From a virus, in IMG/VR virus record IMGVR_UViG_3300020442_001264, positions 1 to 64,000 of that record: DNA of 64,000 nt. One strand, given 5' to 3'. The notes beneath the pieces were generated by a model. That model did no database searches and was not told where the DNA came from. It saw nothing but the letters and a program-made list of their open reading frames with translations. Shown in pieces: positions 1 to 64,000 of this stretch. Position numbers and translations under genes: made by a program. The stretch's first letter is position 1; each line of letters opens with the position of its first letter.

Positions 1-2
1 TT

Positions 3-590
3 GGAGAATTAGCAGGTGGACAAGCATTAGCATTATTAAATCAAGCGGCTAGGTCAGATGCAGAAATAGATACCACACCTAGATCCAAAGTAAATTATGG
101 AACACATGTTGTTGCAACAGGTGGACAAACCAATGATGGAACAGCCAGTGCAACATTATTTGGCTACATGTATAATAATGTAAACGATGCTAGTATATTA
201 ATAGATTTAAATTTAAAAGTAAGAGGCGACCCTTGGTACTTGGGCAAACCAACAACATACACAGAAGCAAGAGCAAGACGAAACCCGACCAATAATGAAG
301 CGGCTGAGGAAGAACAACTAAGCCAAGACAAATATATTGTTTACGGTGGAGCAGATAATTACTTTTTGTTCACAATGCAAACTCCTAGAGTAAGAGACCC
401 TGATGTTGATGATGAAGACAACAACACTGGTTACATGTCTAGGCAAGGAACAGCATTTTTTATTAGTGGCATATACCAAATTGTAGGTGTTACTGCAAAC
501 TTTAGCGGTGGTTTATTTGATGTTGAATTAACAAAAGCACCAAAAGTAACATCTTTAAGTCTATCAAAAATAGATATAACAGGAAACTAA
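3..590 (+). CDS. C-terminal part of a baseplate hub-like structural protein (5' truncated by window)
   Basis: The reading frame is open from base 3 with no start before it, so this is the last 195 codons or so of a longer gene. An internal ATG at 168 is not a convincing start because coding continues upstream without a break. The segment LKVRGDPWYLG and the ending with SGIYQIVGVTANFSGG followed by FDVELTKAPKV look like the C-terminal regions of hub or late-control proteins found just upstream of gp5-type spikes. The stop lies one base before the ATG of the gp5-like gene, so the two are probably co-translated. A baseplate role rests on position and this weak similarity. It could instead be another virion protein. 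Confidence 0.5.
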   Translation, partial: GELAGGQALALLNQAARSDAEIDTTPRSKVNYGTHVVATGGQTNDGTASATLFGYMYNNVNDASILIDLNLKVRGDPWYLGKPTTYTEARARRNPTNNEAAEEEQLSQDKYIVYGGADNYFLFTMQTPRVRDPDVDDEDNNTGYMSRQGTAFFISGIYQIVGVTANFSGGLFDVELTKAPKVTSLSLSKIDITGN

Positions 591-591
591 T

Positions 592-3348
592 ATGGGTTAC
601 AAAGCAGACGATTATAGAATAAGCAAAAAGAATCCTAGGGATAAACTTCGTGCAGACGCCGATTTGGATTTTGGTATCTATGTAGGCGAAGTAATTGTAA
701 CACCAAAAGACCAAAGTCATAGTGGACGTATACCTGTTTATATACCAATGCTGTCAAAAGACAGAAATGATCCAAAAGGTTATTTTAACTGTTATTGGAG
801 TAGCCCATTTGCAGGAACGACCCCAAGTGCAAAAGTAGGCCCACAAGCAGAAAAATATCAAGACACAATGAAAACATACGGCATGTGGATGGTTCCACCT
901 GATCCAGGTAATTTTGTGTTAGTTATTTTTGGTGACGGTAAAAAGAAAAATCCAATCATTATAGGCTGTATGTTTCCGGATCAAATGCAAAATATGGTTC
1001 CTGGGAATCCTGCAGGCGCAACATTCGGTACAGAAACTCCAATGCCAACAGCAGAAAAAAATAGACTTGCAGGGCCTAAAAGTCATGGTAAAGAAGTGCC
1101 GAGGCCTTTAAATCCATATATTGCTTACCCAATAGTAAAACAAGGACTTATAAATGATCCTGTTAGGGGAACAACCTCCAGTGGTGCCAGAAGAGAATCA
1201 CCTAGTCAAGTGTTTGGCTTTTTAACACCTGGTCCTATGGATGTAAATGTGGACACAGGCAAAATGGATGGCACAAACAGATTAGGTGGTCACAGTTTTG
1301 TATTAGACGACAGTTTGGCGCAAAGGCATATAAGATTAAGAACAGCCGGTGGAGCACAATTATTATTAGATGATACAAATGAAATTGTATATGTAATTAA
1401 CAGCCCTGGAACTGCTTGGGTTGAGTTAGCAAAAGATGGAAGTATGCATGTATTCAGTGATGAAGATTTGAATATGAGAGCAACATCTAATGTTAATATA
1501 AGAGCAGACCACACACTAAATTTAGATGCTGGTGTGCGAGTTAATATCAATGCTGGAATATATAATCCAGGCGGTGAACTTGACCCAGATGTTGATACAT
1601 TAAAACTTGGATCTCCCACAGGTGGTGACGTGTTTATTCAAGCAGGTGATACCATCAACAGTTTATCTTCTAAAAGTATTAATATGGAAGTGCCAACAGG
1701 CGATGGCATTATATCACAAAGAACAAAAGGAACGATTCATAGTTTCACAGACGGAAATCAAGTGCATCATGCTGGTGGTCGAACTGTAATTAAATCATCA
1801 GGTGATACTTATATAACCACTGGTGGTAGTGGACATATTGTATCAGGCGGACAGTCTTTTGTAAAAGGTTCCACAGTTCATTTAAATGACGGAGGATCAA
1901 CAGGTGATGTCCCTCCTGGGAATCCAATTACTCCGATACCATATAATATATATTTAGACGAACCTATGAGCATTCCTGTATTCGGGTATGACCATGCAAA
2001 CCCTGGAAACAATAATCCTATCCCAACAGGTGGAGCAAGACAATCAGATCCTTTAATTCCGCCTGATGTTCCAGATGCAGGAGCAGATGCTGGCACAGGG
2101 AGTAATTTTAGAGATCCTAGAGGAACAAAAATTAAAGTTGCATCAACAACCACTATGATAACAACTAGAGAACCTTGGTTTAATCATTTAAGCGAAGATA
2201 GAACTGTACAAACACCAAATACAGAATCACAAGATCGTGTAAATGACGAATTAGATAGAAGATATCCACCTGCGTCTAGCGACACAGGATATGGAGGGCC
2301 AGACAGTTATGTAGAAGATGATGGAACTTTTCAAGCAGGTGTTGGATTCGATGGCGTAACAGGGCCAAATTTATCTAGGTACGTTGGAAGTCAATATTTT
2401 AATCCTAACGGTTCCCCTAAACAACCTACAACTGCATATTTAATGGAACCAAATTTTCAAGAATTACCAAATCAAAAATGTGAAACATTGGCAGGAGGAG
2501 CATTACAATCAAAATTTGAAAGCGAAGGTCTTGCTATGTGTGTAGATGGAATTGCGTCATCACAACATTTTACACCAGATGAGTCTGGCCTTCTTTGGGA
2601 TGGAGAATACGATGCTATTCCGGTTGGTGAAGGTGGTAATACTGTGATGGGATATAAACATGTACTGATGGAACAAGAACGTGAAGCAGGTTGCATCATG
2701 TGGGGCGACGGCAAAAATTTCGACCCAACATCAGCAACAACAATGCTACAACCAGCGGGTGCTAATCCTATCTCAGTAAAAGAAGTTACAAACATTGTTA
2801 AAAATGCTGGCCCTGGACAAGATTTAAGTCGTTACGGTATACAAAAAGCAGGCGATGTAATGGATGAGTTTGGTAGCAATGACCAGGCTTATGTGATACG
2901 AGATAACAAATATGATAATTTCATTTTTGTAAATGGAAATCAAGGCGGTATAAGCAAACAGGCTAGTAAAAGTTTATTAAAAAACGACATTATACAACAT
3001 GCTGTGGGTGTTCGAAGAGTTATTAAAAAACCAATGAGTTTAGGTCAGATGACAGCATTAACTTTATTACACCATGAAACAACACCATCAGGTTTTGCAA
3101 GTCATCCTATTGTGGGTGCTTTAAATGGTAGTAATAGCAGTACAAAACAAAACATTGCTAGAATGTTAATGTATAGAGAAGGCCAAAGCCATTATCATTA
3201 TGGTAGTAAAGATAGGTTACTTTCTATGCTATTTCAATCTCCGGACAGCATGATGCCTGATATCGAAGCAATTATGCAAAGACAGATGGAGTGGCATTGG
3301 AAAGCCGGTGAGATAGCAGTCCTTCATAGTGTACTTAAAGGACTTTAA
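592..3348 (+). CDS. gp5: gp5-like baseplate central spike with C-terminal lysozyme-like domain
   Basis: 918 residues, against 575 in T4 gp5. Residues about 25-125 form an OB-fold like that of gp5 and VgrG, including the segments GEVIVTPKDQSHSGRIPVYI and GMWMVPPDPGNFVLVIFGDG. Residues about 220-440 are short repeats rich in Gly, Asp, Asn and Val (LNMRATSNVNIRADHTLNLD is typical) that should fold as a triple-stranded beta-helix needle. The C-terminal 280 residues resemble GH24 phage lysozymes: FESEGL and GYKHVL fit the N-terminal lobe, and GGISKQASKSLLKND followed by KPMSLGQMTALT fits the C-terminal lobe. T4 has the lysozyme between OB and needle, so the order here differs. The catalytic Glu/Asp/Thr set is not certain. 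The stop codon overlaps the end of the convergent minus-strand gene. Confidence 0.85.
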   Translation: MGYKADDYRISKKNPRDKLRADADLDFGIYVGEVIVTPKDQSHSGRIPVYIPMLSKDRNDPKGYFNCYWSSPFAGTTPSAKVGPQAEKYQDTMKTYGMWMVPPDPGNFVLVIFGDGKKKNPIIIGCMFPDQMQNMVPGNPAGATFGTETPMPTAEKNRLAGPKSHGKEVPRPLNPYIAYPIVKQGLINDPVRGTTSSGARRESPSQVFGFLTPGPMDVNVDTGKMDGTNRLGGHSFVLDDSLAQRHIRLRTAGGAQLLLDDTNEIVYVINSPGTAWVELAKDGSMHVFSDEDLNMRATSNVNIRADHTLNLDAGVRVNINAGIYNPGGELDPDVDTLKLGSPTGGDVFIQAGDTINSLSSKSINMEVPTGDGIISQRTKGTIHSFTDGNQVHHAGGRTVIKSSGDTYITTGGSGHIVSGGQSFVKGSTVHLNDGGSTGDVPPGNPITPIPYNIYLDEPMSIPVFGYDHANPGNNNPIPTGGARQSDPLIPPDVPDAGADAGTGSNFRDPRGTKIKVASTTTMITTREPWFNHLSEDRTVQTPNTESQDRVNDELDRRYPPASSDTGYGGPDSYVEDDGTFQAGVGFDGVTGPNLSRYVGSQYFNPNGSPKQPTTAYLMEPNFQELPNQKCETLAGGALQSKFESEGLAMCVDGIASSQHFTPDESGLLWDGEYDAIPVGEGGNTVMGYKHVLMEQEREAGCIMWGDGKNFDPTSATTMLQPAGANPISVKEVTNIVKNAGPGQDLSRYGIQKAGDVMDEFGSNDQAYVIRDNKYDNFIFVNGNQGGISKQASKSLLKNDIIQHAVGVRRVIKKPMSLGQMTALTLLHHETTPSGFASHPIVGALNGSNSSTKQNIARMLMYREGQSHYHYGSKDRLLSMLFQSPDSMMPDIEAIMQRQMEWHWKAGEIAVLHSVLKGL

Positions 3349-3350
3349 GT
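3333..3350. terminator. Inverted repeat spanning two convergent stop codons
   Basis: ACTTAAAG, GA, CTTTAAGT is a perfect 8-base inverted repeat. The TAA of the plus-strand spike gene (3346-3348) and the TAA of the minus-strand coiled-coil gene (3337-3335) sit symmetrically in its arms. It may act as a weak bidirectional terminator. The stem is AT-rich with a very short loop and there is no long T tract, so strength is doubtful. Confidence 0.35.
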
Positions 3351-3553
3351 TTATCTTGCAACTGCTTTAATTCTTTTTGACAATCAGATAATTTAACATA
3401 GGCTCTGTATTTGCCGTCTTGCTCATCTTTAACAGCCTGTCTGAGAAATTCATTTTCTTGTTTCAATGCCATCAAATTGTTATTTGCATCTACTAACATT
3501 ACTCTAAGTTCTTCTTCTAGAGTATTATTTAGATTTCTATTTGCTTTACTCAT
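3335..3553 (-). CDS. Small coiled-coil protein of unknown function
   Basis: 72 residues from the ATG at 3553, which overlaps the end of the upstream hydrolase gene. An in-frame ATG at 3565 would add four residues but lies deeper in that gene. The product is almost all helix-forming with heptad-like Leu/Val spacing (LEEELRVMLVDANNNLMALK, then LKQLQDKLKVL), so a coiled coil is likely. It has no Cys, signal peptide or membrane segment. It is the last gene of a three-gene minus-strand cassette. I do not recognise the family. Confidence 0.7.
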   Translation of the reverse strand: MSKANRNLNNTLEEELRVMLVDANNNLMALKQENEFLRQAVKDEQDGKYRAYVKLSDCQKELKQLQDKLKVL

Positions 3554-4178
3554 CGTCAATTCCAAAGGTGTGTTGTATGATAATATTTACCGTGTCATAA
3601 CACAAAAGCACTTCATTATGACTCAAAGCAACCTCAATTGATTTTGCATTTGAAAAACCTACAGGAAGAGATTTTTGTGTTTCGATAGTGAGCAGACCAT
3701 CATTGGCGGCTCCCATACCTGCTAAATCATTACCAGATCCTTTTATAGATCCTGTGGTAATAACATTTAACATAGGTATATCTAATTTTAGATTTTGTAT
3801 GTCTTTGATAAAATAACTGTTTGGCTTCATGTTCATAAACAATTTGCTCTGTCTAAAAACCATATTAAGCCAACCAGCAGTTCTACTACCTTTCCAAGGA
3901 GAACTTAAAGTAACAATCTTTTCCACATTTTTGTTTCTACTTGCAAACAAAGATGCTAATAATCCTCCGTAACTATGAGAGATTATAAAAAACGGTTCAG
4001 AACCAAATTGTGCATGTGTTTGCAATTCGAATCGTTTGAGAATAACTTCAGGATCTTCCTGTGTTTGATATTCCAAACAAAGTAAATTGTGCTCAGGTAA
4101 GAATACCTGTAAATAATTAAAACTGTGTCCGCTCTGACCTGAGCCGTGTATAAATGCTACATTAGGCAAGTTCTGCAT
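3546..4178 (-). CDS. Alpha/beta hydrolase (esterase/lipase-like)
   Basis: 210 residues, a compact alpha/beta hydrolase. An oxyanion-type loop HGSGQSGHS sits near residues 11-19. The nucleophile elbow SHSYGG puts Ser69 as nucleophile. NDGLLTIE gives Asp160 and LSHNEVLL gives His187, so a complete Ser-Asp-His triad is visible. No signal peptide is present, so it should act in the cytoplasm of the infected cell. Substrate is unknown; lipases and acyl esterases with the NDG(L/V)xT motif are the closest pattern. It is the middle gene of the minus-strand cassette, overlapping its neighbours by 17 and 8 bases. A phage hydrolase between the gp5 and gp25 genes on the opposite strand looks like a cargo insertion. 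Confidence 0.85.
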   Translation of the reverse strand: MQNLPNVAFIHGSGQSGHSFNYLQVFLPEHNLLCLEYQTQEDPEVILKRFELQTHAQFGSEPFFIISHSYGGLLASLFASRNKNVEKIVTLSSPWKGSRTAGWLNMVFRQSKLFMNMKPNSYFIKDIQNLKLDIPMLNVITTGSIKGSGNDLAGMGAANDGLLTIETQKSLPVGFSNAKSIEVALSHNEVLLCYDTVNIIIQHTFGIDDE

Positions 4179-4446
4179 CGAGTATTAGTTTCTCCATATC
4201 TAAAAGTTCTGATGGAATGGAGTTTTTGGGCTGACCAACCATATTGACCATTTCGAATAGTACATACTTCTTGGTGTGGTAGTCAAAAATACCGATTGAA
4301 TGCACTCTTTTATTGCGATAGTGCATCATTTTACGGAATCTAGGACCATATCCTGTAGTCCATTTGTATCCGTTTTCCGCAATAAGTTTATTGGCTTTAT
4401 GTGCCTGCTCAATGATTTCATTGAACTTTTCTATAATGTTTTTCAT
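4162..4446 (-). CDS. Small protein of unknown function, first gene of minus-strand cassette
   Basis: 94 residues from the ATG at 4446. The frame stays open further upstream, but the ATG at 4446 has an AGGAAA ribosome site just before it and a sigma70-like promoter at the right distance, whereas the longer version would start inside that promoter. The N-terminal third is helical (MKNIIEKFNEIIEQAHKANK). The middle is basic (GPRFRKMMHYRNKRVHS) and the rest looks like beta strands. No motif identifies it. It is translationally coupled to the hydrolase gene (17-base overlap). Confidence 0.7.
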   Translation of the reverse strand: MKNIIEKFNEIIEQAHKANKLIAENGYKWTTGYGPRFRKMMHYRNKRVHSIGIFDYHTKKYVLFEMVNMVGQPKNSIPSELLDMEKLILDAELA

Positions 4447-4473
4447 TAGTTTTCCTATGTATAAACAAAACAT

Positions 4474-4489
4474 GCATAATTTCTTATGC
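4474..4489. promoter_or_regulatory. Inverted repeat at predicted early transcription start
   Basis: GCATAA, TTTC, TTATGC: a perfect 6-base inverted repeat with a 4-base loop. It lies at the start point expected from the minus-strand promoter at 4496-4524, so it could be an operator or a 5' hairpin of the transcript. Confidence 0.3.
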
Positions 4490-4495
4490 TCCAGT

Positions 4496-4534
4496 ATTAT
4501 GTAGTAAAATAAACTAAAAGTCAACCTTTTTTTT
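4496..4534 (-). promoter_or_regulatory. Sigma70-type promoter for the minus-strand cassette, with A-tract
   Basis: On the minus strand TTGACT (4524-4519) is followed by a 17-base spacer and CATAAT (4501-4496). Each hexamer matches five of six positions of the sigma70 consensus with ideal spacing. An A8 run (4534-4527) directly upstream is placed like an UP element. The leader to the ATG at 4446 would be roughly 40 bases. This is the kind of promoter host RNA polymerase uses early in a T4-type infection. Confidence 0.7.
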
Positions 4535-4541
4535 GGCTATA

Positions 4542-4557
4542 TTAAAACATGTTTTAA
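4542..4557. promoter_or_regulatory. Perfect 16-base palindrome between divergent promoters
   Basis: TTAAAACATGTTTTAA reads the same on both strands. It sits upstream of the early minus-strand promoter and 9 bases before the late promoter of gp25. A dimeric DNA-binding protein could use it to switch between the two directions. Function is inferred only from position. Confidence 0.4.
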
Positions 4558-4565
4558 CTATCATA

Positions 4566-4573
4566 GATAAATA
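4566..4573 (+). promoter_or_regulatory. T4-type late promoter motif before gp25, leaderless spacing
   Basis: GATAAATA matches seven of eight positions of the T4 late -10 element TATAAATA. The last A is six bases before the A of the gp25 ATG (4579). With the usual placement of the element at -13 to -6, transcription would begin at the start codon. No Shine-Dalgarno sequence is present. Confidence 0.65.
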
Positions 4574-4578
4574 TTGAT

Positions 4579-4950
4579 ATGGCAAACATTTACAAAGGCT
4601 TTAGTACAAAAGACAGAATCAGACCACCATACACATTGACAAATGGTGATGCTGTAAAAACTGACTTACTTAACGAATTGTATACCCGAAAGGGAGAACG
4701 TGTAATGCGTCCTAATTATGGTACTATGGTATATGACTTGTTGATGAATCCTTTAGACGACTATGTTGAGCAAGAAATTAGAGAAGAAGTTCAACGAATT
4801 TGTCTTAAAGATCCAAGAGTAGAAATAGAATCTGTTTTTACACAAGTAATAGACCATACTATCAGAGTACAAGTACAATTATTATTGAAGCCTTTTTTAG
4901 ATGAAGACACCTTGTTTGTTGAATACACGCAAGACAGTAAAGAGATTTAA
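4579..4950 (+). CDS. gp25: Baseplate wedge subunit gp25
   Basis: 123 residues, close to T4 gp25 (132). It belongs to the GPW/gp25 family, which resembles a short tail-sheath domain and seeds sheath assembly at the baseplate rim. The conserved block GERVMRPNYGTMVYDLL is the family signature. It is followed by the acidic helix YVEQEIREEVQRIC, a DPRV turn and the C-terminal strand segment IRVQVQLLL. It precedes gp6, its partner in the baseplate inner ring, by two bases. The start is set by the ATG six bases after a late promoter motif, with no ribosome site visible. Confidence 0.92.
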   Translation: MANIYKGFSTKDRIRPPYTLTNGDAVKTDLLNELYTRKGERVMRPNYGTMVYDLLMNPLDDYVEQEIREEVQRICLKDPRVEIESVFTQVIDHTIRVQVQLLLKPFLDEDTLFVEYTQDSKEI

Positions 4951-4952
4951 AA

Positions 4953-7900
4953 ATGGCATTAGGCAATAGACAAAACAACTTATTCGCGGCAGAAGATTGG
5001 GACGTTGCGTATCAGGCTTACAGCCAGGTTAACTTCCAAGCATACGATTTCGAAACGATTCGTACTGCAATGATTGAGTATATCAGAACTAATTTCCCAG
5101 AAAATTTCAATGACTACATAGAAAGTTCAGAATTTATTGCTATTATTGAATTACTAGCATATTTGGCTCAAAGTATTGCATTCAGAATGGATGTTAATAC
5201 CAGAGAGAATTTTTTAGAAACTGCTGAAAGAAGAGATTCAGTTTTTAAACTGGCAAGACAGTTAGGTTACAATCCTAAAAGAAATATTGCGGCTAGTGGT
5301 CTTGTAAAAATTTTAAGTATTTCAACAACAGAACCATTAACAGATAGTGCCGGCACACAAATAGGTAACAGAACTGTTACTTGGAATGATGCTAATAATC
5401 CAGATGCATACGAACAATTCATTACAATAATGAATAGTGCTTTTGGAAATGTTAATAGATTTAGTAAACCTGTAAAAACAGGTTCTATTAATAAAATTAT
5501 CACTGATTTATATGAGATTAACACAAAAATAAATACGCCATTTGTTTTCAAGTTTAAGAAAAATATAAACGGTGTTAGTAGAGACTTTGAAATTGTAAAT
5601 GCAGATTTCGAAGATAATAACTTTTTCTATGAAAAGCATCCAGACCCAACAAATAACTTTGGAATTATTCACAGAAATGACGGGTTAGGACTATCAAGCA
5701 TAAACAATGGATTTTTCCTTATGTTCAAGCAAGGAACATTAAATTCAGAAGAATTTAATTTCGAAGAGCCTGTAGAAAACAGAAGACAACTTATAGCCGC
5801 ACCCGGCATTAATGAAACTGATGTGTACTTTCAGCAGGTTAGCGACACAAATGTTGTTTTAACAAAATGGAAAAAAATTCCAAATACAGTTGGGCAAACA
5901 TTACAATTTAATGTATTAGCAAAAGATAGTCCTCTACTTTATGCAATTCAAAATGTTGGAACAGAAGGCATAGAATTGCAATTTGCTGATGGCAACTTTG
6001 CTAATGTACCTGTAGGTAGATTTAGAGCATTTTTTAGAACAAGTGCAAATGAAAGATATAGCATACAGCCCGATGATGTAGGAGACATTGTTACAGAAAT
6101 ACCTTATCAAAATGCAAAAGGCGAAAGTTATGTATTAACTATTACATCAAGACTTCAAACAGCAATTAATAATGCATTGCCAGAAGAAACATTAGCAGGT
6201 ATAAAAGAAAGAGCACCACAGGCTTTTTATGCTCAAGACAGAATGGTGTCTGCACAAGACTATCAAGTTTTACCTTTAGCAAAAAGCGGTAATATAGAAA
6301 AACTAAAAGTTACTAACAGAACTCATGCAGGACATAGTAGATATATTGATATCACAGATCCAACAAGTACGTTTCAAACAACTACATCTATTGCAGAAGA
6401 CGGAGCATTGTATAAAGAAAGTGTTTCAGGCTCTGGTTCTTTTATTATAGATAACAACAATACTGCTGAAGAGCAAATTGAAAAACAAGTACCAATTTAT
6501 TTAAAGAATTTAGAATTACAAGATTTCATTTATAGTGATTTCAGAGATGCATGGGTAGAAGCAAACCCAAATAAATTTATGTTGGATCAATACGGCATTG
6601 TTTGGAATACATTGCCCAAAACAGACCAAAACGATACAGGTTACCTAACAGAAACATTTACAAATTTAGGCACAATCAGTGATGTAAACATTGCAAATCA
6701 AAACTTAGCATTAATACAACCAGGTCATTTAATAAAATTTGTTAACCCTGCAGATATTAAACAAATGCAATGGGTTAAAATAGTATCCATCAGAGACAAT
6801 GGTAGACGTGTTAGTACAAGCACAACAACAGATGGCCCATTTAGATTAAGTGAAAATGTTAAAGATGGCTGGGTAGGAAAAGAAATTATTACAACTTTGA
6901 GAACTAGATTTTATGAAGTTGAGCAATTAAGAATTAAAAATGCAATAGAGAAGAAACAAACATTTGGTCTTGGCTACAATGCAACGTCTGATGTTTTTTA
7001 TGTTATCAACAACAATGACATTGATACAAAAAGTACTTTTAGTATAGGAAATGCTCAGGATACTTCAGGTAATCAAAGAGACAGGAGTTGGATTTTAAAA
7101 TTTACTTACGAGTCTGTTGACTCTCTATCTTATAGATATAATGTAGAGTTAAGAGGAACAAGATACATATTTGAAAGTTTTGAAGATGTTAGATTTTACA
7201 ACATTAACGAAAACAGAATTGTGGATAGTTTTACAGGTAGAGCAAAATACGATACAATAGAATTACCAACTATTAACACTCAAGGCAGTACTGTTGAAAG
7301 TTTTGAGTGGAGAGATACAACTACTACACCAGACTTTATTGGTGACAAATGGTATTCGGTAAAAGACGGTGTAACATTTTCTGATATACCTCTTAAATCA
7401 AGAGATGTGCGTTATGACCAAGTTGAGATTGATGTTTCAACAAACTTTGGATTATACAAAGAAGGCGATAGTTCAGGAAACAGTTTTGTAAGCAATTATA
7501 AGATTACTTTAGGCACAAATTATGATACGTCTGATTTAACAAGTAAAGTAAATGTTACCATTGCAAACAATACAGGTCAAATTCACAGTTTACCTGACAG
7601 TTTAAATATAGATTTTACAGCAAGTACTTTTGGACATAACATATTAGATAACAACGGAAACATTAGTTACAAGCATAACAACACAGTTTATACAGCCGGT
7701 AATGCTTCTAACATGGGAGGCGGTCACATTTATGTTGCAAATGCAAATGTGACTGCAAAAACAGGTACATTAGTGGTAACAAATTTTGATACTAATAGGC
7801 ATTATGCTATCGATAGCACAGGACTATCCAGTAAAGATATTTTGAACATAAATTATATAAGAGCAAAAGATAGACTTGAAACTCCTATAGTGTGGGGAGC

Positions 7901-9377
7901 AGTCAAAAACTTCACATACGCAGATGGACACACTGATGCTAGAAAAGTACAAGTAACTCCGTTTAATTCAACAAACGATGACAGCCCGGATAGCCCAACA
8001 CAATTTAATGAATTTGTTGGACCTAACGACATTGTGTTGTTCGAAGATTTTAATAGTTTTGACGGATACACATATACTAAACCTGTAAAAGCAGGTATAT
8101 TAGATTTAAGAAGAGAACCTGGTGTGAACTTTAGTGGAACATTTGACAAAATAGCAGGCGATTCAACAGGTGATGCCACAGCATTAACAGGTACATACTA
8201 TAATGTTGCAGATTATGATTTCTTCTTAGTCAAATCAGAAAGTATTATAGATACATTTGATAACACCGCAGGTAAATTGCATAACAAGAAAGTATATGCA
8301 TCTGATACAGGCAAAGTTTATTTGATGTCTTATAGTAGTACAAATTTAAATGTTGTTAACCACTATGAAAGTTCCAATCACAGAGCAAAAATTGGAAAAT
8401 CATTTACACAAAATACAAAAGAAAAAAGTTTAGACAATGTGTTGTTTAAATGGACACACATTGCAAATAATGACCAGAGAATAGATCCTAGTATTAGTAA
8501 TGTACACGAAATGTTTTTACTCACTAGTACTTACTATGATGAAGTCAAAGCATACCTTAATGTTCCAGGTACACCGTGGCCCGAAGAGCCAAGTACATTA
8601 GAACTTGAAACAGAATTTCAAAATTTAGAACAATTTAAATCAGCAAGTGACCAACTTTTATTTAAAAGTGGTAGATTTAAATTATTATTTGGCGACGATG
8701 CCACATCAGAATTACAAGCAAGATTTAAAGTAGTCAGATTGCCAGGCACAAGTTTAAGCGACAATGAAATTAAAACAAATATTATTAAAGCAATCAACAA
8801 ATATTTTAATATAGAAAATTGGGAGTTCGGCGATACATTTTATTTTACTGAACTCAGTAGTTACATACACCAAGAAGTAGGAAACACAATAGGAAGTATT
8901 GTGATTGTTCCTAAAAAAGCCAACGGAGTTTTTGGAGATTTATTCCAAGTTAAGTGCGATAGTGACGAACTATTTTTAAGCACAGCAAAAGTTGATGACA
9001 TTGACATTGTAGATAAAATTACAAAAGAAAATATTAAACCAACTTCTGCTACTCCAACGTTTACTTCATATAAAAACCCAACATCAGAAGTTGGTCCTTT
9101 TGCAATCAATGGGTACTATCCTTTATACCCAACAGCCGAAGCGGCAAACTTTGCAGGTAATGGTACCAGCCATGAACATGAGTTTTTTGGTAAAACGTTT
9201 TACATGCCAAATGGTATAACAATATATCACGGCAATTATACTGAAGAAACAGGCACAACAAGTACATCAGCAACGTCTGATAATGTAACAAATAATACTA
9301 TTTCAGGAACTAGTGCAACTAGTTCTTCAAGTTCTTCTTCCGATAGCAACTCCGGAGGATCAGGTAGTGGATATTAA
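4953..9377 (+). CDS. gp6: Baseplate wedge subunit gp6 (extended)
   Basis: 1474 residues, more than twice T4 gp6 (660). The N-terminal part (YDFETIRTAMIEYIRTNFPE, then ELLAYLAQSIAFRMDVNTRE and RDSVFKLARQLGYNPKR) is the gp6/J-like wedge core. PQAFYAQDRMVSAQDYQVLP near residue 430 is another hallmark of this family. The C-terminal part LFGDDATSELQARFKVVRLPG, followed by a helical stretch and ELSSYIHQEVGNTIGSIVIV, matches the end of baseplate J-type proteins. The long middle looks like inserted beta-rich structural domains. The last 40 residues are a Ser/Thr/Gly-rich flexible tail. gp6 forms the ring that holds the baseplate wedges together around the hub. Confidence 0.88.
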   Translation: MALGNRQNNLFAAEDWDVAYQAYSQVNFQAYDFETIRTAMIEYIRTNFPENFNDYIESSEFIAIIELLAYLAQSIAFRMDVNTRENFLETAERRDSVFKLARQLGYNPKRNIAASGLVKILSISTTEPLTDSAGTQIGNRTVTWNDANNPDAYEQFITIMNSAFGNVNRFSKPVKTGSINKIITDLYEINTKINTPFVFKFKKNINGVSRDFEIVNADFEDNNFFYEKHPDPTNNFGIIHRNDGLGLSSINNGFFLMFKQGTLNSEEFNFEEPVENRRQLIAAPGINETDVYFQQVSDTNVVLTKWKKIPNTVGQTLQFNVLAKDSPLLYAIQNVGTEGIELQFADGNFANVPVGRFRAFFRTSANERYSIQPDDVGDIVTEIPYQNAKGESYVLTITSRLQTAINNALPEETLAGIKERAPQAFYAQDRMVSAQDYQVLPLAKSGNIEKLKVTNRTHAGHSRYIDITDPTSTFQTTTSIAEDGALYKESVSGSGSFIIDNNNTAEEQIEKQVPIYLKNLELQDFIYSDFRDAWVEANPNKFMLDQYGIVWNTLPKTDQNDTGYLTETFTNLGTISDVNIANQNLALIQPGHLIKFVNPADIKQMQWVKIVSIRDNGRRVSTSTTTDGPFRLSENVKDGWVGKEIITTLRTRFYEVEQLRIKNAIEKKQTFGLGYNATSDVFYVINNNDIDTKSTFSIGNAQDTSGNQRDRSWILKFTYESVDSLSYRYNVELRGTRYIFESFEDVRFYNINENRIVDSFTGRAKYDTIELPTINTQGSTVESFEWRDTTTTPDFIGDKWYSVKDGVTFSDIPLKSRDVRYDQVEIDVSTNFGLYKEGDSSGNSFVSNYKITLGTNYDTSDLTSKVNVTIANNTGQIHSLPDSLNIDFTASTFGHNILDNNGNISYKHNNTVYTAGNASNMGGGHIYVANANVTAKTGTLVVTNFDTNRHYAIDSTGLSSKDILNINYIRAKDRLETPIVWGAVKNFTYADGHTDARKVQVTPFNSTNDDSPDSPTQFNEFVGPNDIVLFEDFNSFDGYTYTKPVKAGILDLRREPGVNFSGTFDKIAGDSTGDATALTGTYYNVADYDFFLVKSESIIDTFDNTAGKLHNKKVYASDTGKVYLMSYSSTNLNVVNHYESSNHRAKIGKSFTQNTKEKSLDNVLFKWTHIANNDQRIDPSISNVHEMFLLTSTYYDEVKAYLNVPGTPWPEEPSTLELETEFQNLEQFKSASDQLLFKSGRFKLLFGDDATSELQARFKVVRLPGTSLSDNEIKTNIIKAINKYFNIENWEFGDTFYFTELSSYIHQEVGNTIGSIVIVPKKANGVFGDLFQVKCDSDELFLSTAKVDDIDIVDKITKENIKPTSATPTFTSYKNPTSEVGPFAINGYYPLYPTAEAANFAGNGTSHEHEFFGKTFYMPNGITIYHGNYTEETGTTSTSATSDNVTNNTISGTSATSSSSSSSDSNSGGSGSGY

Positions 9378-9382
9378 GAGTA

Positions 9383-12300
9383 ATGGCAGATAAACAATAC
9401 AAAAAATTACCAGTTACACATCAAACGCCAGTTATCAAAAACTTTTTTGATACAACTGTTGAACAACTATTCAGTAAAGCAAACATAGAAAGTGTATCTG
9501 CATATATAGGTAAACGAGATGAAGATTTGTACGATGCAACAGATACTTACATACTTCAACCTACTGCTGATAGGGACAAATTTAGTTTAGAACCTGTAGT
9601 AAACACCATTGACCAAGAAACAGGTTTAAACTCAAACTTGATGTTTTATGAAGATTATATTAATATTCTTAAAAGTTATGGTATTAATACATTAAATCAA
9701 AACACAATTTTTGACACTCAAGCATATACATTTTTGCCTCCCATTAACATTGATAAATTTATAAATTATCAAGAATATTTTTGGAGTCCTCAAGGACCGA
9801 CACCAGTTATTATTTCTGGTACAAGTGCAAATCCAATTAATATTGAAAAAGATATTATAGGCAAAAAATCTTTTACAACACCACAAGGTACAGCATTAAA
9901 AAATGGCATGGTTGTTACTTTTAGCGGAGACTATGTAATACCAACTAGATACAAAGATGATAAAAGATACATTGTAGAAGGTGTAGGTGATAGTATTATA
10001 CTACACGACAAGGATCAGAATTTTGCAACAGTTTTCAGTACTGAAGATTATATTCCGTATGACCAAACAATTATTGATGAAGATAACGATACACTCATCA
10101 GCGATACAAAATTTTTAAGTGGTGGATTGCAAGGTGTAGAAAATTATGTTTCTAATGACGGAACATGGCCTACTCCAGATTATACGACATCACAAAAAGA
10201 TGCAACAACAGGAAACTTTATGTGGGACGGATATGTTGCACCTGTTGGTACATTCTTAAAATATATTGCAGGCGGAATTGGCGCATACGACACAATGCCG
10301 TTTGACAGTGACAATACTCAGGAAAACACAGACTATATTGTGATGCAACGTGGTTCAAAAGACAACAACGTTTGGAGTAGAATAAACTTTTGGCATCACA
10401 AACAAAATTTTATAGATGTTGGCGACCAATTACCTAAAAAAGACAAACGTGCAGTAAGACCTATTATTGAGTTTGATAGGGATTTAGAATTATATAATTT
10501 TGGTACTACAGGAAAGTTTTCAGTTGAAATTAGTGCTGAAGGTAATTTAAAATCAGAAGTTGTTGGTAGACCTAACGGTTCAACAATAGATGATGTAACA
10601 TTAGAGATTGGAAACTTTATTATATTCCCAGGAGAAGACAGCAACATTGCACAACATGTTTATTTAATTGGAGCAGACGGCAGTGAAAATGTTACACTAA
10701 CTAGAATGCCTGCAGACAACAATCCGGTTGGTGCTGTGGATGGTGATAGCAACTTTGTTCCATACACAGCCAGTATAGGAGATGTAATCACAATTAAATT
10801 TGGTGCAAGATATACAGGTATAGAATACTATTGGTCAACAAGTGGCTGGAAAAAAGGACAACAAAAAACTAAAATTAATACTCCTATAAAATTTAATCTT
10901 TACGATAGAAATAGAAATACATTAGATAATGATTCTGTGTATCCAAGCAGTACTTTTGTAGGAAATGAGATATTTGGTTATGCTAATGCAACAGTTAATG
11001 CAACAAAAGACCCTGTGTTAGGATTTCCACTAGAATATAAAAACTTTAATAATTTTAGTGAAATAGCATATACTAACTTTATAGATGATTATTTTTATTC
11101 GTATGTTCCGTTTGGTGGTACAACTAAAAAACAAATCTCAGGATTTTTGTACTATAAGAAAACTGACAAAGATGGAAATATTACATATAATACTTCTTGG
11201 AAACCATATGAAGAAGATTTAAAACAACGTGTAGAAGACAGATACGTTATTAATGACGAAGCATTTACGAATGAGAAAACTTTGTATCATATATCAGCAG
11301 TTCCTAAAAATAGCGACAGCGATGAATTAGGACTTGTAGAAAAAAGTATTAGAGTATATGTGAATGGAAAACGTAGAACAGATTTCAGTTATGACTCAAA
11401 CCAAATAGCAATTAAATTTGCAACTTTTGATTTAGAAAAACTAGACATACTTGATATTTTTACAGAAACTACAAGCGGTTATTTTGAAAGTACAAAAACA
11501 AATGGTAGATATCATGTAGCAAAGAGTTGGCACAGTAACTTAGAAAATAAAGATTTATTGTCTGTTTCTCAGCCAGAGTTTTTAGAACATTTTAGAGATT
11601 ATATAAAAGACCAAGAAGACATTACGGGTGATGCATTAGGTGGAAATAATTTTGACAATATACAAAAAAATACCAAATGGGCAGACAAAATAATTCAAAC
11701 AGATGACGATTTGCAACTGTCTGCATTTTTGTTTAGCAATGACAAATTCAATATCAAGGACAGTATAGATTTCTGTGCAGAAGAATATGTAAAATACAAA
11801 AACAGACTTAAGAAAGAAATTGTAAAATTTGTAGACAGCAATGACTATTCCGGTATGTCTTACGGAGACATGTTAGAAGTTGTTTTAGAAAATGTTATAG
11901 CATACAATCAAGGCAAAAATGTATTTGATAATACGTTTATGGCGGCTTTTGGAGATCAGTATACAGAAGAAAAAATTGTTATAAACAATGTATTGAAAAA
12001 AGAATATGACTTAACAAATTACTTAGATTTAGATAAAATCGAAAACACAATTTTTGTTTACGACCATGACAGTAATAATATAGAAAAATTGTTATGTGTA
12101 GATTATGACTACAGTATATCCAGTACTAACGGTAAAGTTACTATTACATTTAATTCGGATTATACACTTACATTAGGCAATACAATAAAAGTAAGATTGT
12201 ACGACAGTAACAGAGAAAGTTGTCAAACACCTCCTACTCCTAGTTCACTTGGATTGTATCCTATTTACTATCCAGAAATTTTTGATGATGCTACATTTAT

Positions 12301-15300
12301 AGAACCTATTAAAATGATAAGAGGTCACGATGGCAGTAAGAGTATTGCTGTAGACGATGTACATGATTACATTTTATTAGAATTTGAAAAGAGAATTTAT
12401 AATAGTACGTTACAACTTTTTAGAGACAACGACAGTTTACCAGATTTAAATGTTTTAGATATAAGACCTGGTAGATTTAGAAAAACAGGAAGGTCCAGAG
12501 ATGATTTTTATGGATTACTTAGAACTAATTTTAATTTTTATATTAGTAGAAATGAAGTTGATTTTGTAAAAAATGAATTTTATGATGTAAATAATCCGTG
12601 GACTTGGAACTATAATGCAGGACAACCTAAACCTGCACATTGGAGAGGCATCTACGAAGCATGTTACGACACAGATAGACCTCACACGCATCCATGGGAA
12701 ATGTTAGGCTTTATTAAAAAGCCAACATGGTGGGAAACACAATATGGAACAGATTACAGTTACCCATCTAATAAAGCACTATGGAAAGATTTAGAAGAAG
12801 GTATTATACGTCAAGGTTCTAGGGCAAACGTAGAAAATGACAGATATAAGAAAAACAATCCTTATAGAAGAGTAGGATTAAAATATGAGATTCCAGTAGA
12901 TGCTAGTGGTAATTTAATTGCTCCAGCAAATATTATTTCTACAACATCTACTACCAAAACAATTAGTTGGGAAGAAACAACCAGCGGAACACCATCCACT
13001 AGTGCAAACACATTTATTGTTACTGATGGTTTGTCTGTAAATGAAGTTGGATTAAATTTAAATATTACTACAAATAATATTATTAATCATACCACAGGTA
13101 CTTTCCCAACAGAAGATAATACTAATTACATAGAAGAAAAAGAATTAACATATAAAGTTTCTTTGCGTTCAGGAGAGAATCCTACAAGCACTTATGCAAA
13201 TGCAACATCATCAGGAAGTAGTGTAAAAGGTATTGCAATCAATGGTGGATTAATAACAAATGCTAATACAGGCGTCACACACAGTGATAGTAGTAGTTGG
13301 CATTATAATGCATTTTATAGAAACGATGTAAGTCGAGACAGTAAAGGAGGTAATCCTGACAGTAATAATATTTACGGATACATACAACCTCCGGCATACG
13401 TCACAGGCACAATAGCAGGTTATTCTACAACTGAGCATTCTCCTATTATAGGCTGGGCGTTCGATGGATTCCCAATTTACGGTCCTTATGGATATGAAGA
13501 TAGAGCAAATGCATCAAGCAGTATTGTAAGAATAGAAAGTGGGTATAGTTTAAAAACTGTAAACAGAGACAGTATAGCAACAGGTCCAGGTGGACTACCA
13601 ACAGGTGAATTTGTTGAAGATTATGAATACTCGACACCTGCACAAGGACTTGACCAATACAATGGTCGTTACGGTGTTACACCTGAATTCCCAGGTGGAA
13701 CTTATTACTATGTTGCAACAGTAGATTCTGCGGGTAATCCTGCTTATCCATATACTGTAGGACCTAGTTTTGCTGAAAGTCCTGCAGACGTATCCACAAA
13801 TGCCACAGGCACAACAACATTAGATACTGGTACTGCAACATATAGTTTAACAAGCACTTTAACAACAGCATATAGTGTAGACAGTACATTAACAGATAAA
13901 GATTGGAAATACAGCGACGGTGCTCCAGTTGAAAATGCATGGAAAATATCCGAAGGATATCCGTTTGCTGTAGTTCAATCACTTTTACTTGCCAAGCCAG
14001 GTAAGTTTGCCAGTGTGTTTGCTGACCCTAGAAAAATTATTCGAAGTTCAGCAAACACCAACCAATTACTTGACAAAGATACAGGTAGAAGAATCAAAGC
14101 CAAAAAAGTTGCTATACACGGAGAAATTAACGCAAAGGATCAGACAACTTATACTGTAGGGTACACACAATTTATCGATTCATTCCTCAAATTCCAAGGA
14201 TTAGATACTACAAAAGAATTTGTAAAACCAATGAGAAGTGTAAACAGTAAGTTAGGACACAAATTTGCAGGTTATGTAGACAAAGACACAATGACTGTGT
14301 TTAGTGATAGTTATAGTGCAACAGGTAATAGTTCAAGTTTAATATTGCCTCAAGAGGATATTCAAGTAGATATCCATGTTGGGCCTTACAGCACAACAAA
14401 TGATTTTACAGGTGTATTAATAACTTTTACAGAAGATAAAAAATATAAAGTCGAAGGTTATAATAGTGTCAAAAGATATTTTGAAATAGAAGAAAGTAAT
14501 AAAACAAATGGAAGATTCACTGAAGTTAGTGTAGGCGGCGAACCTGCAGATTATTCTAACTTTGATAATACAGCAAATTATCAACAAGGCACAATTATAA
14601 AATCAGGATATAATTTCTTCCAAGCACTTAAATTTGCTGGTAAAGGGACACCAGTTACTGATACAACTGTATGGCAAAGACTTTCTACACTACCTATGGT
14701 CGATGCCGCTGAGGCAACATATTATCTAGACGGAACAGGAAAAACTGTTAGAGTAGAATACGGAACTGTATATGATACAGTAAACGAATTATTTGATTTC
14801 CTAATAAGTTTAGGAAGAAAACAATCTGCTATGGGTTATGATTTTGGTGAATTTAATTCTGAAATTAATGATGTAAATGACTGGTTGTACAGTGGTAGAC
14901 AGATGTTGTTCTGGAGTATTGGTAATTGGAGCCCAGGCAATACACTAAATTTAAGTCCAGCGGCAAGTGGTATTAAATTTAAAGCCGAGAAAGGAAGAGT
15001 CAGCAAAATAATTGATGTGGACCAAAGCCAATTCAGTATTTTAGATGAAGAAGGTAAAAATATTAAAGCAACAGAATGTGAGATTATTAGAGATGGTCAA
15101 ACATTAGAAATTAGACCACCTGCAGGCAAACAACTTTATGGATTAATTTTATACACAAATGAAATTGAACATGCTATGACAATTTCTAATAAAACAATCT
15201 TTGGTGATACAATTTACGATGACGTTGTAAACCAAAGACAACGTAGAATTAAAATTAAAGGTAAAAGAACAAAAAATTGGAATGGTACATTGACATCTGA

Positions 15301-18300
15301 AGGTTTTGTTATAACCGCAGATGGATTAAAACCAAACTTTGATACCCTTGCAAGTGATATGGGCAAATATAACGAAATCGGACATGTGCCTGTAGAAAAA
15401 CAAGTTTACGAAGCAAGTAGAAGACAATATGGATTTAACGAAAGAAAATATTTAAGAGAATTTGAATTAACACAAGATGACCAATATGATTTTTATGTTG
15501 GTATGATAAGAAGTAAAGGTACTAAAAACAGTTTAGAAGTATTGTTAAACAGTGATAAAGTTTTAGTACCTGGTAGTGTTAATGTATTTGACGAGTGGGC
15601 ACTCAAGTCAGGTGATTTCGGTGATGTAGACAACTATCAAACAATTGATATGAAGATTACCGATTCAGAAATCACAAATGAAAAACAATTAATACAAATT
15701 GCTTACCCAGAAGATATTGTAAGCAAAGTTGCTGAAGTAGAAGTTTTAGATAGAACAACTAAATTCTATCAAAGACCTTTCTTAGAAATTGAACCACCAC
15801 CTGCAGAAATTCCAGGTAGTTTTGAATACGGTGGAGGTACTACAGCACAGGCAACAGTAAACATTGGTAGTGACGGAAGAATATCAGATGTAGTAGTAAC
15901 AGAACCAGGATACGGTTATACCGTGAATCCATCAGTAACAGTTGTTGCGGCTCAGTTGCTAACAGCAAATATTACTACACAGTTCTTAAAGCCATATGCA
16001 GTATCAACATCAAATGTTGATGTAAGTGGATTAGCAAGTGCTGGTAATATTTTAATTACAGACCATTTTAGTTCCAATGTTAATACTGTTATAGATTTAA
16101 GTAGTGTATCTACTGTAGAGGATGTTGCAAATGCAATTAACACTACAGCAGATGTAAATGCTAATATCATTGCTTCATTTACTAGAACAATTTCAGGAAA
16201 TACTACAAACTTCTATTTAACAATTAAGGGTGATGATTTTACACTTGCAGAGCAAGGCGTAGGCAACACATTGTCAAACGTACTGTATTTAGAAAGTAAA
16301 CGATATCAGCCAAGACAACGTTACAGTTTTGAAACAGCAAACAGCACATCTTACAGCGATGTAGTAGTTACCGTAGACGGAAATACAACATCAGGTGGTG
16401 TAGTAGGTGCAAGTAATGTTGATTGGGTTTTTGATCCAGGTAGTAGAACAACAATAACAACTAATTCATTGTTGTCAGGAAATGTATCACAGGCGTTTAC
16501 ATTTACACCTATAAGTGTTACAGACGGAATAACAACCACAGATGCTATTGCGGCAGATAATTTAACACTTTTAAATGGTAGTTACCCACACATAGATGTT
16601 GAAATAAATGGTGTAAAATTACCAGAAACAAGTGAAGAAGCATTGTTCACAATTACTAGTAATGCATCTGCAAATACATCAACTATAAACTTCTTAGATT
16701 GTGGTGCTATTCCAGGTGCACCTATACAGCCCAATTCAAAAATTGAAATTATAGAAAAAGCAACAATTGACTTAGAAGATACATATCAAGGTGATTTACC
16801 TGGAAGTTCAATGAATATTAAGGTACACGCCAACGATGCACTAGCGGCTAAATTAGAACAAATGCGTACATTTGAAATTTACCCGGATGCTAAAGGTGAT
16901 GCAACATTACTCATCGACGTAGATGATGCAGATAGATTACCAGTACGACCAAGCGATATGGCTGAAAAAGGTTTATGGCCAAAAACATCAAGTGTGAGTT
17001 ATTTGGGAATAGTAGATTCTAAATATAACACATTGCCGAACGCAGGATATATTTCTAGATACAATGTACAATATCAAGCATTTGACATTTACGATTTTGA
17101 AAACTTATTTGATGTTAAACAATTATCTAGTGCAACAAAGTTACCTAAAGAAGGTAATGTAGTACATTTTGCTAAAGGCGAGCATGAAGAATTTGATGTT
17201 TACAGATTATCTAATGTAAATTCAAATATTTCATTTATTGAATATGACGAAACTGTAGGAACAACATTCCTGTTTACAGACAATAGTTTATCTAACATTA
17301 TATTAGATGGCAACGATTTGTCTAATACCAGTGCAGATTATGACCATACAAAATGGTTTGACCAAGTTTTAGCATTAAAAGGAAAATATGTTTTAGATCC
17401 TTATCATGCAAATTTAAGAACAGCAGAAGGTAATCCTGTTTATGTAACAGACCAATTAGAAGTAGACCATCCTGTTACACGATTTATTACAGAAGAAAAA
17501 ATTGCAGAAAGTTATGTAGAACAAGGTAATATCACTCACACAGTACCTGATGTACAAAGCATTAGCACTATGGCTCCGCAATTAAGCGGTAATATCACAT
17601 CAGCAGAACCAATTGCATTACAGAATGCTTATCAAAATGCTAGAGCAAACGTTATTACATCAGTTTCAGATTTTAAAATAACTAGAAGTGTTGATGCTGA
17701 TCCTAACACTAGATTTAAATTTAATAACCAATTAACCTTTGACATTGGTAATGGTGAAATAGAAGGTATACAGCCAGGTGATTGGTTGAAGTTTACTGAC
17801 ACTGGAGCATCTAACCTTAATGGTAATGTGTTCCAAGTTGCTACAATTAAACCTGAGGGTAAAGTATCATTGTATGCAAACAGCACAGTATTAAATGGAA
17901 TGACAACTTTAGTCAGCAAGTCAACACTAAGTTTTGTAAACTTTGGTAAGAACAGATACGCAAACATCGAACCTGATTATAATGTACAGATTGTTGCAAA
18001 AGGTCATGAATTTAGAACAAATGACAAAGTAGTATTTGATGCAGACAATTTAGGTGGAGCGGCTGGCACAGAGTTCATAGTTAAAGATGCAAGAACTGAT
18101 AATACATTCTTTTTACAATCTAAACTGTTTGGCTCAAATAGTGCATTAAATGTAATCACAAATTCTGCTAATATTTCACATGCTCAAACAACACTAAAAA
18201 TTACAGCAGTTCCTAACTTCTTATCAGATGCAGGTGGCAGTTTTGAATTGGGTAATAGTTTAGTACAAGGACATTCTATATTATTTAAAGATACTTCAGG

Positions 18301-21300
18301 TACAGAATTAAACGGTAATGCATATCCAATTTCTAACTTGAGAAAAGAAACTGTTTTAAAAACATCACTGACTGATATACAAGGCGGGTTTGGAAACGTA
18401 ACAGCACCTATACCGCAAATAGTGGACAGTACAGTTTCTAATAGTACACTTGTACCGTTAGAAGAAGTTGACATGCCACCTGTAGGATCTTTAGCAGGTA
18501 CTAACATAGAACCAGGCATGTACCTGTGGAGCGACGAATTAACTGACCCTGTAGAAGTAAAAACAGTTGCATATGATTTATCAAATAACGGCAATGAGCC
18601 TACAAGAAGCATTAGAAGTGCCAATGCAACAGCCAATACAATTACAATCTCAAATGCAGATGGAATAAGTGTAGGAGATGTTGTACTAGTTTCAGGTGAA
18701 CTAGATGAATACCAAAATGTTACTGTAGCAAGTATATCAGGTGCTGATATCACACTATCAGTAAACGTTGCTAATGTAACTACATTAATTACACCTCCTG
18801 CAGGAGAACCTTATAACACAACATATGATGAAACATTGCACACTAGTTTTGATATTGAGTTATCCAATGGGGCAAAGATTAACAACAATGCTTTAATGAA
18901 ATTTAGGCACAATGGAGATGGCAAAGTAGCAAATGTTACACTTGCAGACCCAGTTACACTAACATCAGGATTACCAGTAAACTTCACAAGGGCACAATAC
19001 GAAATACCTGAATTAGGAGCCACATCAAGTGTTGATGTTGTTGTATTCGACATTAAACCTGATACTTACACAGGCAGTAATTTGTCAGAAGCAAATTTAT
19101 CATTTACAATTCAAGAAGCAACAAAAATTACAACAGATACAGATTTATCTAGTAACTTCCCAATGGGAACTTTTGTAAAAGTAAATGCTGGTGGTATTTA
19201 CGATTTATATGACAGAGCATACAAAATTGATACATCTGCAAATTCTTTTGTGGTTAAGAAAACATTATTAGAAGAAATTAAAAACGAATATCAAGTTATA
19301 TCAGATGTAACTTCAAACACAACAATTACTATAAGCGACATTACAAATCAAATTTTCCCAGGTATGAGGGTAGAAGGAACTGGTATACCTGCAGATACAA
19401 AAGTTGCAAATGTGCTCGGAAGTTCTGTGTTTACAGTAACAAATAATGTAACAGTATCATCTGCAGATATTATTAAAGTATATAGAACAACATACGAAGA
19501 TGCTACATTTATGTCAGCGAATACTGTGATTACAACCAGAGAAGATCATAATTTTGCTACAGATGGGTCAGACAAACTTCTAGGTAAAAACATCAATGTA
19601 TACATGATGCATCCAGATTATTATAACAGTGAAATGAAAGTTGTAGACATACCAACAGCAAACACAGTTGTTGTAGAGTTTCCTGCTTTTTCACATCCTT
19701 ATACAATTAGCGGTAACACATATTTGTCTAAATTTGATTACGATTTATACGGCGAAGAAGCACCCGGTATAAGTGGAAATGTGTCATACATTCCTTACTT
19801 TATAGCAAGTCATTTGGGTAATATACAAATTAACGGAGCAAATGTTGTAACAAACACATATCCTTGGCATAGTGTAGAAAAATATGTCAACGAAATAAAA
19901 GATAAAATGTACAACAAGGCGGCGGCTATAACACATAAAGGTTCTTTTGGATTAGACTTTAGATTCTTTGACATAGGTTTAGCCATGGATTCAAAAGCAA
20001 TGGATACAGGATCATATTCATATCCAGGGCCAGGTACAGTACCACTTCCAAAAGGCACAACAGTAAAAAATTCAGATACAGGACAATCATCAACAGCAAC
20101 GGCAGGACCTGCCCCAAGTGATGTTGTTCCGGCTCCGAAAGCACCTAGTGATGGTCCTTTAACTAGTCCGCCTATTATTGAATGTGGACCTGACCCTGAC
20201 CAAGTACCAGAGCCTGAAGGACCGACATTAACTCCTCAACAAATTGCGGCTCAGGCATTATTGGATCAGCACAATTTTCAAACTCAATTCATATTGCCAC
20301 ACCAGCAAGAAGCAGTGAAACCTCAAGCACAGACGAATTTAGAGAATCAAGGCACAAGATATAATCAACAAGGTGGATACAGTTTGGGTGGCCCAAGAAC
20401 TGGTAGTGACGGTGGTCTTGTTTACGGGCAACAGCAAGGTGCAGAATGGGGAGCAAATGAAAGACAATTCAATTATGAAACAGGAGAATGGGAATATGTG
20501 CCATCAGGTGCTAAATGGACTCAGGATGGAGTAGAATATACCATGATGGCAGACGGCACTATACAAGGTGACGATGGTACTATTTGGGCTACTAAAAAAA
20601 CAAGAATAACAATAGACGGAGCAAAAGGTTCTTTAGGAGACAGATACGGTGATTATGGCATAGTCGGATTAACAGATCAAGGTAAAAAAGATGCAGATCC
20701 TGTTTTAAAAGCCAGACTTGCTATGATAAATCCTAGGTACCAGGCTAAAGCAGGAGAAGATCCTTCGTTACGCATCGATCATGCAGATAAAGAATGTAAC
20801 ACACTTATACCACATACCCATGCTTATGAACCTGTTGGTGAACCTTATTGTGTAGACGATGCAAATGGTAGAAATAAAGAGGGTATACAGCATCAATTAT
20901 ATAGATGTGCAAATGCAAACAACAACGACGAAGGTTGTGGAATGCCAGAATATATTGAAGAAACAAAAGGAGTCGCAACTTGTATCAAGCCATATGGTGG
21001 TTATATATCAGCAGTTTGGTCTGTTCCAAAAGTTGCAGAAGGCAGTAGTGCTGTGTATACTGTTACAACTGACAGTAATGTAAGAGACGGCACACAGGTC
21101 CTAGTTACTGTGAGCGGTAGTGCTAATGCTATAGCCGACACTGATTTGACTGGAAGTAGTTTTACATTAACAATCAATAATAGTACAGCAAGTAAAACAG
21201 TAAATTTCACTGCTGATGCAACAACAGAAGGCACTGAAACATTAACATTCACACTTGCTGAATACGACAATGACAACAACGAAACAGGACAAATGGTTGC

Positions 21301-24300
21301 AACAATCGACATTGATGACACCAGTCAGACTCCAGTTCCAACTTATTCATCTATGACAATCAGTAACAGCACACTTAGAGAAAATGGTGGGTTAGTTGAT
21401 TTAGTAGTAAGAGGCTCTCACCTAACAGATGGAGCAACTATAGTTGGTACATTGAGTGGTACAGGTTTAACAAGAAGTGATTTTACAGCAGGCAGTGACT
21501 TAAACGATAATTTAGAAATTACATTTACTATGAGTGACCAAGGTGGTAATGCATTTGTATCAGATGTAAAACAAATAGCCGCTATTGCAGATGTAACAAC
21601 AGAAGGCGACGAAGCATTCACTATCACATTAGCAAATTCAGACAGTAACGGTGCTAGTGCAGGACTTCCAAAATCAGTAACAGCAACTATAAAAGATGAT
21701 TCACTCAGCCCAGCACCACCATATGAATGTGTGGATTACTATTTGTGGCATAACAATGGACCTACTCCAGAAACAACCAGTTTCTATTGTACTTCAGATA
21801 CACAGAATCATACAATGCATGTGGCATTTGATATGTATAGTGCCAACGACGCATTGAGAGTTTATCAAAGTGACACAAAATATGGTAAGGACAGATTAAT
21901 AGCAGGTACTCACTCAAACAGTACTTGTAGAAATATGACATCTGCAGAAAAAAATGAATTTAAAAACGTTATTTCAAACAATTCAGATCCTGGGAACAAT
22001 TCAAGTGCCTTACAAACTCTCACAGACATGAGTACAAATCCTGACAGTAACGGTGGTAGAGCATACGCAGGTATTTGTGAGTTCACATACAACCAAGCCA
22101 ATGGTAGATATATCACAGTTGAAACTGTAAGAGGTACAAATGGCGGAAGTTCAGTATTTAGATGGTGGGCTCAAGTGTGTATTGACGAAGGTGAAAATCC
22201 ATGGTACTTTGAAAAAGAAGGCGGACACTCAAGCGGAACACAATCATCAAGTGGACCTGGTAACGGTGCTAGTGCAGGCTATGTTGCAACAGGATCAGTT
22301 GCTGGTGCTATGAAATCCACACGTAAATCAACTAAGACAGCATCATACAGTATTCCATTGGGCATACCAAACTTTGGTAATGTTCCAATGACGCCTAGCA
22401 ATCCAATTGGCTATCATATTAATTTCAATGGCATTGGTTATAACGGAGTATATGGTTTCCAATCAGTTGGTAATGGTCCAGGATTAGGAACAAAGCCAAT
22501 GGATTTTGCAGTACCAAGTGCATTACCTAGAATGAGAAGATTAAATGGCGGTGATGCATTTATGAGATACGGAATGAATAGAGCATCTTATCAAGATGAC
22601 TTTACAAGATTCCATGATGCTGAATTTACAGATGCAAGAAGACCATTAGACGGCAGACCTAGTTTCCAAAATCAAGCAGGCACAGTAACTCCAAAAACAT
22701 CGAGTCCTATACCTGATAATAGTGCATTTAATCCAGAAAGTGCTCCTGAAAAGGTAAAACCAAGAGCAATGGAAATTAAACTGTTGGAAAAAACAAAGAC
22801 AGGAGTATATCAACCTAAAAAAGGAAGTAAAGGTGATATATCATTGAGAATTGAGTTAGAAGAATATTGTAGGCAGACAAAAGTCCATTTTTGTACGGAT
22901 AATACGTTTATGACAGACGGCGCCGACACAGCAGGTCCCGGAGAAACGGATCATAGTAGATATGCTATAAGAGGTGGCGATACTTTTTGGGTAGGTGATA
23001 CGCAGATTGACACCACAGGTGTTTTATCTGCTTCAGACATGAAGGCTAGAATCCAACAAGCAATGGGTAACAAAGTGAATGTGAATGTGACTAATGATCC
23101 AGACACAGGTCAGAAATGTGTAAGAGTAGCATTTAAAGATAACTCTGTTGGAGTACCTATTTTGAGAAATGGTTGTAAAGGTGGAGTATTAAAAGAAGTA
23201 TTAGACTTTACAGTAAACAACAAAGATAACAGGTCATTCAGTGAGAACACATATACAGCAGGTACTAGAACCAGCACAACAACTGTTAATACACTGGTAA
23301 ATGCTGATACCGATTCAAATGTTGACACACCTGATGTAAATGTTGGTTCTGTTTCAACAACAGCAACTGGCACTGATTTTATCACAAACACAATAACAGC
23401 CGAAGGAAGAAGACGCAGTGATAATCCATCAACAATTACTGTAGGACATAATGGTTCTAAATATAGAGTTGGTGATATATTGAGAGCAGTAGGTGGTACA
23501 GCAGTAGGCAATACAAGTAAGCCTGGAATGCAGATTGCAGGATTAGTTTTAGAACGAGGTGGTTTTGGATACGGAGTATGGGATGAAAACAGTCAACGAT
23601 ATGTATTGCCGGAAGGCTCTGTGCAAATTAGAGTAGGCGGCCCAGGAGAATCTGGATATGGCTTTGAACCAGATATGTCAGATTTAAGAGTAAATCCAAT
23701 CACAGGTGAACTAGATTGTGCTTGGCAAGTTGCTTTAGGAGATGCTAATAGCCCTGGTGGTAAAAGAGGGCTGTTAGCAATACAAGGTTTAACTGGTGAA
23801 AAATACATATTCAATGATCCTCCTTCAATAACAATAACAGGACTAGGAACAGGTGCTAGATTCTCAGTAGCATGGTTAAATTCTAAACCATCAGATGTTG
23901 AAGAAGTTGCAATATTTAAAGTTACATCTGTTGGAGATGAAGGACAGATTGAAGATATGAAGATTCTCAACAGAGGATTGTATGAAACATTCCCAGGAGA
24001 TTTAAATTCAGGTATTCCATTAGAATATCATACCACTAGAAAAGATGGCGACGGTAATGATGTTATTATCGGCACAACAGCAACAGGTTTTCAAGGGCAA
24101 GGAACAGGTGCTCGTGTGTTTATGACAGCAAGATTAATTGGTGACTGTAGACAGAAAGGCACAGCATTACAAGACATGGGATTAAGCGAAGGTCCACTAA
24201 CTAGAGATGACTTTGACAAATACATTGTTGATTACATCAATGATCATTCAGAAGTAGACCCAGATGGAAATCCATATTTTAGTGCCGCCCTTACAAATAA

Positions 24301-27300
24301 CGGTGGGATACCAGGAATAAGAGTAACGTCAGACCAAGGTGACGGAGTAGAAATTGGCGAAGGTCGTCCAGGTGATTTATCAGGATTCAATATTGATCCT
24401 GGTGCTTACATACCTGAGATTCCGCCAAACATAGATATCACAGAAGGTAGTGCCGCGGCAGGTGATGGTTCAGGTGGAACAGGAGGACCAGGCAGAGGAA
24501 AAAGTATTAGATATTCTAGTAGGCATCCATTTGCAATTAGTACTGACATAGGTGAGTTATTATCACAATCAGGCTTGTACAAATATGAATTGAGAAGATT
24601 AGACGGTACTAGCCCTATCACAATAACATCATCAGATGCAAAAGCAATTCATGTTGATCCATTAGCATTGGAAAGTGTTAGACATAGCACTGAAACAGGT
24701 TTAGATATGGCAAACATTGCCAACGTGTGGATTGACAATTATAATGATACAGGAAAATGGGCATACTTAGAAAGTAACACAATTATAAGACAGCAAGAAG
24801 ATTTAGTAGATACTAGATTTATCAGAGACGTATTTACATATGATGAAACTTCTGCAGAAAAAGAATTTGATATAGATTTATATGATCCGTTTAAAGGTAT
24901 TATTCCAGGTTTCATAGACAAAGAAATAGATTTGAAAACATTGAGAGATCCAATAGTTTACGATGGTAGAAAGACAAAATACGGCAGAGCACAAGTAGGT
25001 TTAAGATGGTGGGATACTACCAATGTGAGATATGAATGGTATGAGCAAGGATCTGGAAATTACGGAGCACAAGGTTATAACAATTATGAACGTTCTGTAA
25101 ATTGGGGTAATATGTTCCCAGGTAGTAGAGTTGAAATTTACGAATGGGTTGAGAGTTTAAGTCCTCCAAGTTCTTTCACACAAGGAAGACCACATCCGGA
25201 TCAAAACTTTATAACAGAATCTCATCCTGATAAAACTGGTAAGCCTTTAACATATTACTATTTCTGGGCAACAGAGTTAGATGTTGTTTCTGATTTAGCA
25301 AGAGTAAACTACAACAAAGAAAGAACTACTAGGGATATAACTAGGTTATTAACTGACTTGGAAAGTGAGAGAGTACCTTACACAGGTATTGTGTCTCCTG
25401 ATGGACTTGTTGTTAATACACTAGGTGATTTGATTAGAACTGAAGACAGTATTTTAAGTGTAAACTTTAAACGTAAAGACACAGAAGCAGTACAAAAACA
25501 CAGCAGTTGGAATCTAGTAGGCGAAAATGATACTGATGGTGCTATACCTAGAAATTTAAGTATTAAAATGATAGACAGTTTAGCAGGGTATAATGCTATT
25601 AAACAAGTTGTACCTGGTTCTGGATTAAGCACATCAGAAAGATTTGGTTCTAAATTTAGACCTAGACAAACAATGTTTAAGGATCTTAAGAAAGCAAGAA
25701 AACAGATGTTTGTAGTTATGAATGATATCTTTAAAGATATTAAAATGAATACAACTTTTATAGATTGGAAAAAAGAATTACCTAAGGATTATTCATTACT
25801 ACAAGATGTAAATTGGTATGAAAAGCAAAGAATTAATAAAGTAGATAATAGCACAGTTTATTATGATAGCACATATAAACCTTTAAGAAAAGTAACAGAT
25901 ACAAAACAATTTGGTTTATTAACAAATGTATTAGATAAGAGTATTATTCAGGTACAGAAAGATGATACACAAGCATACAAGTTATATGAGTATGATAAGA
26001 AAACTAATACATTTAAACTTATTGCAATCGAAAAAGAAACTGTAGCATGGAATGATAGTGTTTGGAATGATGCACAAAATCTCACAAGAGGTACGGAAAT
26101 CAGAGACATACTAGTTGCATTGTATGAAAAAATATTTATTAATACATACGAAATACATTGGAACAAATTCTTTTTTGAAATGTTGAAGTATGCATACGCA
26201 GAGCAAGGTGAATTGGATTGGGCATTCAAAACAACATACCTAAAAGTTGTTAAAGAAGAAACAGATTTAATACCATTTAAAGGATTTAAAGTTGACAACT
26301 TTGATAAAGCCGTTGAATATTTCAATGAAGTAAAACCTTATAGTAGTAAGATTAGAAATTACAGTGATATCAAAAAAGCACCTGTTGAAATTTTATCAGG
26401 AAAAACAACAGACTTTGATAGACCACCTTATTATGACGAAGACAATTATACAGTAAGAATATTAGATGCAAGTGTAAACGCAGATAACACCATTCTAAAT
26501 TCAGATACTGATTATGCAGGTTTTGTGAGTAACAGTGATAAAGTTAGAACATTTGACCAAAAAATTATATTTGATAGAGTCAAAGGATCATTGTATGAAA
26601 ACAGTTCTGGTGGAACTACACAAACAATTATTGCAGACGGTTCAACAACAATATTCAATTTGAACTTCACTGTTGAAGATGAAAGTAGACTGGAAGTTCA
26701 TGTAAACGGTGAAAAGATTGAAAAAACATCAGACGGTGGTAATGTTACTAACTTCACAGTTGATTTAGGTAACTCGTTTGTTAGTTTTTCAGACGAAGCA
26801 AACATAAACAACAGAGTTGGCACACCGGAAAACGGTGACAAAGTTGAATTTAAATACATAGATGGTTTTGATCCGACATTAGAAACAATGAATGTATCTA
26901 TTGCTAAGAACTTAGTAGCAATAGAGTCAAACAGTAATATTAATATTTCTAACACATCACAAAAATGGACAGCACCTGAAAGGTTATGGAAGTTTGACCC
27001 TGATGTGAGAAATGCAATTACCACAGCATTTGATACAGCATATGGTACTGGTGCAGGTTCTAATACAGAGATAACAAGCAATATAAGTATTATGACTTCC
27101 ATGGTTGCAGATGGTAATTTAAAACTTGCATTAGATTTAATCAAGTCAAAAGTACATGCTACTTTCCAAGGCGAAGAATTAGATGCAAATGTATTCACAG
27201 ATGTTGTTCCTGGTACACACCCAACAACATTCTATACAGATAGCAGAGGATTTGATACTTATGCTTGGGACGATGGCTTATTTGATAGAGAAATTGAAGT

Positions 27301-28252
27301 AGATAACTTTGTTGGTATATTCAGCGAAAGTGCTTCAGGTAATGTAAATTACAGAGTAAATGATGAAACTGTTTATGGATTTGATGCTACAACATTCCTA
27401 AAACACAGATATGGTCCTGATAGACCTGAAGAACTTGCAGTGGTACAACCACTTGAAACATTAACTATGGATGTTTACACTAAAGGTAATACACAAATAA
27501 GTACAGACAGTACTGATGCAAGATATCTGGTGTTTATGGATATTTTTGGAAATAGCGAATATTATAGAAGAACTGTAAATGCATTAACAACAGTATCATC
27601 GAATGTTAATATTTGGGATAATGAAATTAATGTTGTAGATGCAAGTAGATTGCCTGATGCTACAAAGAAAGACACAGCAGTTGTTTGGATCAACGGCGAA
27701 AGAATAGAATACGAAAAACGTGATACAGTAAACAATAAATTAGTAGGTATCACAAGAGGAACAAAAGGAACATCACCTAATACAGTTTTAACAGCAGGGG
27801 AAGGCATATTCAACGGAGAAGAAACTGAGAATATAAGATTAAGAGATGCCAATGGTAACATATTAAGAGACCCTGAGGACTTTAACTGGATTAAACCAGT
27901 AGCAATATTTGATGATACAGTTCCTTTTGATGATGATTGGGACGGCACAGGAAGTCTAACAGGATTCCAAAACAATGTTATGACCACAGCAGGCACAGTT
28001 GGTGATTTACCATATGATGTTGATGCAGGAAACGTTACATTTGGATTTGACTCCAGTTGGGACAATTCAGGGTCGTTTAAGCCAACATCAAACGGTGTAG
28101 AAAATTACACACTCCCATCATTTGATATAGATGAAGATACAGGTTGGGATTCGGGTGATCAAACCCTTAAAGAAGCAAGAAGTATTACAGATAAAGGTAC
28201 TGTCTTTAAAGCAAATACAAGTATTATAGACTTCTTGCACAATTTTGATTAA
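9383..28252 (+). CDS. Giant virion structural protein in the gp7 position, with YHYH and Calx-beta-like domains
   Basis: 6289 residues in one uninterrupted frame, about 29% of the window. In T4 the gene after gp6 is gp7, the backbone of the wedge; marine relatives carry very long proteins here, so a baseplate or tail role follows from position. The N-terminus (about 1-300) has a conserved-looking segment with INIDKFINYQEYFWSPQGPT. Around 1300-1460 is a YHYH-like domain (SPIIGWAFDGFPIYGPYGYE near 1352). About 3570-3670 is a Pro/Gln-rich linker. Two Calx-beta-like modules follow (about 3874-3980 and 3983-4110), each with a TTEGxExxTxTLA pattern. Gly/Tyr-rich turns such as EPGYGYTVNP recur. Near 6101 is WINGERIEY. 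No protease or enzyme site is evident, apart from whatever the YHYH domain does. Confidence 0.8.
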   Translation: MADKQYKKLPVTHQTPVIKNFFDTTVEQLFSKANIESVSAYIGKRDEDLYDATDTYILQPTADRDKFSLEPVVNTIDQETGLNSNLMFYEDYINILKSYGINTLNQNTIFDTQAYTFLPPINIDKFINYQEYFWSPQGPTPVIISGTSANPINIEKDIIGKKSFTTPQGTALKNGMVVTFSGDYVIPTRYKDDKRYIVEGVGDSIILHDKDQNFATVFSTEDYIPYDQTIIDEDNDTLISDTKFLSGGLQGVENYVSNDGTWPTPDYTTSQKDATTGNFMWDGYVAPVGTFLKYIAGGIGAYDTMPFDSDNTQENTDYIVMQRGSKDNNVWSRINFWHHKQNFIDVGDQLPKKDKRAVRPIIEFDRDLELYNFGTTGKFSVEISAEGNLKSEVVGRPNGSTIDDVTLEIGNFIIFPGEDSNIAQHVYLIGADGSENVTLTRMPADNNPVGAVDGDSNFVPYTASIGDVITIKFGARYTGIEYYWSTSGWKKGQQKTKINTPIKFNLYDRNRNTLDNDSVYPSSTFVGNEIFGYANATVNATKDPVLGFPLEYKNFNNFSEIAYTNFIDDYFYSYVPFGGTTKKQISGFLYYKKTDKDGNITYNTSWKPYEEDLKQRVEDRYVINDEAFTNEKTLYHISAVPKNSDSDELGLVEKSIRVYVNGKRRTDFSYDSNQIAIKFATFDLEKLDILDIFTETTSGYFESTKTNGRYHVAKSWHSNLENKDLLSVSQPEFLEHFRDYIKDQEDITGDALGGNNFDNIQKNTKWADKIIQTDDDLQLSAFLFSNDKFNIKDSIDFCAEEYVKYKNRLKKEIVKFVDSNDYSGMSYGDMLEVVLENVIAYNQGKNVFDNTFMAAFGDQYTEEKIVINNVLKKEYDLTNYLDLDKIENTIFVYDHDSNNIEKLLCVDYDYSISSTNGKVTITFNSDYTLTLGNTIKVRLYDSNRESCQTPPTPSSLGLYPIYYPEIFDDATFIEPIKMIRGHDGSKSIAVDDVHDYILLEFEKRIYNSTLQLFRDNDSLPDLNVLDIRPGRFRKTGRSRDDFYGLLRTNFNFYISRNEVDFVKNEFYDVNNPWTWNYNAGQPKPAHWRGIYEACYDTDRPHTHPWEMLGFIKKPTWWETQYGTDYSYPSNKALWKDLEEGIIRQGSRANVENDRYKKNNPYRRVGLKYEIPVDASGNLIAPANIISTTSTTKTISWEETTSGTPSTSANTFIVTDGLSVNEVGLNLNITTNNIINHTTGTFPTEDNTNYIEEKELTYKVSLRSGENPTSTYANATSSGSSVKGIAINGGLITNANTGVTHSDSSSWHYNAFYRNDVSRDSKGGNPDSNNIYGYIQPPAYVTGTIAGYSTTEHSPIIGWAFDGFPIYGPYGYEDRANASSSIVRIESGYSLKTVNRDSIATGPGGLPTGEFVEDYEYSTPAQGLDQYNGRYGVTPEFPGGTYYYVATVDSAGNPAYPYTVGPSFAESPADVSTNATGTTTLDTGTATYSLTSTLTTAYSVDSTLTDKDWKYSDGAPVENAWKISEGYPFAVVQSLLLAKPGKFASVFADPRKIIRSSANTNQLLDKDTGRRIKAKKVAIHGEINAKDQTTYTVGYTQFIDSFLKFQGLDTTKEFVKPMRSVNSKLGHKFAGYVDKDTMTVFSDSYSATGNSSSLILPQEDIQVDIHVGPYSTTNDFTGVLITFTEDKKYKVEGYNSVKRYFEIEESNKTNGRFTEVSVGGEPADYSNFDNTANYQQGTIIKSGYNFFQALKFAGKGTPVTDTTVWQRLSTLPMVDAAEATYYLDGTGKTVRVEYGTVYDTVNELFDFLISLGRKQSAMGYDFGEFNSEINDVNDWLYSGRQMLFWSIGNWSPGNTLNLSPAASGIKFKAEKGRVSKIIDVDQSQFSILDEEGKNIKATECEIIRDGQTLEIRPPAGKQLYGLILYTNEIEHAMTISNKTIFGDTIYDDVVNQRQRRIKIKGKRTKNWNGTLTSEGFVITADGLKPNFDTLASDMGKYNEIGHVPVEKQVYEASRRQYGFNERKYLREFELTQDDQYDFYVGMIRSKGTKNSLEVLLNSDKVLVPGSVNVFDEWALKSGDFGDVDNYQTIDMKITDSEITNEKQLIQIAYPEDIVSKVAEVEVLDRTTKFYQRPFLEIEPPPAEIPGSFEYGGGTTAQATVNIGSDGRISDVVVTEPGYGYTVNPSVTVVAAQLLTANITTQFLKPYAVSTSNVDVSGLASAGNILITDHFSSNVNTVIDLSSVSTVEDVANAINTTADVNANIIASFTRTISGNTTNFYLTIKGDDFTLAEQGVGNTLSNVLYLESKRYQPRQRYSFETANSTSYSDVVVTVDGNTTSGGVVGASNVDWVFDPGSRTTITTNSLLSGNVSQAFTFTPISVTDGITTTDAIAADNLTLLNGSYPHIDVEINGVKLPETSEEALFTITSNASANTSTINFLDCGAIPGAPIQPNSKIEIIEKATIDLEDTYQGDLPGSSMNIKVHANDALAAKLEQMRTFEIYPDAKGDATLLIDVDDADRLPVRPSDMAEKGLWPKTSSVSYLGIVDSKYNTLPNAGYISRYNVQYQAFDIYDFENLFDVKQLSSATKLPKEGNVVHFAKGEHEEFDVYRLSNVNSNISFIEYDETVGTTFLFTDNSLSNIILDGNDLSNTSADYDHTKWFDQVLALKGKYVLDPYHANLRTAEGNPVYVTDQLEVDHPVTRFITEEKIAESYVEQGNITHTVPDVQSISTMAPQLSGNITSAEPIALQNAYQNARANVITSVSDFKITRSVDADPNTRFKFNNQLTFDIGNGEIEGIQPGDWLKFTDTGASNLNGNVFQVATIKPEGKVSLYANSTVLNGMTTLVSKSTLSFVNFGKNRYANIEPDYNVQIVAKGHEFRTNDKVVFDADNLGGAAGTEFIVKDARTDNTFFLQSKLFGSNSALNVITNSANISHAQTTLKITAVPNFLSDAGGSFELGNSLVQGHSILFKDTSGTELNGNAYPISNLRKETVLKTSLTDIQGGFGNVTAPIPQIVDSTVSNSTLVPLEEVDMPPVGSLAGTNIEPGMYLWSDELTDPVEVKTVAYDLSNNGNEPTRSIRSANATANTITISNADGISVGDVVLVSGELDEYQNVTVASISGADITLSVNVANVTTLITPPAGEPYNTTYDETLHTSFDIELSNGAKINNNALMKFRHNGDGKVANVTLADPVTLTSGLPVNFTRAQYEIPELGATSSVDVVVFDIKPDTYTGSNLSEANLSFTIQEATKITTDTDLSSNFPMGTFVKVNAGGIYDLYDRAYKIDTSANSFVVKKTLLEEIKNEYQVISDVTSNTTITISDITNQIFPGMRVEGTGIPADTKVANVLGSSVFTVTNNVTVSSADIIKVYRTTYEDATFMSANTVITTREDHNFATDGSDKLLGKNINVYMMHPDYYNSEMKVVDIPTANTVVVEFPAFSHPYTISGNTYLSKFDYDLYGEEAPGISGNVSYIPYFIASHLGNIQINGANVVTNTYPWHSVEKYVNEIKDKMYNKAAAITHKGSFGLDFRFFDIGLAMDSKAMDTGSYSYPGPGTVPLPKGTTVKNSDTGQSSTATAGPAPSDVVPAPKAPSDGPLTSPPIIECGPDPDQVPEPEGPTLTPQQIAAQALLDQHNFQTQFILPHQQEAVKPQAQTNLENQGTRYNQQGGYSLGGPRTGSDGGLVYGQQQGAEWGANERQFNYETGEWEYVPSGAKWTQDGVEYTMMADGTIQGDDGTIWATKKTRITIDGAKGSLGDRYGDYGIVGLTDQGKKDADPVLKARLAMINPRYQAKAGEDPSLRIDHADKECNTLIPHTHAYEPVGEPYCVDDANGRNKEGIQHQLYRCANANNNDEGCGMPEYIEETKGVATCIKPYGGYISAVWSVPKVAEGSSAVYTVTTDSNVRDGTQVLVTVSGSANAIADTDLTGSSFTLTINNSTASKTVNFTADATTEGTETLTFTLAEYDNDNNETGQMVATIDIDDTSQTPVPTYSSMTISNSTLRENGGLVDLVVRGSHLTDGATIVGTLSGTGLTRSDFTAGSDLNDNLEITFTMSDQGGNAFVSDVKQIAAIADVTTEGDEAFTITLANSDSNGASAGLPKSVTATIKDDSLSPAPPYECVDYYLWHNNGPTPETTSFYCTSDTQNHTMHVAFDMYSANDALRVYQSDTKYGKDRLIAGTHSNSTCRNMTSAEKNEFKNVISNNSDPGNNSSALQTLTDMSTNPDSNGGRAYAGICEFTYNQANGRYITVETVRGTNGGSSVFRWWAQVCIDEGENPWYFEKEGGHSSGTQSSSGPGNGASAGYVATGSVAGAMKSTRKSTKTASYSIPLGIPNFGNVPMTPSNPIGYHINFNGIGYNGVYGFQSVGNGPGLGTKPMDFAVPSALPRMRRLNGGDAFMRYGMNRASYQDDFTRFHDAEFTDARRPLDGRPSFQNQAGTVTPKTSSPIPDNSAFNPESAPEKVKPRAMEIKLLEKTKTGVYQPKKGSKGDISLRIELEEYCRQTKVHFCTDNTFMTDGADTAGPGETDHSRYAIRGGDTFWVGDTQIDTTGVLSASDMKARIQQAMGNKVNVNVTNDPDTGQKCVRVAFKDNSVGVPILRNGCKGGVLKEVLDFTVNNKDNRSFSENTYTAGTRTSTTTVNTLVNADTDSNVDTPDVNVGSVSTTATGTDFITNTITAEGRRRSDNPSTITVGHNGSKYRVGDILRAVGGTAVGNTSKPGMQIAGLVLERGGFGYGVWDENSQRYVLPEGSVQIRVGGPGESGYGFEPDMSDLRVNPITGELDCAWQVALGDANSPGGKRGLLAIQGLTGEKYIFNDPPSITITGLGTGARFSVAWLNSKPSDVEEVAIFKVTSVGDEGQIEDMKILNRGLYETFPGDLNSGIPLEYHTTRKDGDGNDVIIGTTATGFQGQGTGARVFMTARLIGDCRQKGTALQDMGLSEGPLTRDDFDKYIVDYINDHSEVDPDGNPYFSAALTNNGGIPGIRVTSDQGDGVEIGEGRPGDLSGFNIDPGAYIPEIPPNIDITEGSAAAGDGSGGTGGPGRGKSIRYSSRHPFAISTDIGELLSQSGLYKYELRRLDGTSPITITSSDAKAIHVDPLALESVRHSTETGLDMANIANVWIDNYNDTGKWAYLESNTIIRQQEDLVDTRFIRDVFTYDETSAEKEFDIDLYDPFKGIIPGFIDKEIDLKTLRDPIVYDGRKTKYGRAQVGLRWWDTTNVRYEWYEQGSGNYGAQGYNNYERSVNWGNMFPGSRVEIYEWVESLSPPSSFTQGRPHPDQNFITESHPDKTGKPLTYYYFWATELDVVSDLARVNYNKERTTRDITRLLTDLESERVPYTGIVSPDGLVVNTLGDLIRTEDSILSVNFKRKDTEAVQKHSSWNLVGENDTDGAIPRNLSIKMIDSLAGYNAIKQVVPGSGLSTSERFGSKFRPRQTMFKDLKKARKQMFVVMNDIFKDIKMNTTFIDWKKELPKDYSLLQDVNWYEKQRINKVDNSTVYYDSTYKPLRKVTDTKQFGLLTNVLDKSIIQVQKDDTQAYKLYEYDKKTNTFKLIAIEKETVAWNDSVWNDAQNLTRGTEIRDILVALYEKIFINTYEIHWNKFFFEMLKYAYAEQGELDWAFKTTYLKVVKEETDLIPFKGFKVDNFDKAVEYFNEVKPYSSKIRNYSDIKKAPVEILSGKTTDFDRPPYYDEDNYTVRILDASVNADNTILNSDTDYAGFVSNSDKVRTFDQKIIFDRVKGSLYENSSGGTTQTIIADGSTTIFNLNFTVEDESRLEVHVNGEKIEKTSDGGNVTNFTVDLGNSFVSFSDEANINNRVGTPENGDKVEFKYIDGFDPTLETMNVSIAKNLVAIESNSNINISNTSQKWTAPERLWKFDPDVRNAITTAFDTAYGTGAGSNTEITSNISIMTSMVADGNLKLALDLIKSKVHATFQGEELDANVFTDVVPGTHPTTFYTDSRGFDTYAWDDGLFDREIEVDNFVGIFSESASGNVNYRVNDETVYGFDATTFLKHRYGPDRPEELAVVQPLETLTMDVYTKGNTQISTDSTDARYLVFMDIFGNSEYYRRTVNALTTVSSNVNIWDNEINVVDASRLPDATKKDTAVVWINGERIEYEKRDTVNNKLVGITRGTKGTSPNTVLTAGEGIFNGEETENIRLRDANGNILRDPEDFNWIKPVAIFDDTVPFDDDWDGTGSLTGFQNNVMTTAGTVGDLPYDVDAGNVTFGFDSSWDNSGSFKPTSNGVENYTLPSFDIDEDTGWDSGDQTLKEARSITDKGTVFKANTSIIDFLHNFD

Positions 28253-28279
28253 GAATTAAAACAATATATAATGAAAAGT

Positions 28280-28287
28280 GATAAATA
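28280..28287 (+). promoter_or_regulatory. T4-type late promoter motif, leaderless spacing
   Basis: GATAAATA ends six bases before the ATG at 28293, the same geometry as at gp25. It overlaps an upstream in-frame GTG (28278), which is one reason to prefer the ATG. Confidence 0.6.
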
Positions 28288-28292
28288 AGAAT

Positions 28293-28919
28293 ATGAACGT
28301 TAGCAATGACAAAGCAGAAAAGGAAATGAAGCAGGCTAGTAAACCAGTCGATGAAAATGCAGGCATCAAAATGTCAGGACATATCTTGATTAGAGATGCA
28401 GATACAAAAGAAGAATTTGTAAACAAAAGAAATGCAATTCATTATGGTAACATGGCAAATATGATAGCAAATGCATTGACCAACCAGTCAGGTGCATATA
28501 TCCATTATATGGCTTTTGGTAACGGAGCAACAAGTGTAGACTCAGCAGGCAAGGTGATTTATAAAGCACCACGTGTCAGTGAGTCTTTCGAAAATAGTGC
28601 AACTCTGTATAGTAGAACTTATGAGAAAGTTATAAGTAACAACACTACTACAGACAAGATTGAAATAATCACAGGAACTAGTTTTACAGATTTAAAAATG
28701 ACTTGTACATTAGGTTATAATCAACCTGCAGGACAAGACGATTTTGATAGCAGTACAACTAATGAAGGCACATACGTTTTTGATGAACTTGGCTTGCTAA
28801 GTTATGCAACCGATCCTGCAGATAGTAAATTGCTAACACATGTGATATTTCACCCAGTTCAAAAAAGTGCAAACAGAACAATTGAAATTATATATACTGT
28901 CAGGGTACAGTTAAATTAA
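28293..28919 (+). CDS. Putative baseplate or fibre structural protein
   Basis: 208 residues from the ATG at 28293. An in-frame GTG at 28278 would add five residues but lies inside the late promoter motif. After a charged N-terminal stretch the protein has GHILIRDADTKEEFVNKRNA and NMANMIANALTNQSGAYIHY, a pattern seen in small phage tail or baseplate proteins that start with an attachment domain. MAFGNGATSVD follows and the end is beta-rich (THVIFHPVQ, then IEIIYTVRVQL). It lies between the giant protein and the fibre gene, so a connector role is likely. No specific family is certain. Confidence 0.6.
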   Translation: MNVSNDKAEKEMKQASKPVDENAGIKMSGHILIRDADTKEEFVNKRNAIHYGNMANMIANALTNQSGAYIHYMAFGNGATSVDSAGKVIYKAPRVSESFENSATLYSRTYEKVISNNTTTDKIEIITGTSFTDLKMTCTLGYNQPAGQDDFDSSTTNEGTYVFDELGLLSYATDPADSKLLTHVIFHPVQKSANRTIEIIYTVRVQLN

Positions 28920-28932
28920 TAGAGGATAGAAA

Positions 28933-30897
28933 ATGACTTATTCAGTACAAAATACAGATGGTTCTAGAACCATTAACGTAGCCGCAAGTCAGGTAAACTC
29001 TTCTTTCAGTGTTGCACTGGTCGGTAGAAATGTTAGTGGTTATGGACAATACTTTGTTCAAAACTCTATAAGACATTTAGAAAACTTTGCCAGTAGCTCA
29101 GCACCAGCAGATGACATTTTATTAACAGGTCAAGCATGGTACGACAAGAATGAAGATGTAATGAGAGTTTACGATGGCAGTGGCTGGCAAAGAATGAGTA
29201 TTACAGTAAGTGCGGCGGCACCAAGCGGCGGTGTTAATTCAGGTACTGCTTACTATGATACAAAAGATGATAAATTAAAAGTGCATAACGGAACAGCATT
29301 TGTTGATGCCAGTTATGCAGGTAAAGTAACAAACCAATTCAGTGGAATTTCCGACGTTGGTAGTCCAAGTTTATACGGAACAAGAATTAGAACTATGTAT
29401 GTTCCGGGTAATGATGGTATCAAACGTGCCGTATTAGCATTGATGTATGTAAACAATGGTACAAATTCGTTCCAAGGTGCTACAAGCGGCGAAAGTGTAA
29501 TGGCAATATTCAGTGACCATGCAGAGTTTACAATTGATACAACAGCGACTTGGGAAATTGAAGGATTAGCAGATGTAAGTTTATACACAGAATTTACAGA
29601 CTCCGATGGTATTGGTAACAAAATTAAACCAGGTATGAACCTGAGACAAAAATACTCAGGTACTGCTATTGCATTAGCAAACGTGGCATTAGAAGCCAAT
29701 ATTGCAAATGCTATTCAAACAGGTAGTGGTAACATAGATGCTAACAACATTATTCATGTAGGACGTAGTTATGTACCAACAACCACAGACAACGAAACAT
29801 TAGGTGCGGCAGGTTCAAGATTTTCTGAACTACACATTGACACAATTTTTGTTGGTGATCCAGCATCTAGTTCAGCACAATATATTAAGAAAGCAAAAAC
29901 AGGTGGTAACACCAGTGTTGTTTTAGATATTGGTGAAAGTGATGCTCCAATTGATAATCTATATGTTACAAACGTAACATTGGCAAATGGCGGTGGCATC
30001 AGTGGTCTTAATGTTGAAAGTTTTGGTTCTAACGTAGCACCAATTGACGAAGTTTGGTCTTCTAACGTAATAGTTAATGAAGGTAATGTTTGGGTAAACA
30101 ACTTAGGTTTCTATGGAGATTTAAGAAATCCTGTAACAGGTAACATTGTTGTTGATGTAAGTGGTGACGCAGTTATAACCACTACAGGTACTGCAACAAT
30201 GACTAACAAAACATTTGGCAGTGATATACTTGCAACAGACAATAGTGTAAACATTGGTAATACTGGTACTAAATTTGGTACTGTTCACAGTTCAACATTT
30301 AATGGTGTTGATGCAGTATTATCAGGACAAGCAAATGCAACAACATTCAATGGTAATGTATCGGGTGCTTCAGCAACTTTAAGTGGTACTGTATCAGGTG
30401 GTACATTAACTGATGGAACATTGAGTTCTACAGCAGGTACTATTACTGGTGGTGTTGCCGCAACATTTAGTGGTAACGTAACAGGTAACTATTTTGTTGG
30501 TACAGCAACAGCGGCTCAATATGCTGACTTGGCTGAGGTTTATTCAGCAGATTCAGATTATGAAGCAGGCACAGTTGTTAAAATTGGTGGTGATGCAGAA
30601 GTAACACAAACAGAATCACATGCAGATGTAGATGTGTTTGGTGTTGTTTCAAGTACGCCAGCATACTTGATGAACAGTGAAGCAGAAGGTTTACCAATTG
30701 CACTAGCAGGAAGGGTTCCTGTAAAAGTCATTGGTAAAGTTGCCAAAGGCGAAAGGCTTGTAAGTTCAGATGTTCCGGGTGTTGCTTGGGCATTAGGCGA
30801 AGATGAATACGATGCTAGAGCAATAATTGGTAGAGCATTACAAAGTAAAGAAGATGGCGATGCAGGTATTATAGAAGCAGTCATTGGAGTAAAATAA
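28933..30897 (+). CDS. Tail fibre-like structural protein
   Basis: 654 residues. A good ribosome site (AGAGGA) precedes the ATG. The N-terminal half contains two repeats of a fibre module (GQAWYDKNEDVMRVYDGSGW and SGTAYYDTKDDKLKVHNGTA), common in phage fibres. The middle is low-complexity Ser/Gly/Thr/Asn sequence (for instance SGGTLTDGTLSSTAGTITGG), expected for a trimeric beta-structured shaft. The C-terminal domain begins with AAQYADLAEVYSADSDYEAG and ends IIEAVIGVK. This ADLAE-type ending is familiar from fibre proteins of marine T4-like phages and resembles intramolecular chaperone or autoproteolytic fibre tips, though no catalytic residue can be assigned. Host recognition is the likely role. 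Confidence 0.75.
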   Translation: MTYSVQNTDGSRTINVAASQVNSSFSVALVGRNVSGYGQYFVQNSIRHLENFASSSAPADDILLTGQAWYDKNEDVMRVYDGSGWQRMSITVSAAAPSGGVNSGTAYYDTKDDKLKVHNGTAFVDASYAGKVTNQFSGISDVGSPSLYGTRIRTMYVPGNDGIKRAVLALMYVNNGTNSFQGATSGESVMAIFSDHAEFTIDTTATWEIEGLADVSLYTEFTDSDGIGNKIKPGMNLRQKYSGTAIALANVALEANIANAIQTGSGNIDANNIIHVGRSYVPTTTDNETLGAAGSRFSELHIDTIFVGDPASSSAQYIKKAKTGGNTSVVLDIGESDAPIDNLYVTNVTLANGGGISGLNVESFGSNVAPIDEVWSSNVIVNEGNVWVNNLGFYGDLRNPVTGNIVVDVSGDAVITTTGTATMTNKTFGSDILATDNSVNIGNTGTKFGTVHSSTFNGVDAVLSGQANATTFNGNVSGASATLSGTVSGGTLTDGTLSSTAGTITGGVAATFSGNVTGNYFVGTATAAQYADLAEVYSADSDYEAGTVVKIGGDAEVTQTESHADVDVFGVVSSTPAYLMNSEAEGLPIALAGRVPVKVIGKVAKGERLVSSDVPGVAWALGEDEYDARAIIGRALQSKEDGDAGIIEAVIGVK

Positions 30898-30905
30898 GGT
30901 AAATA
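30898..30905 (+). promoter_or_regulatory. T4-type late promoter motif with normal leader
   Basis: GGTAAATA immediately follows the fibre stop codon. The predicted start is about 21 bases before the ATG at 30932, leaving room for the AGGAG ribosome site at 30921-30925. This contrasts with the leaderless copies. Confidence 0.55.
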
Positions 30906-30931
30906 GTAGTAACATTTAGTAGGAGAAAATT

Positions 30932-31978
30932 ATGGCAAGTGGTTCAACTTTAACAGTAACAGGCGGAACTAATATGGTGCAAGTCGTAGCAGGTGATACA
31001 ATTGGTCCTGCAGACTATGACAATATGGTTGCTAATGTTTACAGACAGTTAGGCACACCAAATGATGTAACATTAGGTACTTATTCATCAAGTAGTACAT
31101 ATGGTTATAATCAATCAACAGGTAGTTTAAATGCCGCGACTGGCGAAGCCATCAATGCAAGTAGCACAGATAACGGCTACAAAAACCTACAAGACGAAGT
31201 TCAAACTCTTGCAACTTTCTTAGGGCATTCGTTAAACAGTTCAAGTAGTTCAGATTCATCAGCAGGTGATTCAATTACAGCAACTGATTGGAGTAACTTA
31301 ATGGATGATGTCAAAGATGTATTTGATGCTAGACATTCTATTCCAGGTAGTAGTTTAACTACAGATGCCGCAGTAACAAGCACAAGAACAACAGGTTGGG
31401 GTAGTTCAAGTGAACCAGCAATTTTACATCAGTTCACACTTACATTTGCCAACGAAGCGGCTTGTAGAGGTTTCTTTAACAGTGGTGGTGAAGTATTGTT
31501 TACCGCTTCAAGAAGTGGTGGAACATCAGGTAGTAGTGCAGGAACAATTGGTTCTCAAAATTCTAACTGGACATCACTATTAAGTGCAATGGGTACATTA
31601 AGATTTAATCTTGACGATTTAGTAAGTTCAGGATCAACAGGAACAAGTGCTAACAAAGGTTTTTATGAGCTCACAACAAACAACCAACAATTATATATTA
31701 AATACGGTTCAGGTGCTTATGCAAGTAACTATTATAAAATTGAAGGTAGTGTAAACAGCACAACTAATCCAACAGTTTTAACTTTTAATGTAACAATGAG
31801 AGATGACCACGCATTAGGTGATGGTATCGGTCCTGACGGTATTGACGGTAACAGTGATGATAGCGACGGATACGTTGATGCTGTAGACGGCACAATTCAG
31901 AGTGTTATACAAACTAACAGAGCAAACAATGGTATTGTCCATGTCGCTCCAAGTAGTGCTACAACAAGTAATTTATAA
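30932..31978 (+). CDS. Virion structural protein, probably fibre-associated
   Basis: 348 residues with a strong AGGAG ribosome site and its own late promoter motif. The sequence is rich in Ser, Gly, Thr and Asn and free of obvious enzyme motifs. It opens with SGSTLTVTGGTNMVQVVAGD and has a helix with YDNMVANVYRQLG near residue 30. A second helical block is TDWSNLMDDVKDVFDARH. The centre (LHQFTLTFANEAACRGFFNSGG) resembles a recurring domain of marine myovirus structural proteins. Near residue 295 lies an Asp/Gly-rich loop (GPDGIDGNSDDSDGYVDAVD) that could bind calcium. It is the last gene before the terminator. Confidence 0.65.
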   Translation: MASGSTLTVTGGTNMVQVVAGDTIGPADYDNMVANVYRQLGTPNDVTLGTYSSSSTYGYNQSTGSLNAATGEAINASSTDNGYKNLQDEVQTLATFLGHSLNSSSSSDSSAGDSITATDWSNLMDDVKDVFDARHSIPGSSLTTDAAVTSTRTTGWGSSSEPAILHQFTLTFANEAACRGFFNSGGEVLFTASRSGGTSGSSAGTIGSQNSNWTSLLSAMGTLRFNLDDLVSSGSTGTSANKGFYELTTNNQQLYIKYGSGAYASNYYKIEGSVNSTTNPTVLTFNVTMRDDHALGDGIGPDGIDGNSDDSDGYVDAVDGTIQSVIQTNRANNGIVHVAPSSATTSNL

Positions 31979-31994
31979 TTAAAATACAATTTTT

Positions 31995-32025
31995 AAAGCC
32001 AGTTCATCGTAACTGGCTTTTTTTT
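31995..32025 (+). terminator. Rho-independent terminator ending the structural block
   Basis: AAAGCCAGTT and AACTGGCTTT form a perfect 10-base stem around the loop CATCGT and run into a stretch of eight T. It lies 17 bases after the stop of the structural gene and 5 bases before the next late promoter motif, so it cleanly separates the virion block from the accessory block. Confidence 0.93.
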
Positions 32026-32029
32026 GACT

Positions 32030-32037
32030 GGTAAATA
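32030..32037 (+). promoter_or_regulatory. T4-type late promoter motif opening the accessory block, leaderless spacing
   Basis: GGTAAATA ends six bases before the ATG at 32043 and starts directly after the terminator. Nothing resembling a Shine-Dalgarno sequence lies between. Confidence 0.65.
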
Positions 32038-32042
32038 CAGTT

Positions 32043-32405
32043 ATGTCGTCTAAACTAGAAAAAGCACTCGAATTCGCTAATTATCGTACAACTTTAAATG
32101 TACAGCACAATGCCTTAAAAGCAAAAGTGCAAACATTATTAAGTTATAGCATAAACGGTGGAACATTTGAAATATCGCAAGAACTGATTTCTTTTATCAA
32201 ATTACTATTAGATAAAGAGTATACTGATGCAGTACTTTTAGATACTTATAATAATCCTATACAAATAGAAAATCTAGACGACTTCTTAGAGGAGATTTTA
32301 TCAAGATACTTTGAAGCAGTAAATGAATATCATGCTGAATATCAAAAAATAAGAAAAGCAAGAAAAGTACACAAATTGATAGATTTAAATTTAGATGACT
32401 CATAA
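32043..32405 (+). CDS. Conserved-looking helical protein of unknown function
   Basis: 120 residues, mostly helical, with no Cys and no membrane segment. It opens MSSKLEKALEFANYRTTLNV and ends in the basic helix YQKIRKARKVHKLIDLN. It is the first gene after the terminator and overlaps the phosphomannomutase gene by 11 bases, so the two are made together. I do not recognise the family. A small structural or assembly protein is possible because of the neighbouring virion genes. Confidence 0.7.
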   Translation: MSSKLEKALEFANYRTTLNVQHNALKAKVQTLLSYSINGGTFEISQELISFIKLLLDKEYTDAVLLDTYNNPIQIENLDDFLEEILSRYFEAVNEYHAEYQKIRKARKVHKLIDLNLDDS

Positions 32406-33090
32406 TTATATATTTGATGTAGACGGCACACTTACACCTAGCAGAGGTTCAATAGACCCAACATTCTATAAACAATTTTTACAGTTTGCAAAAACACACA
32501 GAGTATTTCTAGTTACAGGCAGTGACAAAATGAAAACTGTAGAACAAATAGGATTAGAGATTTATAATACTTGTATGCAAGTATTTAATTGCAGTGGTAA
32601 TGATATCTATTATGGGGATAAACAATTATATAAAAATAATTGGAAACTGCCCCAGGCGGCTAAAGACTGGCTAACAGTAAAATTAAATGAAAGCGAATAT
32701 CCTATTAGAACAGGTTTACATTTTGAAAACAGAACAGGTATGTGTAACTTTAGTGTAGTAGGCAGACATGCAGACCAAGAACAACGCAAAGACTATTATG
32801 CATACGATTGTATCGAAAAAGAACGAGAGAAAATATCACAGGAATTTAATTTAATGTTTCCAAAACTACAAGCAGATGTAGGTGGTGAAACAGGCATAGA
32901 TGTTTTTCAAAAAGGTAAAAACAAAGCACAGGTATTGCAATATTTTAGTAATCCAGAAACAATAAAATTTTATGGTGATAGAACAGATCCTGCAGGAAAC
33001 GATTATTCTATTGCTTGTCTATTAGAACCTCATCAAGTCTATGCTGTCTCAGATTGGAAACATACATCGGAGTTATTAAAAAATGAGTAA
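32395..33090 (+). CDS. Eukaryotic-type phosphomannomutase (HAD superfamily)
   Basis: 231 residues, near the usual 245-250 of this family. The HAD nucleophile motif FDVDGTLTPSR gives Asp8 and Asp10. GSDKMK lies at 42-47. The signature LHFENRTGMCNFSVVGRHA matches the substrate-binding segment of PMM. GGETGIDVFQKGKNKAQVL and FYGDRTDPAGNDYSIA match the PMM C-terminal motifs, including the metal-binding GD and GND. The enzyme would convert mannose-6-phosphate to mannose-1-phosphate for GDP-mannose synthesis in the cytoplasm. Bacteria normally use the unrelated ManB/AlgC type, so this is notable in a phage. It is followed by a glycosyltransferase overlapping by 8 bases. Confidence 0.85.
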   Translation: MTHNYIFDVDGTLTPSRGSIDPTFYKQFLQFAKTHRVFLVTGSDKMKTVEQIGLEIYNTCMQVFNCSGNDIYYGDKQLYKNNWKLPQAAKDWLTVKLNESEYPIRTGLHFENRTGMCNFSVVGRHADQEQRKDYYAYDCIEKEREKISQEFNLMFPKLQADVGGETGIDVFQKGKNKAQVLQYFSNPETIKFYGDRTDPAGNDYSIACLLEPHQVYAVSDWKHTSELLKNE

Positions 33091-33973
33091 AGGTTTTTTG
33101 ATGTTTGCTCATAACAACAATGAGATTGATTACCTAAAACTTGCTGTGGTAAATGCTTTACTTATAAAACAAAATTGTGATATACATGATATCACAGTGG
33201 TAACAAATCAGCACAGTTATGATTATACTGTAGAACAATTAGGAAAAGATTTTGTACATAATGCAATATCTAATATTGTAATTACAGAAAAAGATAAAGA
33301 CTTTAAACGTGCAAATCAAAGACTATATAAAGATACCAGTCATACAAGCAAAGCATTGCCCTTCTACAACGTGGATAGATGCGATGCATACAATATATCA
33401 CCTTATGACGAAACGTTGCTTATTGATGCTGATTATTTAATTTTGAGCAACAGTTTAAACAGTTGTTGGGGACATGAAAATGAATTAATGATGAATTGGT
33501 CATATCAAGATATCATGTCAGAACGAGATGACCCGACATTAAAAAGATTAAGCCCAACAGGAATAACAATGTATTGGGCAACAGTAGTGTATTTTCGAAA
33601 AACAGATTTTGCAAAACAATTTTTTAAAACAGTTGCACATGTAAGAGATCATAGAGAATTTTACCAAGATGTTTACAAATGGCCCGGCAATTTATACAGG
33701 AATGATTACAGTTTCAGTGTTGCCGCACATATGATGAGTGGTTTTGTAGACAAAGGTATACCACAACTTCCAGTCCCCTATCTGTATAAAACTTTTGATA
33801 CAGATGATATTCATAGTGCTCCGGCACCAAATGAACTCATTTTTTATCTTGAGAAACCCAAAAGTTTAGGCGACTTTATGTTATGCAGATGGAGTGGGCT
33901 GGATATCCATGTAATGAATAAATGGGCAATAAATAGAACTAGTAATGTATTAATGGAGTATGCAAATGTATAA
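33083..33973 (+). CDS. GT-A-like glycosyltransferase with DAD motif
   Basis: 296 residues. The N-terminus KGFLMFAHNNNEIDYLKLAV followed by ITVVTNQHSYDYTV looks like the nucleotide-binding half of a GT-A fold. SPYDETLLIDADYLILSN supplies a DxD motif (Asp-Ala-Asp) for metal and sugar nucleotide. It shares its opening, YDETxxxDxD segment and overall plan with the gene at 35829-36692, so these two are paralogues. GT8-like enzymes are the nearest pattern. Donor and acceptor are unknown. It overlaps both the phosphomannomutase gene and the next glycosyltransferase-like gene. Confidence 0.75.
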   Translation: MSKGFLMFAHNNNEIDYLKLAVVNALLIKQNCDIHDITVVTNQHSYDYTVEQLGKDFVHNAISNIVITEKDKDFKRANQRLYKDTSHTSKALPFYNVDRCDAYNISPYDETLLIDADYLILSNSLNSCWGHENELMMNWSYQDIMSERDDPTLKRLSPTGITMYWATVVYFRKTDFAKQFFKTVAHVRDHREFYQDVYKWPGNLYRNDYSFSVAAHMMSGFVDKGIPQLPVPYLYKTFDTDDIHSAPAPNELIFYLEKPKSLGDFMLCRWSGLDIHVMNKWAINRTSNVLMEYANV

Positions 33974-35309
33974 ATTATTACAACCATGGACTCCCGACTT
34001 TAATGCTAAGTATAGAGATATTTTTTATCTAGGTGAAAATCGACATAAGATAAGCATGAACAGTATGGACCACAGTCCTATAACAGATTTGAAACAACTT
34101 GGCTTTGATATAAAATATAGAAATAAAATTCAAGGTGAACATTTTTTAAAATTTCTAATTGAACAAAATGCACAAAAAAATAGTATAACTTATGTAATGA
34201 ATTTTGCATTAAGTGTGTACCCGTGGTATGACTCAGGATCTGAGTTAAAAGATATTATAGAAAGTTTTTCTAGTGTTAAAGGCTTTGATAATTTAAAATG
34301 GCGGTTTGCAAACACATGGGATTTATATTGCATGGAAGAAGAACAAGATAGATTAAATTGGTTTTTAGAATCAACTAGTAAACTTAAACAAGAAAATATT
34401 ATTATGGATTTAGTAAATTTTGATATAGTTGATTTATATAAAGAACATTTACCCAAAGCAGATATTAATTACAAAAGTGTGTATTTTTCAAACTTAGTAC
34501 TTTGTAATATGAGAGGCAGAGATGTTTATGAACCAACTTTAGACAAACGGGAAAAGCATGTTTTAACTTTTAATAATATTGTAAAGACACACAGAAATGC
34601 AATAGTCGATTTATGTGCTGAGCATGATGATAAGACACTTTATAGTTATATAGGTAGAGATATTTTGTTGGACTCTGAAGAATGGGAATTGTTTGATAAA
34701 AATTATACTGCTGGTCCTCATATGGGTTTACTATGGAGACCTCCATACAAATTAATAAATTCTGCTTACACACTTATTAGTACTGAGACATTTTTTGAAG
34801 ACGACAGAACTTACAATTTTGACGACACACGTCGAAGGTCAGCATTCGATAGAAGTCAGAATTGGGAATTATCAGATGATTTCGAAGGCAAACACAGAGA
34901 AAGTGTTGTGTTAAACAAAAACGTTAAATATGCATACATAACAGAAAAAAGTTTTAAATCTGCATTTTTTAAATTGCCTATGATTATTTGTGGTTTGCAA
35001 GGAAGTTTAAAAACTTGGCACAGGTTAGGCTTTGAAAGTTTTCCTGAGTTTTTTGATGAACAATATGATACTATTACAAATGCAGACGAAAGATTAGAAA
35101 AAGTTAAAAGTGAAATTTTAAAAATAATCAATATGGACACAAACGACTTACATGAGTTATACCATAGTAAAATTGTTCAAGAAAAATTAGAACATAATCA
35201 ACAACAATTTTTTAAACATTATTTAAACGATTTTAAATATCACACATTTAACTATAAACAGAATGTTCATCCGTTAATGGATAAAATTATGGAACAATCT
35301 GATGCGTAA
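33960..35309 (+). CDS. Glycosyltransferase-like protein, TEK-motif family (paralogue 1 of 4)
   Basis: 449 residues. The C-terminal block YITEKSFKSAFFKLPMIICG, followed by LGFESFPEFFDEQYD, recurs in the proteins at 46045, 47360 and 48484. It resembles the donor-binding end of GT-B enzymes, fucosyltransferase-like in the TEK(x)nP(x)I(x)G pattern. Upstream, KHVLTFNNIVKTHRNAIVDL matches the same place in paralogues 2 and 4. The start can be either of two in-frame ATGs (33960 or 33966). The preceding stop lies inside this gene, so translation is coupled. Function as a sugar transferase is inferred from the C-terminal motif and neighbours, not from a full family match. Confidence 0.6.
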   Translation: MQMYKLLQPWTPDFNAKYRDIFYLGENRHKISMNSMDHSPITDLKQLGFDIKYRNKIQGEHFLKFLIEQNAQKNSITYVMNFALSVYPWYDSGSELKDIIESFSSVKGFDNLKWRFANTWDLYCMEEEQDRLNWFLESTSKLKQENIIMDLVNFDIVDLYKEHLPKADINYKSVYFSNLVLCNMRGRDVYEPTLDKREKHVLTFNNIVKTHRNAIVDLCAEHDDKTLYSYIGRDILLDSEEWELFDKNYTAGPHMGLLWRPPYKLINSAYTLISTETFFEDDRTYNFDDTRRRSAFDRSQNWELSDDFEGKHRESVVLNKNVKYAYITEKSFKSAFFKLPMIICGLQGSLKTWHRLGFESFPEFFDEQYDTITNADERLEKVKSEILKIINMDTNDLHELYHSKIVQEKLEHNQQQFFKHYLNDFKYHTFNYKQNVHPLMDKIMEQSDA

Positions 35310-35478
35310 GAAAAAACCACCTAAGTTAGGAGATTACATTGAGCATACTTGTAGACTTAACGGCACTTTTCAAGGCACAGTAGTACAACTATTAGGTATG
35401 CAATTTGTTTACGAAACAGGAGACGGCAACACACGTTTTTGTTTATATAGAGAAGAGTGGAAACACATAGAGGAATAA
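35302..35478 (+). CDS. Small basic protein, SH3-like barrel possible
   Basis: 58 residues, starting at an ATG that overlaps the previous stop (ATGCGTAA). It opens MRKKKPPKLGDYIEHTCRLN and continues GTFQGTVVQLLGMQFVYETG, a pattern of short beta strands as in small SH3-like barrels. No catalytic motif is visible. The next gene follows two bases later and shares its GAGGAA ribosome site with the end of this one. Confidence 0.65.
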   Translation: MRKKKPPKLGDYIEHTCRLNGTFQGTVVQLLGMQFVYETGDGNTRFCLYREEWKHIEE

Positions 35479-35480
35479 CA

Positions 35481-35828
35481 ATGGAAGATTTTATTATTAC
35501 ATTAATTGTTTTAGGTCTATTGGCTGGCGCAATATATCTTAATGTAGTATTACAAGATACTAAAGCAATGGATATAATGAAAAAAATATTTTGGCCTTTG
35601 ATTAAATTAAAAGAATGGGTTGACCCAAACCACTGGGCAAATAAATTAGGCGAAAAGAGTGGTGCTTATGACAAAGCAAGAAACAGCAAAATAAGAAAAT
35701 GGGGCGACAGTCTAGAAGGCTGGAGATGGTGGACTTGGCAAATTGTAGGTGGTGGAATTACACTTTTGATAATTGAATTCTTACTTAACATCACAATTGG
35801 CTATTCAATTCTACCTTGGAGATGGTAA
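35481..35828 (+). CDS. Small membrane protein with two predicted transmembrane segments
   Basis: 115 residues from the ATG at 35481, preceded by GAGGAA at a good distance; an upstream in-frame GTG at 35457 lies inside the preceding gene and is less likely. Residues 4-25 (FIITLIVLGLLAGAIYLNVV) and about 87-108 (TWQIVGGGITLLIIEFLLNI) are hydrophobic membrane spans. Between them is a basic, Trp-rich cytoplasmic-type loop (KLKEWVDPNHWANKLGEKSG). No family is recognised. It sits between glycosyltransferase-type genes, so it might anchor or assist at the inner membrane. Confidence 0.7.
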   Translation: MEDFIITLIVLGLLAGAIYLNVVLQDTKAMDIMKKIFWPLIKLKEWVDPNHWANKLGEKSGAYDKARNSKIRKWGDSLEGWRWWTWQIVGGGITLLIIEFLLNITIGYSILPWRW

Positions 35829-36692
35829 TTGAGTAAAGGTTATATAGTAATAGCACAAAACAATGATACTGTGGATTATCTAGAACAGGCGTATGCTCTT
35901 GCTTTAAATTTAAAACTCACACAGAGTACTGTAAGTAATCTAACAGTATGTGTAGATCCTAAGACTAAGTCGATGATTACACAAAAACATAAAAACGTTT
36001 TTGATAAAATTGTTGATATACCATGGACTGACAATGCCGCAGATGCAGAATGGAAAATTAATAACAAATGGAAATACTATTATATGACACCATATGATGA
36101 GACTGTTATACTAGACACTGATATGATATTTCCGTTTGATGTAAGCAATTGGTGGGAACATCTAAGTACTAAAGATGTTTGGGCATGTACTAATGTAAAA
36201 ACATATCGTAATGAGTTAGTAGATGATATGTATTATAGATTAGATATGAAAAGAAATAAAATGCCAAATGTTTATACAGCATTTTTCTATTTTAAGAAAA
36301 GTGATACAGCAACAGAATTATTTAAAATGATACAAATTATTTTTGAGAATTGGGAGAGGTTTTATTTTAAATATATGCCTAAAGGTAAACCTGACTGGCT
36401 AAGTGCAGATGTGGCATACAGTCTAGCAATACAATTATTGGGTATAGAAGATAAATGTACTATGGATCATATAGAAGATTTACCTACGTTTATACATATG
36501 AAAAGTTTTGTGCAAAATATAGCAACAAGCGAAATAGAAGAAGATTGGACTAAGAGTATACCAACATATTATAAAAGTTATAAAGATTTTAAAATAGGAA
36601 ATTTTCAAATTACATATCCTTTTCACTATGTGCAAAAGGATTGGATGACAAAAGATAAAATACAGCAGATGGAAATAGAGGTCAATAAATGA
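35829..36692 (+). CDS. GT-A-like glycosyltransferase with DTD motif
   Basis: 287 residues. The start is a TTG immediately after the previous TAA; it gives MSKGYIVIAQNNDTVDYLEQ, which lines up with the start of the protein at 33083. TPYDETVILDTDMIFPFD contains the DxD metal and nucleotide-sugar site. Later, NVYTAFFYFKKSDTATELFK and PDWLSADVAYSLAIQLLG match GT8-like enzymes. It is a paralogue of the 33083 gene with clear divergence, so it may use another acceptor or sugar. Its end overlaps the alternative oxidase start by four bases. Confidence 0.75.
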   Translation: MSKGYIVIAQNNDTVDYLEQAYALALNLKLTQSTVSNLTVCVDPKTKSMITQKHKNVFDKIVDIPWTDNAADAEWKINNKWKYYYMTPYDETVILDTDMIFPFDVSNWWEHLSTKDVWACTNVKTYRNELVDDMYYRLDMKRNKMPNVYTAFFYFKKSDTATELFKMIQIIFENWERFYFKYMPKGKPDWLSADVAYSLAIQLLGIEDKCTMDHIEDLPTFIHMKSFVQNIATSEIEEDWTKSIPTYYKSYKDFKIGNFQITYPFHYVQKDWMTKDKIQQMEIEVNK

Positions 36693-37255
36693 GAAATAAA
36701 ATAGCATTAAGTATGGCAAAGTTTTTTAGATTTTTTGCTGATACATTTTTTGCACAAAGATATGGACATAGAGCAGTAGTATTAGAAACTGTAGCAGGTG
36801 TGCCTGGTATGGTTGCAGGCATGTGGTTACATTTTAAAAGTCTGCGTAAAATGAAAACAGGCTATGGACCTGACATAAGAGAAATGTTAGCAGAAGCAGA
36901 AAATGAAAGAATGCATTTGATGTTCTTTATAGAAATAGCACAACCAAATTGGTTTGAAAGAGCATTAGTGTTAATTGCACAGATAACATTCATGATTTAT
37001 TATTTTTTACTTTACATACTAAGTTATAGATTAGCACACAAAATGATTGCATACTTTGAAGAAGAGGCAGTAAAAAGTTATACAGATTATCTTGCTCTTG
37101 TAGAAAGTGGACAAGTAGAAAATGTTCCTGCTCCACAGTTAGCAATAGATTATTATAAAATGAAAAAGAATGCAAAACTATCTGACTTAATAAAAAAAGT
37201 TAGAGCAGATGAAGAACATCATAGTAAAGTAAATCACAGGTACGCAGATGGATAA
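36689..37255 (+). CDS. Alternative (quinol) terminal oxidase, AOX/PTOX family
   Basis: 188 residues. All di-iron ligands of the family are visible: Glu33 in LETVAGVPGMVAGM, Glu73 and His76 in AENERMHLM, a Glu of FEEEAVKSY near 125, and Glu175 and His178 in RADEEHH. PNWFERALV is another family signature. The enzyme oxidises quinol and reduces oxygen to water without pumping protons, bound to one leaflet of the membrane. Cyanophages are known to carry plastid-type terminal oxidases, which relieve an over-reduced quinone pool. Here it lies among glycan genes, overlapping a glycosyltransferase and an unknown gene, not next to photosynthesis genes. Confidence 0.93.
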   Translation: MRNKIALSMAKFFRFFADTFFAQRYGHRAVVLETVAGVPGMVAGMWLHFKSLRKMKTGYGPDIREMLAEAENERMHLMFFIEIAQPNWFERALVLIAQITFMIYYFLLYILSYRLAHKMIAYFEEEAVKSYTDYLALVESGQVENVPAPQLAIDYYKMKKNAKLSDLIKKVRADEEHHSKVNHRYADG

Positions 37256-37853
37256 TTTAACACCAGGTGAACGTCTTGCCCTATTAAAAGAAGAAAAAGG
37301 CAACCTAGCAGAAGCTCAAAAAGAGATGATTGCTTTTACCTATATTGTATATGACGAAGACGGTAATATACATTATAAAGGTATTACAAAACCAGATATG
37401 TCTACATATGATGACAGTTTTAAATTTTATAAGTTTAATACATCAGATGTAAGAATTATAGATTCTCAAGGACAAAGTATGGCACAATTTTTAATAGAAG
37501 AAGATGAGCATGATGTATGCCATATAAAATTAAAAACAATAGAGTCAACAAAAATACGAGCAAACAGAGATTTCTTAACAGAAATAACCAGCACAGATGA
37601 CGATTATGATGTGATGTTTGGGTATACTGCAGATGACTGGGTGATATCTATACGTGAAAATTTAAAACTCAAACAGCAATTAAGTTTTTATATAACACCT
37701 ATAAAAGAACCTCATATACTTTTAGAACGTGTTGCAGTACCATTAGAACTATTTGCCGATGATAATATTGTATTAATAAAACGAAAAAATAAAATATCAG
37801 AAAACTTCAGTATTTACACTCACAAGAATTTTGACAAGTACTCTAGAATTTAA
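37248..37853 (+). CDS. Protein of unknown function
   Basis: 201 residues. An N-terminal helix (LTPGERLALLKEEKGNLAEA) is followed by beta-type sequence (FTYIVYDEDGNIHYKGITKP) and a long alternation of strands ending with ENFSIYTHKNFDKYSRI. No Cys cluster, membrane segment or nucleotide motif is evident. It overlaps the alternative oxidase gene by eight bases. The late promoter motif of the next gene begins right at its stop codon, so it ends a transcription block. Function not recognised. Confidence 0.65.
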   Translation: MDNLTPGERLALLKEEKGNLAEAQKEMIAFTYIVYDEDGNIHYKGITKPDMSTYDDSFKFYKFNTSDVRIIDSQGQSMAQFLIEEDEHDVCHIKLKTIESTKIRANRDFLTEITSTDDDYDVMFGYTADDWVISIRENLKLKQQLSFYITPIKEPHILLERVAVPLELFADDNIVLIKRKNKISENFSIYTHKNFDKYSRI

Positions 37854-37861
37854 GATAAATA
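37854..37861 (+). promoter_or_regulatory. T4-type late promoter motif with leader
   Basis: GATAAATA lies just after the stop at 37853. Its predicted start leaves about 25 bases of leader to the ATG at 37892, with AGGA at a usable ribosome-site distance. Confidence 0.55.
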
Positions 37862-37891
37862 TGTGCGTAGTTAACACAACAGGACGCACAT

Positions 37892-38890
37892 ATGGCAAAA
37901 CTAGACGTTACAGAACTAGACATATTTTATATTTCATACGATGAACCAAACTGTGAAGAACATTGGTCAGATTTACTAAACAAAGTACCTTGGGCTAAAC
38001 GTGTTCATGGAGTAAAAGGTTTCGACGCCGCACATAAAGAATGTGCAAATCAATCAGAAACAGATAGATTTATCACCGTAGACGGTGACAACATTGTCAT
38101 GCCTGATTTTTTTGAACAAGTACTAGACATTCCTGATACTGACCACGATGGTAATAACATTGCAGAAAGTATTTTTAGTTGGAACGGCAAAAACATTTTA
38201 AACGGTTTAGTGTATGGAAATGGCGGACTAAAGTGTTGGCCTACAGAATACACAAAAACAATACACACTCACGAAGCCGCCACTGACGGTGAAGGTATGG
38301 AGTTTTGTTGGAAACTTAACTACATACAACTAAATGATACATTTAGCGAAGTACATCAAACAGCCAGTCCATTCCAAGCCTTTAGAGCCGGCTTTCGTGA
38401 AGGTGTTAAAATGAGTTTGGATGAAGGCACAAGAATAAAACCAGATGAGTTTAAAGAAAGAGTCTGGTGGCAGAACTATAATAGATTGCAAACATGGTGC
38501 AACATAGGAAGTGATGTTGAAAATGGATTATGGGCAATTTATGGTGCTAGACTAGGTTGTAAAATGACAGTACTAAGTGATTGGGATACTAACTTGATAT
38601 CAGATTATGATTGGTTTAAAGACTTTTTTAATAATGATGTTCTTCCACGTTTCCCAGGAGATGAGGTTTGTCGATACACAAAAGTTAATTGGAACAAGGA
38701 AATGTTGTACATAGGAATACAAGATTTAGGTGTAGAACTTAATGATAACATAAACGAAATGATGTTGTTTGATCCTAATGAGCAAATGTGTAAATTCTTT
38801 AAAAAGACTTATGTGAATCCAAGACGTTGGGGTGTAATGATTAGAGAAAAACAAATCCAAGATTTATTGGAGAAAGGATTAATTCAATGA
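37892..38890 (+). CDS. Glycosyltransferase-like protein with DGD motif
   Basis: 332 residues. It opens LDVTELDIFYISYDEPNCEE, followed by WAKRVHGVKGFDAAHKECAN and FITVDGDNIVMPDFFEQVLD. The VDGDN element is placed like the DxD of GT-A glycosyltransferases. A second marker is GKNILNGLVYGNGGLKCWPT. The same module, VD..., an acidic loop and YGGV/GGLK with a Pro, is seen twice or more in the gene at the right end (63354), so the two are related. This type is familiar from marine myoviruses, but its donor and acceptor are unknown. It begins a new late transcription unit that continues into the first radical SAM gene. Confidence 0.6.
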   Translation: MAKLDVTELDIFYISYDEPNCEEHWSDLLNKVPWAKRVHGVKGFDAAHKECANQSETDRFITVDGDNIVMPDFFEQVLDIPDTDHDGNNIAESIFSWNGKNILNGLVYGNGGLKCWPTEYTKTIHTHEAATDGEGMEFCWKLNYIQLNDTFSEVHQTASPFQAFRAGFREGVKMSLDEGTRIKPDEFKERVWWQNYNRLQTWCNIGSDVENGLWAIYGARLGCKMTVLSDWDTNLISDYDWFKDFFNNDVLPRFPGDEVCRYTKVNWNKEMLYIGIQDLGVELNDNINEMMLFDPNEQMCKFFKKTYVNPRRWGVMIREKQIQDLLEKGLIQ

Positions 38891-39048
38891 AAACAGGTTG
38901 GACAATATGGAAATATGCCATAGGTTCATTCAGTGATGAGAAAACAAAAGACTATGACAATTACGTTGCAGTAATAAGAACATTTGTAGTTTTAGTAAAC
39001 GTTGTTTGTGCATTTTTTATTATGGCAAACATCATACATAATTGGTAA
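38887..39048 (+). CDS. Small single-span membrane protein
   Basis: 53 residues, ATG overlapping the previous stop (ATGA). It begins KTGWTIWKYAIGSFSDEKTK, a charged N-terminal half. The second half is one hydrophobic segment (IRTFVVLVNVVCAFFIMANI) that should span the membrane. Its stop overlaps the ATG of the radical SAM gene by one base (TAATG). Function unknown. Its tight coupling to that gene makes a membrane tether or partner worth considering. Confidence 0.65.
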   Translation: MKTGWTIWKYAIGSFSDEKTKDYDNYVAVIRTFVVLVNVVCAFFIMANIIHNW

Positions 39049-40685
39049 TGAGTATATACGATCAAGCCGCTGATAAGGCTAAAGAACAATTAGATAATAT
39101 AAGCCCAACAATGTGCTATGCAAAATGGAGCCAAGTGTCTATGCATTTGACTAATGGCATGACGCATAGTTGCTACCATCCGCCTACACACAAAATACCG
39201 TTAGAAGAATTAGATAAAAATATTACAGCATTACACAATACAGAAGAAAAGAAAGAACAACGTAGGCAGATGCTTAAAGGGGAAAGGCCCGAAGGTTGTA
39301 GTTATTGTTGGAATATAGAAGATACAGGTTCGAGGAGCGATAGAGTTTATCGTAGTGGAGAATATTGGGCACAGGAAAGCAGAGAAGATATAATGGATGC
39401 TGGTGCTAGTGGTAATATTAATCCTCGGTATGTGGAAGTTAATTTTAATCAAGCATGTAATTTTAAATGTAGTTATTGTAGTCCACATTTAAGCACAAGT
39501 TGGCAAGAAGAAATAGAAGAATTTGGAGAATATCCAACGACTGCTCCACATAACAACATTACTAGTCTAACTAACAAAGGTCTTATGCCACTTAAAATAA
39601 GCCAAGAAGATAATCCATACGTTACAGCATTTTGGAAATGGTGGCCCGAGATGTATAAAACATTACGAGTGTTTCGTATGACAGGCGGTGAACCTTTAAT
39701 GGACAAGAACACATTTAAAGTATTAGATTATGTATATGAGCAACCAAACAAAGACTTAGAATTAAGTATAACATCAAATATGTGTCCAGTCAATGATGCA
39801 TTGTTTGAAAAGTTTTTATCAAGTGTTAAAAAACTAGATAATGTACAACATGGTGCGGAAGTATATGTTAAGGATCCTTTAGATGGAACAGACTGGCAAA
39901 CATGGCAACATTTTATAATAGGCGAAGAAGCAAAACGATATCACGACAGCGACTTACCAGTAATAGAGCGACATGATATACCGCAAACATTCTTACAAGT
40001 CGGACAATGTGAGGAACAAGACAATAACAGTTATACATACATTTATGAATACAACGATAAAGCATATCATAACTTTAGTGTGTTTGTAAGTTTAGATGGT
40101 TGGGGAGAACAAGCAGAATATATGCGTAATGGTATGGACTTTGACCAACTATGGAATAATGTACATAGGTTTTTAGATGAAACTAGATATACTAGTGTTA
40201 ATTTTATTAATACATTTAATTGTTTAAGTGTAACAAGTTTTAAAGAATTTTTAGAAGGAATATTAGAATTAAGAGAAAAGTGGAGTAAAGAAAATCAATT
40301 TGCAATGGGCTGGGAAGTACCGGAACAACGTATATGGTTTGATATACCTTTACTGAGAAATCCTGCTTGGCAAAACTTACAAGTATTGCCTAGTCAATAT
40401 CAGTCTTACATGGAAGAAGCAATACAGTTTATGGAACAAAATATTGCAAATGAAGATTATGTTGATTACAAAGGATTTAAAGATTTTGAAATTGCAAAAG
40501 CAAAACGTAACTTAGAAATTATGAAAAAAGAGTTGCCTCAAGAAAAATTAATTAGAGACAGAGCAGACTTTAATAAATTTTTTACAGAGCATGACTTAAG
40601 GCGTAACACAAACTTTTTAGCAACATTTCCAGAAATGCATGATTTTTGGGCAATGTGCGAAGAGGCGGAGGCACTTAATGGATAG
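39048..40685 (+). CDS. Radical SAM protein with N-terminal SPASM/twitch-like domain (paralogue 1)
   Basis: 545 residues. The radical SAM core has Cys137, Cys141 and Cys144 in CNFKCSYC, for the iron-sulfur cluster that cleaves S-adenosylmethionine, and MTGGEPLMD for cofactor binding. Before the core, a Cys-rich region (MCYAKWS, then HSCYHPPTHK, then CSYCWNIEDTG) resembles a SPASM/twitch auxiliary-cluster domain, here N-terminal. This CxxxW...C...CxxC(W/Y)xxE pattern recurs in all eight paralogues; this one and the 42970 protein share a CYHPP/CHHPP variant. It is the longest after 42970, with an insertion around residues 270-340. The start at the ATG in TAATG couples it to the small membrane protein. 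Substrate unknown. Confidence 0.85.
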   Translation: MSIYDQAADKAKEQLDNISPTMCYAKWSQVSMHLTNGMTHSCYHPPTHKIPLEELDKNITALHNTEEKKEQRRQMLKGERPEGCSYCWNIEDTGSRSDRVYRSGEYWAQESREDIMDAGASGNINPRYVEVNFNQACNFKCSYCSPHLSTSWQEEIEEFGEYPTTAPHNNITSLTNKGLMPLKISQEDNPYVTAFWKWWPEMYKTLRVFRMTGGEPLMDKNTFKVLDYVYEQPNKDLELSITSNMCPVNDALFEKFLSSVKKLDNVQHGAEVYVKDPLDGTDWQTWQHFIIGEEAKRYHDSDLPVIERHDIPQTFLQVGQCEEQDNNSYTYIYEYNDKAYHNFSVFVSLDGWGEQAEYMRNGMDFDQLWNNVHRFLDETRYTSVNFINTFNCLSVTSFKEFLEGILELREKWSKENQFAMGWEVPEQRIWFDIPLLRNPAWQNLQVLPSQYQSYMEEAIQFMEQNIANEDYVDYKGFKDFEIAKAKRNLEIMKKELPQEKLIRDRADFNKFFTEHDLRRNTNFLATFPEMHDFWAMCEEAEALNG

Positions 40686-40929
40686 TAGAAAAATAATAGA
40701 CGCTCTTAAAAAGGGAGTAGTCACAATAGTATTTGAAAAAATAGACACAAAAGAGATTCGAACAATGCCATGCACATTAAACAATGAGATATCAGAACAA
40801 ACAATGAAAGTTGGTAATTACACCAGTACTGACACAATAGTTTGTTATGGGTTAGATGTTAAAGCATGGCGTGATGTTAGAATAAACACAATCATAGAAT
40901 GGTACGAAGGATACCCAAAGGAGGCGTAA
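40678..40929 (+). CDS. WYL_2/DUF2693-type small Sm-like barrel protein
   Basis: 83 residues from the ATG at 40678, which overlaps the end of the radical SAM gene by eight bases. IIDALKKGVVTIVFEKIDTK followed by IRTMPCTLN matches the start of the small T4-phage family once called DUF2693. That family is predicted to have an SH3/Sm-like beta barrel and occurs in many T4-type phages. GLDVKAWRDVRINTIIEWYE completes it. Its role in phages is unknown; binding nucleic acid or a short peptide is a guess from the fold. Confidence 0.7.
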   Translation: MDSRKIIDALKKGVVTIVFEKIDTKEIRTMPCTLNNEISEQTMKVGNYTSTDTIVCYGLDVKAWRDVRINTIIEWYEGYPKEA

Positions 40930-41255
40930 TGCTAGACATAGACAGTATAAGAAACACACTTACAACAAACTTAAACGAAACAAAGTCTGAGGGAGTTGAT
41001 ATAGATATAAATGTAAATGTAATAAGTGAAGCAAATGGCAAATTTAATGTACAAGTTCACGATAGTGCAGTTACAGTTGATGATGGAAACTTGGATAAAG
41101 CAGACATCACAGTAGGCTTTGTAAACAAAGATGTAATGATAGATATGTTTACAAAGGGAGCAAATCCTATGTCATTAGTTATGAGCGGTAAGATGACTTT
41201 TAACGGTGATATGGCAAAAGGAAAAAGTATTAAGGGGTTATTCGTAAAAGAATAA
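40929..41255 (+). CDS. SCP2 sterol/lipid-carrier domain protein
   Basis: 108 residues from the ATG at 40929 (TAATG overlap with the previous stop). The C-terminal half is diagnostic: ADITVGFVNKDVMIDMFTKG followed by NPMSLVMSGKMTFNGDMAKG and KGLF. This matches SCP2-domain proteins, which form a hydrophobic tunnel that binds fatty acids or other lipids. It is a stand-alone, cytoplasmic-type SCP2 without targeting signals. With the acyl desaturase at 55445 it is the second lipid-related gene here, so it may carry a lipid or lipid-linked sugar. That link is inference. Confidence 0.75.
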   Translation: MLDIDSIRNTLTTNLNETKSEGVDIDINVNVISEANGKFNVQVHDSAVTVDDGNLDKADITVGFVNKDVMIDMFTKGANPMSLVMSGKMTFNGDMAKGKSIKGLFVKE

Positions 41256-41262
41256 TAATAAA

Positions 41263-42027
41263 ATGAAAGTTTTAATTTATGGATTACCTGGGTCTGGCAA
41301 AAGTTACTTAGCAGAAAAACTTTGCGAGTATTTAGGTGATAAAGTAAAATGGATAAATGCTGATAAGGTTAGAGAAGAAGCAAATGATTGGGACTTCTCC
41401 GAAGAAGGTAGATATCGACAAAAACACAGAATGAAAATGCTGTGTGAACAAGCAGAAGCAGAAGGCAAAATAGCATTAGCAGATTTTGTTTGTCCTTATG
41501 TAACTGCAAGAGAAGAATTCAATGCAGACTATAATATATTTGTGGATGCTATTGACGAAGGAAGGTTTGAAGATACAAACAAAATCTTTGAACGTGACAA
41601 AAATTATGATTACAGAATAAAAAATCATAATAATATGGATGCAATTAATCTTGCTTGGATATTAGGTAACTTGTATATATGGGATTGGAAAGCACCTACA
41701 ACACAAATGTTGGGAAGGTTCCAACCATGGCATGACGGTCATCAAGCATTGTTTGATAGAGCATTAGCAAAACACGGACAAGTGTTTTTAATGATTAGAA
41801 ACATGGATACAGATGATAACAATCCTTATCCGGCACCAGATGTTGCATCACACTTGAAAAGAGAATTGGTACATTATGCAGGTAGATTACAAATACAAGT
41901 AGTACCAAATATCGTAAACATAACTTATGGAAGAGACGTTGGATACAAAATTGAACAAGAACATTTTGATAAAAGCATTGAAGACATAAGTGCAACAAAA
42001 ATAAGAAATGAAGGAAAGCAAACTTAG
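41263..42027 (+). CDS. Fused P-loop kinase and nucleotidyltransferase
   Basis: 254 residues in two domains. Residues 1-140 have a Walker A motif (GLPGSGKSYLAEKL) and the spacing of small adenylylsulfate-kinase-like enzymes (WINADKVREEAND, then ALADFVCPY). Residues 148-250 are a HIGH-type nucleotidyltransferase: GRFQPWHDGHQALFDRA at 151-167 and, at the end, ISATKIRNEG in place of the usual ISSTxIR. NadR joins the same two activities in the reverse order for NAD recycling. APS kinase or sugar-activating pairs are other options. It could supply an activated sugar, sulfate donor or NAD; the sequence does not decide. It overlaps the next gene by 20 bases. Confidence 0.75.
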   Translation: MKVLIYGLPGSGKSYLAEKLCEYLGDKVKWINADKVREEANDWDFSEEGRYRQKHRMKMLCEQAEAEGKIALADFVCPYVTAREEFNADYNIFVDAIDEGRFEDTNKIFERDKNYDYRIKNHNNMDAINLAWILGNLYIWDWKAPTTQMLGRFQPWHDGHQALFDRALAKHGQVFLMIRNMDTDDNNPYPAPDVASHLKRELVHYAGRLQIQVVPNIVNITYGRDVGYKIEQEHFDKSIEDISATKIRNEGKQT

Positions 42028-42196
42028 AAGTTTAGGAAAAGCAATTACATGGAGAATCACTGCAACACTCACGACAATTATAATAGCATGGCTACTTATA
42101 GGAGATGTAAATGTTGCCATGGCGATTGGCAGTATAGAGTTTTTTGCTAAATTTTTAATTTACTACATTCATGAAAGAGTATGGAACAAAATATGA
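42008..42196 (+). CDS. DUF2061-type small membrane protein
   Basis: 62 residues. SLGKAITWRITATLTTIIIA followed by GDVNVAMAIGSIEFFAKFLI and YYIHERVW is the full pattern of the DUF2061 family of two-span membrane proteins. The family is common in marine bacteria and their phages, sometimes next to sulfate-activation genes. The preceding gene here has an APS-kinase-like domain, which is consistent with that context. Function is unknown. The start overlaps the previous gene by 20 bases. Confidence 0.85.
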   Translation: MKESKLRSLGKAITWRITATLTTIIIAWLLIGDVNVAMAIGSIEFFAKFLIYYIHERVWNKI

Positions 42197-42360
42197 TAGC
42201 AAAAGATCCAGGAAAAATGCATTACTATATTAGTTTAGTAAAAAGCGGAGTTAGAATAGCAGGTTGTATAGGAGCAGTGGTATTACAGAGTATAACACTT
42301 TTGGCTGTTTCTTTTTTACTTGCAGAGATACTAGGAATACTAGAAGAAGTAATTGATTAA
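42193..42360 (+). CDS. Small single-span membrane protein
   Basis: 55 residues from the ATG at 42193, overlapping the previous stop (ATGA). An in-frame ATG four codons upstream is possible but lies inside the previous gene. IAKDPGKMHYYISLVKSGVR is a basic N-terminus, and IAGCIGAVVLQSITLLAVSF is a hydrophobic span, followed by an acidic end. It is the third of the very small membrane proteins in this half and ends just before a late promoter motif. Function unknown. Confidence 0.65.
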   Translation: MIAKDPGKMHYYISLVKSGVRIAGCIGAVVLQSITLLAVSFLLAEILGILEEVID

Positions 42361-42361
42361 G

Positions 42362-42369
42362 AGTAAATA
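42362..42369 (+). promoter_or_regulatory. T4-type late promoter motif, leaderless spacing
   Basis: AGTAAATA ends six bases before the ATG at 42375, the fourth copy with this exact geometry. It would drive the SDR gene, two radical SAM genes and three glycosyltransferase-like genes. Confidence 0.6.
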
Positions 42370-42374
42370 CAACA

Positions 42375-42977
42375 ATGCCACATTTAAAAAGAATAGCAAT
42401 TACAGGACACACTAAAGGTATAGGAAAACAACTTTGGAATCGTCTAGAAGACAGAGGGTTTGAGCTTAAAGGCTTTAGTAAAAGTACTGGATTTAATTTA
42501 CAACGTGTGAGTACATGTAAAAAGGTTGTACAAGAGGTTGTAGATTGGAATGCTGATGTGTTTATAAATAATGCATACGTTCCTGATAATCAAGTTAGGT
42601 TGTTATATCTATTATATGAGCATTGGGAAAACAAGCCTAGGTTAATTGTAAACCTAAGTGCAACAAGTAGTGATAGTATCACTAACTTTAGTCAAATGGG
42701 TTACAATGAAAACTGGACTCCATATGTAAGTGACAAAGCAAGGTTAGACTTTGCTAGTCTACAATTGGCTAATATGTATAAAAAAGGCAAATGTAGAGTT
42801 AGTCTAGTAAAGCCTGGTTTTGTAGATACTGACAGTACTGCTATGTTTAAAAGTTTTGCTGAAGACTATATGATGACAGCAGATAGTGTAGCAGAACAAC
42901 TAGAATGGTTAATAGATTTAGGCAAGGAAGTACAAGTTAGAAATTTAAGTTTTGACGTAGGAAATTTCAATGGTTAG
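42375..42977 (+). CDS. Short-chain dehydrogenase/reductase
   Basis: 200 residues, a short SDR. TGHTKGIG at 10-17 is the NAD(P)-binding TGxxxGIG motif. DVFINNAYVPD matches the NNAG-type strand. VNLSATSSD gives the conserved Ser region, and Tyr117 with Lys121 in YVSDK form the catalytic YxxxK. VKPGFVDT is the usual post-catalytic loop. It probably oxidises or reduces a sugar or sugar nucleotide, given the neighbours, but the substrate cannot be read from the sequence. It opens a late transcription unit and overlaps the next gene by eight bases. Confidence 0.85.
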   Translation: MPHLKRIAITGHTKGIGKQLWNRLEDRGFELKGFSKSTGFNLQRVSTCKKVVQEVVDWNADVFINNAYVPDNQVRLLYLLYEHWENKPRLIVNLSATSSDSITNFSQMGYNENWTPYVSDKARLDFASLQLANMYKKGKCRVSLVKPGFVDTDSTAMFKSFAEDYMMTADSVAEQLEWLIDLGKEVQVRNLSFDVGNFNG

Positions 42978-44640
42978 AAAAGTAGGAGAAACACATAGAG
43001 AATTTAAAGCACGGATGATAGATCCTGTGTCAGAATCTTTTTGTGGTGCTAAGTGGCTAAATGCTACTATATGGTTAGGACATGGCGGAACTACAAGTTG
43101 CCATCACCCTCCAGCACATCAAATAGATTTAGAAGAAATAAAAACTAATCCAAGTGCTATACATAACAGTAGGCACAAAAAGAAAATGCGTGACATGATG
43201 CAACAGGGCACAAGACCTAAAGAATGTGAATACTGTTGGAAAATAGAAGACATGGGTAAAGACGCAGACGGTAATGAACCTGTAAGTGATAGAGTATATA
43301 AAACTGTTATCTATGAGGATAGCGATTTAGAAAGAATTGCCACCCTAGATCCCCAGGCTGATGTTAATTTAAAAACATTAGAGATAGCATTTGATAGAAC
43401 ATGTCAACTAGCATGTAGTTATTGTAATCCTGCTTTTAGTAGCACATGGGTTAAAGACATTCGAACTAACGGCGGCTATCAAGGAATAAAAAGTGATGCA
43501 AGAGGTCACTTTATAGATGATGCTCCGTACGCCGAACCATTTCAACGAGGAGACTTTAATCCTTATGTAGATGCATTTTGGAGATGGTGGCCCGAACTAT
43601 CTAAAGAACTAGAAGAGATTAGAGTTACAGGTGGCGAACCTTTAATGACACCAGACATATATAAATTGTTTGACTGGTTTAAAGAAACAGATGACCCAAA
43701 CAAACACAAAATGCGATTAGCAATTAATAGTAACTTAATGGCTAAAGAAGAACTTCTTAATAAATTTATAGATGCTACACAGCACATAGACCACTTTCAT
43801 GTTTATACAAGTTGTGAAGCCTTTGGCCCACAAGCAGAATATATCAGAGATGGCTTAGAGTGGGAAGTGTGGACCGAACACTTTGAACGTTTTGCCACAG
43901 AAGCAAACTATGAAGGTGTTCATATGATGATGACCATTAATGCTTTATGTTTAGATACTATTACAAAGTTTTGGGATTGGTGTTTAGATATGAAACGAAA
44001 ATACGGGCACCATGTACCTGGTATAAGTGTAAACATATTGCGTTTTCCAAGTTTTCAAAGTCCGTTAACATTACCAGACAATTTGCGTAAAATGTATCAT
44101 GACGAAATTAGTGAATGGCTAAACAACGTAAGAGAAAAAGCAGAAACAGATAGCAACGGTGTAGAACTTTTACAACCGTGGGAACAAGACCAAATAAGTC
44201 GACTAATAGAATATTTAGACGTTGTTAAGACCCCGCATAGAAATACAGCAGACAGAGAGTTACTAGAACACGACTTTAAAATATTTTACGAACAATACGA
44301 TGCTAGAAGAAATTTTAATTTTAAAGAAACATTTCCTAGACTAGCAGAATTCTATGACAGTATAAAAGTTTTAGATATAACTGACGGTGACAATGACGTA
44401 CAATCGCCTGATAGTATAGGAATAAAAAATACATTGTATGCAAAACGTATTGTAACAGAAGACGGTGAAGTCAAGGTAGTAGAAATGAAAGTTCGTGGTA
44501 GACAAACAGGGGAAAGCCAAGATGACTATGACGATGACAAATATGCTGAAGACGAAGCCAAAAACAAACGTGTAGGAAGTAGCATTGGCTGGGATACCGA
44601 AGTTGACGGTTTAGGTGGAACAGTAGATGAAGAGGATTAA
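42970..44640 (+). CDS. Radical SAM protein with N-terminal SPASM/twitch-like domain (paralogue 2)
   Basis: 556 residues. The core cluster Cys are 145, 149 and 152 in CQLACSYC, and RVTGGEPLMT is the SAM-binding loop. The N-terminal region has FCGAKW, then TSCHHPPAHQ and ECEYCWKIEDMG. It is most similar to paralogue 1 (39048), sharing the HHPPAHQ/YHPPTHK variant where the others have CC. The last 90 residues or so form an extra tail that is acidic and disordered (ESQDDYDDDKYAEDEAKN), absent from the others. Two bases upstream of its own stop the next radical SAM gene has already begun (14-base overlap), so they should be made in fixed ratio. Confidence 0.85.
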   Translation: MVRKVGETHREFKARMIDPVSESFCGAKWLNATIWLGHGGTTSCHHPPAHQIDLEEIKTNPSAIHNSRHKKKMRDMMQQGTRPKECEYCWKIEDMGKDADGNEPVSDRVYKTVIYEDSDLERIATLDPQADVNLKTLEIAFDRTCQLACSYCNPAFSSTWVKDIRTNGGYQGIKSDARGHFIDDAPYAEPFQRGDFNPYVDAFWRWWPELSKELEEIRVTGGEPLMTPDIYKLFDWFKETDDPNKHKMRLAINSNLMAKEELLNKFIDATQHIDHFHVYTSCEAFGPQAEYIRDGLEWEVWTEHFERFATEANYEGVHMMMTINALCLDTITKFWDWCLDMKRKYGHHVPGISVNILRFPSFQSPLTLPDNLRKMYHDEISEWLNNVREKAETDSNGVELLQPWEQDQISRLIEYLDVVKTPHRNTADRELLEHDFKIFYEQYDARRNFNFKETFPRLAEFYDSIKVLDITDGDNDVQSPDSIGIKNTLYAKRIVTEDGEVKVVEMKVRGRQTGESQDDYDDDKYAEDEAKNKRVGSSIGWDTEVDGLGGTVDEED

Positions 44641-46042
44641 ACCATTATGGGCACATGGAAACATGCTACCCGAATCACCCAATAAAGTATTCTGTACAGC
44701 ACCGTGGACACATACTTACATTTCACCGCAAAGTGAAAGACGTATGTGTTGTGCTAGTAGAGAAGAACACAAATTCCAAAAGCAGTACATCGACGCCAGC
44801 AACGATGAGAAGTATGGTGAAGTAAAAGAGTCTGGAACTATAGAAGACTACAAACAAAATGTTGTAAGCCTTAAAGAGCATTGGAACTCGCCTTACATGA
44901 TGGACATAAGAAAGAAACTTATGGCAGGCGAACGTATTCCACAATGTGATGTGTGTAATGACAGCATACTAAGTCAAAGCACATATCGTCAATGGTTCAC
45001 AGGATTTTTGTTTGAAAAATATATCGACAAATGTTTTGAGGAGACAGACGAAAATGGATACACTACTATGGAACCTATCAGTTTTGACTATAGGGTTAGC
45101 AATCTGTGTAACTTTAAGTGCCGTATGTGTGGCGAACAACTTAGCTCAACGTGGGAAACAGAAAAGAGACAACATGGTCATTGGACGCCTGAGAACCAAC
45201 CGTTTATGGTTCCGGAGAACAAAGAGATTATCGAGAAGTTCCAAAAAGAAGTTGTAGAAGAAGAATTTTGGGACGCCATATGTAGAGGCATTGTAGAAGA
45301 AATATATTGGGTAGGCGGTGAGCCACTAATGTATGATATACATTGGCGCTCTATGGATAGACTATCACAAGACGGCAATTTAGACAAAGTACATCTAAGG
45401 TATAACAGTAATCTAAGTAGAGTTAGATATGGCAAATACTATTTGTACGATTGGTTACCACAAGCAAAAGACTGGACCATGTGTGCAAGTATAGACGGCA
45501 TAGGACAAATAGGCGAGTTTATACGAACAGGTTTAGACTGGGAGCAATGGGATAAAAACTTTAGAGAAGGTGTACAGTTACCAGGCGGACATCAAAAGAT
45601 GTTGATGGACTTAACATTAACAGGCCCGGGCCTATTTGGTCTTAGAGACTTTGTAAATTACGCATTAGAGAATGATGTAAAGATAGAAACAAAGACAATG
45701 TTTGCCTTCCATCCAGATATTGTGTTCAGTTTTATGAGTTGGCCTAGACATATATTAGATAGAATAGTAAACAGTTTATTAGATGACTTACGACCTATAG
45801 TGACAGAAAAACAACAAACAGTAATTACGCAACTAGAGTCTATCCTAAATACTCCTACATTTCAAGAACAATTTCCTGATACAGCAGAAGACCAGTTCTT
45901 TAATGGCAGACAATGGCAAAGAACAATAGCAGAAATTAGAAATGACGGACACGAAAGTTTAACAATTGAAGATATTTATTCAGCAGACCAAGAATTATTA
46001 GATTGGTATTCACGTGTTGATCCAAAACACAATAGTAGGTAA
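44627..46042 (+). CDS. Radical SAM protein with N-terminal SPASM/twitch-like domain (paralogue 3)
   Basis: 471 residues. CNFKCRMC carries Cys161, Cys165 and Cys168, and WVGGEPLMYD is the GGE motif. The N-terminus has VFCTAPWTHTYISPQSERRM followed by CCASRE, then QCDVCNDSI. The usual W/Y after the CxxC is absent here. A conserved radical SAM strand reads MCASIDGIGQIGEFIRTGLD. Overlap with the preceding paralogue and a 2-base gap to the following glycosyltransferase-like gene place it in a dense operon. It may work with paralogue 2 as a pair. Substrate unknown. Confidence 0.83.
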   Translation: MKRIKPLWAHGNMLPESPNKVFCTAPWTHTYISPQSERRMCCASREEHKFQKQYIDASNDEKYGEVKESGTIEDYKQNVVSLKEHWNSPYMMDIRKKLMAGERIPQCDVCNDSILSQSTYRQWFTGFLFEKYIDKCFEETDENGYTTMEPISFDYRVSNLCNFKCRMCGEQLSSTWETEKRQHGHWTPENQPFMVPENKEIIEKFQKEVVEEEFWDAICRGIVEEIYWVGGEPLMYDIHWRSMDRLSQDGNLDKVHLRYNSNLSRVRYGKYYLYDWLPQAKDWTMCASIDGIGQIGEFIRTGLDWEQWDKNFREGVQLPGGHQKMLMDLTLTGPGLFGLRDFVNYALENDVKIETKTMFAFHPDIVFSFMSWPRHILDRIVNSLLDDLRPIVTEKQQTVITQLESILNTPTFQEQFPDTAEDQFFNGRQWQRTIAEIRNDGHESLTIEDIYSADQELLDWYSRVDPKHNSR

Positions 46043-46044
46043 CC

Positions 46045-47370
46045 ATGCTAAATTATGAATCATTCAACGACTCGGTAGTATGGTATATAAAAAAATTACT
46101 AAGCAGTGATGCTGTTCCATATAAAGACGTCATAAAAAATATAAAAGAATTTTATATTGTATCAACATTATGTGTTGCAGATGATATGGGAGGTGTTTCA
46201 GCAGATAAATCTAAAATATTAGAAGACAATCAGGACTTAGTAAGCATAAGTCCTTATTTGGTAGAAGGAAACTTTTCTAATAAATTTGTATGCAAAACAT
46301 TAATATCCGATGACCATAAATTATTAGATGTAAAAAAGTTATGTGAAACATATCCAGATAAAACATTTTATTTTAGTATGGGTATATCTACATTTCCTAA
46401 TAATGATAAAAATATATCATATGATAAAATTGTAAAAAAATTAATTGACTTAGATGTAGATAACTTACATGTTTGTTTTATGAACGGATGGGATATGTAC
46501 ACAGACCAATGGGAAGGATTTGACAGATGTGAAAAAATAAAAAGATGCTTTGCAGATTGGCCTGAAGAAAAAATTAAATTTTTATTGTGTAACATTAGTA
46601 TTGTGAGAAAATATAGAAAATATTTCCCACAAGCAGATGTGCAATATTTTTCAATATACCCTGCAAGAATATTTGATAGTCCGGGCAAGAAAACTTATCC
46701 AAAACGTATTGTAGATAAAACACATAACCAACGCAGAAAAAAGAAAACTATTTGTTTAAATAATTATGAGAAACGTCATAGAACAGAAATCGTAAATTTA
46801 TTAGACTATTACAAAGGCGATGTTTTTATTTCTTATAGAGAACACGGTATATATTTAGATAAAGAAGTTACACCAAAATTTAATAAAAACTTTGAGCATG
46901 ATTTTTTTAGAAATCAAGACAGTCCTCCTTATAGAATAATTTCAAATACATATAGTTGGATAGCAACAGAAACTTTGTTTTATGGTTCTAATCCTGGTAC
47001 TTATAATGATAATTTTCAAACACTGGAAGGCTTTGTAACAGAAAAAACATTGAAAGCATTTTACTTTGAATTGCCTGTTCTTATTGTTGGTTTGCCTAGA
47101 ACATATTTACATTTAAGAAGTATAGGATATCAAACCTTTCCTGAATTTTGGGATGAAAGTTTTGACACAGAAGAAAACGATAGTGTAAGATTAGAACTTA
47201 TAAAAAGGGAAATACAAAAGTTTTTAGACAAACCTATACAAGAAATACATGAGATGTTTTGGAGTCCAGAGATACAAAATAAACTCGAAAACAATAAAAA
47301 TTTATTTTTGAAATATGCTAAAAACGATCCATTTAGTAATTTAGGATTTAAAGAAAAATATGGATATTAA
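46045..47370 (+). CDS. Glycosyltransferase-like protein, TEK-motif family (paralogue 2 of 4)
   Basis: 441 residues. The C-terminal block FVTEKTLKAFYFELPVLIVG followed by IGYQTFPEFWDESFD is nearly in register with the 33960 and 48484 proteins. KTICLNNYEKRHRTEIVNLL and FISYREHGIYLD match the middle block. The N-terminal half (TFYFSMGISTFPNNDKNISY) lines up with paralogue 4 (RFLITFGITEIPENQNYDLV). The family looks like a two-lobed GT-B-type transferase whose donor lobe carries TEK. It stands first of three consecutive paralogues and overlaps the next by 11 bases. Confidence 0.6.
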   Translation: MLNYESFNDSVVWYIKKLLSSDAVPYKDVIKNIKEFYIVSTLCVADDMGGVSADKSKILEDNQDLVSISPYLVEGNFSNKFVCKTLISDDHKLLDVKKLCETYPDKTFYFSMGISTFPNNDKNISYDKIVKKLIDLDVDNLHVCFMNGWDMYTDQWEGFDRCEKIKRCFADWPEEKIKFLLCNISIVRKYRKYFPQADVQYFSIYPARIFDSPGKKTYPKRIVDKTHNQRRKKKTICLNNYEKRHRTEIVNLLDYYKGDVFISYREHGIYLDKEVTPKFNKNFEHDFFRNQDSPPYRIISNTYSWIATETLFYGSNPGTYNDNFQTLEGFVTEKTLKAFYFELPVLIVGLPRTYLHLRSIGYQTFPEFWDESFDTEENDSVRLELIKREIQKFLDKPIQEIHEMFWSPEIQNKLENNKNLFLKYAKNDPFSNLGFKEKYGY

Positions 47371-48487
47371 AACTATTAGATTTGAAAGAAGCAACTTTGA
47401 TAATACAAAGTATAATGAAGCATCTAAGTTTCAAAGAAAATTCTTAAATGATTCAAAAGCATTAGAACTTGAACACAATATCTTTAGTTTATATGCTCAA
47501 TTAACAGACGATGTGCCTGATGTTATAGACTTTGCAAATCTACAAAGCAATGATTATTTTTACGAGATGTCCACGTTTCAATTTTATGCATTAGCGGACA
47601 GGTCTTGGATAAAAGATAAAAATATTATAGTAACAAATTTATACGAGCCTTGGATTATAGGTATTCCGTTTGATGACCAATTAGATATGATGCCTAAAGT
47701 ATTTGACGATCCTACATTATTTGATTGTGTACATACTGCAAAAAGTTTTACAATTTGCTTAGACAATTCAGATCCTAGACTTGCTAAAAAGTATCCAGAT
47801 ATAAATTGGGTGTGTCCTAACATGTGGCACTCAGAAGCATTTCTAAGTTTTACAGATGAGGTATCTATTTTGAGAACACAATTTGTTGAAAATGTAAACA
47901 TGCTTGATTATATAGATGAACATACACACAAAAATAAACCACATGACTTCACTTGCTTAATAGGCAAAATAAAACCACACAGGCTTGACTTTTGGTTCTC
48001 TTTAATTAATAATAGTTTAGTAGAGCACAACATTGTAGGTAGTTGGGATAAACATATTATAAATCCCAAATATGAAATTAAACCAAATCAAGAAAAAGAC
48101 AGAGTTATCAAACAAGAATGGATTGAAAAATCTAAAGTTTGGATATCGTTAGAATCATTTCCTGAACAAAATGGTGATTGGCCTATAACACAGATTACAG
48201 AGAAAACGTTTAAGCCTATAAGATATGGTATGCCTTTTATTGTGCATGGAAGTAAACACACATTACAAACACTAGAAGACATGGGTTACGATTCTTATAG
48301 AAGTGTATTTGGTGATTATATAAGAACTAACTATCAAGAAACAAATGAGTATATTATAGACATTTTAAAAAATGTAGATACATATGACTGGGATAAAATA
48401 AAAGACATCGCTAAACATAATGTACAAGTTTTGCAAAAATGGGATAAGGAAAAATATTTTAAAAGTATTCTAAAGCAAATCAAATGA
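47360..48487 (+). CDS. Glycosyltransferase-like protein, TEK-motif family (paralogue 3 of 4, divergent)
   Basis: 375 residues, the shortest and most divergent paralogue. ITEKTFKPIRYGMPFIVHGS followed by LEDMGYDSYRSVFGD keeps the TEK(x)nP(x)I(x)G block, but the rest of the C-terminus differs. DFTCLIGKIKPHRLDFWFSL corresponds to the CLN...HR block. The N-terminal half (YEMSTFQFYALADRSWIKDK) shows little similarity to the other copies. It overlaps paralogue 2 by 11 bases and paralogue 4 by 4. Donor and acceptor are unknown. Confidence 0.58.
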   Translation: MDIKTIRFERSNFDNTKYNEASKFQRKFLNDSKALELEHNIFSLYAQLTDDVPDVIDFANLQSNDYFYEMSTFQFYALADRSWIKDKNIIVTNLYEPWIIGIPFDDQLDMMPKVFDDPTLFDCVHTAKSFTICLDNSDPRLAKKYPDINWVCPNMWHSEAFLSFTDEVSILRTQFVENVNMLDYIDEHTHKNKPHDFTCLIGKIKPHRLDFWFSLINNSLVEHNIVGSWDKHIINPKYEIKPNQEKDRVIKQEWIEKSKVWISLESFPEQNGDWPITQITEKTFKPIRYGMPFIVHGSKHTLQTLEDMGYDSYRSVFGDYIRTNYQETNEYIIDILKNVDTYDWDKIKDIAKHNVQVLQKWDKEKYFKSILKQIK

Positions 48488-49671
48488 TAACATCACAAAT
48501 ATTTTTAACAGATGACAAGTATGATGGTACCCAATGGGGTAGAGGAGAAATTGTTTTACCTTCTAAATATCTATTTGACAGGAGGCGTTCACTTCTACCC
48601 AATGCAGAAAGAAAACAAGAAAGATGGTTAGCAGAAGATTTTTTCAATAAAAGATATAATGACCAAGAAAGATTTTTAATAACATTTGGTATTACAGAAA
48701 TTCCAGAGAATCAAAATTATGATTTAGTAAAAGAAATTGTGCAAAAGGTTAAGAGCATCCAAAACATATCTTTACTTTTTACAAATGATACAGACTTATA
48801 TGACCATGCTTCTTGGAATAGAGAAAAGCAATGGTTAGAAGCATTATCAGATATGCCTCATGAACGAGTATATTTTATATTAAACAACACATTGTCTGTA
48901 CAAAAATTTAATACAATACTACCAAACACAAATGTAGAGTTTGGCTCTGCCTTTTTACATAGATTTATAGATAAACAAACAACTCCACTAAAATTAAATT
49001 TTAAACCCAGAAGTAAACACTTTTTATGTTTGAACAGCAGACCAACTAAACATAGAGATATAATTTACAATAAGTTAAAGGATTATGGTACTGCTTGGAT
49101 GAGTTATAGAATGAGAAATGTGTTTTTACCAAATGAAGATAATCCTTGGAATAATAATCAAAAAGATGTATTTAAAAAAGATCCTGAACTGGCAAATAAA
49201 TCAGTCGGAACATTTGCTGATGACCCCGATGGGAATTGGGAAAAGTTTCAAGATATTATACCTGCAGAGTTTTATAATGACAGTTGTATATATGTTTGTA
49301 CAGAATCTGTATTTGGTGCTGTACCAAGATTAAATCCTTCTGATCCTGTAGTGAACAGTCATTGGTGGACGGAAAAACTTATTAAATCATTCTTTTATAG
49401 ACTGCCAGTAATTGTAGTAGGCAATCCACACGTATTAGAATCTATAAGAAGTTTGGGATTTAAAACGTTTAGTGACTTCTGGAGTGAGTCATATGACCAC
49501 AAAACAGACTCAGATAGGCGTATGCAAAACATACTTGATATACTAGAATCTTTAAACAATATGCCTATATCAAAAATTAATGACATGTACTACAGCAAAG
49601 AAATGCAGGACATTCTTAATCACAACTACAAAAACATGTTTTCCTTAAATGATAAATATGTATGTAGTTAA
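48484..49671 (+). CDS. Glycosyltransferase-like protein, TEK-motif family (paralogue 4 of 4)
   Basis: 395 residues. The C-terminal block is WWTEKLIKSFFYRLPVIVVG followed by LGFKTFSDFWSESYD, and the middle block is HFLCLNSRPTKHRDIIYNKL with WMSYRMRNVFLPNEDN. It opens MITSQIFLTDDKYDGTQWGR. Its closest relative is paralogue 2, two genes upstream, suggesting local tandem duplication followed by divergence. Near its 3' end the reading frame contains a late promoter motif (49651-49658) that probably drives the next gene. Confidence 0.6.
   Translation: MITSQIFLTDDKYDGTQWGRGEIVLPSKYLFDRRRSLLPNAERKQERWLAEDFFNKRYNDQERFLITFGITEIPENQNYDLVKEIVQKVKSIQNISLLFTNDTDLYDHASWNREKQWLEALSDMPHERVYFILNNTLSVQKFNTILPNTNVEFGSAFLHRFIDKQTTPLKLNFKPRSKHFLCLNSRPTKHRDIIYNKLKDYGTAWMSYRMRNVFLPNEDNPWNNNQKDVFKKDPELANKSVGTFADDPDGNWEKFQDIIPAEFYNDSCIYVCTESVFGAVPRLNPSDPVVNSHWWTEKLIKSFFYRLPVIVVGNPHVLESIRSLGFKTFSDFWSESYDHKTDSDRRMQNILDILESLNNMPISKINDMYYSKEMQDILNHNYKNMFSLNDKYVCS
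49651..49658 (+). promoter_or_regulatory. T4-type late promoter motif inside the end of a gene
   Basis: GATAAATA lies in the last codons of the upstream glycosyltransferase-like gene. The predicted leader to the ATG at 49710 is about 46 bases and includes an AGGAG ribosome site. It is placed where a new unit should begin, at the only sizeable gap (38 bases) in this part. Confidence 0.45.
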
Positions 49672-49709
49672 TTCTACACACACAACAAACTAAAAATTAG
49701 GAGATAAAA

Positions 49710-51026
49710 ATGGCCTCAATCGGATTTATCGGAGTGGGTAAGTTAGGACAAGCCTGCGCCGAGATGGTCGCCGAGGTACATGATGTTGTGGGATATGATA
49801 TTAATCCTGTAGAGCCTGAAAACTTTACAATGGTTAATAAAATGGAGGATGCTGTAAAAGGAAAAGACATTGTCTTTATTGCAGTTCAAACTCCACATGA
49901 TCCACAATATGATGGAAAAGCACCTACCAGCCATTTACCCAACAAGGACTTCGATTACAGTACTGTAAAAAATGTTCTTAGCCAGGTAAATGCTGTGGCG
50001 ACAAAAGAACAATTAGTAGTCCTTATTTCAACTGTTTTACCAGGAACGGTAAGACGTGAATTTGTTCAACTTATTAACAATGCAAGATTTGTTTATAACC
50101 CATATTTAATTGCAATGGGTACAGTTAAGTGGGACATGGTTAATCCAGAAATGGTAATGATTGGAACTGAAGACGGTTCCGAAACTGGAGATGCCAAACA
50201 GTTAAGAGACTTTTATGATACCATCATGCAGAACGATCCCAACTATGTAATAGGTACATGGGACGAAGTAGAATGCATTAAAGTCTTTTACAACACCTTT
50301 ATTAGTGCAAAAGTAAGTTTAGTAAACATGATACAAGACGTTGCAGAAAAACAAGGTAACATCAACGCAGAAGTTGTATGTGATGCTTTAGCAAATTCAG
50401 ATAGACGTATTATGGGACCAGGTTATATGAAGCCAGGCATGGGCGATGGTGGTGCTTGTCACCCAAGAGATAATATTGCTCTACGTTTTATGGCTGAAGA
50501 ATTAAACTTGGGTTACGACTTATTCGATGCAGTAATGCGTAGTAGAGAAGTACAAGCAGAAAACATGGCTAAAACTCTTATGGAACACACCAACGGATTT
50601 ATGCATGCCGGTAGAACATATGATGAGAAACCTATTATAATTATTGGTAAAGCATACAAGCCTATGGTTCCATATGAAGCAGGTTCAAGCAGTATGCTTG
50701 TTGGACATTATGTCGAAAAGTTAGGTGGTACACTATATTACTACGATGAACAAACAGGTGATATACCTCCAGCGGAAGTACTTAGTCAGCCAGCAGTATA
50801 TTTACTAGCACACAATCCTCAAATCACTTATGGTGAACAGTTAGATACTGTGCCTAGATGGTACGGTGACCATACTGTTACAGGAGAAGAAGCAAGTTTT
50901 ATTACAACTGCTAATGGCACTAATGTAGGATTTGCTGAAGGAAGTGTTGTTATAGACCCATGGAGGAAAACTCCAGACGCACCAGGAATAACTGTAATAC
51001 ATTACGGTAACACAAGGAATAGATAG
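49710..51026 (+). CDS. UDP-glucose/GDP-mannose dehydrogenase family protein
   Basis: 438 residues, usual length. IGFIGVGKLGQACAEMVAE is the N-terminal NAD-binding GxGxxG strand and loop. FIAVQTPHDPQYDGKAPTSH matches the VxTP loop. ECIKVFYNTFISAKVSLVNM gives the catalytic-domain Lys and Asn. Cys250 in PGMGDGGACHPRDN is the thiohemiacetal Cys, in the place of the usual GGSCFPKD. KPIIIIGKAYKPMVPYEAGS is the C-terminal lobe. It would oxidise a nucleotide sugar at C6 to a uronic acid in two NAD-dependent steps. With the phosphomannomutase, GDP-mannose to GDP-mannuronate is one attractive route, but UDP-glucose is equally possible. Strong ribosome site AGGAG. Confidence 0.88.
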   Translation: MASIGFIGVGKLGQACAEMVAEVHDVVGYDINPVEPENFTMVNKMEDAVKGKDIVFIAVQTPHDPQYDGKAPTSHLPNKDFDYSTVKNVLSQVNAVATKEQLVVLISTVLPGTVRREFVQLINNARFVYNPYLIAMGTVKWDMVNPEMVMIGTEDGSETGDAKQLRDFYDTIMQNDPNYVIGTWDEVECIKVFYNTFISAKVSLVNMIQDVAEKQGNINAEVVCDALANSDRRIMGPGYMKPGMGDGGACHPRDNIALRFMAEELNLGYDLFDAVMRSREVQAENMAKTLMEHTNGFMHAGRTYDEKPIIIIGKAYKPMVPYEAGSSSMLVGHYVEKLGGTLYYYDEQTGDIPPAEVLSQPAVYLLAHNPQITYGEQLDTVPRWYGDHTVTGEEASFITTANGTNVGFAEGSVVIDPWRKTPDAPGITVIHYGNTRNR

Positions 51027-51029
51027 GAT

Positions 51030-51821
51030 ATGGTTACGGATCAGGAAATACTAGACTATATCTTTTCTAAGTGGGGTAAGAAACAAGAGATGTTGCAACT
51101 CAACGAGCAATATCGCTATACCCCTCCTTACCCTACATTACATTTAGAAGATTTTATTCCTGAGCATGTGTCTAAGGCATTATACGAAGAAAGTAAAACT
51201 ATACCTGAAAAGTTTTGGACAACTTTTACTAGAGCAGGTAGTTATATGGAAGAGTGTAATGATTTAGAAGAGGCACCGGTTGCCCGAGCAGTTGTTAGTG
51301 CAATGCATAGCAAACCATTTTTAAAATGGTTAAGTAAGATATGTGATGTACAACATCTACTTCCTGATCCGTATCTTGTGGGGGCAGGATACATGAAAAG
51401 TTACAAAGGTGATAGTTTGAAAATACATACAGACTTTAACTGGAATGAAGAATGTCAAACACACAGAGCATTAAGTTTAATACTATACTTTACACCGGAG
51501 TGGGACGAAGAATGGCATGGTGACTTACAGTTTTGGGATTTTGATAAAAAGAAAAGAGTTACCAGTTTCCCACCCAAGATGGGTAATGTTGTAGTTTGGA
51601 AATATCACAAACGTGGCTTTCATGGTCATCCAAATCCTATCGATTGTCCTGATGATAAATTTAGAGTAGGTTTTAGATTATTTTATTACATCAGTGACAG
51701 TATACATGACTGGAGAGATCCACCACATAAAAGTTTATATTGGTATGACAAAGATAAAAGCCAACCATATCATATAGAAACAGAATACGGACATGGAAAA
51801 TTAGATGATAAAGAACGTTAA
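51030..51821 (+). CDS. 2-oxoglutarate/Fe(II)-dependent oxygenase
   Basis: 263 residues with a complete prolyl-hydroxylase-type facial triad. His133 and Asp135 lie in LKIHTDFNW, and the distal His is His198 or His200 in GFHGHPNP. Arg in KFRVGFRLFYY binds 2-oxoglutarate. The strands ALSLILYFTPEWDEEWHGDL and GDLQFWDFDKKKRVTSFPPK are typical of the double-stranded beta-helix. T4-type marine phages often carry such oxygenases; substrates include protein side chains, nucleobases and sugars. Here, surrounded by sugar and radical SAM genes, hydroxylation of a glycan or of the scaffold it is attached to is likely. It overlaps the next gene by 17 bases. Confidence 0.87.
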   Translation: MVTDQEILDYIFSKWGKKQEMLQLNEQYRYTPPYPTLHLEDFIPEHVSKALYEESKTIPEKFWTTFTRAGSYMEECNDLEEAPVARAVVSAMHSKPFLKWLSKICDVQHLLPDPYLVGAGYMKSYKGDSLKIHTDFNWNEECQTHRALSLILYFTPEWDEEWHGDLQFWDFDKKKRVTSFPPKMGNVVVWKYHKRGFHGHPNPIDCPDDKFRVGFRLFYYISDSIHDWRDPPHKSLYWYDKDKSQPYHIETEYGHGKLDDKER

Positions 51822-52812
51822 TCCAAACAACAATTGGTGGATGTATGGATATGAAAATCCACTACATGAACTTGAAGCAGGTTATGAAGGTATTGATATA
51901 TCACAAGTGCCAGCACAAGAATTTAAGGGTGGGTATGCTATACAAGATGATTATGTAACAAGAGAACTTGTTGACTATATGAAGTCAACAAATTGGAATA
52001 ATTTTTTTGTAGCAGACGGTCATCACAATCTACAAGTAGAATATAGAGAACTTTTTAAACGTTGGGTGCAATCAAGCAATTTAAATAAAATAAGATTTCA
52101 GAATTTAAATTTTGCATGTATTACTAACGGCACTTCAGAAGCATTCCAAATGTTTTTCTTGAGACACAATCAACGCCGCTTTAAATTTTTTAAAGGCGAT
52201 TTTATGATGCATAAAGTTGCTAGTCATGTATCACAGGTTGACTGGGAATGGATAGATGATAACGGTACTTTAGAATATGGTGATGCTTTAATAGTAAGTT
52301 GCCCATTTAGTGATACAGCAAGATTACCAGAAAACTTTGACGAGTGGATGGACTTAGCACATCGTTGTGACGTACCCGTATTGTTAGACATGGCATATTT
52401 TGGTACATGTGTAAATTTAGATATAGATACAGAAAACTATCCTGCTATAGAAGAAATAACTTTTAGTTTAGGAAAAACATTTCCTATTATTGGTGCAAGA
52501 GCAGGTATAAGATTCCAAAGAGAATTAGTTGATGATCCTGTGACATTTGCAAATCAACATGGTATAGCAAATAATTTTGCATGTAAAATAGGTGTACATG
52601 CTATGACTAACTATAGTCCTGATTATATACCTATAAAATATTACGATGCATATCATCAACTTTGTTTAAACCATGACTTATTACTTAGTAATTGTGTAAT
52701 CTTTGCATTAAGTGATGACCAAAAATATATGGAAATAAATAGAGGGAATACAAATACAAGACTTTGCCTAAGCAAATTTGTAAAGGAAAATTATGAGCTC
52801 AGCCAAAACTAA
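51805..52812 (+). CDS. Fold-type I PLP aminotransferase-like protein
   Basis: 335 residues, shorter than the usual 400. ACITNGTSEAFQMFFL resembles the cofactor-phosphate loop. PVLLDMAYFGT gives Asp195 and Tyr198, the residues that hold the pyridoxal ring. Lys224 in SLGKTF is the expected Schiff-base Lys, and Arg232 eight residues later fits the phosphate-binding Arg of aspartate-aminotransferase-type enzymes. So the active centre looks intact even though the small domain is trimmed. In this setting it could make an amino sugar, or transfer or remove an amino acid. It overlaps its neighbours by 17 and 20 bases. Confidence 0.7.
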   Translation: MIKNVNPNNNWWMYGYENPLHELEAGYEGIDISQVPAQEFKGGYAIQDDYVTRELVDYMKSTNWNNFFVADGHHNLQVEYRELFKRWVQSSNLNKIRFQNLNFACITNGTSEAFQMFFLRHNQRRFKFFKGDFMMHKVASHVSQVDWEWIDDNGTLEYGDALIVSCPFSDTARLPENFDEWMDLAHRCDVPVLLDMAYFGTCVNLDIDTENYPAIEEITFSLGKTFPIIGARAGIRFQRELVDDPVTFANQHGIANNFACKIGVHAMTNYSPDYIPIKYYDAYHQLCLNHDLLLSNCVIFALSDDQKYMEINRGNTNTRLCLSKFVKENYELSQN

Positions 52813-54211
52813 CAGATATGGATTCCAGTACGGAGCATTCGAAGAAAAAGAATTGTTCGATCCTGATTACAAATACTGTGCATTATTGTGGAGCCACATT
52901 AGCAACGAGCCAGGAGGTACAGTAAGAACATGCTGTATTGCTACAGAAAGAATTAAAGACGAAACTGGACAAGATTATAATCTGGGTGAACATGGTATGT
53001 TAGATATCTTGACTAGCAATACTATGAAAGAATATAGGAATCAAATAAGAAACGGAGAAGAAATACATAACTGTGAAACATGTTGGATAGATGAACGCAA
53101 TGGCAAAGAATCAAAGAGACAACAATATAACGAATATTATAAACAATGGTACGGACATGATGCTATTGTATGGAACGAAGAACCGACAAGATTAATAGAT
53201 GCCCAATTAATTTTCGACAATACTTGTAATTTAAAATGTAGAAGTTGCAATGCCAACTATAGTAGCAAGTGGAAAGAAGAAGCAGATGATAGAAAGATTC
53301 CTTATTGGGAGACTACTGCTAAAATAGATATGAATGATATAGAACGTAGTGCGTTTTGGAAAACATTAGATGAGTGGACTGAGAATGTATTACGTTTAGA
53401 AATAATGGGCGGTGAACCTTTCTATATGAAAGAGTTTAAAAAGTTTGTAGACTTTTTAATTGATACAGGCAGAGCAAAAAACATAGCATTAACATTAAGC
53501 ACAAACGGAACTATAGCAGATAAAAACTTTTTAGATAAGATGGCTAAGAACTTTAAAGACTTAGCATTCAGTGTAAGCATAGATGGAATAGAAGACCAGT
53601 TTACATATTTAAGACATCCAGGAAAATGGAATGAAGTAAAAGAGAATTTAGATTATTATTATGAATTGCACAACAGTGAGTATCCTGTTTTTGTACAGAT
53701 TACTCATACCGTAAGTGCATTAAACATTATGTACTTGCCAGAGTTTCATAATTATTTTGAACAGCATTTTCCTAATTTTAAAATATGGAACAATGCAGTA
53801 CATTATCCTAAATGGATATGTGCAAGTGTATTGCCTAAGAAAGCAAAGAAACAAATTACAGATAAATTACTTAGACACAATTGGTTGCCTCAGTATAAAA
53901 GTGAGATACAAGCATTAATAGATTTTATGAATTCACCTTTATATGAAAACGGCTCTAGTGTAGTAGACAGTTTAAAAAGTAAATTTGATGAAGAAAAATT
54001 AAAATTCTTTGACCAAAGAAGCATAGAAAAGAAATGGGAAATTTTTAAATCACAGATAGTAGGAGGTGACATATACAGAGAAGAAAACTTTGTTCAGGTA
54101 TTCCCTGAATTATATGAACTAATAAAAGATGATTTTGATTATACAAAAGAATATGAAACTGTGTCGACAGCAGGATTCTTGCCAGTTAGTCAGGGAGAGT
54201 ATAGCAATTGA
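52793..54211 (+). CDS. Radical SAM protein with N-terminal SPASM/twitch-like domain (paralogue 4)
   Basis: 472 residues. Core CNLKCRSC has Cys145, Cys149 and Cys152; IMGGEPFYMKE is the SAM loop. The N-terminal auxiliary region has YKYCALLWSHI, then VRTCCIATERI and ETCWIDERNGKES. The stretch FSVSIDGIEDQFTYLRHPGK is shared with paralogue 7 (57476), so these two form a subgroup. A ribosome site (AAGGAA) lies upstream of the ATG at 52793 although it is inside the aminotransferase-like gene. It begins the second, longer run of radical SAM genes. Confidence 0.85.
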   Translation: MSSAKTNRYGFQYGAFEEKELFDPDYKYCALLWSHISNEPGGTVRTCCIATERIKDETGQDYNLGEHGMLDILTSNTMKEYRNQIRNGEEIHNCETCWIDERNGKESKRQQYNEYYKQWYGHDAIVWNEEPTRLIDAQLIFDNTCNLKCRSCNANYSSKWKEEADDRKIPYWETTAKIDMNDIERSAFWKTLDEWTENVLRLEIMGGEPFYMKEFKKFVDFLIDTGRAKNIALTLSTNGTIADKNFLDKMAKNFKDLAFSVSIDGIEDQFTYLRHPGKWNEVKENLDYYYELHNSEYPVFVQITHTVSALNIMYLPEFHNYFEQHFPNFKIWNNAVHYPKWICASVLPKKAKKQITDKLLRHNWLPQYKSEIQALIDFMNSPLYENGSSVVDSLKSKFDEEKLKFFDQRSIEKKWEIFKSQIVGGDIYREENFVQVFPELYELIKDDFDYTKEYETVSTAGFLPVSQGEYSN

Positions 54212-55467
54212 GTAAGACATATTGCCCACTACCTTGGAATCACTTAGCAACACACCCGCACGGTGGTGTAACATTGTGCTGTATAAGTGACCATACTGAT
54301 GGTTTGAATCGAGCAAGGAATTATAAGGAGGAACATAACGAATTCTTTGATTTAAATAAACAAACAATAAACGAACATATGAATAGCGACTACTACAAAG
54401 AAGTTCGCTTAGAAATGTTAAATAATAAGAAACCTAAAGCATGTATGCGATGTTATGAGGAAGAAGATAAAGGAATAAAAAGTAAGAGACAACATGAGAC
54501 CGAAGTATTTAGACAGAACTCCCCCGATTGGGCATCCAAACTTACTAGTGAGGACGGGAGTATTCCTATGGATCTGCGTTTTGTTGAGTTGCGTCTTGGC
54601 AATGTATGTAACGTCCGTTGTCGTACATGCAATCCTGCAAGTTCCAGTAAATGGTTGGAAGACTATAAAAGCATTGTTCAAAAAGCAGACTTCGTCAACA
54701 AAGGATATCTAGGATTAAATTTTCCAGATGACTTTAAGTGGGCAGAAGATGATAACTTTTATAATGACTTATATGAGTCTGCTCCAAACTTAGAACTACT
54801 TTATATTAATGGAGGAGAGCCTACATTAATTAAACAACACTGGACTTACTTAAGAAAATTAGTAGAAAGCGGAAGGAGTAAAAATATAATTTTATGGTAC
54901 AACATTAATTGTACTATGTTGCCACCAATTGCTTTAGACTTGTGGCCCGAGTTTAAAGAAGCAAGAATATGTTTAAGCATTGATGACTTGGAAGATAGAA
55001 ATGCTTTTATACGTTCAGGCACAGAGTGGCAGGCTGTTTGCAATACTGTAAACAAACTTAAAGATAATGAAGATAAATTAACTTTAAGAATAACGCAGAC
55101 TGTTAGTGCATATAACTATGCTACATTACCTGAGTTTTTTGAATGGGCTAAAAGCATTGGGATAGAAGTTGATATGAACTTTGTGTATGATCCTGATTAC
55201 CTAAGTCCCATGGTTATACCACCTAGGGCAAGAGAGTTGATACATACACGATTCAGAAAACTATTAGGTAATGACCACAAACTAGGAACATTGTTGAGTA
55301 TGTTTAATACTCCAGAGTGGGACGAGTTGAAGTGGGAACAGTTTTGTCGTTTCAACGACTTGTTAGATAAAAACGATACTGACTTAGGAAAAGTTTCTAA
55401 TTGGAGAAATACATTTACTGAGTTATGTGAGGTTGTAGAGAAAAGTGGAAGTACTACGATATACTAA
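54208..55467 (+). CDS. Radical SAM protein with N-terminal SPASM/twitch-like domain (paralogue 5)
   Basis: 419 residues from a TTG at 54208 with AGGGAGAG upstream. No ATG lies close by in frame, and the motif starts directly (SKTYCPLPWNHLATHPHGGV, then LCCISDHTD and ACMRCYEEEDKGIKSKR). Core CNVRCRTC has Cys134, Cys138 and Cys141; INGGEPTLIK is the GGE loop. The arrangement C-PW-x-G-x-CC...CxxCYxxE is an unusually clean SPASM-like signature. It overlaps the acyl desaturase gene by 23 bases, so the two should be made together. Confidence 0.87.
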   Translation: MSKTYCPLPWNHLATHPHGGVTLCCISDHTDGLNRARNYKEEHNEFFDLNKQTINEHMNSDYYKEVRLEMLNNKKPKACMRCYEEEDKGIKSKRQHETEVFRQNSPDWASKLTSEDGSIPMDLRFVELRLGNVCNVRCRTCNPASSSKWLEDYKSIVQKADFVNKGYLGLNFPDDFKWAEDDNFYNDLYESAPNLELLYINGGEPTLIKQHWTYLRKLVESGRSKNIILWYNINCTMLPPIALDLWPEFKEARICLSIDDLEDRNAFIRSGTEWQAVCNTVNKLKDNEDKLTLRITQTVSAYNYATLPEFFEWAKSIGIEVDMNFVYDPDYLSPMVIPPRARELIHTRFRKLLGNDHKLGTLLSMFNTPEWDELKWEQFCRFNDLLDKNDTDLGKVSNWRNTFTELCEVVEKSGSTTIY

Positions 55468-56206
55468 ACCAAAAGGCGATGCCTTAAGATGGGTTGCACA
55501 TGCAGGATTACTTGCAGGCTTGCTCATGGGTCCTAACAATTATTGGTGGGCAACACTAGGCGTATACTGTTGGTTTGCTAGTATAGGATTATTTGTAGGA
55601 CAACACAGATACTTTGCACATAGAAGTTTTAGAACAAACAAGTTTTGGGAAACTATTTTAAACATATCTGGAACATTAGCAAGTTTAACAAGCACGTTTG
55701 GATATGTTATAAAACACAGAGAACATCATAAAGATTCAGATGGAAAGAATGATCCTCATAGTCCACATCATATGTCAGCATGGAAAAGTTGGACATTAGG
55801 ATTAAAAGATGACAAGTATGATATAAAACTAGGCAGGGACTGGATTCGTAATAAAGGTGTTATGCATACACATGTAAACTTCTTTGCTTATATTATTGCG
55901 TACAACATATTGTTAGCATTTATAGACCCTTGGCTTGTGTTATATGCATACTTGATGCCTGTTAGTTTGTGTGTATGGGCAACTGGTGCCTTTAACACAT
56001 GGGGACATGGAAAAGGATTATCAAGTTTAGGTTACAGGACTTGGGACACAAAAGACCAAAGTGTAAATCATCATTTAGTAAATGTAATTACATTTGGAGA
56101 AGGCTGGCATAACAATCACCACAACAATCCAAGTGATTGGAGACATGGACAAGAGTGGTGGGAATGGGATTTTAACGCATGGGTAATAAAATTAATAAAA
56201 CAATAG
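55445..56206 (+). CDS. Membrane fatty acid (acyl) desaturase
   Basis: 253 residues from a GTG at 55445; no ATG is available in frame nearby. All three His boxes are present: HRYFAH in GQHRYFAHRSF, HREHH in KHREHHKDSDG and HNNHH in GWHNNHHNNPSDWRHG. DPHSPHHMSAWKSWTLG is a further family feature. Hydrophobic stretches (LLAGLLMGPNNYWWATLGVY and FFAYIIAYNILLAFIDPWLV) place it in the membrane. It matches delta-9 type acyl-CoA or acyl-lipid desaturases, which use a di-iron centre and oxygen to add a double bond. It lies inside the radical SAM run and overlaps both neighbours (23 and 28 bases). Confidence 0.92.
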   Translation: MEVLRYTKPKGDALRWVAHAGLLAGLLMGPNNYWWATLGVYCWFASIGLFVGQHRYFAHRSFRTNKFWETILNISGTLASLTSTFGYVIKHREHHKDSDGKNDPHSPHHMSAWKSWTLGLKDDKYDIKLGRDWIRNKGVMHTHVNFFAYIIAYNILLAFIDPWLVLYAYLMPVSLCVWATGAFNTWGHGKGLSSLGYRTWDTKDQSVNHHLVNVITFGEGWHNNHHNNPSDWRHGQEWWEWDFNAWVIKLIKQ

Positions 56207-57483
56207 ACGAGATAAAAGAATTAGCAAAGGGCGATGCTTTTTGTATCCTTCCTTGGATACACATGCACCCATGGCCCGATGGTAGAGTGTTTACTTGTTG
56301 TCTGAGCGAACATCATAGTCCAATTGGCAATTTAAATGAAATGGACTTAGACGAATGTTACAACAGTGACAATATGAAAAAGTTTAGATTGGACATGCTT
56401 AACAACAAAAAGATTTCTAATTGTACAAGATGTTATGAACTAGAAGATATAGGGCACGACACTTTGCGTAAAAGAAGTAACAGCGAATTTATAGAAGAAA
56501 AATTTGCATACCACAACAACAAAGCAGAAATTGTACAGCAAACAAATGATGATGGTAGTGTTGATAAAGTTCACTTAACTTATATGGATATACGTTTTAG
56601 TAATATATGCAATATGAGATGTAGAACATGCGGACCTGATTTAAGTAGTCAATGGTTTGAAGATGCAGTAGACAGTAAGTTCAATAGAACACCTACACAA
56701 AAGATATTACAAATAAGAAAAGGTAATACTGCATTTATGGAACAATTTGATCCATACTTAGATACAGTAGAGAAAATATATTGGGCAGGCGGTGAGCCGT
56801 TGATAATGGACGAGCATTGGTATATAATGAATAAGTTAGTTGAGATGGGCAGAACTAAAAAAGAAACTCCTATGAGAATCTTTTACAATACAAACTTTAG
56901 TAAATTAACATACAAGGATCAAGATGCTATAGAGTTGTGGAAAAACTTTGATGAGGTTAGTGTAGGTGCAAGTTTAGATGCTGGTTGGAAGAAAGGAGAG
57001 TACTTACGCAAAGGTACAATATGGAGTGAAACACTTGCAAACAGAGAACGTATGAAACAAGAACTACCAGACAAAGACTTTAATATAAGTTGTACAGTCA
57101 GTATGTTTAATGCGTTAGATGTCTGCGACTTTTATAAAAAGTTATGTGAGATAGAATTTATAGAACCTAAGGACTTTGGTATTAATATATTATTAGGTAA
57201 GCATGTACATAGGGCAACAGTATTGCCTGAACACATGAGAAAGCAAGTCCAAAAGAACATTGAAGAAACATTAGACTGGATAGGCGACCGTGATACAGTT
57301 GGTCGTGTTACAGATACATTTAAAAGTTTACATCAGTTTATGGATGGTGATGATAGTCATTTGTTATCTGATAGTTTACAAGAATGTAAAGAGATGGATA
57401 GATTTAGAAGTGAAACATTGTTTGATGTGTTTCCAGAATTAGAAGATTTACGACCTTACTATGATGAGGAAATTGATGACTAG
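56179..57483 (+). CDS. Radical SAM protein with N-terminal SPASM/twitch-like domain (paralogue 6)
   Basis: 434 residues. N-terminal region: AFCILPWIHMHPWPDGRVFT followed by CCLSEHHSPIGNLNE and NCTRCYELEDIGHDTLRKR. The GNLNE with DLDECYNSDNMKKFRLDML copies the usual SPASM sequence (an iGNL...l.e.wns...k..R arrangement) closely. Core CNMRCRTC has Cys144, Cys148 and Cys151; YWAGGEPLIMD follows. It shares RCRTC and GPDLSSQW with paralogue 5 (RCRTC, NPASSSKW). The ATG at 56179 is 28 bases inside the desaturase gene. Confidence 0.87.
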   Translation: MGNKINKTIDEIKELAKGDAFCILPWIHMHPWPDGRVFTCCLSEHHSPIGNLNEMDLDECYNSDNMKKFRLDMLNNKKISNCTRCYELEDIGHDTLRKRSNSEFIEEKFAYHNNKAEIVQQTNDDGSVDKVHLTYMDIRFSNICNMRCRTCGPDLSSQWFEDAVDSKFNRTPTQKILQIRKGNTAFMEQFDPYLDTVEKIYWAGGEPLIMDEHWYIMNKLVEMGRTKKETPMRIFYNTNFSKLTYKDQDAIELWKNFDEVSVGASLDAGWKKGEYLRKGTIWSETLANRERMKQELPDKDFNISCTVSMFNALDVCDFYKKLCEIEFIEPKDFGINILLGKHVHRATVLPEHMRKQVQKNIEETLDWIGDRDTVGRVTDTFKSLHQFMDGDDSHLLSDSLQECKEMDRFRSETLFDVFPELEDLRPYYDEEIDD

Positions 57484-58699
57484 ACCAGAACATTTTTGCA
57501 TACTACCTTGGATTAATCAAGAGGCTCGCACCAATGGAGAGATTGGTGTGTGCTGTGTTATGCAAGAAACAGCACCAGGGATAAATTTAGCAGACGGTCA
57601 TACATTAAAAGATGCATGGGACAGCGAATGGTTAGCAAATCTAAAACAAGATTTTTTAGATGGTAAAAAGCCTAAGGCATGTTACAACTGCTGGAATGAA
57701 GAAGAAGCAGGCATTGAAAGTAAACGTTTACGTGAACTTAAAAAATTTCCTCATCACTTAGATAACCTGGACCATATAAAACCAAAGAGCATGGATTTAA
57801 AATTAGGAAATATTTGTAATACAAAGTGTAGAATATGTACAGGATTTGCTAGTAGTCAATGGGTGCCAGAAGAAATAGAACGAGACGGTGACACAAATCA
57901 GTTTGCACATCTTATGGGCAGACTAGGACGTTGGCCCGAGCTCAATGAAAAGTTTTGGGAAGATATAGAAAATCAAATTGAAGAAGTAGAAAGTTTAGAG
58001 TTTTTTGGTGGAGAACCTTTTTTAATAAAAAGACATTTTGATATATTGCAAACATTAGTAGACAAAGGTAGAGCAAAAGATATTACATTGAGTTACAACA
58101 CAAATGGTTCTATATACCCAGAGCAGTATATGGATTTACTTAAACAGTTTAAAGACGTTCAAGTATTTTTTAGTATAGACGGAGTAGATGAAAGATTTAA
58201 TTATATTAGACATCCACAACAGTTTAATGAAGTAATAGAAAATTATTGGAAGTTTAAAAACACAGAATTTATTAGAACAAATATTTTTTATACTGTGAGT
58301 ATATTTAATATTATGTATATGGATGAATTGTTACAGTTTCAATTAGATAATAACATTGATACTGAAATTCATTTCAATATGGTATATGTTCCACAACACA
58401 TAAGTCCTAAAGCATTGCCTAAAAAAGTAAAACAAGTAATCACAGATAAATTTAAAGGTAATAATGATCCTAGAATACAAAGTACTTTGAATTTTATGAA
58501 TCAAGAAGATTACGAAGGATACATGGATGAGTTTGTAAGACAAACATCATTCAGTGACAAATACAGAGGAGAAAGTTTTGCAGAAACATTTCCTGAACTA
58601 TGGCAATACATGGAACCTTATTTTAAAAATGAAAGTGTAATGGAATTAATGGACACTATGGATCATATAAATTTATTAGACAAGCACGATAAGATATGA
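57476..58699 (+). CDS. Radical SAM protein with N-terminal SPASM/twitch-like domain (paralogue 7)
   Basis: 407 residues from the ATG at 57476; earlier in-frame ATGs at 57461 and 57464 lie further inside the preceding gene. HFCILPWINQEARTNGEIGV followed by CCVMQETAPG and ACYNCWNEEEAGIESKRLR form the auxiliary region. Core CNTKCRICTG has Cys114, Cys118 and Cys121, and FFGGEPFLIKR is the SAM loop. VFFSIDGVDERFNYIRHPQQ matches paralogue 4. It is the shortest copy. The next gene, the sulfotransferase-like one, starts in its stop codon (ATGA). Confidence 0.87.
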   Translation: MTRPEHFCILPWINQEARTNGEIGVCCVMQETAPGINLADGHTLKDAWDSEWLANLKQDFLDGKKPKACYNCWNEEEAGIESKRLRELKKFPHHLDNLDHIKPKSMDLKLGNICNTKCRICTGFASSQWVPEEIERDGDTNQFAHLMGRLGRWPELNEKFWEDIENQIEEVESLEFFGGEPFLIKRHFDILQTLVDKGRAKDITLSYNTNGSIYPEQYMDLLKQFKDVQVFFSIDGVDERFNYIRHPQQFNEVIENYWKFKNTEFIRTNIFYTVSIFNIMYMDELLQFQLDNNIDTEIHFNMVYVPQHISPKALPKKVKQVITDKFKGNNDPRIQSTLNFMNQEDYEGYMDEFVRQTSFSDKYRGESFAETFPELWQYMEPYFKNESVMELMDTMDHINLLDKHDKI

Positions 58700-59322
58700 G
58701 CAAAGTATTATTAAAAACATCAGGTAGAACAGGCTCGCACTTGTTGTTAGACAAGTATGAGAAAGAAGGTCATAGGGTATACTTCACTGCTACACATGAC
58801 ACAAAATCATTGTACGAATATGATTTAACAGAAAGTCTAATTCCGTTTAACTTTGATTTTATTGTGCAATGTCATTTAATGCAACTACCAAAAGACACAT
58901 CACAATGGGATTTAATTTTTAACGTAAGAGGCGATATGATATCTCAGATATGTAGCAGTATAATTGCACACCACACAGATGTTTGGCATGGTGTTGCAGA
59001 AATTAAAGAAAAGATTGTAGTAGATAAACACACAATTAAACAACAAGTAATTAAGCATGTAAGTTTTAATACTTACATGAAATATGTTTGCGAATACTTG
59101 CCGTGGAAGTCTACACAAAGAATATCAACAGAAGAAATACTACAAGAGGATTGGACTCATTTAGAATACAAAAAATCTATTAAACATGAAGATGCTATAG
59201 ATGATTATGAGAATGTCAGGAAGTATGTTGCAAATGTACAAGCAAGATTTTATGACTTAGGTGTAGCATATGGTAAAACAGAATTTGATAAAAGGTACGG
59301 AGACAAATATGACATACAGTAA
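58696..59322 (+). CDS. Sulfotransferase-like protein (weak)
   Basis: 208 residues. KVLLKTSGRTGSHLLLDKYE at the N-terminus resembles the PAPS 5'-phosphosulfate loop of sulfotransferases (a RTGS(T/H)LL arrangement at 11-17). IFNVRGDMISQICSSIIAHH comes where the 3'-phosphate-binding strand and Arg/Ser motif are expected (R then S). It lacks a signal peptide. A phage Stf0-like sulfotransferase would add sulfate from PAPS to a glycan, and the APS-kinase-like domain at 41263 could supply the donor. Both links are inference. Similar P-loops occur in unrelated kinases, so confidence is moderate. Confidence 0.5.
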   Translation: MSKVLLKTSGRTGSHLLLDKYEKEGHRVYFTATHDTKSLYEYDLTESLIPFNFDFIVQCHLMQLPKDTSQWDLIFNVRGDMISQICSSIIAHHTDVWHGVAEIKEKIVVDKHTIKQQVIKHVSFNTYMKYVCEYLPWKSTQRISTEEILQEDWTHLEYKKSIKHEDAIDDYENVRKYVANVQARFYDLGVAYGKTEFDKRYGDKYDIQ

Positions 59323-60610
59323 AACATTTTGTCCTTACCCTTGGATACATGTTATGACACAACCAAGCAGTACAGTGAACTTTTGTTGTGTTGCTAACGG
59401 TCAAATTAAAAATGATGACGGTAGTGTTTTAATGTTAAACAAAGGTGATGATATATCATCTGTTTGGAATAACAATCATTATAAAAAAATTAGACGTCAA
59501 ATGATAGAAGGCGATAAAGTAGAAGGTTGTGAACCTTGCTATGATTTAGAAGATTTAGGAATTCCTAGTTATAGAGAAAACTATATAAAGGATTGGTTAG
59601 GCTTTCATAGGAATGCTGACCAAATTAAAAACATCATTGACAAAAGTATTGACAATGATTATGTTGTCGAAGAAACACCACAGTACTTAGATTTTAGATT
59701 AGGCACACTATGTAACTTGCGTTGCAGAATGTGTCAGAGTCAAAACAGTAGTGCTATATATAAAGAATTAAAAGATGAGGAATTATACAATGAAGAAGAA
59801 CGAAAGTTTATCGTGGAAACAAGTCATTGGGGTGACTTTAGCGATTATACTCAGCCTTGGTTTGATGATCCTGGGTTCCTTAGCACAGTGGAAACATGGT
59901 TGCCTAATGTCAACAGGCTTTACTTCACAGGGGGTGAGCCCACAATTATACAACGTGTGTATTGGATCCTCGAAAAATGTGTCGAGCTCGGAATAAATCA
60001 AAACATAGATTTAGTATTTAATAGTAATATGACAAACATACAACCAAGGTTTTTAGACTTAATAGCCAAGTTTAAAGATGTGTTGATGTGTTTAAGTGTT
60101 GATGGCTATGGAACAACAAACGAATATATAAGAAGTGGTAGCACTTGGAGTATAGTAGACAAACACATTAGAGACTATGCAAAGTCAGACGTAGTAGGTA
60201 ATATACTGTTTAGTCCTGTAGTACAAATTTACAACATACTAGACATAACAAAACTATTGGACTATGCAGAAGAAATAACAAACGAGAGTGGTCGTAGAAT
60301 AGATATCAGTTTCTTGTTAAACAATTATCCAAAGTGCTTGGATATAAGAAACTTGCCTAAAGGTATAAGAGTTGAAGCACAATTAACTTTACATGAGTGG
60401 TTGCAGAACAGCACATACTTTGATGACGATGAACGTAACAGACAAAGTGTGTTAGGATTAATAAATGCATTAGACGACAAAAATGTAAACGAAGATGCAG
60501 AACATCAAATGCAAGTGTTTAGGAAGTATACAGAATTGTTAGACAATAAACGAAATCAAAGTATCGAAAAACAACTACCTAAATTATGGAGTAGACTCAA
60601 GTGGACATAA
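59309..60610 (+). CDS. Radical SAM protein with N-terminal SPASM/twitch-like domain (paralogue 8)
   Basis: 433 residues from the ATG at 59309, with GGAG at the right distance; an earlier in-frame start at 59270 would add 13 residues lying within the preceding gene. KTFCPYPWIHVMTQPSSTVN followed by FCCVANGQIKNDDG and GCEPCYDLEDLGIPSYREN form the auxiliary domain. Core CNLRCRMC has Cys135, Cys139 and Cys142; YFTGGEPTIIQR is the SAM loop. MCLSVDGYGTTNEYIRSGST is the conserved strand. It closes the radical SAM run and overlaps the SGNH hydrolase gene by 10 bases. Confidence 0.87.
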   Translation: MTYSKTFCPYPWIHVMTQPSSTVNFCCVANGQIKNDDGSVLMLNKGDDISSVWNNNHYKKIRRQMIEGDKVEGCEPCYDLEDLGIPSYRENYIKDWLGFHRNADQIKNIIDKSIDNDYVVEETPQYLDFRLGTLCNLRCRMCQSQNSSAIYKELKDEELYNEEERKFIVETSHWGDFSDYTQPWFDDPGFLSTVETWLPNVNRLYFTGGEPTIIQRVYWILEKCVELGINQNIDLVFNSNMTNIQPRFLDLIAKFKDVLMCLSVDGYGTTNEYIRSGSTWSIVDKHIRDYAKSDVVGNILFSPVVQIYNILDITKLLDYAEEITNESGRRIDISFLLNNYPKCLDIRNLPKGIRVEAQLTLHEWLQNSTYFDDDERNRQSVLGLINALDDKNVNEDAEHQMQVFRKYTELLDNKRNQSIEKQLPKLWSRLKWT

Positions 60611-61335
60611 CAAATAAAAAATATTTGTATGCAGTTGGTTGTAGCCATATGGCAGGTAGTGAAGTGATAGAGTTTGGCAATACTGCAAGGACACATGAAT
60701 CTATTAAGTATGCTTGGCCCGGACTACTAGCAGAACATTATGGATTGCATTATATAAATGATTCAGAACCAGGCGGTAGTAATGACTATATGGTTAGGAG
60801 TGTTATGCATTTTGTGAACAAATGGCTATCACAAGATAGAGATCCTAGTGAACTATTAGTAGTTATAGGTTGGACAACAGACGAACGCATAGAGTTTACA
60901 CATGAGAACAATGGTATAATGGAACATTTCCATTGGGCTAATGGTTGTGATTGGAGACCATTTTATAAAGATGGTAAAGGTCCTAAATTTGAAAATTGGT
61001 TTAAAGCATTGCAATTATATCATACCGACTTTGACTTTGGTAGAATTAAACGTGTAATAAATATTACTTTAATAGATGCTTTTTTAAAAAGTAACAATAT
61101 AGACTACATTCAAGTTAATAATTGTGCTAAGATGGATAAAGGACAATGGGAGTTTTTAAATATAGAGCACATGGTTAAAACATTTCCGTTTGATACATTT
61201 ATAGAACCATATGATAGTTTCGTTGACCAATATAAAGAAACACACAAAGAACATTTTTCAGATTGGTTACATGCAGATAAACATGTGCATAATTTATATT
61301 TTAAAAAACTTAAACAGAGGTTAGATAATGACTAA
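60601..61335 (+). CDS. SGNH/GDSL-type hydrolase
   Basis: 244 residues from a GTG at 60601. YAVGCSHMAG gives the block I nucleophile Ser15 (GCSH in place of GDSL). EPGGSNDYMVRS gives the block III Gly/Asn region. LLVVIGWTTDERIEF is the central strand, and WLHADKHVHNLYFKKL supplies the Asp-x-x-His of block V. SGNH enzymes remove or add acyl groups on lipids, proteins and polysaccharides. Phage versions in such regions are common and uncharacterised. Here an O-acyl editing role on the glycan is plausible. Confidence 0.72.
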   Translation: MDITNKKYLYAVGCSHMAGSEVIEFGNTARTHESIKYAWPGLLAEHYGLHYINDSEPGGSNDYMVRSVMHFVNKWLSQDRDPSELLVVIGWTTDERIEFTHENNGIMEHFHWANGCDWRPFYKDGKGPKFENWFKALQLYHTDFDFGRIKRVINITLIDAFLKSNNIDYIQVNNCAKMDKGQWEFLNIEHMVKTFPFDTFIEPYDSFVDQYKETHKEHFSDWLHADKHVHNLYFKKLKQRLDND

Positions 61336-61543
61336 TAAAGATAAAGAAGACTTTAACGGCTTAGGTCCTGTCGATAAAGTTATTGATATGGGAGACTTAC
61401 AAGGTAATCCTATACCAGAAGAAAAAGACACAGAACAGAAGGACGTGGATTTAGATGATGTTGAACTTTCCGAAGAAGAGGAAGAATTGTTAAAAAAGAA
61501 ATTAGAACAGATTCGTAAAAACGATCCATTTATATATAGATGA
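61328..61543 (+). CDS. Small acidic protein of unknown function
   Basis: 71 residues and strongly acidic. It opens MTNKDKEDFNGLGPVDKVID, with GNPIPEEKDTEQKDVDLDDV in the centre. The end is a charged helix ELSEEEEELLKKKLEQIRKN followed by DPFIYR. It has no Cys and no membrane segment. It overlaps the genes on both sides (8 and 4 bases). Its size and position next to radical SAM genes make it a possible scaffold or modified peptide, but it carries no leader or core repeat typical of RiPP precursors. It could equally be a small assembly protein. Confidence 0.65.
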   Translation: MTNKDKEDFNGLGPVDKVIDMGDLQGNPIPEEKDTEQKDVDLDDVELSEEEEELLKKKLEQIRKNDPFIYR

Positions 61544-63093
61544 GAATATTAGGAATTAGTTGTATGTTTCATGACGCGAGTACATGCGTTATAGAAGATG
61601 GTGAAATTTTATTTGCCGGACATGCAGAAAGATACAGTAGAGTAAAAAACGATGCATACTTAAATCAACGTTTGATGAAAGATACATTAAAACATGGTTT
61701 ACCAGATATAATCGTTTTACACGAAAGTACAAGATTAAAAAACAGAAGAAGATTAAAACAATTTACTTGGAGCAGTATTAAGGCGGCTATTACGGAAATA
61801 ACTGCTGAAGAATGGATTGCAAAGTTTTATCCACAGTTAAAAGGCATACCAGTAGTTAATTGTTTACATCACGAAAGCCATGCGGCGGCAGGCATACTTA
61901 CTTCACCAGAACATTTTGATGATGCGGCTATAATGACAATAGATGCTATAGGTGAATTCCAAACATCAACAATTTATAGATGGGAGACACATCGTAGTGG
62001 TGATACTAGAATGCAACTGCTACATGACACAAATTTTCCAAACAGTTTAGGTTTATTTTATAGTGCTATTACAAGTGCTGTTGGTTTGAAACCTATGGAA
62101 GATGAATATATCTTAATGGGTATGGCGGCATATGGTAAGCCATTATATGTAAATAAAATTAACAAAGAATTATTTAAACACCCAAATGCAACAGACAACT
62201 TGCGTGAATGTTTACATACTGTGAATATGAGTAAAGGTTTACCTAAAAACTTTATGAGTGCAGAAGCATTAGCAGACGAGCAAACACAATTTGATTTAGC
62301 CGCAAGTGCTCAACAAGTATGTGAAGAAAGAATATTGGCTTATGCCAAGTTAGCAAAAGAATACACACAAAGCAATAACTTAGTATTCATGGGAGGGTGT
62401 GCATTAAATTGTGTAGCAAACAGTAGACTATATGAACTGTTTAATAATATACACATTATGCCTAATCCAGGAGATGCCGGTAGTGCCTTAGGTGCCGCGG
62501 CATTGTATTGGCATAAACATACTAGCAAAAGAGTAAATTGGAATGGTCCATATACTGGATATAATATTTCAGGTGAATGGCCAAAAGAAAAATTTTTACA
62601 AAGTATGCGTAAAGGACAAATATTTGGTGTAGCAAATGGTAAAGCAGAATATGGTCCTAGGGCTCTTGGTAACAGAAGTTTATTTGCTGATCCTAGAGGC
62701 GAAGAAATAAAAGATAAAGTAAATGAAATAAAACGTAGGCAAAAGTTTAGACCTTTTGCTCCTATAGTATTAGAAGAACACGCCAGTGATTGGTTTGAAA
62801 TGCCTGGTGGTGTTATAGATAGTCCTTACATGCAATTTGTTGCAAAATGTAAGAGACCAGAAATTATACCTGCGGTAGTACATGGGGATGGTACAAGCAG
62901 AGTGCAAACGGTTAACAGAAAAAATCATCCGGATTTATATCATGCTATGAGACAGTGGCATGCTGAGTCAGGGTGTCCAGTTGTTCTAAATACAAGTTTA
63001 AATATCAAAGGACAACCAATTGTTAATACTGAAAAAGAAGCAGAAGAGTTTGCAACTCATTATAAGGTGCCAGTTCATGTCAGAGACGACTAA
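61540..63093 (+). CDS. NodU/CmcH-type carbamoyltransferase
   Basis: 517 residues. MRILGISCMFHDASTCVIED and LFAGHAERYSRVKND are the N-terminal signature of the family. VVNCLHHESHAAAG holds the metal-binding His110, His111 and His114. IMTIDAIGEFQTSTIYRWET, then VFMGGCALNCVANSRLY, match the ATP/metal site of the ASKHA core. The C-terminal domain with GKAEYGPRALGNRSLFADPR and KFRPFAPIVLEE is also diagnostic, as is LNTSLNIKGQPIV. The enzyme transfers a carbamoyl group from carbamoyl phosphate to a hydroxyl on a sugar or antibiotic. Marine T4-type phages often carry one. Confidence 0.93.
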   Translation: MRILGISCMFHDASTCVIEDGEILFAGHAERYSRVKNDAYLNQRLMKDTLKHGLPDIIVLHESTRLKNRRRLKQFTWSSIKAAITEITAEEWIAKFYPQLKGIPVVNCLHHESHAAAGILTSPEHFDDAAIMTIDAIGEFQTSTIYRWETHRSGDTRMQLLHDTNFPNSLGLFYSAITSAVGLKPMEDEYILMGMAAYGKPLYVNKINKELFKHPNATDNLRECLHTVNMSKGLPKNFMSAEALADEQTQFDLAASAQQVCEERILAYAKLAKEYTQSNNLVFMGGCALNCVANSRLYELFNNIHIMPNPGDAGSALGAAALYWHKHTSKRVNWNGPYTGYNISGEWPKEKFLQSMRKGQIFGVANGKAEYGPRALGNRSLFADPRGEEIKDKVNEIKRRQKFRPFAPIVLEEHASDWFEMPGGVIDSPYMQFVAKCKRPEIIPAVVHGDGTSRVQTVNRKNHPDLYHAMRQWHAESGCPVVLNTSLNIKGQPIVNTEKEAEEFATHYKVPVHVRDD

Positions 63094-63352
63094 TCCAGAT
63101 TTAGAATTAATAAACAAAAAATGTAAAGAGCCTTGGCTTTTCGATGACAGTCTTACTGATGCAGAAAGAATGTATTGGAAGTTAAAAGGTGTTTGCCATG
63201 TGTGTAAATATCCTGTGGCTTATCACAAAGACGACTGTCCGTTTAGTGATGTGCAATTACACTTTGCACAAATAGACAAAGAATTATATGCTGTTACAGA
63301 TATAGGATTTGTAAACAGTGAAAAGTTGAAACAACTGCTTAACAAGAAATAA
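63077..63352 (+). CDS. Small zinc-ribbon-like protein
   Basis: 91 residues from the ATG at 63077; the frame continues upstream but only within the carbamoyltransferase gene. CHVCKYPVAYHKDDCP carries CxxC plus a His and a Cys, enough for a small zinc site. MYWKLKGVCHVCKYPVAYHK and LHFAQIDKELYAVTDIGFVN are the most distinctive parts. No membrane span. It probably binds zinc and a partner. The gene overlaps the carbamoyltransferase by 17 bases, and the next gene begins one base after its stop. Confidence 0.65.
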   Translation: MSETTNPDLELINKKCKEPWLFDDSLTDAERMYWKLKGVCHVCKYPVAYHKDDCPFSDVQLHFAQIDKELYAVTDIGFVNSEKLKQLLNKK

Positions 63353-63353
63353 C

Positions 63354-64000
63354 ATGTACGATATTTTTTACATCGGCGATAACAACACACTAAAAGAAAG
63401 ATTACCTTTTGCTAATCAAGTAAACAATATTGATGAAATAAAATCTAATACAAAATTGTACTGGTTAGTAGACAGTAATACTAAAATTACCGATTGGGAA
63501 TTATTTGATTTCAAACCAGATGTGCATACAGAAAAATATGTACATGTGTGGAAATGGAATCAAGAAAATTATGGCGGAGTTAGTCTTCTGCCAAAAGGGG
63601 GAAGTGAGGAAACTGTATGGCATAACAAAGTTGTTTGTAAGAAACACTTTGACATATTGTTTGAGAATACACCAGGGAACTATTTTAAACAGAACCCATA
63701 CAGTACTCACGTATGGTGTGTAGATAAAGACTACATACTCAATGATGATATAGATTGGGCACCAGGGAACTTTGAACCAGACTATATCCACAGTTTCCAT
63801 TTGCGTGGACAACTTGAACACAAGTATCCAGAACTTGAAGGGGGAGTTAAGTTATACCCACGCGAATGGTCATCTGCAGAAACAAAGTATCACAAATTCT
63901 TAGATGCAAATATCACATACCCAATACTGTATGTAAACGATGTTGATGATTATGCTCAACGTGATATATTAGAAGATGATTATGTTTGGCTAATAGATAA
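63354..64000 (+). CDS. Repeat-containing glycosyltransferase-like protein (3' end outside window)
   Basis: At least 215 codons, open to the right edge. MYDIFYIGDNNTLKERLPFA resembles the opening of the 37892 protein (DIFYISYDEP). An internal module appears twice: WLVDSNTKITDWELFDFKPD with YVHVWKWNQENYGGVSLLPK, then WCVDKDYILNDDIDWAPGNF with YIHSFHLRGQLEHKYPELEG and GGVKLYPREW. A third copy seems to begin at the edge (YVWLIDK). The VDxD-like start and GGVxLxP end echo VDGDN and GGLKCWP in the 37892 protein. That suggests duplicated GT-A-like half domains. Function unproven. Confidence 0.55.
   Translation, partial: MYDIFYIGDNNTLKERLPFANQVNNIDEIKSNTKLYWLVDSNTKITDWELFDFKPDVHTEKYVHVWKWNQENYGGVSLLPKGGSEETVWHNKVVCKKHFDILFENTPGNYFKQNPYSTHVWCVDKDYILNDDIDWAPGNFEPDYIHSFHLRGQLEHKYPELEGGVKLYPREWSSAETKYHKFLDANITYPILYVNDVDDYAQRDILEDDYVWLID

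What the first reader, a model, noticed from the sequence alone, without database searches (positions are those of the whole stretch)
32395..64000. Possible complete glycan-making and decorating system carried by the phage
One accessory half holds functions for sugar activation (phosphomannomutase, kinase-nucleotidyltransferase), oxidation (nucleotide-sugar dehydrogenase, SDR), amination (PLP enzyme), transfer (GT-A-like and TEK-family genes), and decoration (carbamoyltransferase, 2OG oxygenase, SGNH hydrolase, sulfotransferase-like), with eight radical SAM enzymes between them. Late promoter motifs precede its blocks. The simplest reading is a virion or envelope glycan not yet described. The individual families are known in marine phages; the combined set is the novelty.
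Basis: inference. Interest (0 to 1): 0.85.

Follow-up and report, generated by a model that had tools for sequence, protein, structure and literature searches.

The report
Late-expressed sugar-decorating gene cassette in phages
Large uncultured phages related to T4 carry a conserved block of sugar-handling genes, including eight radical enzymes, that follows the tail-fibre genes and has the same promoter-like motif, so the phage probably coats its tail, or its host's surface, with an unusual sugar, although the sugar has not been seen and parts of such blocks were reported before.

Summary
The window lies in an 84-kb fragment of a large T4-like phage; one relative is circularly complete at about 340 kb. 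After the tail-fibre genes come about 30 same-strand genes: eight intact twitch-type radical SAM enzymes, a nucleotide-sugar dehydrogenase, a carbamoyltransferase, DxD and GT-B-fold transferase-like proteins, SDR, PLP, 2OG and SGNH enzymes. Gene order is conserved and genes are under purifying selection. A late-promoter-like motif (RRTAAATA) precedes cassette blocks and several virion genes, but not replication genes, in relatives. The closest cellular dehydrogenase sits in a bacterial glycan island, and related radical SAM genes alternate with glycosyltransferases in a vibriophage isolate.

"Complete" is not supported: no tested undecaprenyl initiation or export family was found, and several listed genes are not core. 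Virion versus host-surface acceptor is unresolved; I favour the virion. Glycosyltransferases with radical SAM cassettes beside tail fibres were reported in pelagimyophages, so this is a new variant of a known kind.

The parts
32395..33090 (+). PMM-like HAD-IIB protein; in some relatives only
   Evidence: PF03332 E 2.9e-25; HAD-SF-IIB; absent in G002
33083..33973 (+). DxD protein of a two-paralogue transferase-like family, core
   Evidence: alignment A3, invariant D115-x-D117; no Pfam hit; GT8 link not supported by hhalign
33960..35309 (+). TEK-family GT-B-like transferase, variable
   Evidence: A1; fold of paralogue at 46045
35829..36692 (+). second DxD paralogue, core
   Evidence: A3
36689..37255 (+). 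alternative oxidase; passenger, not part of the conserved cassette
   Evidence: PF01786 E 1.5e-68; AOX in only 5 of 38 related records and outside the cassette in G004, G007, G014
37854..37861 (+). RRTAAATA late-promoter-like motif before the 37892 gene
   Evidence: conserved before this gene in six genomes at 36-46 nt
37892..38890 (+). highly conserved GT-A-like protein with VDGDN motif; block 1 start
   Evidence: 83-96% identical in five relatives, dN/dS 0.017; A2; weak GT-A fold matches
39042..40685 (+). N-twitch radical SAM 1
   Evidence: NF033640
40899..41255 (+). SCP2/alkyl-sulfatase C-terminal-like small protein, non-core
41263..42027 (+). kinase plus nucleotidyltransferase-like fusion, sporadic
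   Evidence: PF01583 E 5e-9, PF01467; 2 of 50 close loci
42362..42369 (+). RRTAAATA motif before SDR
   Evidence: absent in G001
42375..42977 (+). SDR; block 2 start
   Evidence: PF00106 E 3.6e-7
42970..44640 (+). N-twitch radical SAM 2
   Evidence: 318.8 bits
44627..46042 (+). N-twitch radical SAM 3
   Evidence: 297.9 bits
46045..47370 (+). TEK GT-B-like, variable
   Evidence: model pLDDT 81, pTM 0.86; GT-B matches E 7.7e-5
47360..48487 (+). TEK GT-B-like, variable
   Evidence: A1
48484..49671 (+). TEK GT-B-like, variable
   Evidence: A1
49651..49658 (+). RRTAAATA motif before NDP-sugar dehydrogenase
   Evidence: 54-64 nt upstream in 5 of 6 genomes
49710..51026 (+). nucleotide-sugar dehydrogenase family member; block 3 start
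   Evidence: PF00984/PF03721; catalytic Cys kept, NPYLIAMG replaces NPEFLAEG
51030..51821 (+). 2OG-Fe(II) oxygenase
   Evidence: PF13640 E 1e-12
51805..52812 (+). PLP fold-type-I aminotransferase-like
   Evidence: weak PF00155; TIGR01140 weak
52793..54211 (+). N-twitch radical SAM 4
   Evidence: 303 bits
54208..55467 (+). N-twitch radical SAM 5
   Evidence: 350.5 bits
55445..56206 (+). membrane fatty-acid desaturase, non-core
   Evidence: PF00487 E 3.3e-11; DesA family
56179..57483 (+). N-twitch radical SAM 6
   Evidence: 357 bits
57461..58699 (+). N-twitch radical SAM 7
   Evidence: 347.8 bits
   Evidence: no profile hit
59270..60610 (+). N-twitch radical SAM 8
   Evidence: 341.2 bits
60601..61335 (+). 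SGNH/DUF6071 hydrolase or acyltransferase-like
   Evidence: PF19547 E 1.2e-10
61328..61543 (+). conserved 71-aa acidic protein
61540..63093 (+). NodU/CmcH-type carbamoyltransferase, core
   Evidence: PF16861 E 3e-53, PF02543 E 5.6e-41
63354..64000 (+). start of a 1312-aa protein (to record position 67292): about 11 repeats of roughly 100 aa, the last like the 37892 protein
   Evidence: hhalign prob 98.3%, E 2.5e-14

Best explanation
The block is a glycan-making and glycan-modifying cassette transcribed late from promoter-like motifs shared with virion genes. Cytoplasmic DxD and GT-B-type transferases (33083, 35829, 37892, the TEK genes, the 1312-aa protein) attach sugars. The NDP-sugar dehydrogenase, SDR and PLP enzyme alter a nucleotide sugar. 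The eight twitch radical SAM enzymes, the 2OG oxygenase and the carbamoyltransferase then remodel the glycan or its acceptor. The most likely acceptor is the tail-fibre/virion proteins encoded just upstream, with the variable TEK genes changing the outermost sugar between phages. Shown: the genes and their intactness, co-occurrence, synteny, purifying selection, a shared late-promoter-like motif, linkage of relatives to other glycan genes, and absence of four lipid-linked initiation/export families. Inferred: enzyme substrates, reaction order, the virion as acceptor, and late timing itself.
For: Synteny and co-occurrence: radical SAM genes in 70 of 80 NDP-sugar-dehydrogenase loci against 3 of 80 AOX control loci (p 5e-30, not corrected for relatedness), TEK 57 against 3, carbamoyltransferase 31 against 4, and 548 of 548 cassette genes on one strand in the closer loci. 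The cassette follows gp25-gp6-giant fibre-fibre genes in G001, G002, G004, G014 and G021. RRTAAATA occurs at near-constant spacing before gp25, TF28 and TF31 and before portal and sheath where these were found; in the cassette, before the 37892 gene in six genomes, NDPDH in five of six and SDR in four of five; replication and nucleotide genes lack it. TEK fold matches GT-B enzymes. The closest cellular dehydrogenase (63% identity, same NPYLIAMG motif) lies among GT2/GT4, methyltransferase and GDP-mannose dehydratase genes in a proteobacterial MAG. A Bacteriovoracia homologue adjoins a radical SAM/SPASM gene. Four related radical SAM genes lie among two GT8 genes and one weak GT4-like gene in Vibrio phage K566. 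No PF02397, PF01943, PF00953 or PF04138 in 13 records.
Against: No product has been observed and no radical SAM of this family has a substrate known to me. The 37892 fold match is weak (best E 5e-3), and the two DxD proteins match no Pfam family and failed the GT8 comparison. Missing export genes do not exclude use of host export. The desaturase, SCP2 and SGNH genes hint at lipids. A shorter version of the cassette (7 loci beside DNA ligase) has no tail genes mapped beside it, which fits less well with fibre modification. Both Glu positions of the classical UGDH motif are replaced, so ordinary uronate formation is doubtful.
Confidence: 0.45

Rival explanations
1. The cassette remodels the host envelope (LPS O-chain, capsule or glycolipid), using host carrier and export, to block superinfection or alter adsorption, as proposed for cyanophage and pelagimyophage sugar genes.
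For: Published interpretation for similar islands (PMC7029224; PMC7824862); the closest cellular dehydrogenase is in a bacterial surface-glycan-type island; desaturase, SCP2 and SGNH genes suggest lipid.
Against: Late-promoter-like motifs shared with virion genes would act too late for superinfection exclusion; four initiation/flippase families absent from all 13 records tested; desaturase, SCP2 and SDR are missing from many syntenic cassettes.
Confidence: 0.3
2. The radical SAM enzymes modify peptides or proteins rather than sugars: for example side chains of the giant fibre, or a small secreted product, with the conserved 71-aa acidic protein as a possible precursor.
For: SPASM/twitch radical SAM enzymes often act on peptides (general knowledge); profile neighbours in the PDB include SkfB and other maturases as well as viperin, cytosylglucuronate decarboxylase and BtrN; a conserved 71-aa ORF.
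Against: The small ORF was detected in only 7 of 50 close loci while radical SAM genes are in 48 (some loci are cut short); the independent vibriophage cluster pairs radical SAM with glycosyltransferases.
Confidence: 0.12
3. DNA hypermodification of the phage genome.
For: Carbamoyltransferases, 2OG, PLP and radical SAM enzymes can occur in such systems (general knowledge).
Against: Thymidylate synthase/hydroxymethylase family PF00303 absent from 37 of 38 related records including the 340-kb circular genome; the cassette sits with tail genes and late-type motifs.
Confidence: 0.03
4. A collection of unrelated auxiliary genes in a hypervariable island, without joint function.
For: Some members are clearly passengers or sporadic (AOX, desaturase, kinase-nucleotidyltransferase); the island is variable.
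Against: Conserved order and strand, dN/dS 0.02-0.27 and association far above control.
Confidence: 0.05

Closest known systems
Pelagimyophage host-recognition island (PMC7029224)
   Same: Hypervariable region with tail-fibre genes, several glycosyltransferases, UDP-glucose dehydrogenase and radical SAM gene cassettes; proposed surface-glycan role.
   Different: That report describes smaller phages and treats radical SAM cassettes as variable additions. Here a fixed eight-enzyme order, the carbamoyltransferase/1312-aa protein core and conserved late-promoter-like motifs are shown, in a lineage with one genome of about 340 kb.
Cyanophage P-SSM2/S-SSM7 LPS clusters and the S-SSM6a carbamoyltransferase/2OG cluster (PMC3037559, PMC7824862)
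   Same: Phage-borne sugar activation, transfer and carbamoylation genes with 2OG enzymes.
   Different: Those are epimerase- and classical-GT-rich; the jumbo-phage review does not mention radical SAM enzymes.
HTVC008M and Bellamy carbamoyltransferase / NadE-like / NDP-sugar dehydrogenase operons
   Same: Homologous dehydrogenase (48% and 64%) with carbamoyltransferase, methyltransferase and glycosyltransferase neighbours.
   Different: No radical SAM genes or 37892-type protein found there; NadE-like gene present there, not seen here.
T4-like marine virus with 12 radical SAM genes (TARA_ERS488813_N000010, PMC5332604)
   Same: Many radical SAM genes in one T4-like genome.
   Different: Interpreted there as iron-sulfur metabolism; no glycan link in the passages read.
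Vibrio phages K566/KVP40 radical SAM genes
   Same: N-twitch radical SAM genes; in K566 interleaved with two GT8 genes and a weak GT4-like gene.
   Different: About 20-25% identity; no dehydrogenase or carbamoyltransferase homologue in the stretch examined.
Glycosylated capsids of mycobacteriophages Che8 and Rita (as cited in PMC11256854)
   Same: Precedent that phage structural proteins can carry glycans.
   Different: Few glycosyltransferases, no radical SAM cassette (own knowledge).

Membership tests
N-twitch radical SAM proteins (NF033640) | score over the curated cut-off of 170 bits | tested here: met
   all eight 298-357 bits; no control genome over cut-off
N-twitch radical SAM proteins (NF033640) | CxxxCxxC cluster motif and N-terminal four-Cys site intact | tested here: met
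   columns C119, C123, C126 and C13, C74, C77 invariant, C32 nearly so
N-twitch radical SAM proteins (NF033640) | substrate class | not testable with these tools
   no substrate known for the family (own knowledge)
UDP-glucose/GDP-mannose dehydrogenases | profile match over NAD and central domains | tested here: met
   PF03721, PF00984; 27 PDB sequences
UDP-glucose/GDP-mannose dehydrogenases | catalytic Cys (GGxCxPKD) | tested here: met
   GGACHPRD or GGGCHPRD in 46 of 53 homologues
UDP-glucose/GDP-mannose dehydrogenases | Glu residues of NPEFLxEG | tested here: not met
   NPYLIAMG or NPYLIAQG in 48 of 53 homologues; superfamily member, not a proven UDP-glucose 6-dehydrogenase
NodU/CmcH carbamoyltransferases | both Carbam_trans N and C domains | tested here: met
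GT-B glycosyltransferases (TEK genes) | GT-B fold | tested here: met
   confident model of one member; best match GT4 LmbT E 7.7e-5, TM about 0.37; no sequence family hit
GT-A glycosyltransferases (37892 gene) | GT-A fold with DxD | tested here: inconclusive
   VDGDN invariant; fold matches only E 5e-3
GT8 (33083, 35829) | profile similarity to GT8 | tested here: not met
   no Pfam hit; hhalign probability 0.5% to one GT8 protein; only an invariant DxD
Self-contained O-antigen/capsule or Gtr system | initiating transferase or flippase | tested here: not met
   PF02397, PF01943, PF00953, PF04138 absent in 13 records; Wzy polymerase family and ABC exporters not tested
DNA hypermodification system | thymidylate-synthase-type hydroxymethylase | tested here: not met
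   absent in 37 of 38 related records
Virion protein glycosylation system | glycan on virion proteins | not testable with these tools
   needs mass spectrometry
T4-type late transcription unit | late-promoter-like motif shared with structural genes | tested here: met
   RRTAAATA, a motif fitted on the window and then tested in five relatives; TATAAATA not present as such

The most novel reading that the evidence does not exclude
A virus-encoded late pathway that builds a radical-SAM-modified, carbamoylated glycan on tail-fibre proteins, with interchangeable GT-B enzymes varying the terminal sugar: a dedicated chemistry for coating virions in large marine T4-like phages and, in reduced form, vibriophages.
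Probability: 0.25. Interest if true: 0.85.

Novelty: new variant of a known kind. Interest (0 to 1): 0.62.

Why it matters
Eight conserved radical SAM enzymes in one phage operon suggest chemistry that simple O-antigen modification would not need. The shared late-type motif with virion genes links this otherwise unexplained enzyme family to phage assembly or late surface change. Because phage isolates on Vibrio natriegens carry relatives of the radical SAM genes, the open question of what phage radical SAM and sugar genes do becomes directly testable.

Tried and rejected
A direct IMG/VR scan with the 33960 protein found no relatives; relatives came from tblastn on neighbouring loci instead. 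Genome scans with the radical SAM sequence and alignment failed. PHROGs gave no function for the transferase-like genes. Canonical TATAAATA was rejected as the late motif. GT8 membership was rejected. DNA hypermodification was rejected. AOX was rejected as a cassette member. The generic sigma-70 promoter scan was no better than shuffles. No paper on C48C1 was found. In one search the row labelled UDPGDH in the 'early' set for WIN, G001 and G002 is the cassette dehydrogenase itself, so the early-gene count there (4 of 46) is overstated. The notebook entry that 48/53 dehydrogenases carry NPYLIAMG counts one NPYLIAQG.
Full report
Setting. The window is bases 1-64000 of an 84,029-base IMG/VR virus record. 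It has T4-type baseplate genes (gp5-, gp25- and gp6-like), a 6289-aa giant gene and three smaller fibre-like genes up to 31978. A 20-kb stretch of it (40-60 kb) has no DNA-level match among 50,697 phage records. A 339,794-base relative (G004) begins and ends inside the cassette; its two ends map side by side on another contig with about 210 bases of overlap, so it is circularly permuted and apparently complete. A second relative contig is 250,519 bases long.

What is in the block. From 32395 to record position 69167 most bases are coding on the + strand, mostly with overlapping or near-touching genes. Profile searches support eight N-twitch radical SAM enzymes with intact cluster cysteines, a nucleotide-sugar dehydrogenase, 2OG oxygenase, SDR, carbamoyltransferase, PMM/HAD and SGNH-like genes. 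The four 'TEK' genes form one family, and one member gives a confident GT-B-like model. Two paralogues at 33083 and 35829 share an invariant DxD, but GT8 membership was not supported. The 37892 protein is the most conserved member, carries VDGDN and has only weak GT-A fold matches; it is homologous to the last repeat of a 1312-aa protein after the carbamoyltransferase. The sulfotransferase-like gene was not confirmed.

Is it a unit? Around 80 viral loci found with the dehydrogenase, radical SAM genes occur within 10 kb in 70, TEK genes in 57 and carbamoyltransferase in 31. The same counts around 80 alternative-oxidase loci are 3, 3 and 4. The Fisher p value ignores relatedness, but several different gene arrangements share the association, and all 548 mapped cassette genes in the closer loci share one strand. 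Between the window and G001, dN/dS is 0.02-0.27 for every gene tested. In G014 the most conserved cassette genes (33083, 35829, 37892, radical SAM 2 and 3, dehydrogenase) are 68-88% identical while gp25 and gp6 are 49% and 45%, so this part of the cassette either moves between lineages or is more constrained than the baseplate. Alternative oxidase, kinase-nucleotidyltransferase, desaturase, SCP2, SDR, PMM and the sulfotransferase-like gene are sporadic.

When is it expressed? The T4 consensus TATAAATA is depleted (1 against 11 expected). RRTAAATA, noticed in the window, was then tested in five relatives. It lies 13 nt before gp25 and before one possible start of TF28, 33-39 nt before TF31, and before portal and sheath where these were found; in the cassette it lies before the 37892 gene (six genomes), SDR (four of five) and the dehydrogenase (five of six). 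Polymerase, helicase, recA, uvsW, sbcC/D, ribonucleotide reductase, AOX and cytochrome genes lack it. It is not seen before every structural gene (MCP, protease, terL, gp5 and gp6 lack it), as expected if these are transcribed from promoters further upstream. This supports late transcription; timing itself is inferred.

What chemistry? The dehydrogenase keeps the catalytic cysteine but replaces both Glu positions of NPEFLxEG (NPYLIAMG or NPYLIAQG in 48 of 53 homologues), so plain uronate formation should not be assumed. A scan of one genome for each of about 85,000 cellular species gave only two relatives: one lies among GT2/GT4, methyltransferase and GDP-mannose dehydratase genes, the other directly after a radical SAM/SPASM gene. 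In Vibrio phage K566, four related radical SAM genes are interleaved with two GT8 genes and a weak GT4-like gene. These independent contexts support a link between these enzymes and glycans. The substrate of the radical SAM enzymes is unknown.

Acceptor. Position after the fibre genes, the late-type motif and the absence of four tested undecaprenyl initiation and flippase families in 13 records favour cytoplasmic decoration of virion proteins. Host export could still be used, polymerases and ABC exporters were not tested, lipid-type genes are present in some versions, and a short version lies beside DNA ligase; host-envelope remodelling therefore keeps substantial weight. DNA hypermodification is unlikely.

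Prior art. Pelagimyophage host-recognition islands with glycosyltransferases and radical SAM cassettes (PMC7029224), a T4-like virus with 12 radical SAM genes (PMC5332604), cyanophage LPS and carbamoyltransferase clusters (PMC7824862, PMC3037559) and the HTVC008M/Bellamy operons make this a new variant of a known kind. New here are the fixed eight-radical-SAM order in a jumbo lineage, the late-type motif shared with virion genes, the altered dehydrogenase motif, the repeat protein and the vibriophage parallel. I did not find these stated in the papers searched, a library that lacks most subscription journals.

Noticed in passing
36689-37255; record 81356-81799: Alternative oxidase (PF01786 E 1.5e-68) and, elsewhere in the record, a class I cytochrome c-like protein with glutaredoxins beside it. 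At least 251 IMG/VR stretches encode this oxidase, with a cytochrome c homologue within 10 kb in 33 of 80 loci; phage C48C1 has it annotated as hypothetical. A possibly unreported respiratory gene pair of marine phages.
   Followed up: partly
49710-51026: Dehydrogenase family with both Glu positions of the UGDH active-site motif replaced (NPYLIAMG) but the catalytic Cys kept; two bacterial MAG homologues carry NPYLIAMG and NPFLIAMG.
   Followed up: partly
63354-64000 (record 63354-67292): 1312-aa protein of about 11 repeats; related proteins in other contigs vary from 857 to 2096 aa; only the last repeat keeps a clear DxD.
   Followed up: partly
L172-L185 (G014): The most conserved cassette genes are 68-88% identical to the window while gp25/gp6 are 45-49%: transfer of the cassette or unusual constraint.
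   Followed up: partly
L227 (Vibrio phage K566): Four N-twitch radical SAM genes interleaved with two GT8 genes and a weak GT4-like gene in an isolate, a PagP gene close by.
   Followed up: partly
G007 and L016-L021: Short dehydrogenase-2OG-PLP-radical SAM-carbamoyltransferase version beside a DNA ligase gene, with no tail genes mapped beside it.
   Followed up: partly
9383-28252: 6289-aa giant gene upstream of the cassette, present in relatives; not analysed in detail.
   Followed up: no
61328-61543: Conserved 71-aa acidic protein between the SGNH and carbamoyltransferase genes, function unknown.
   Followed up: no
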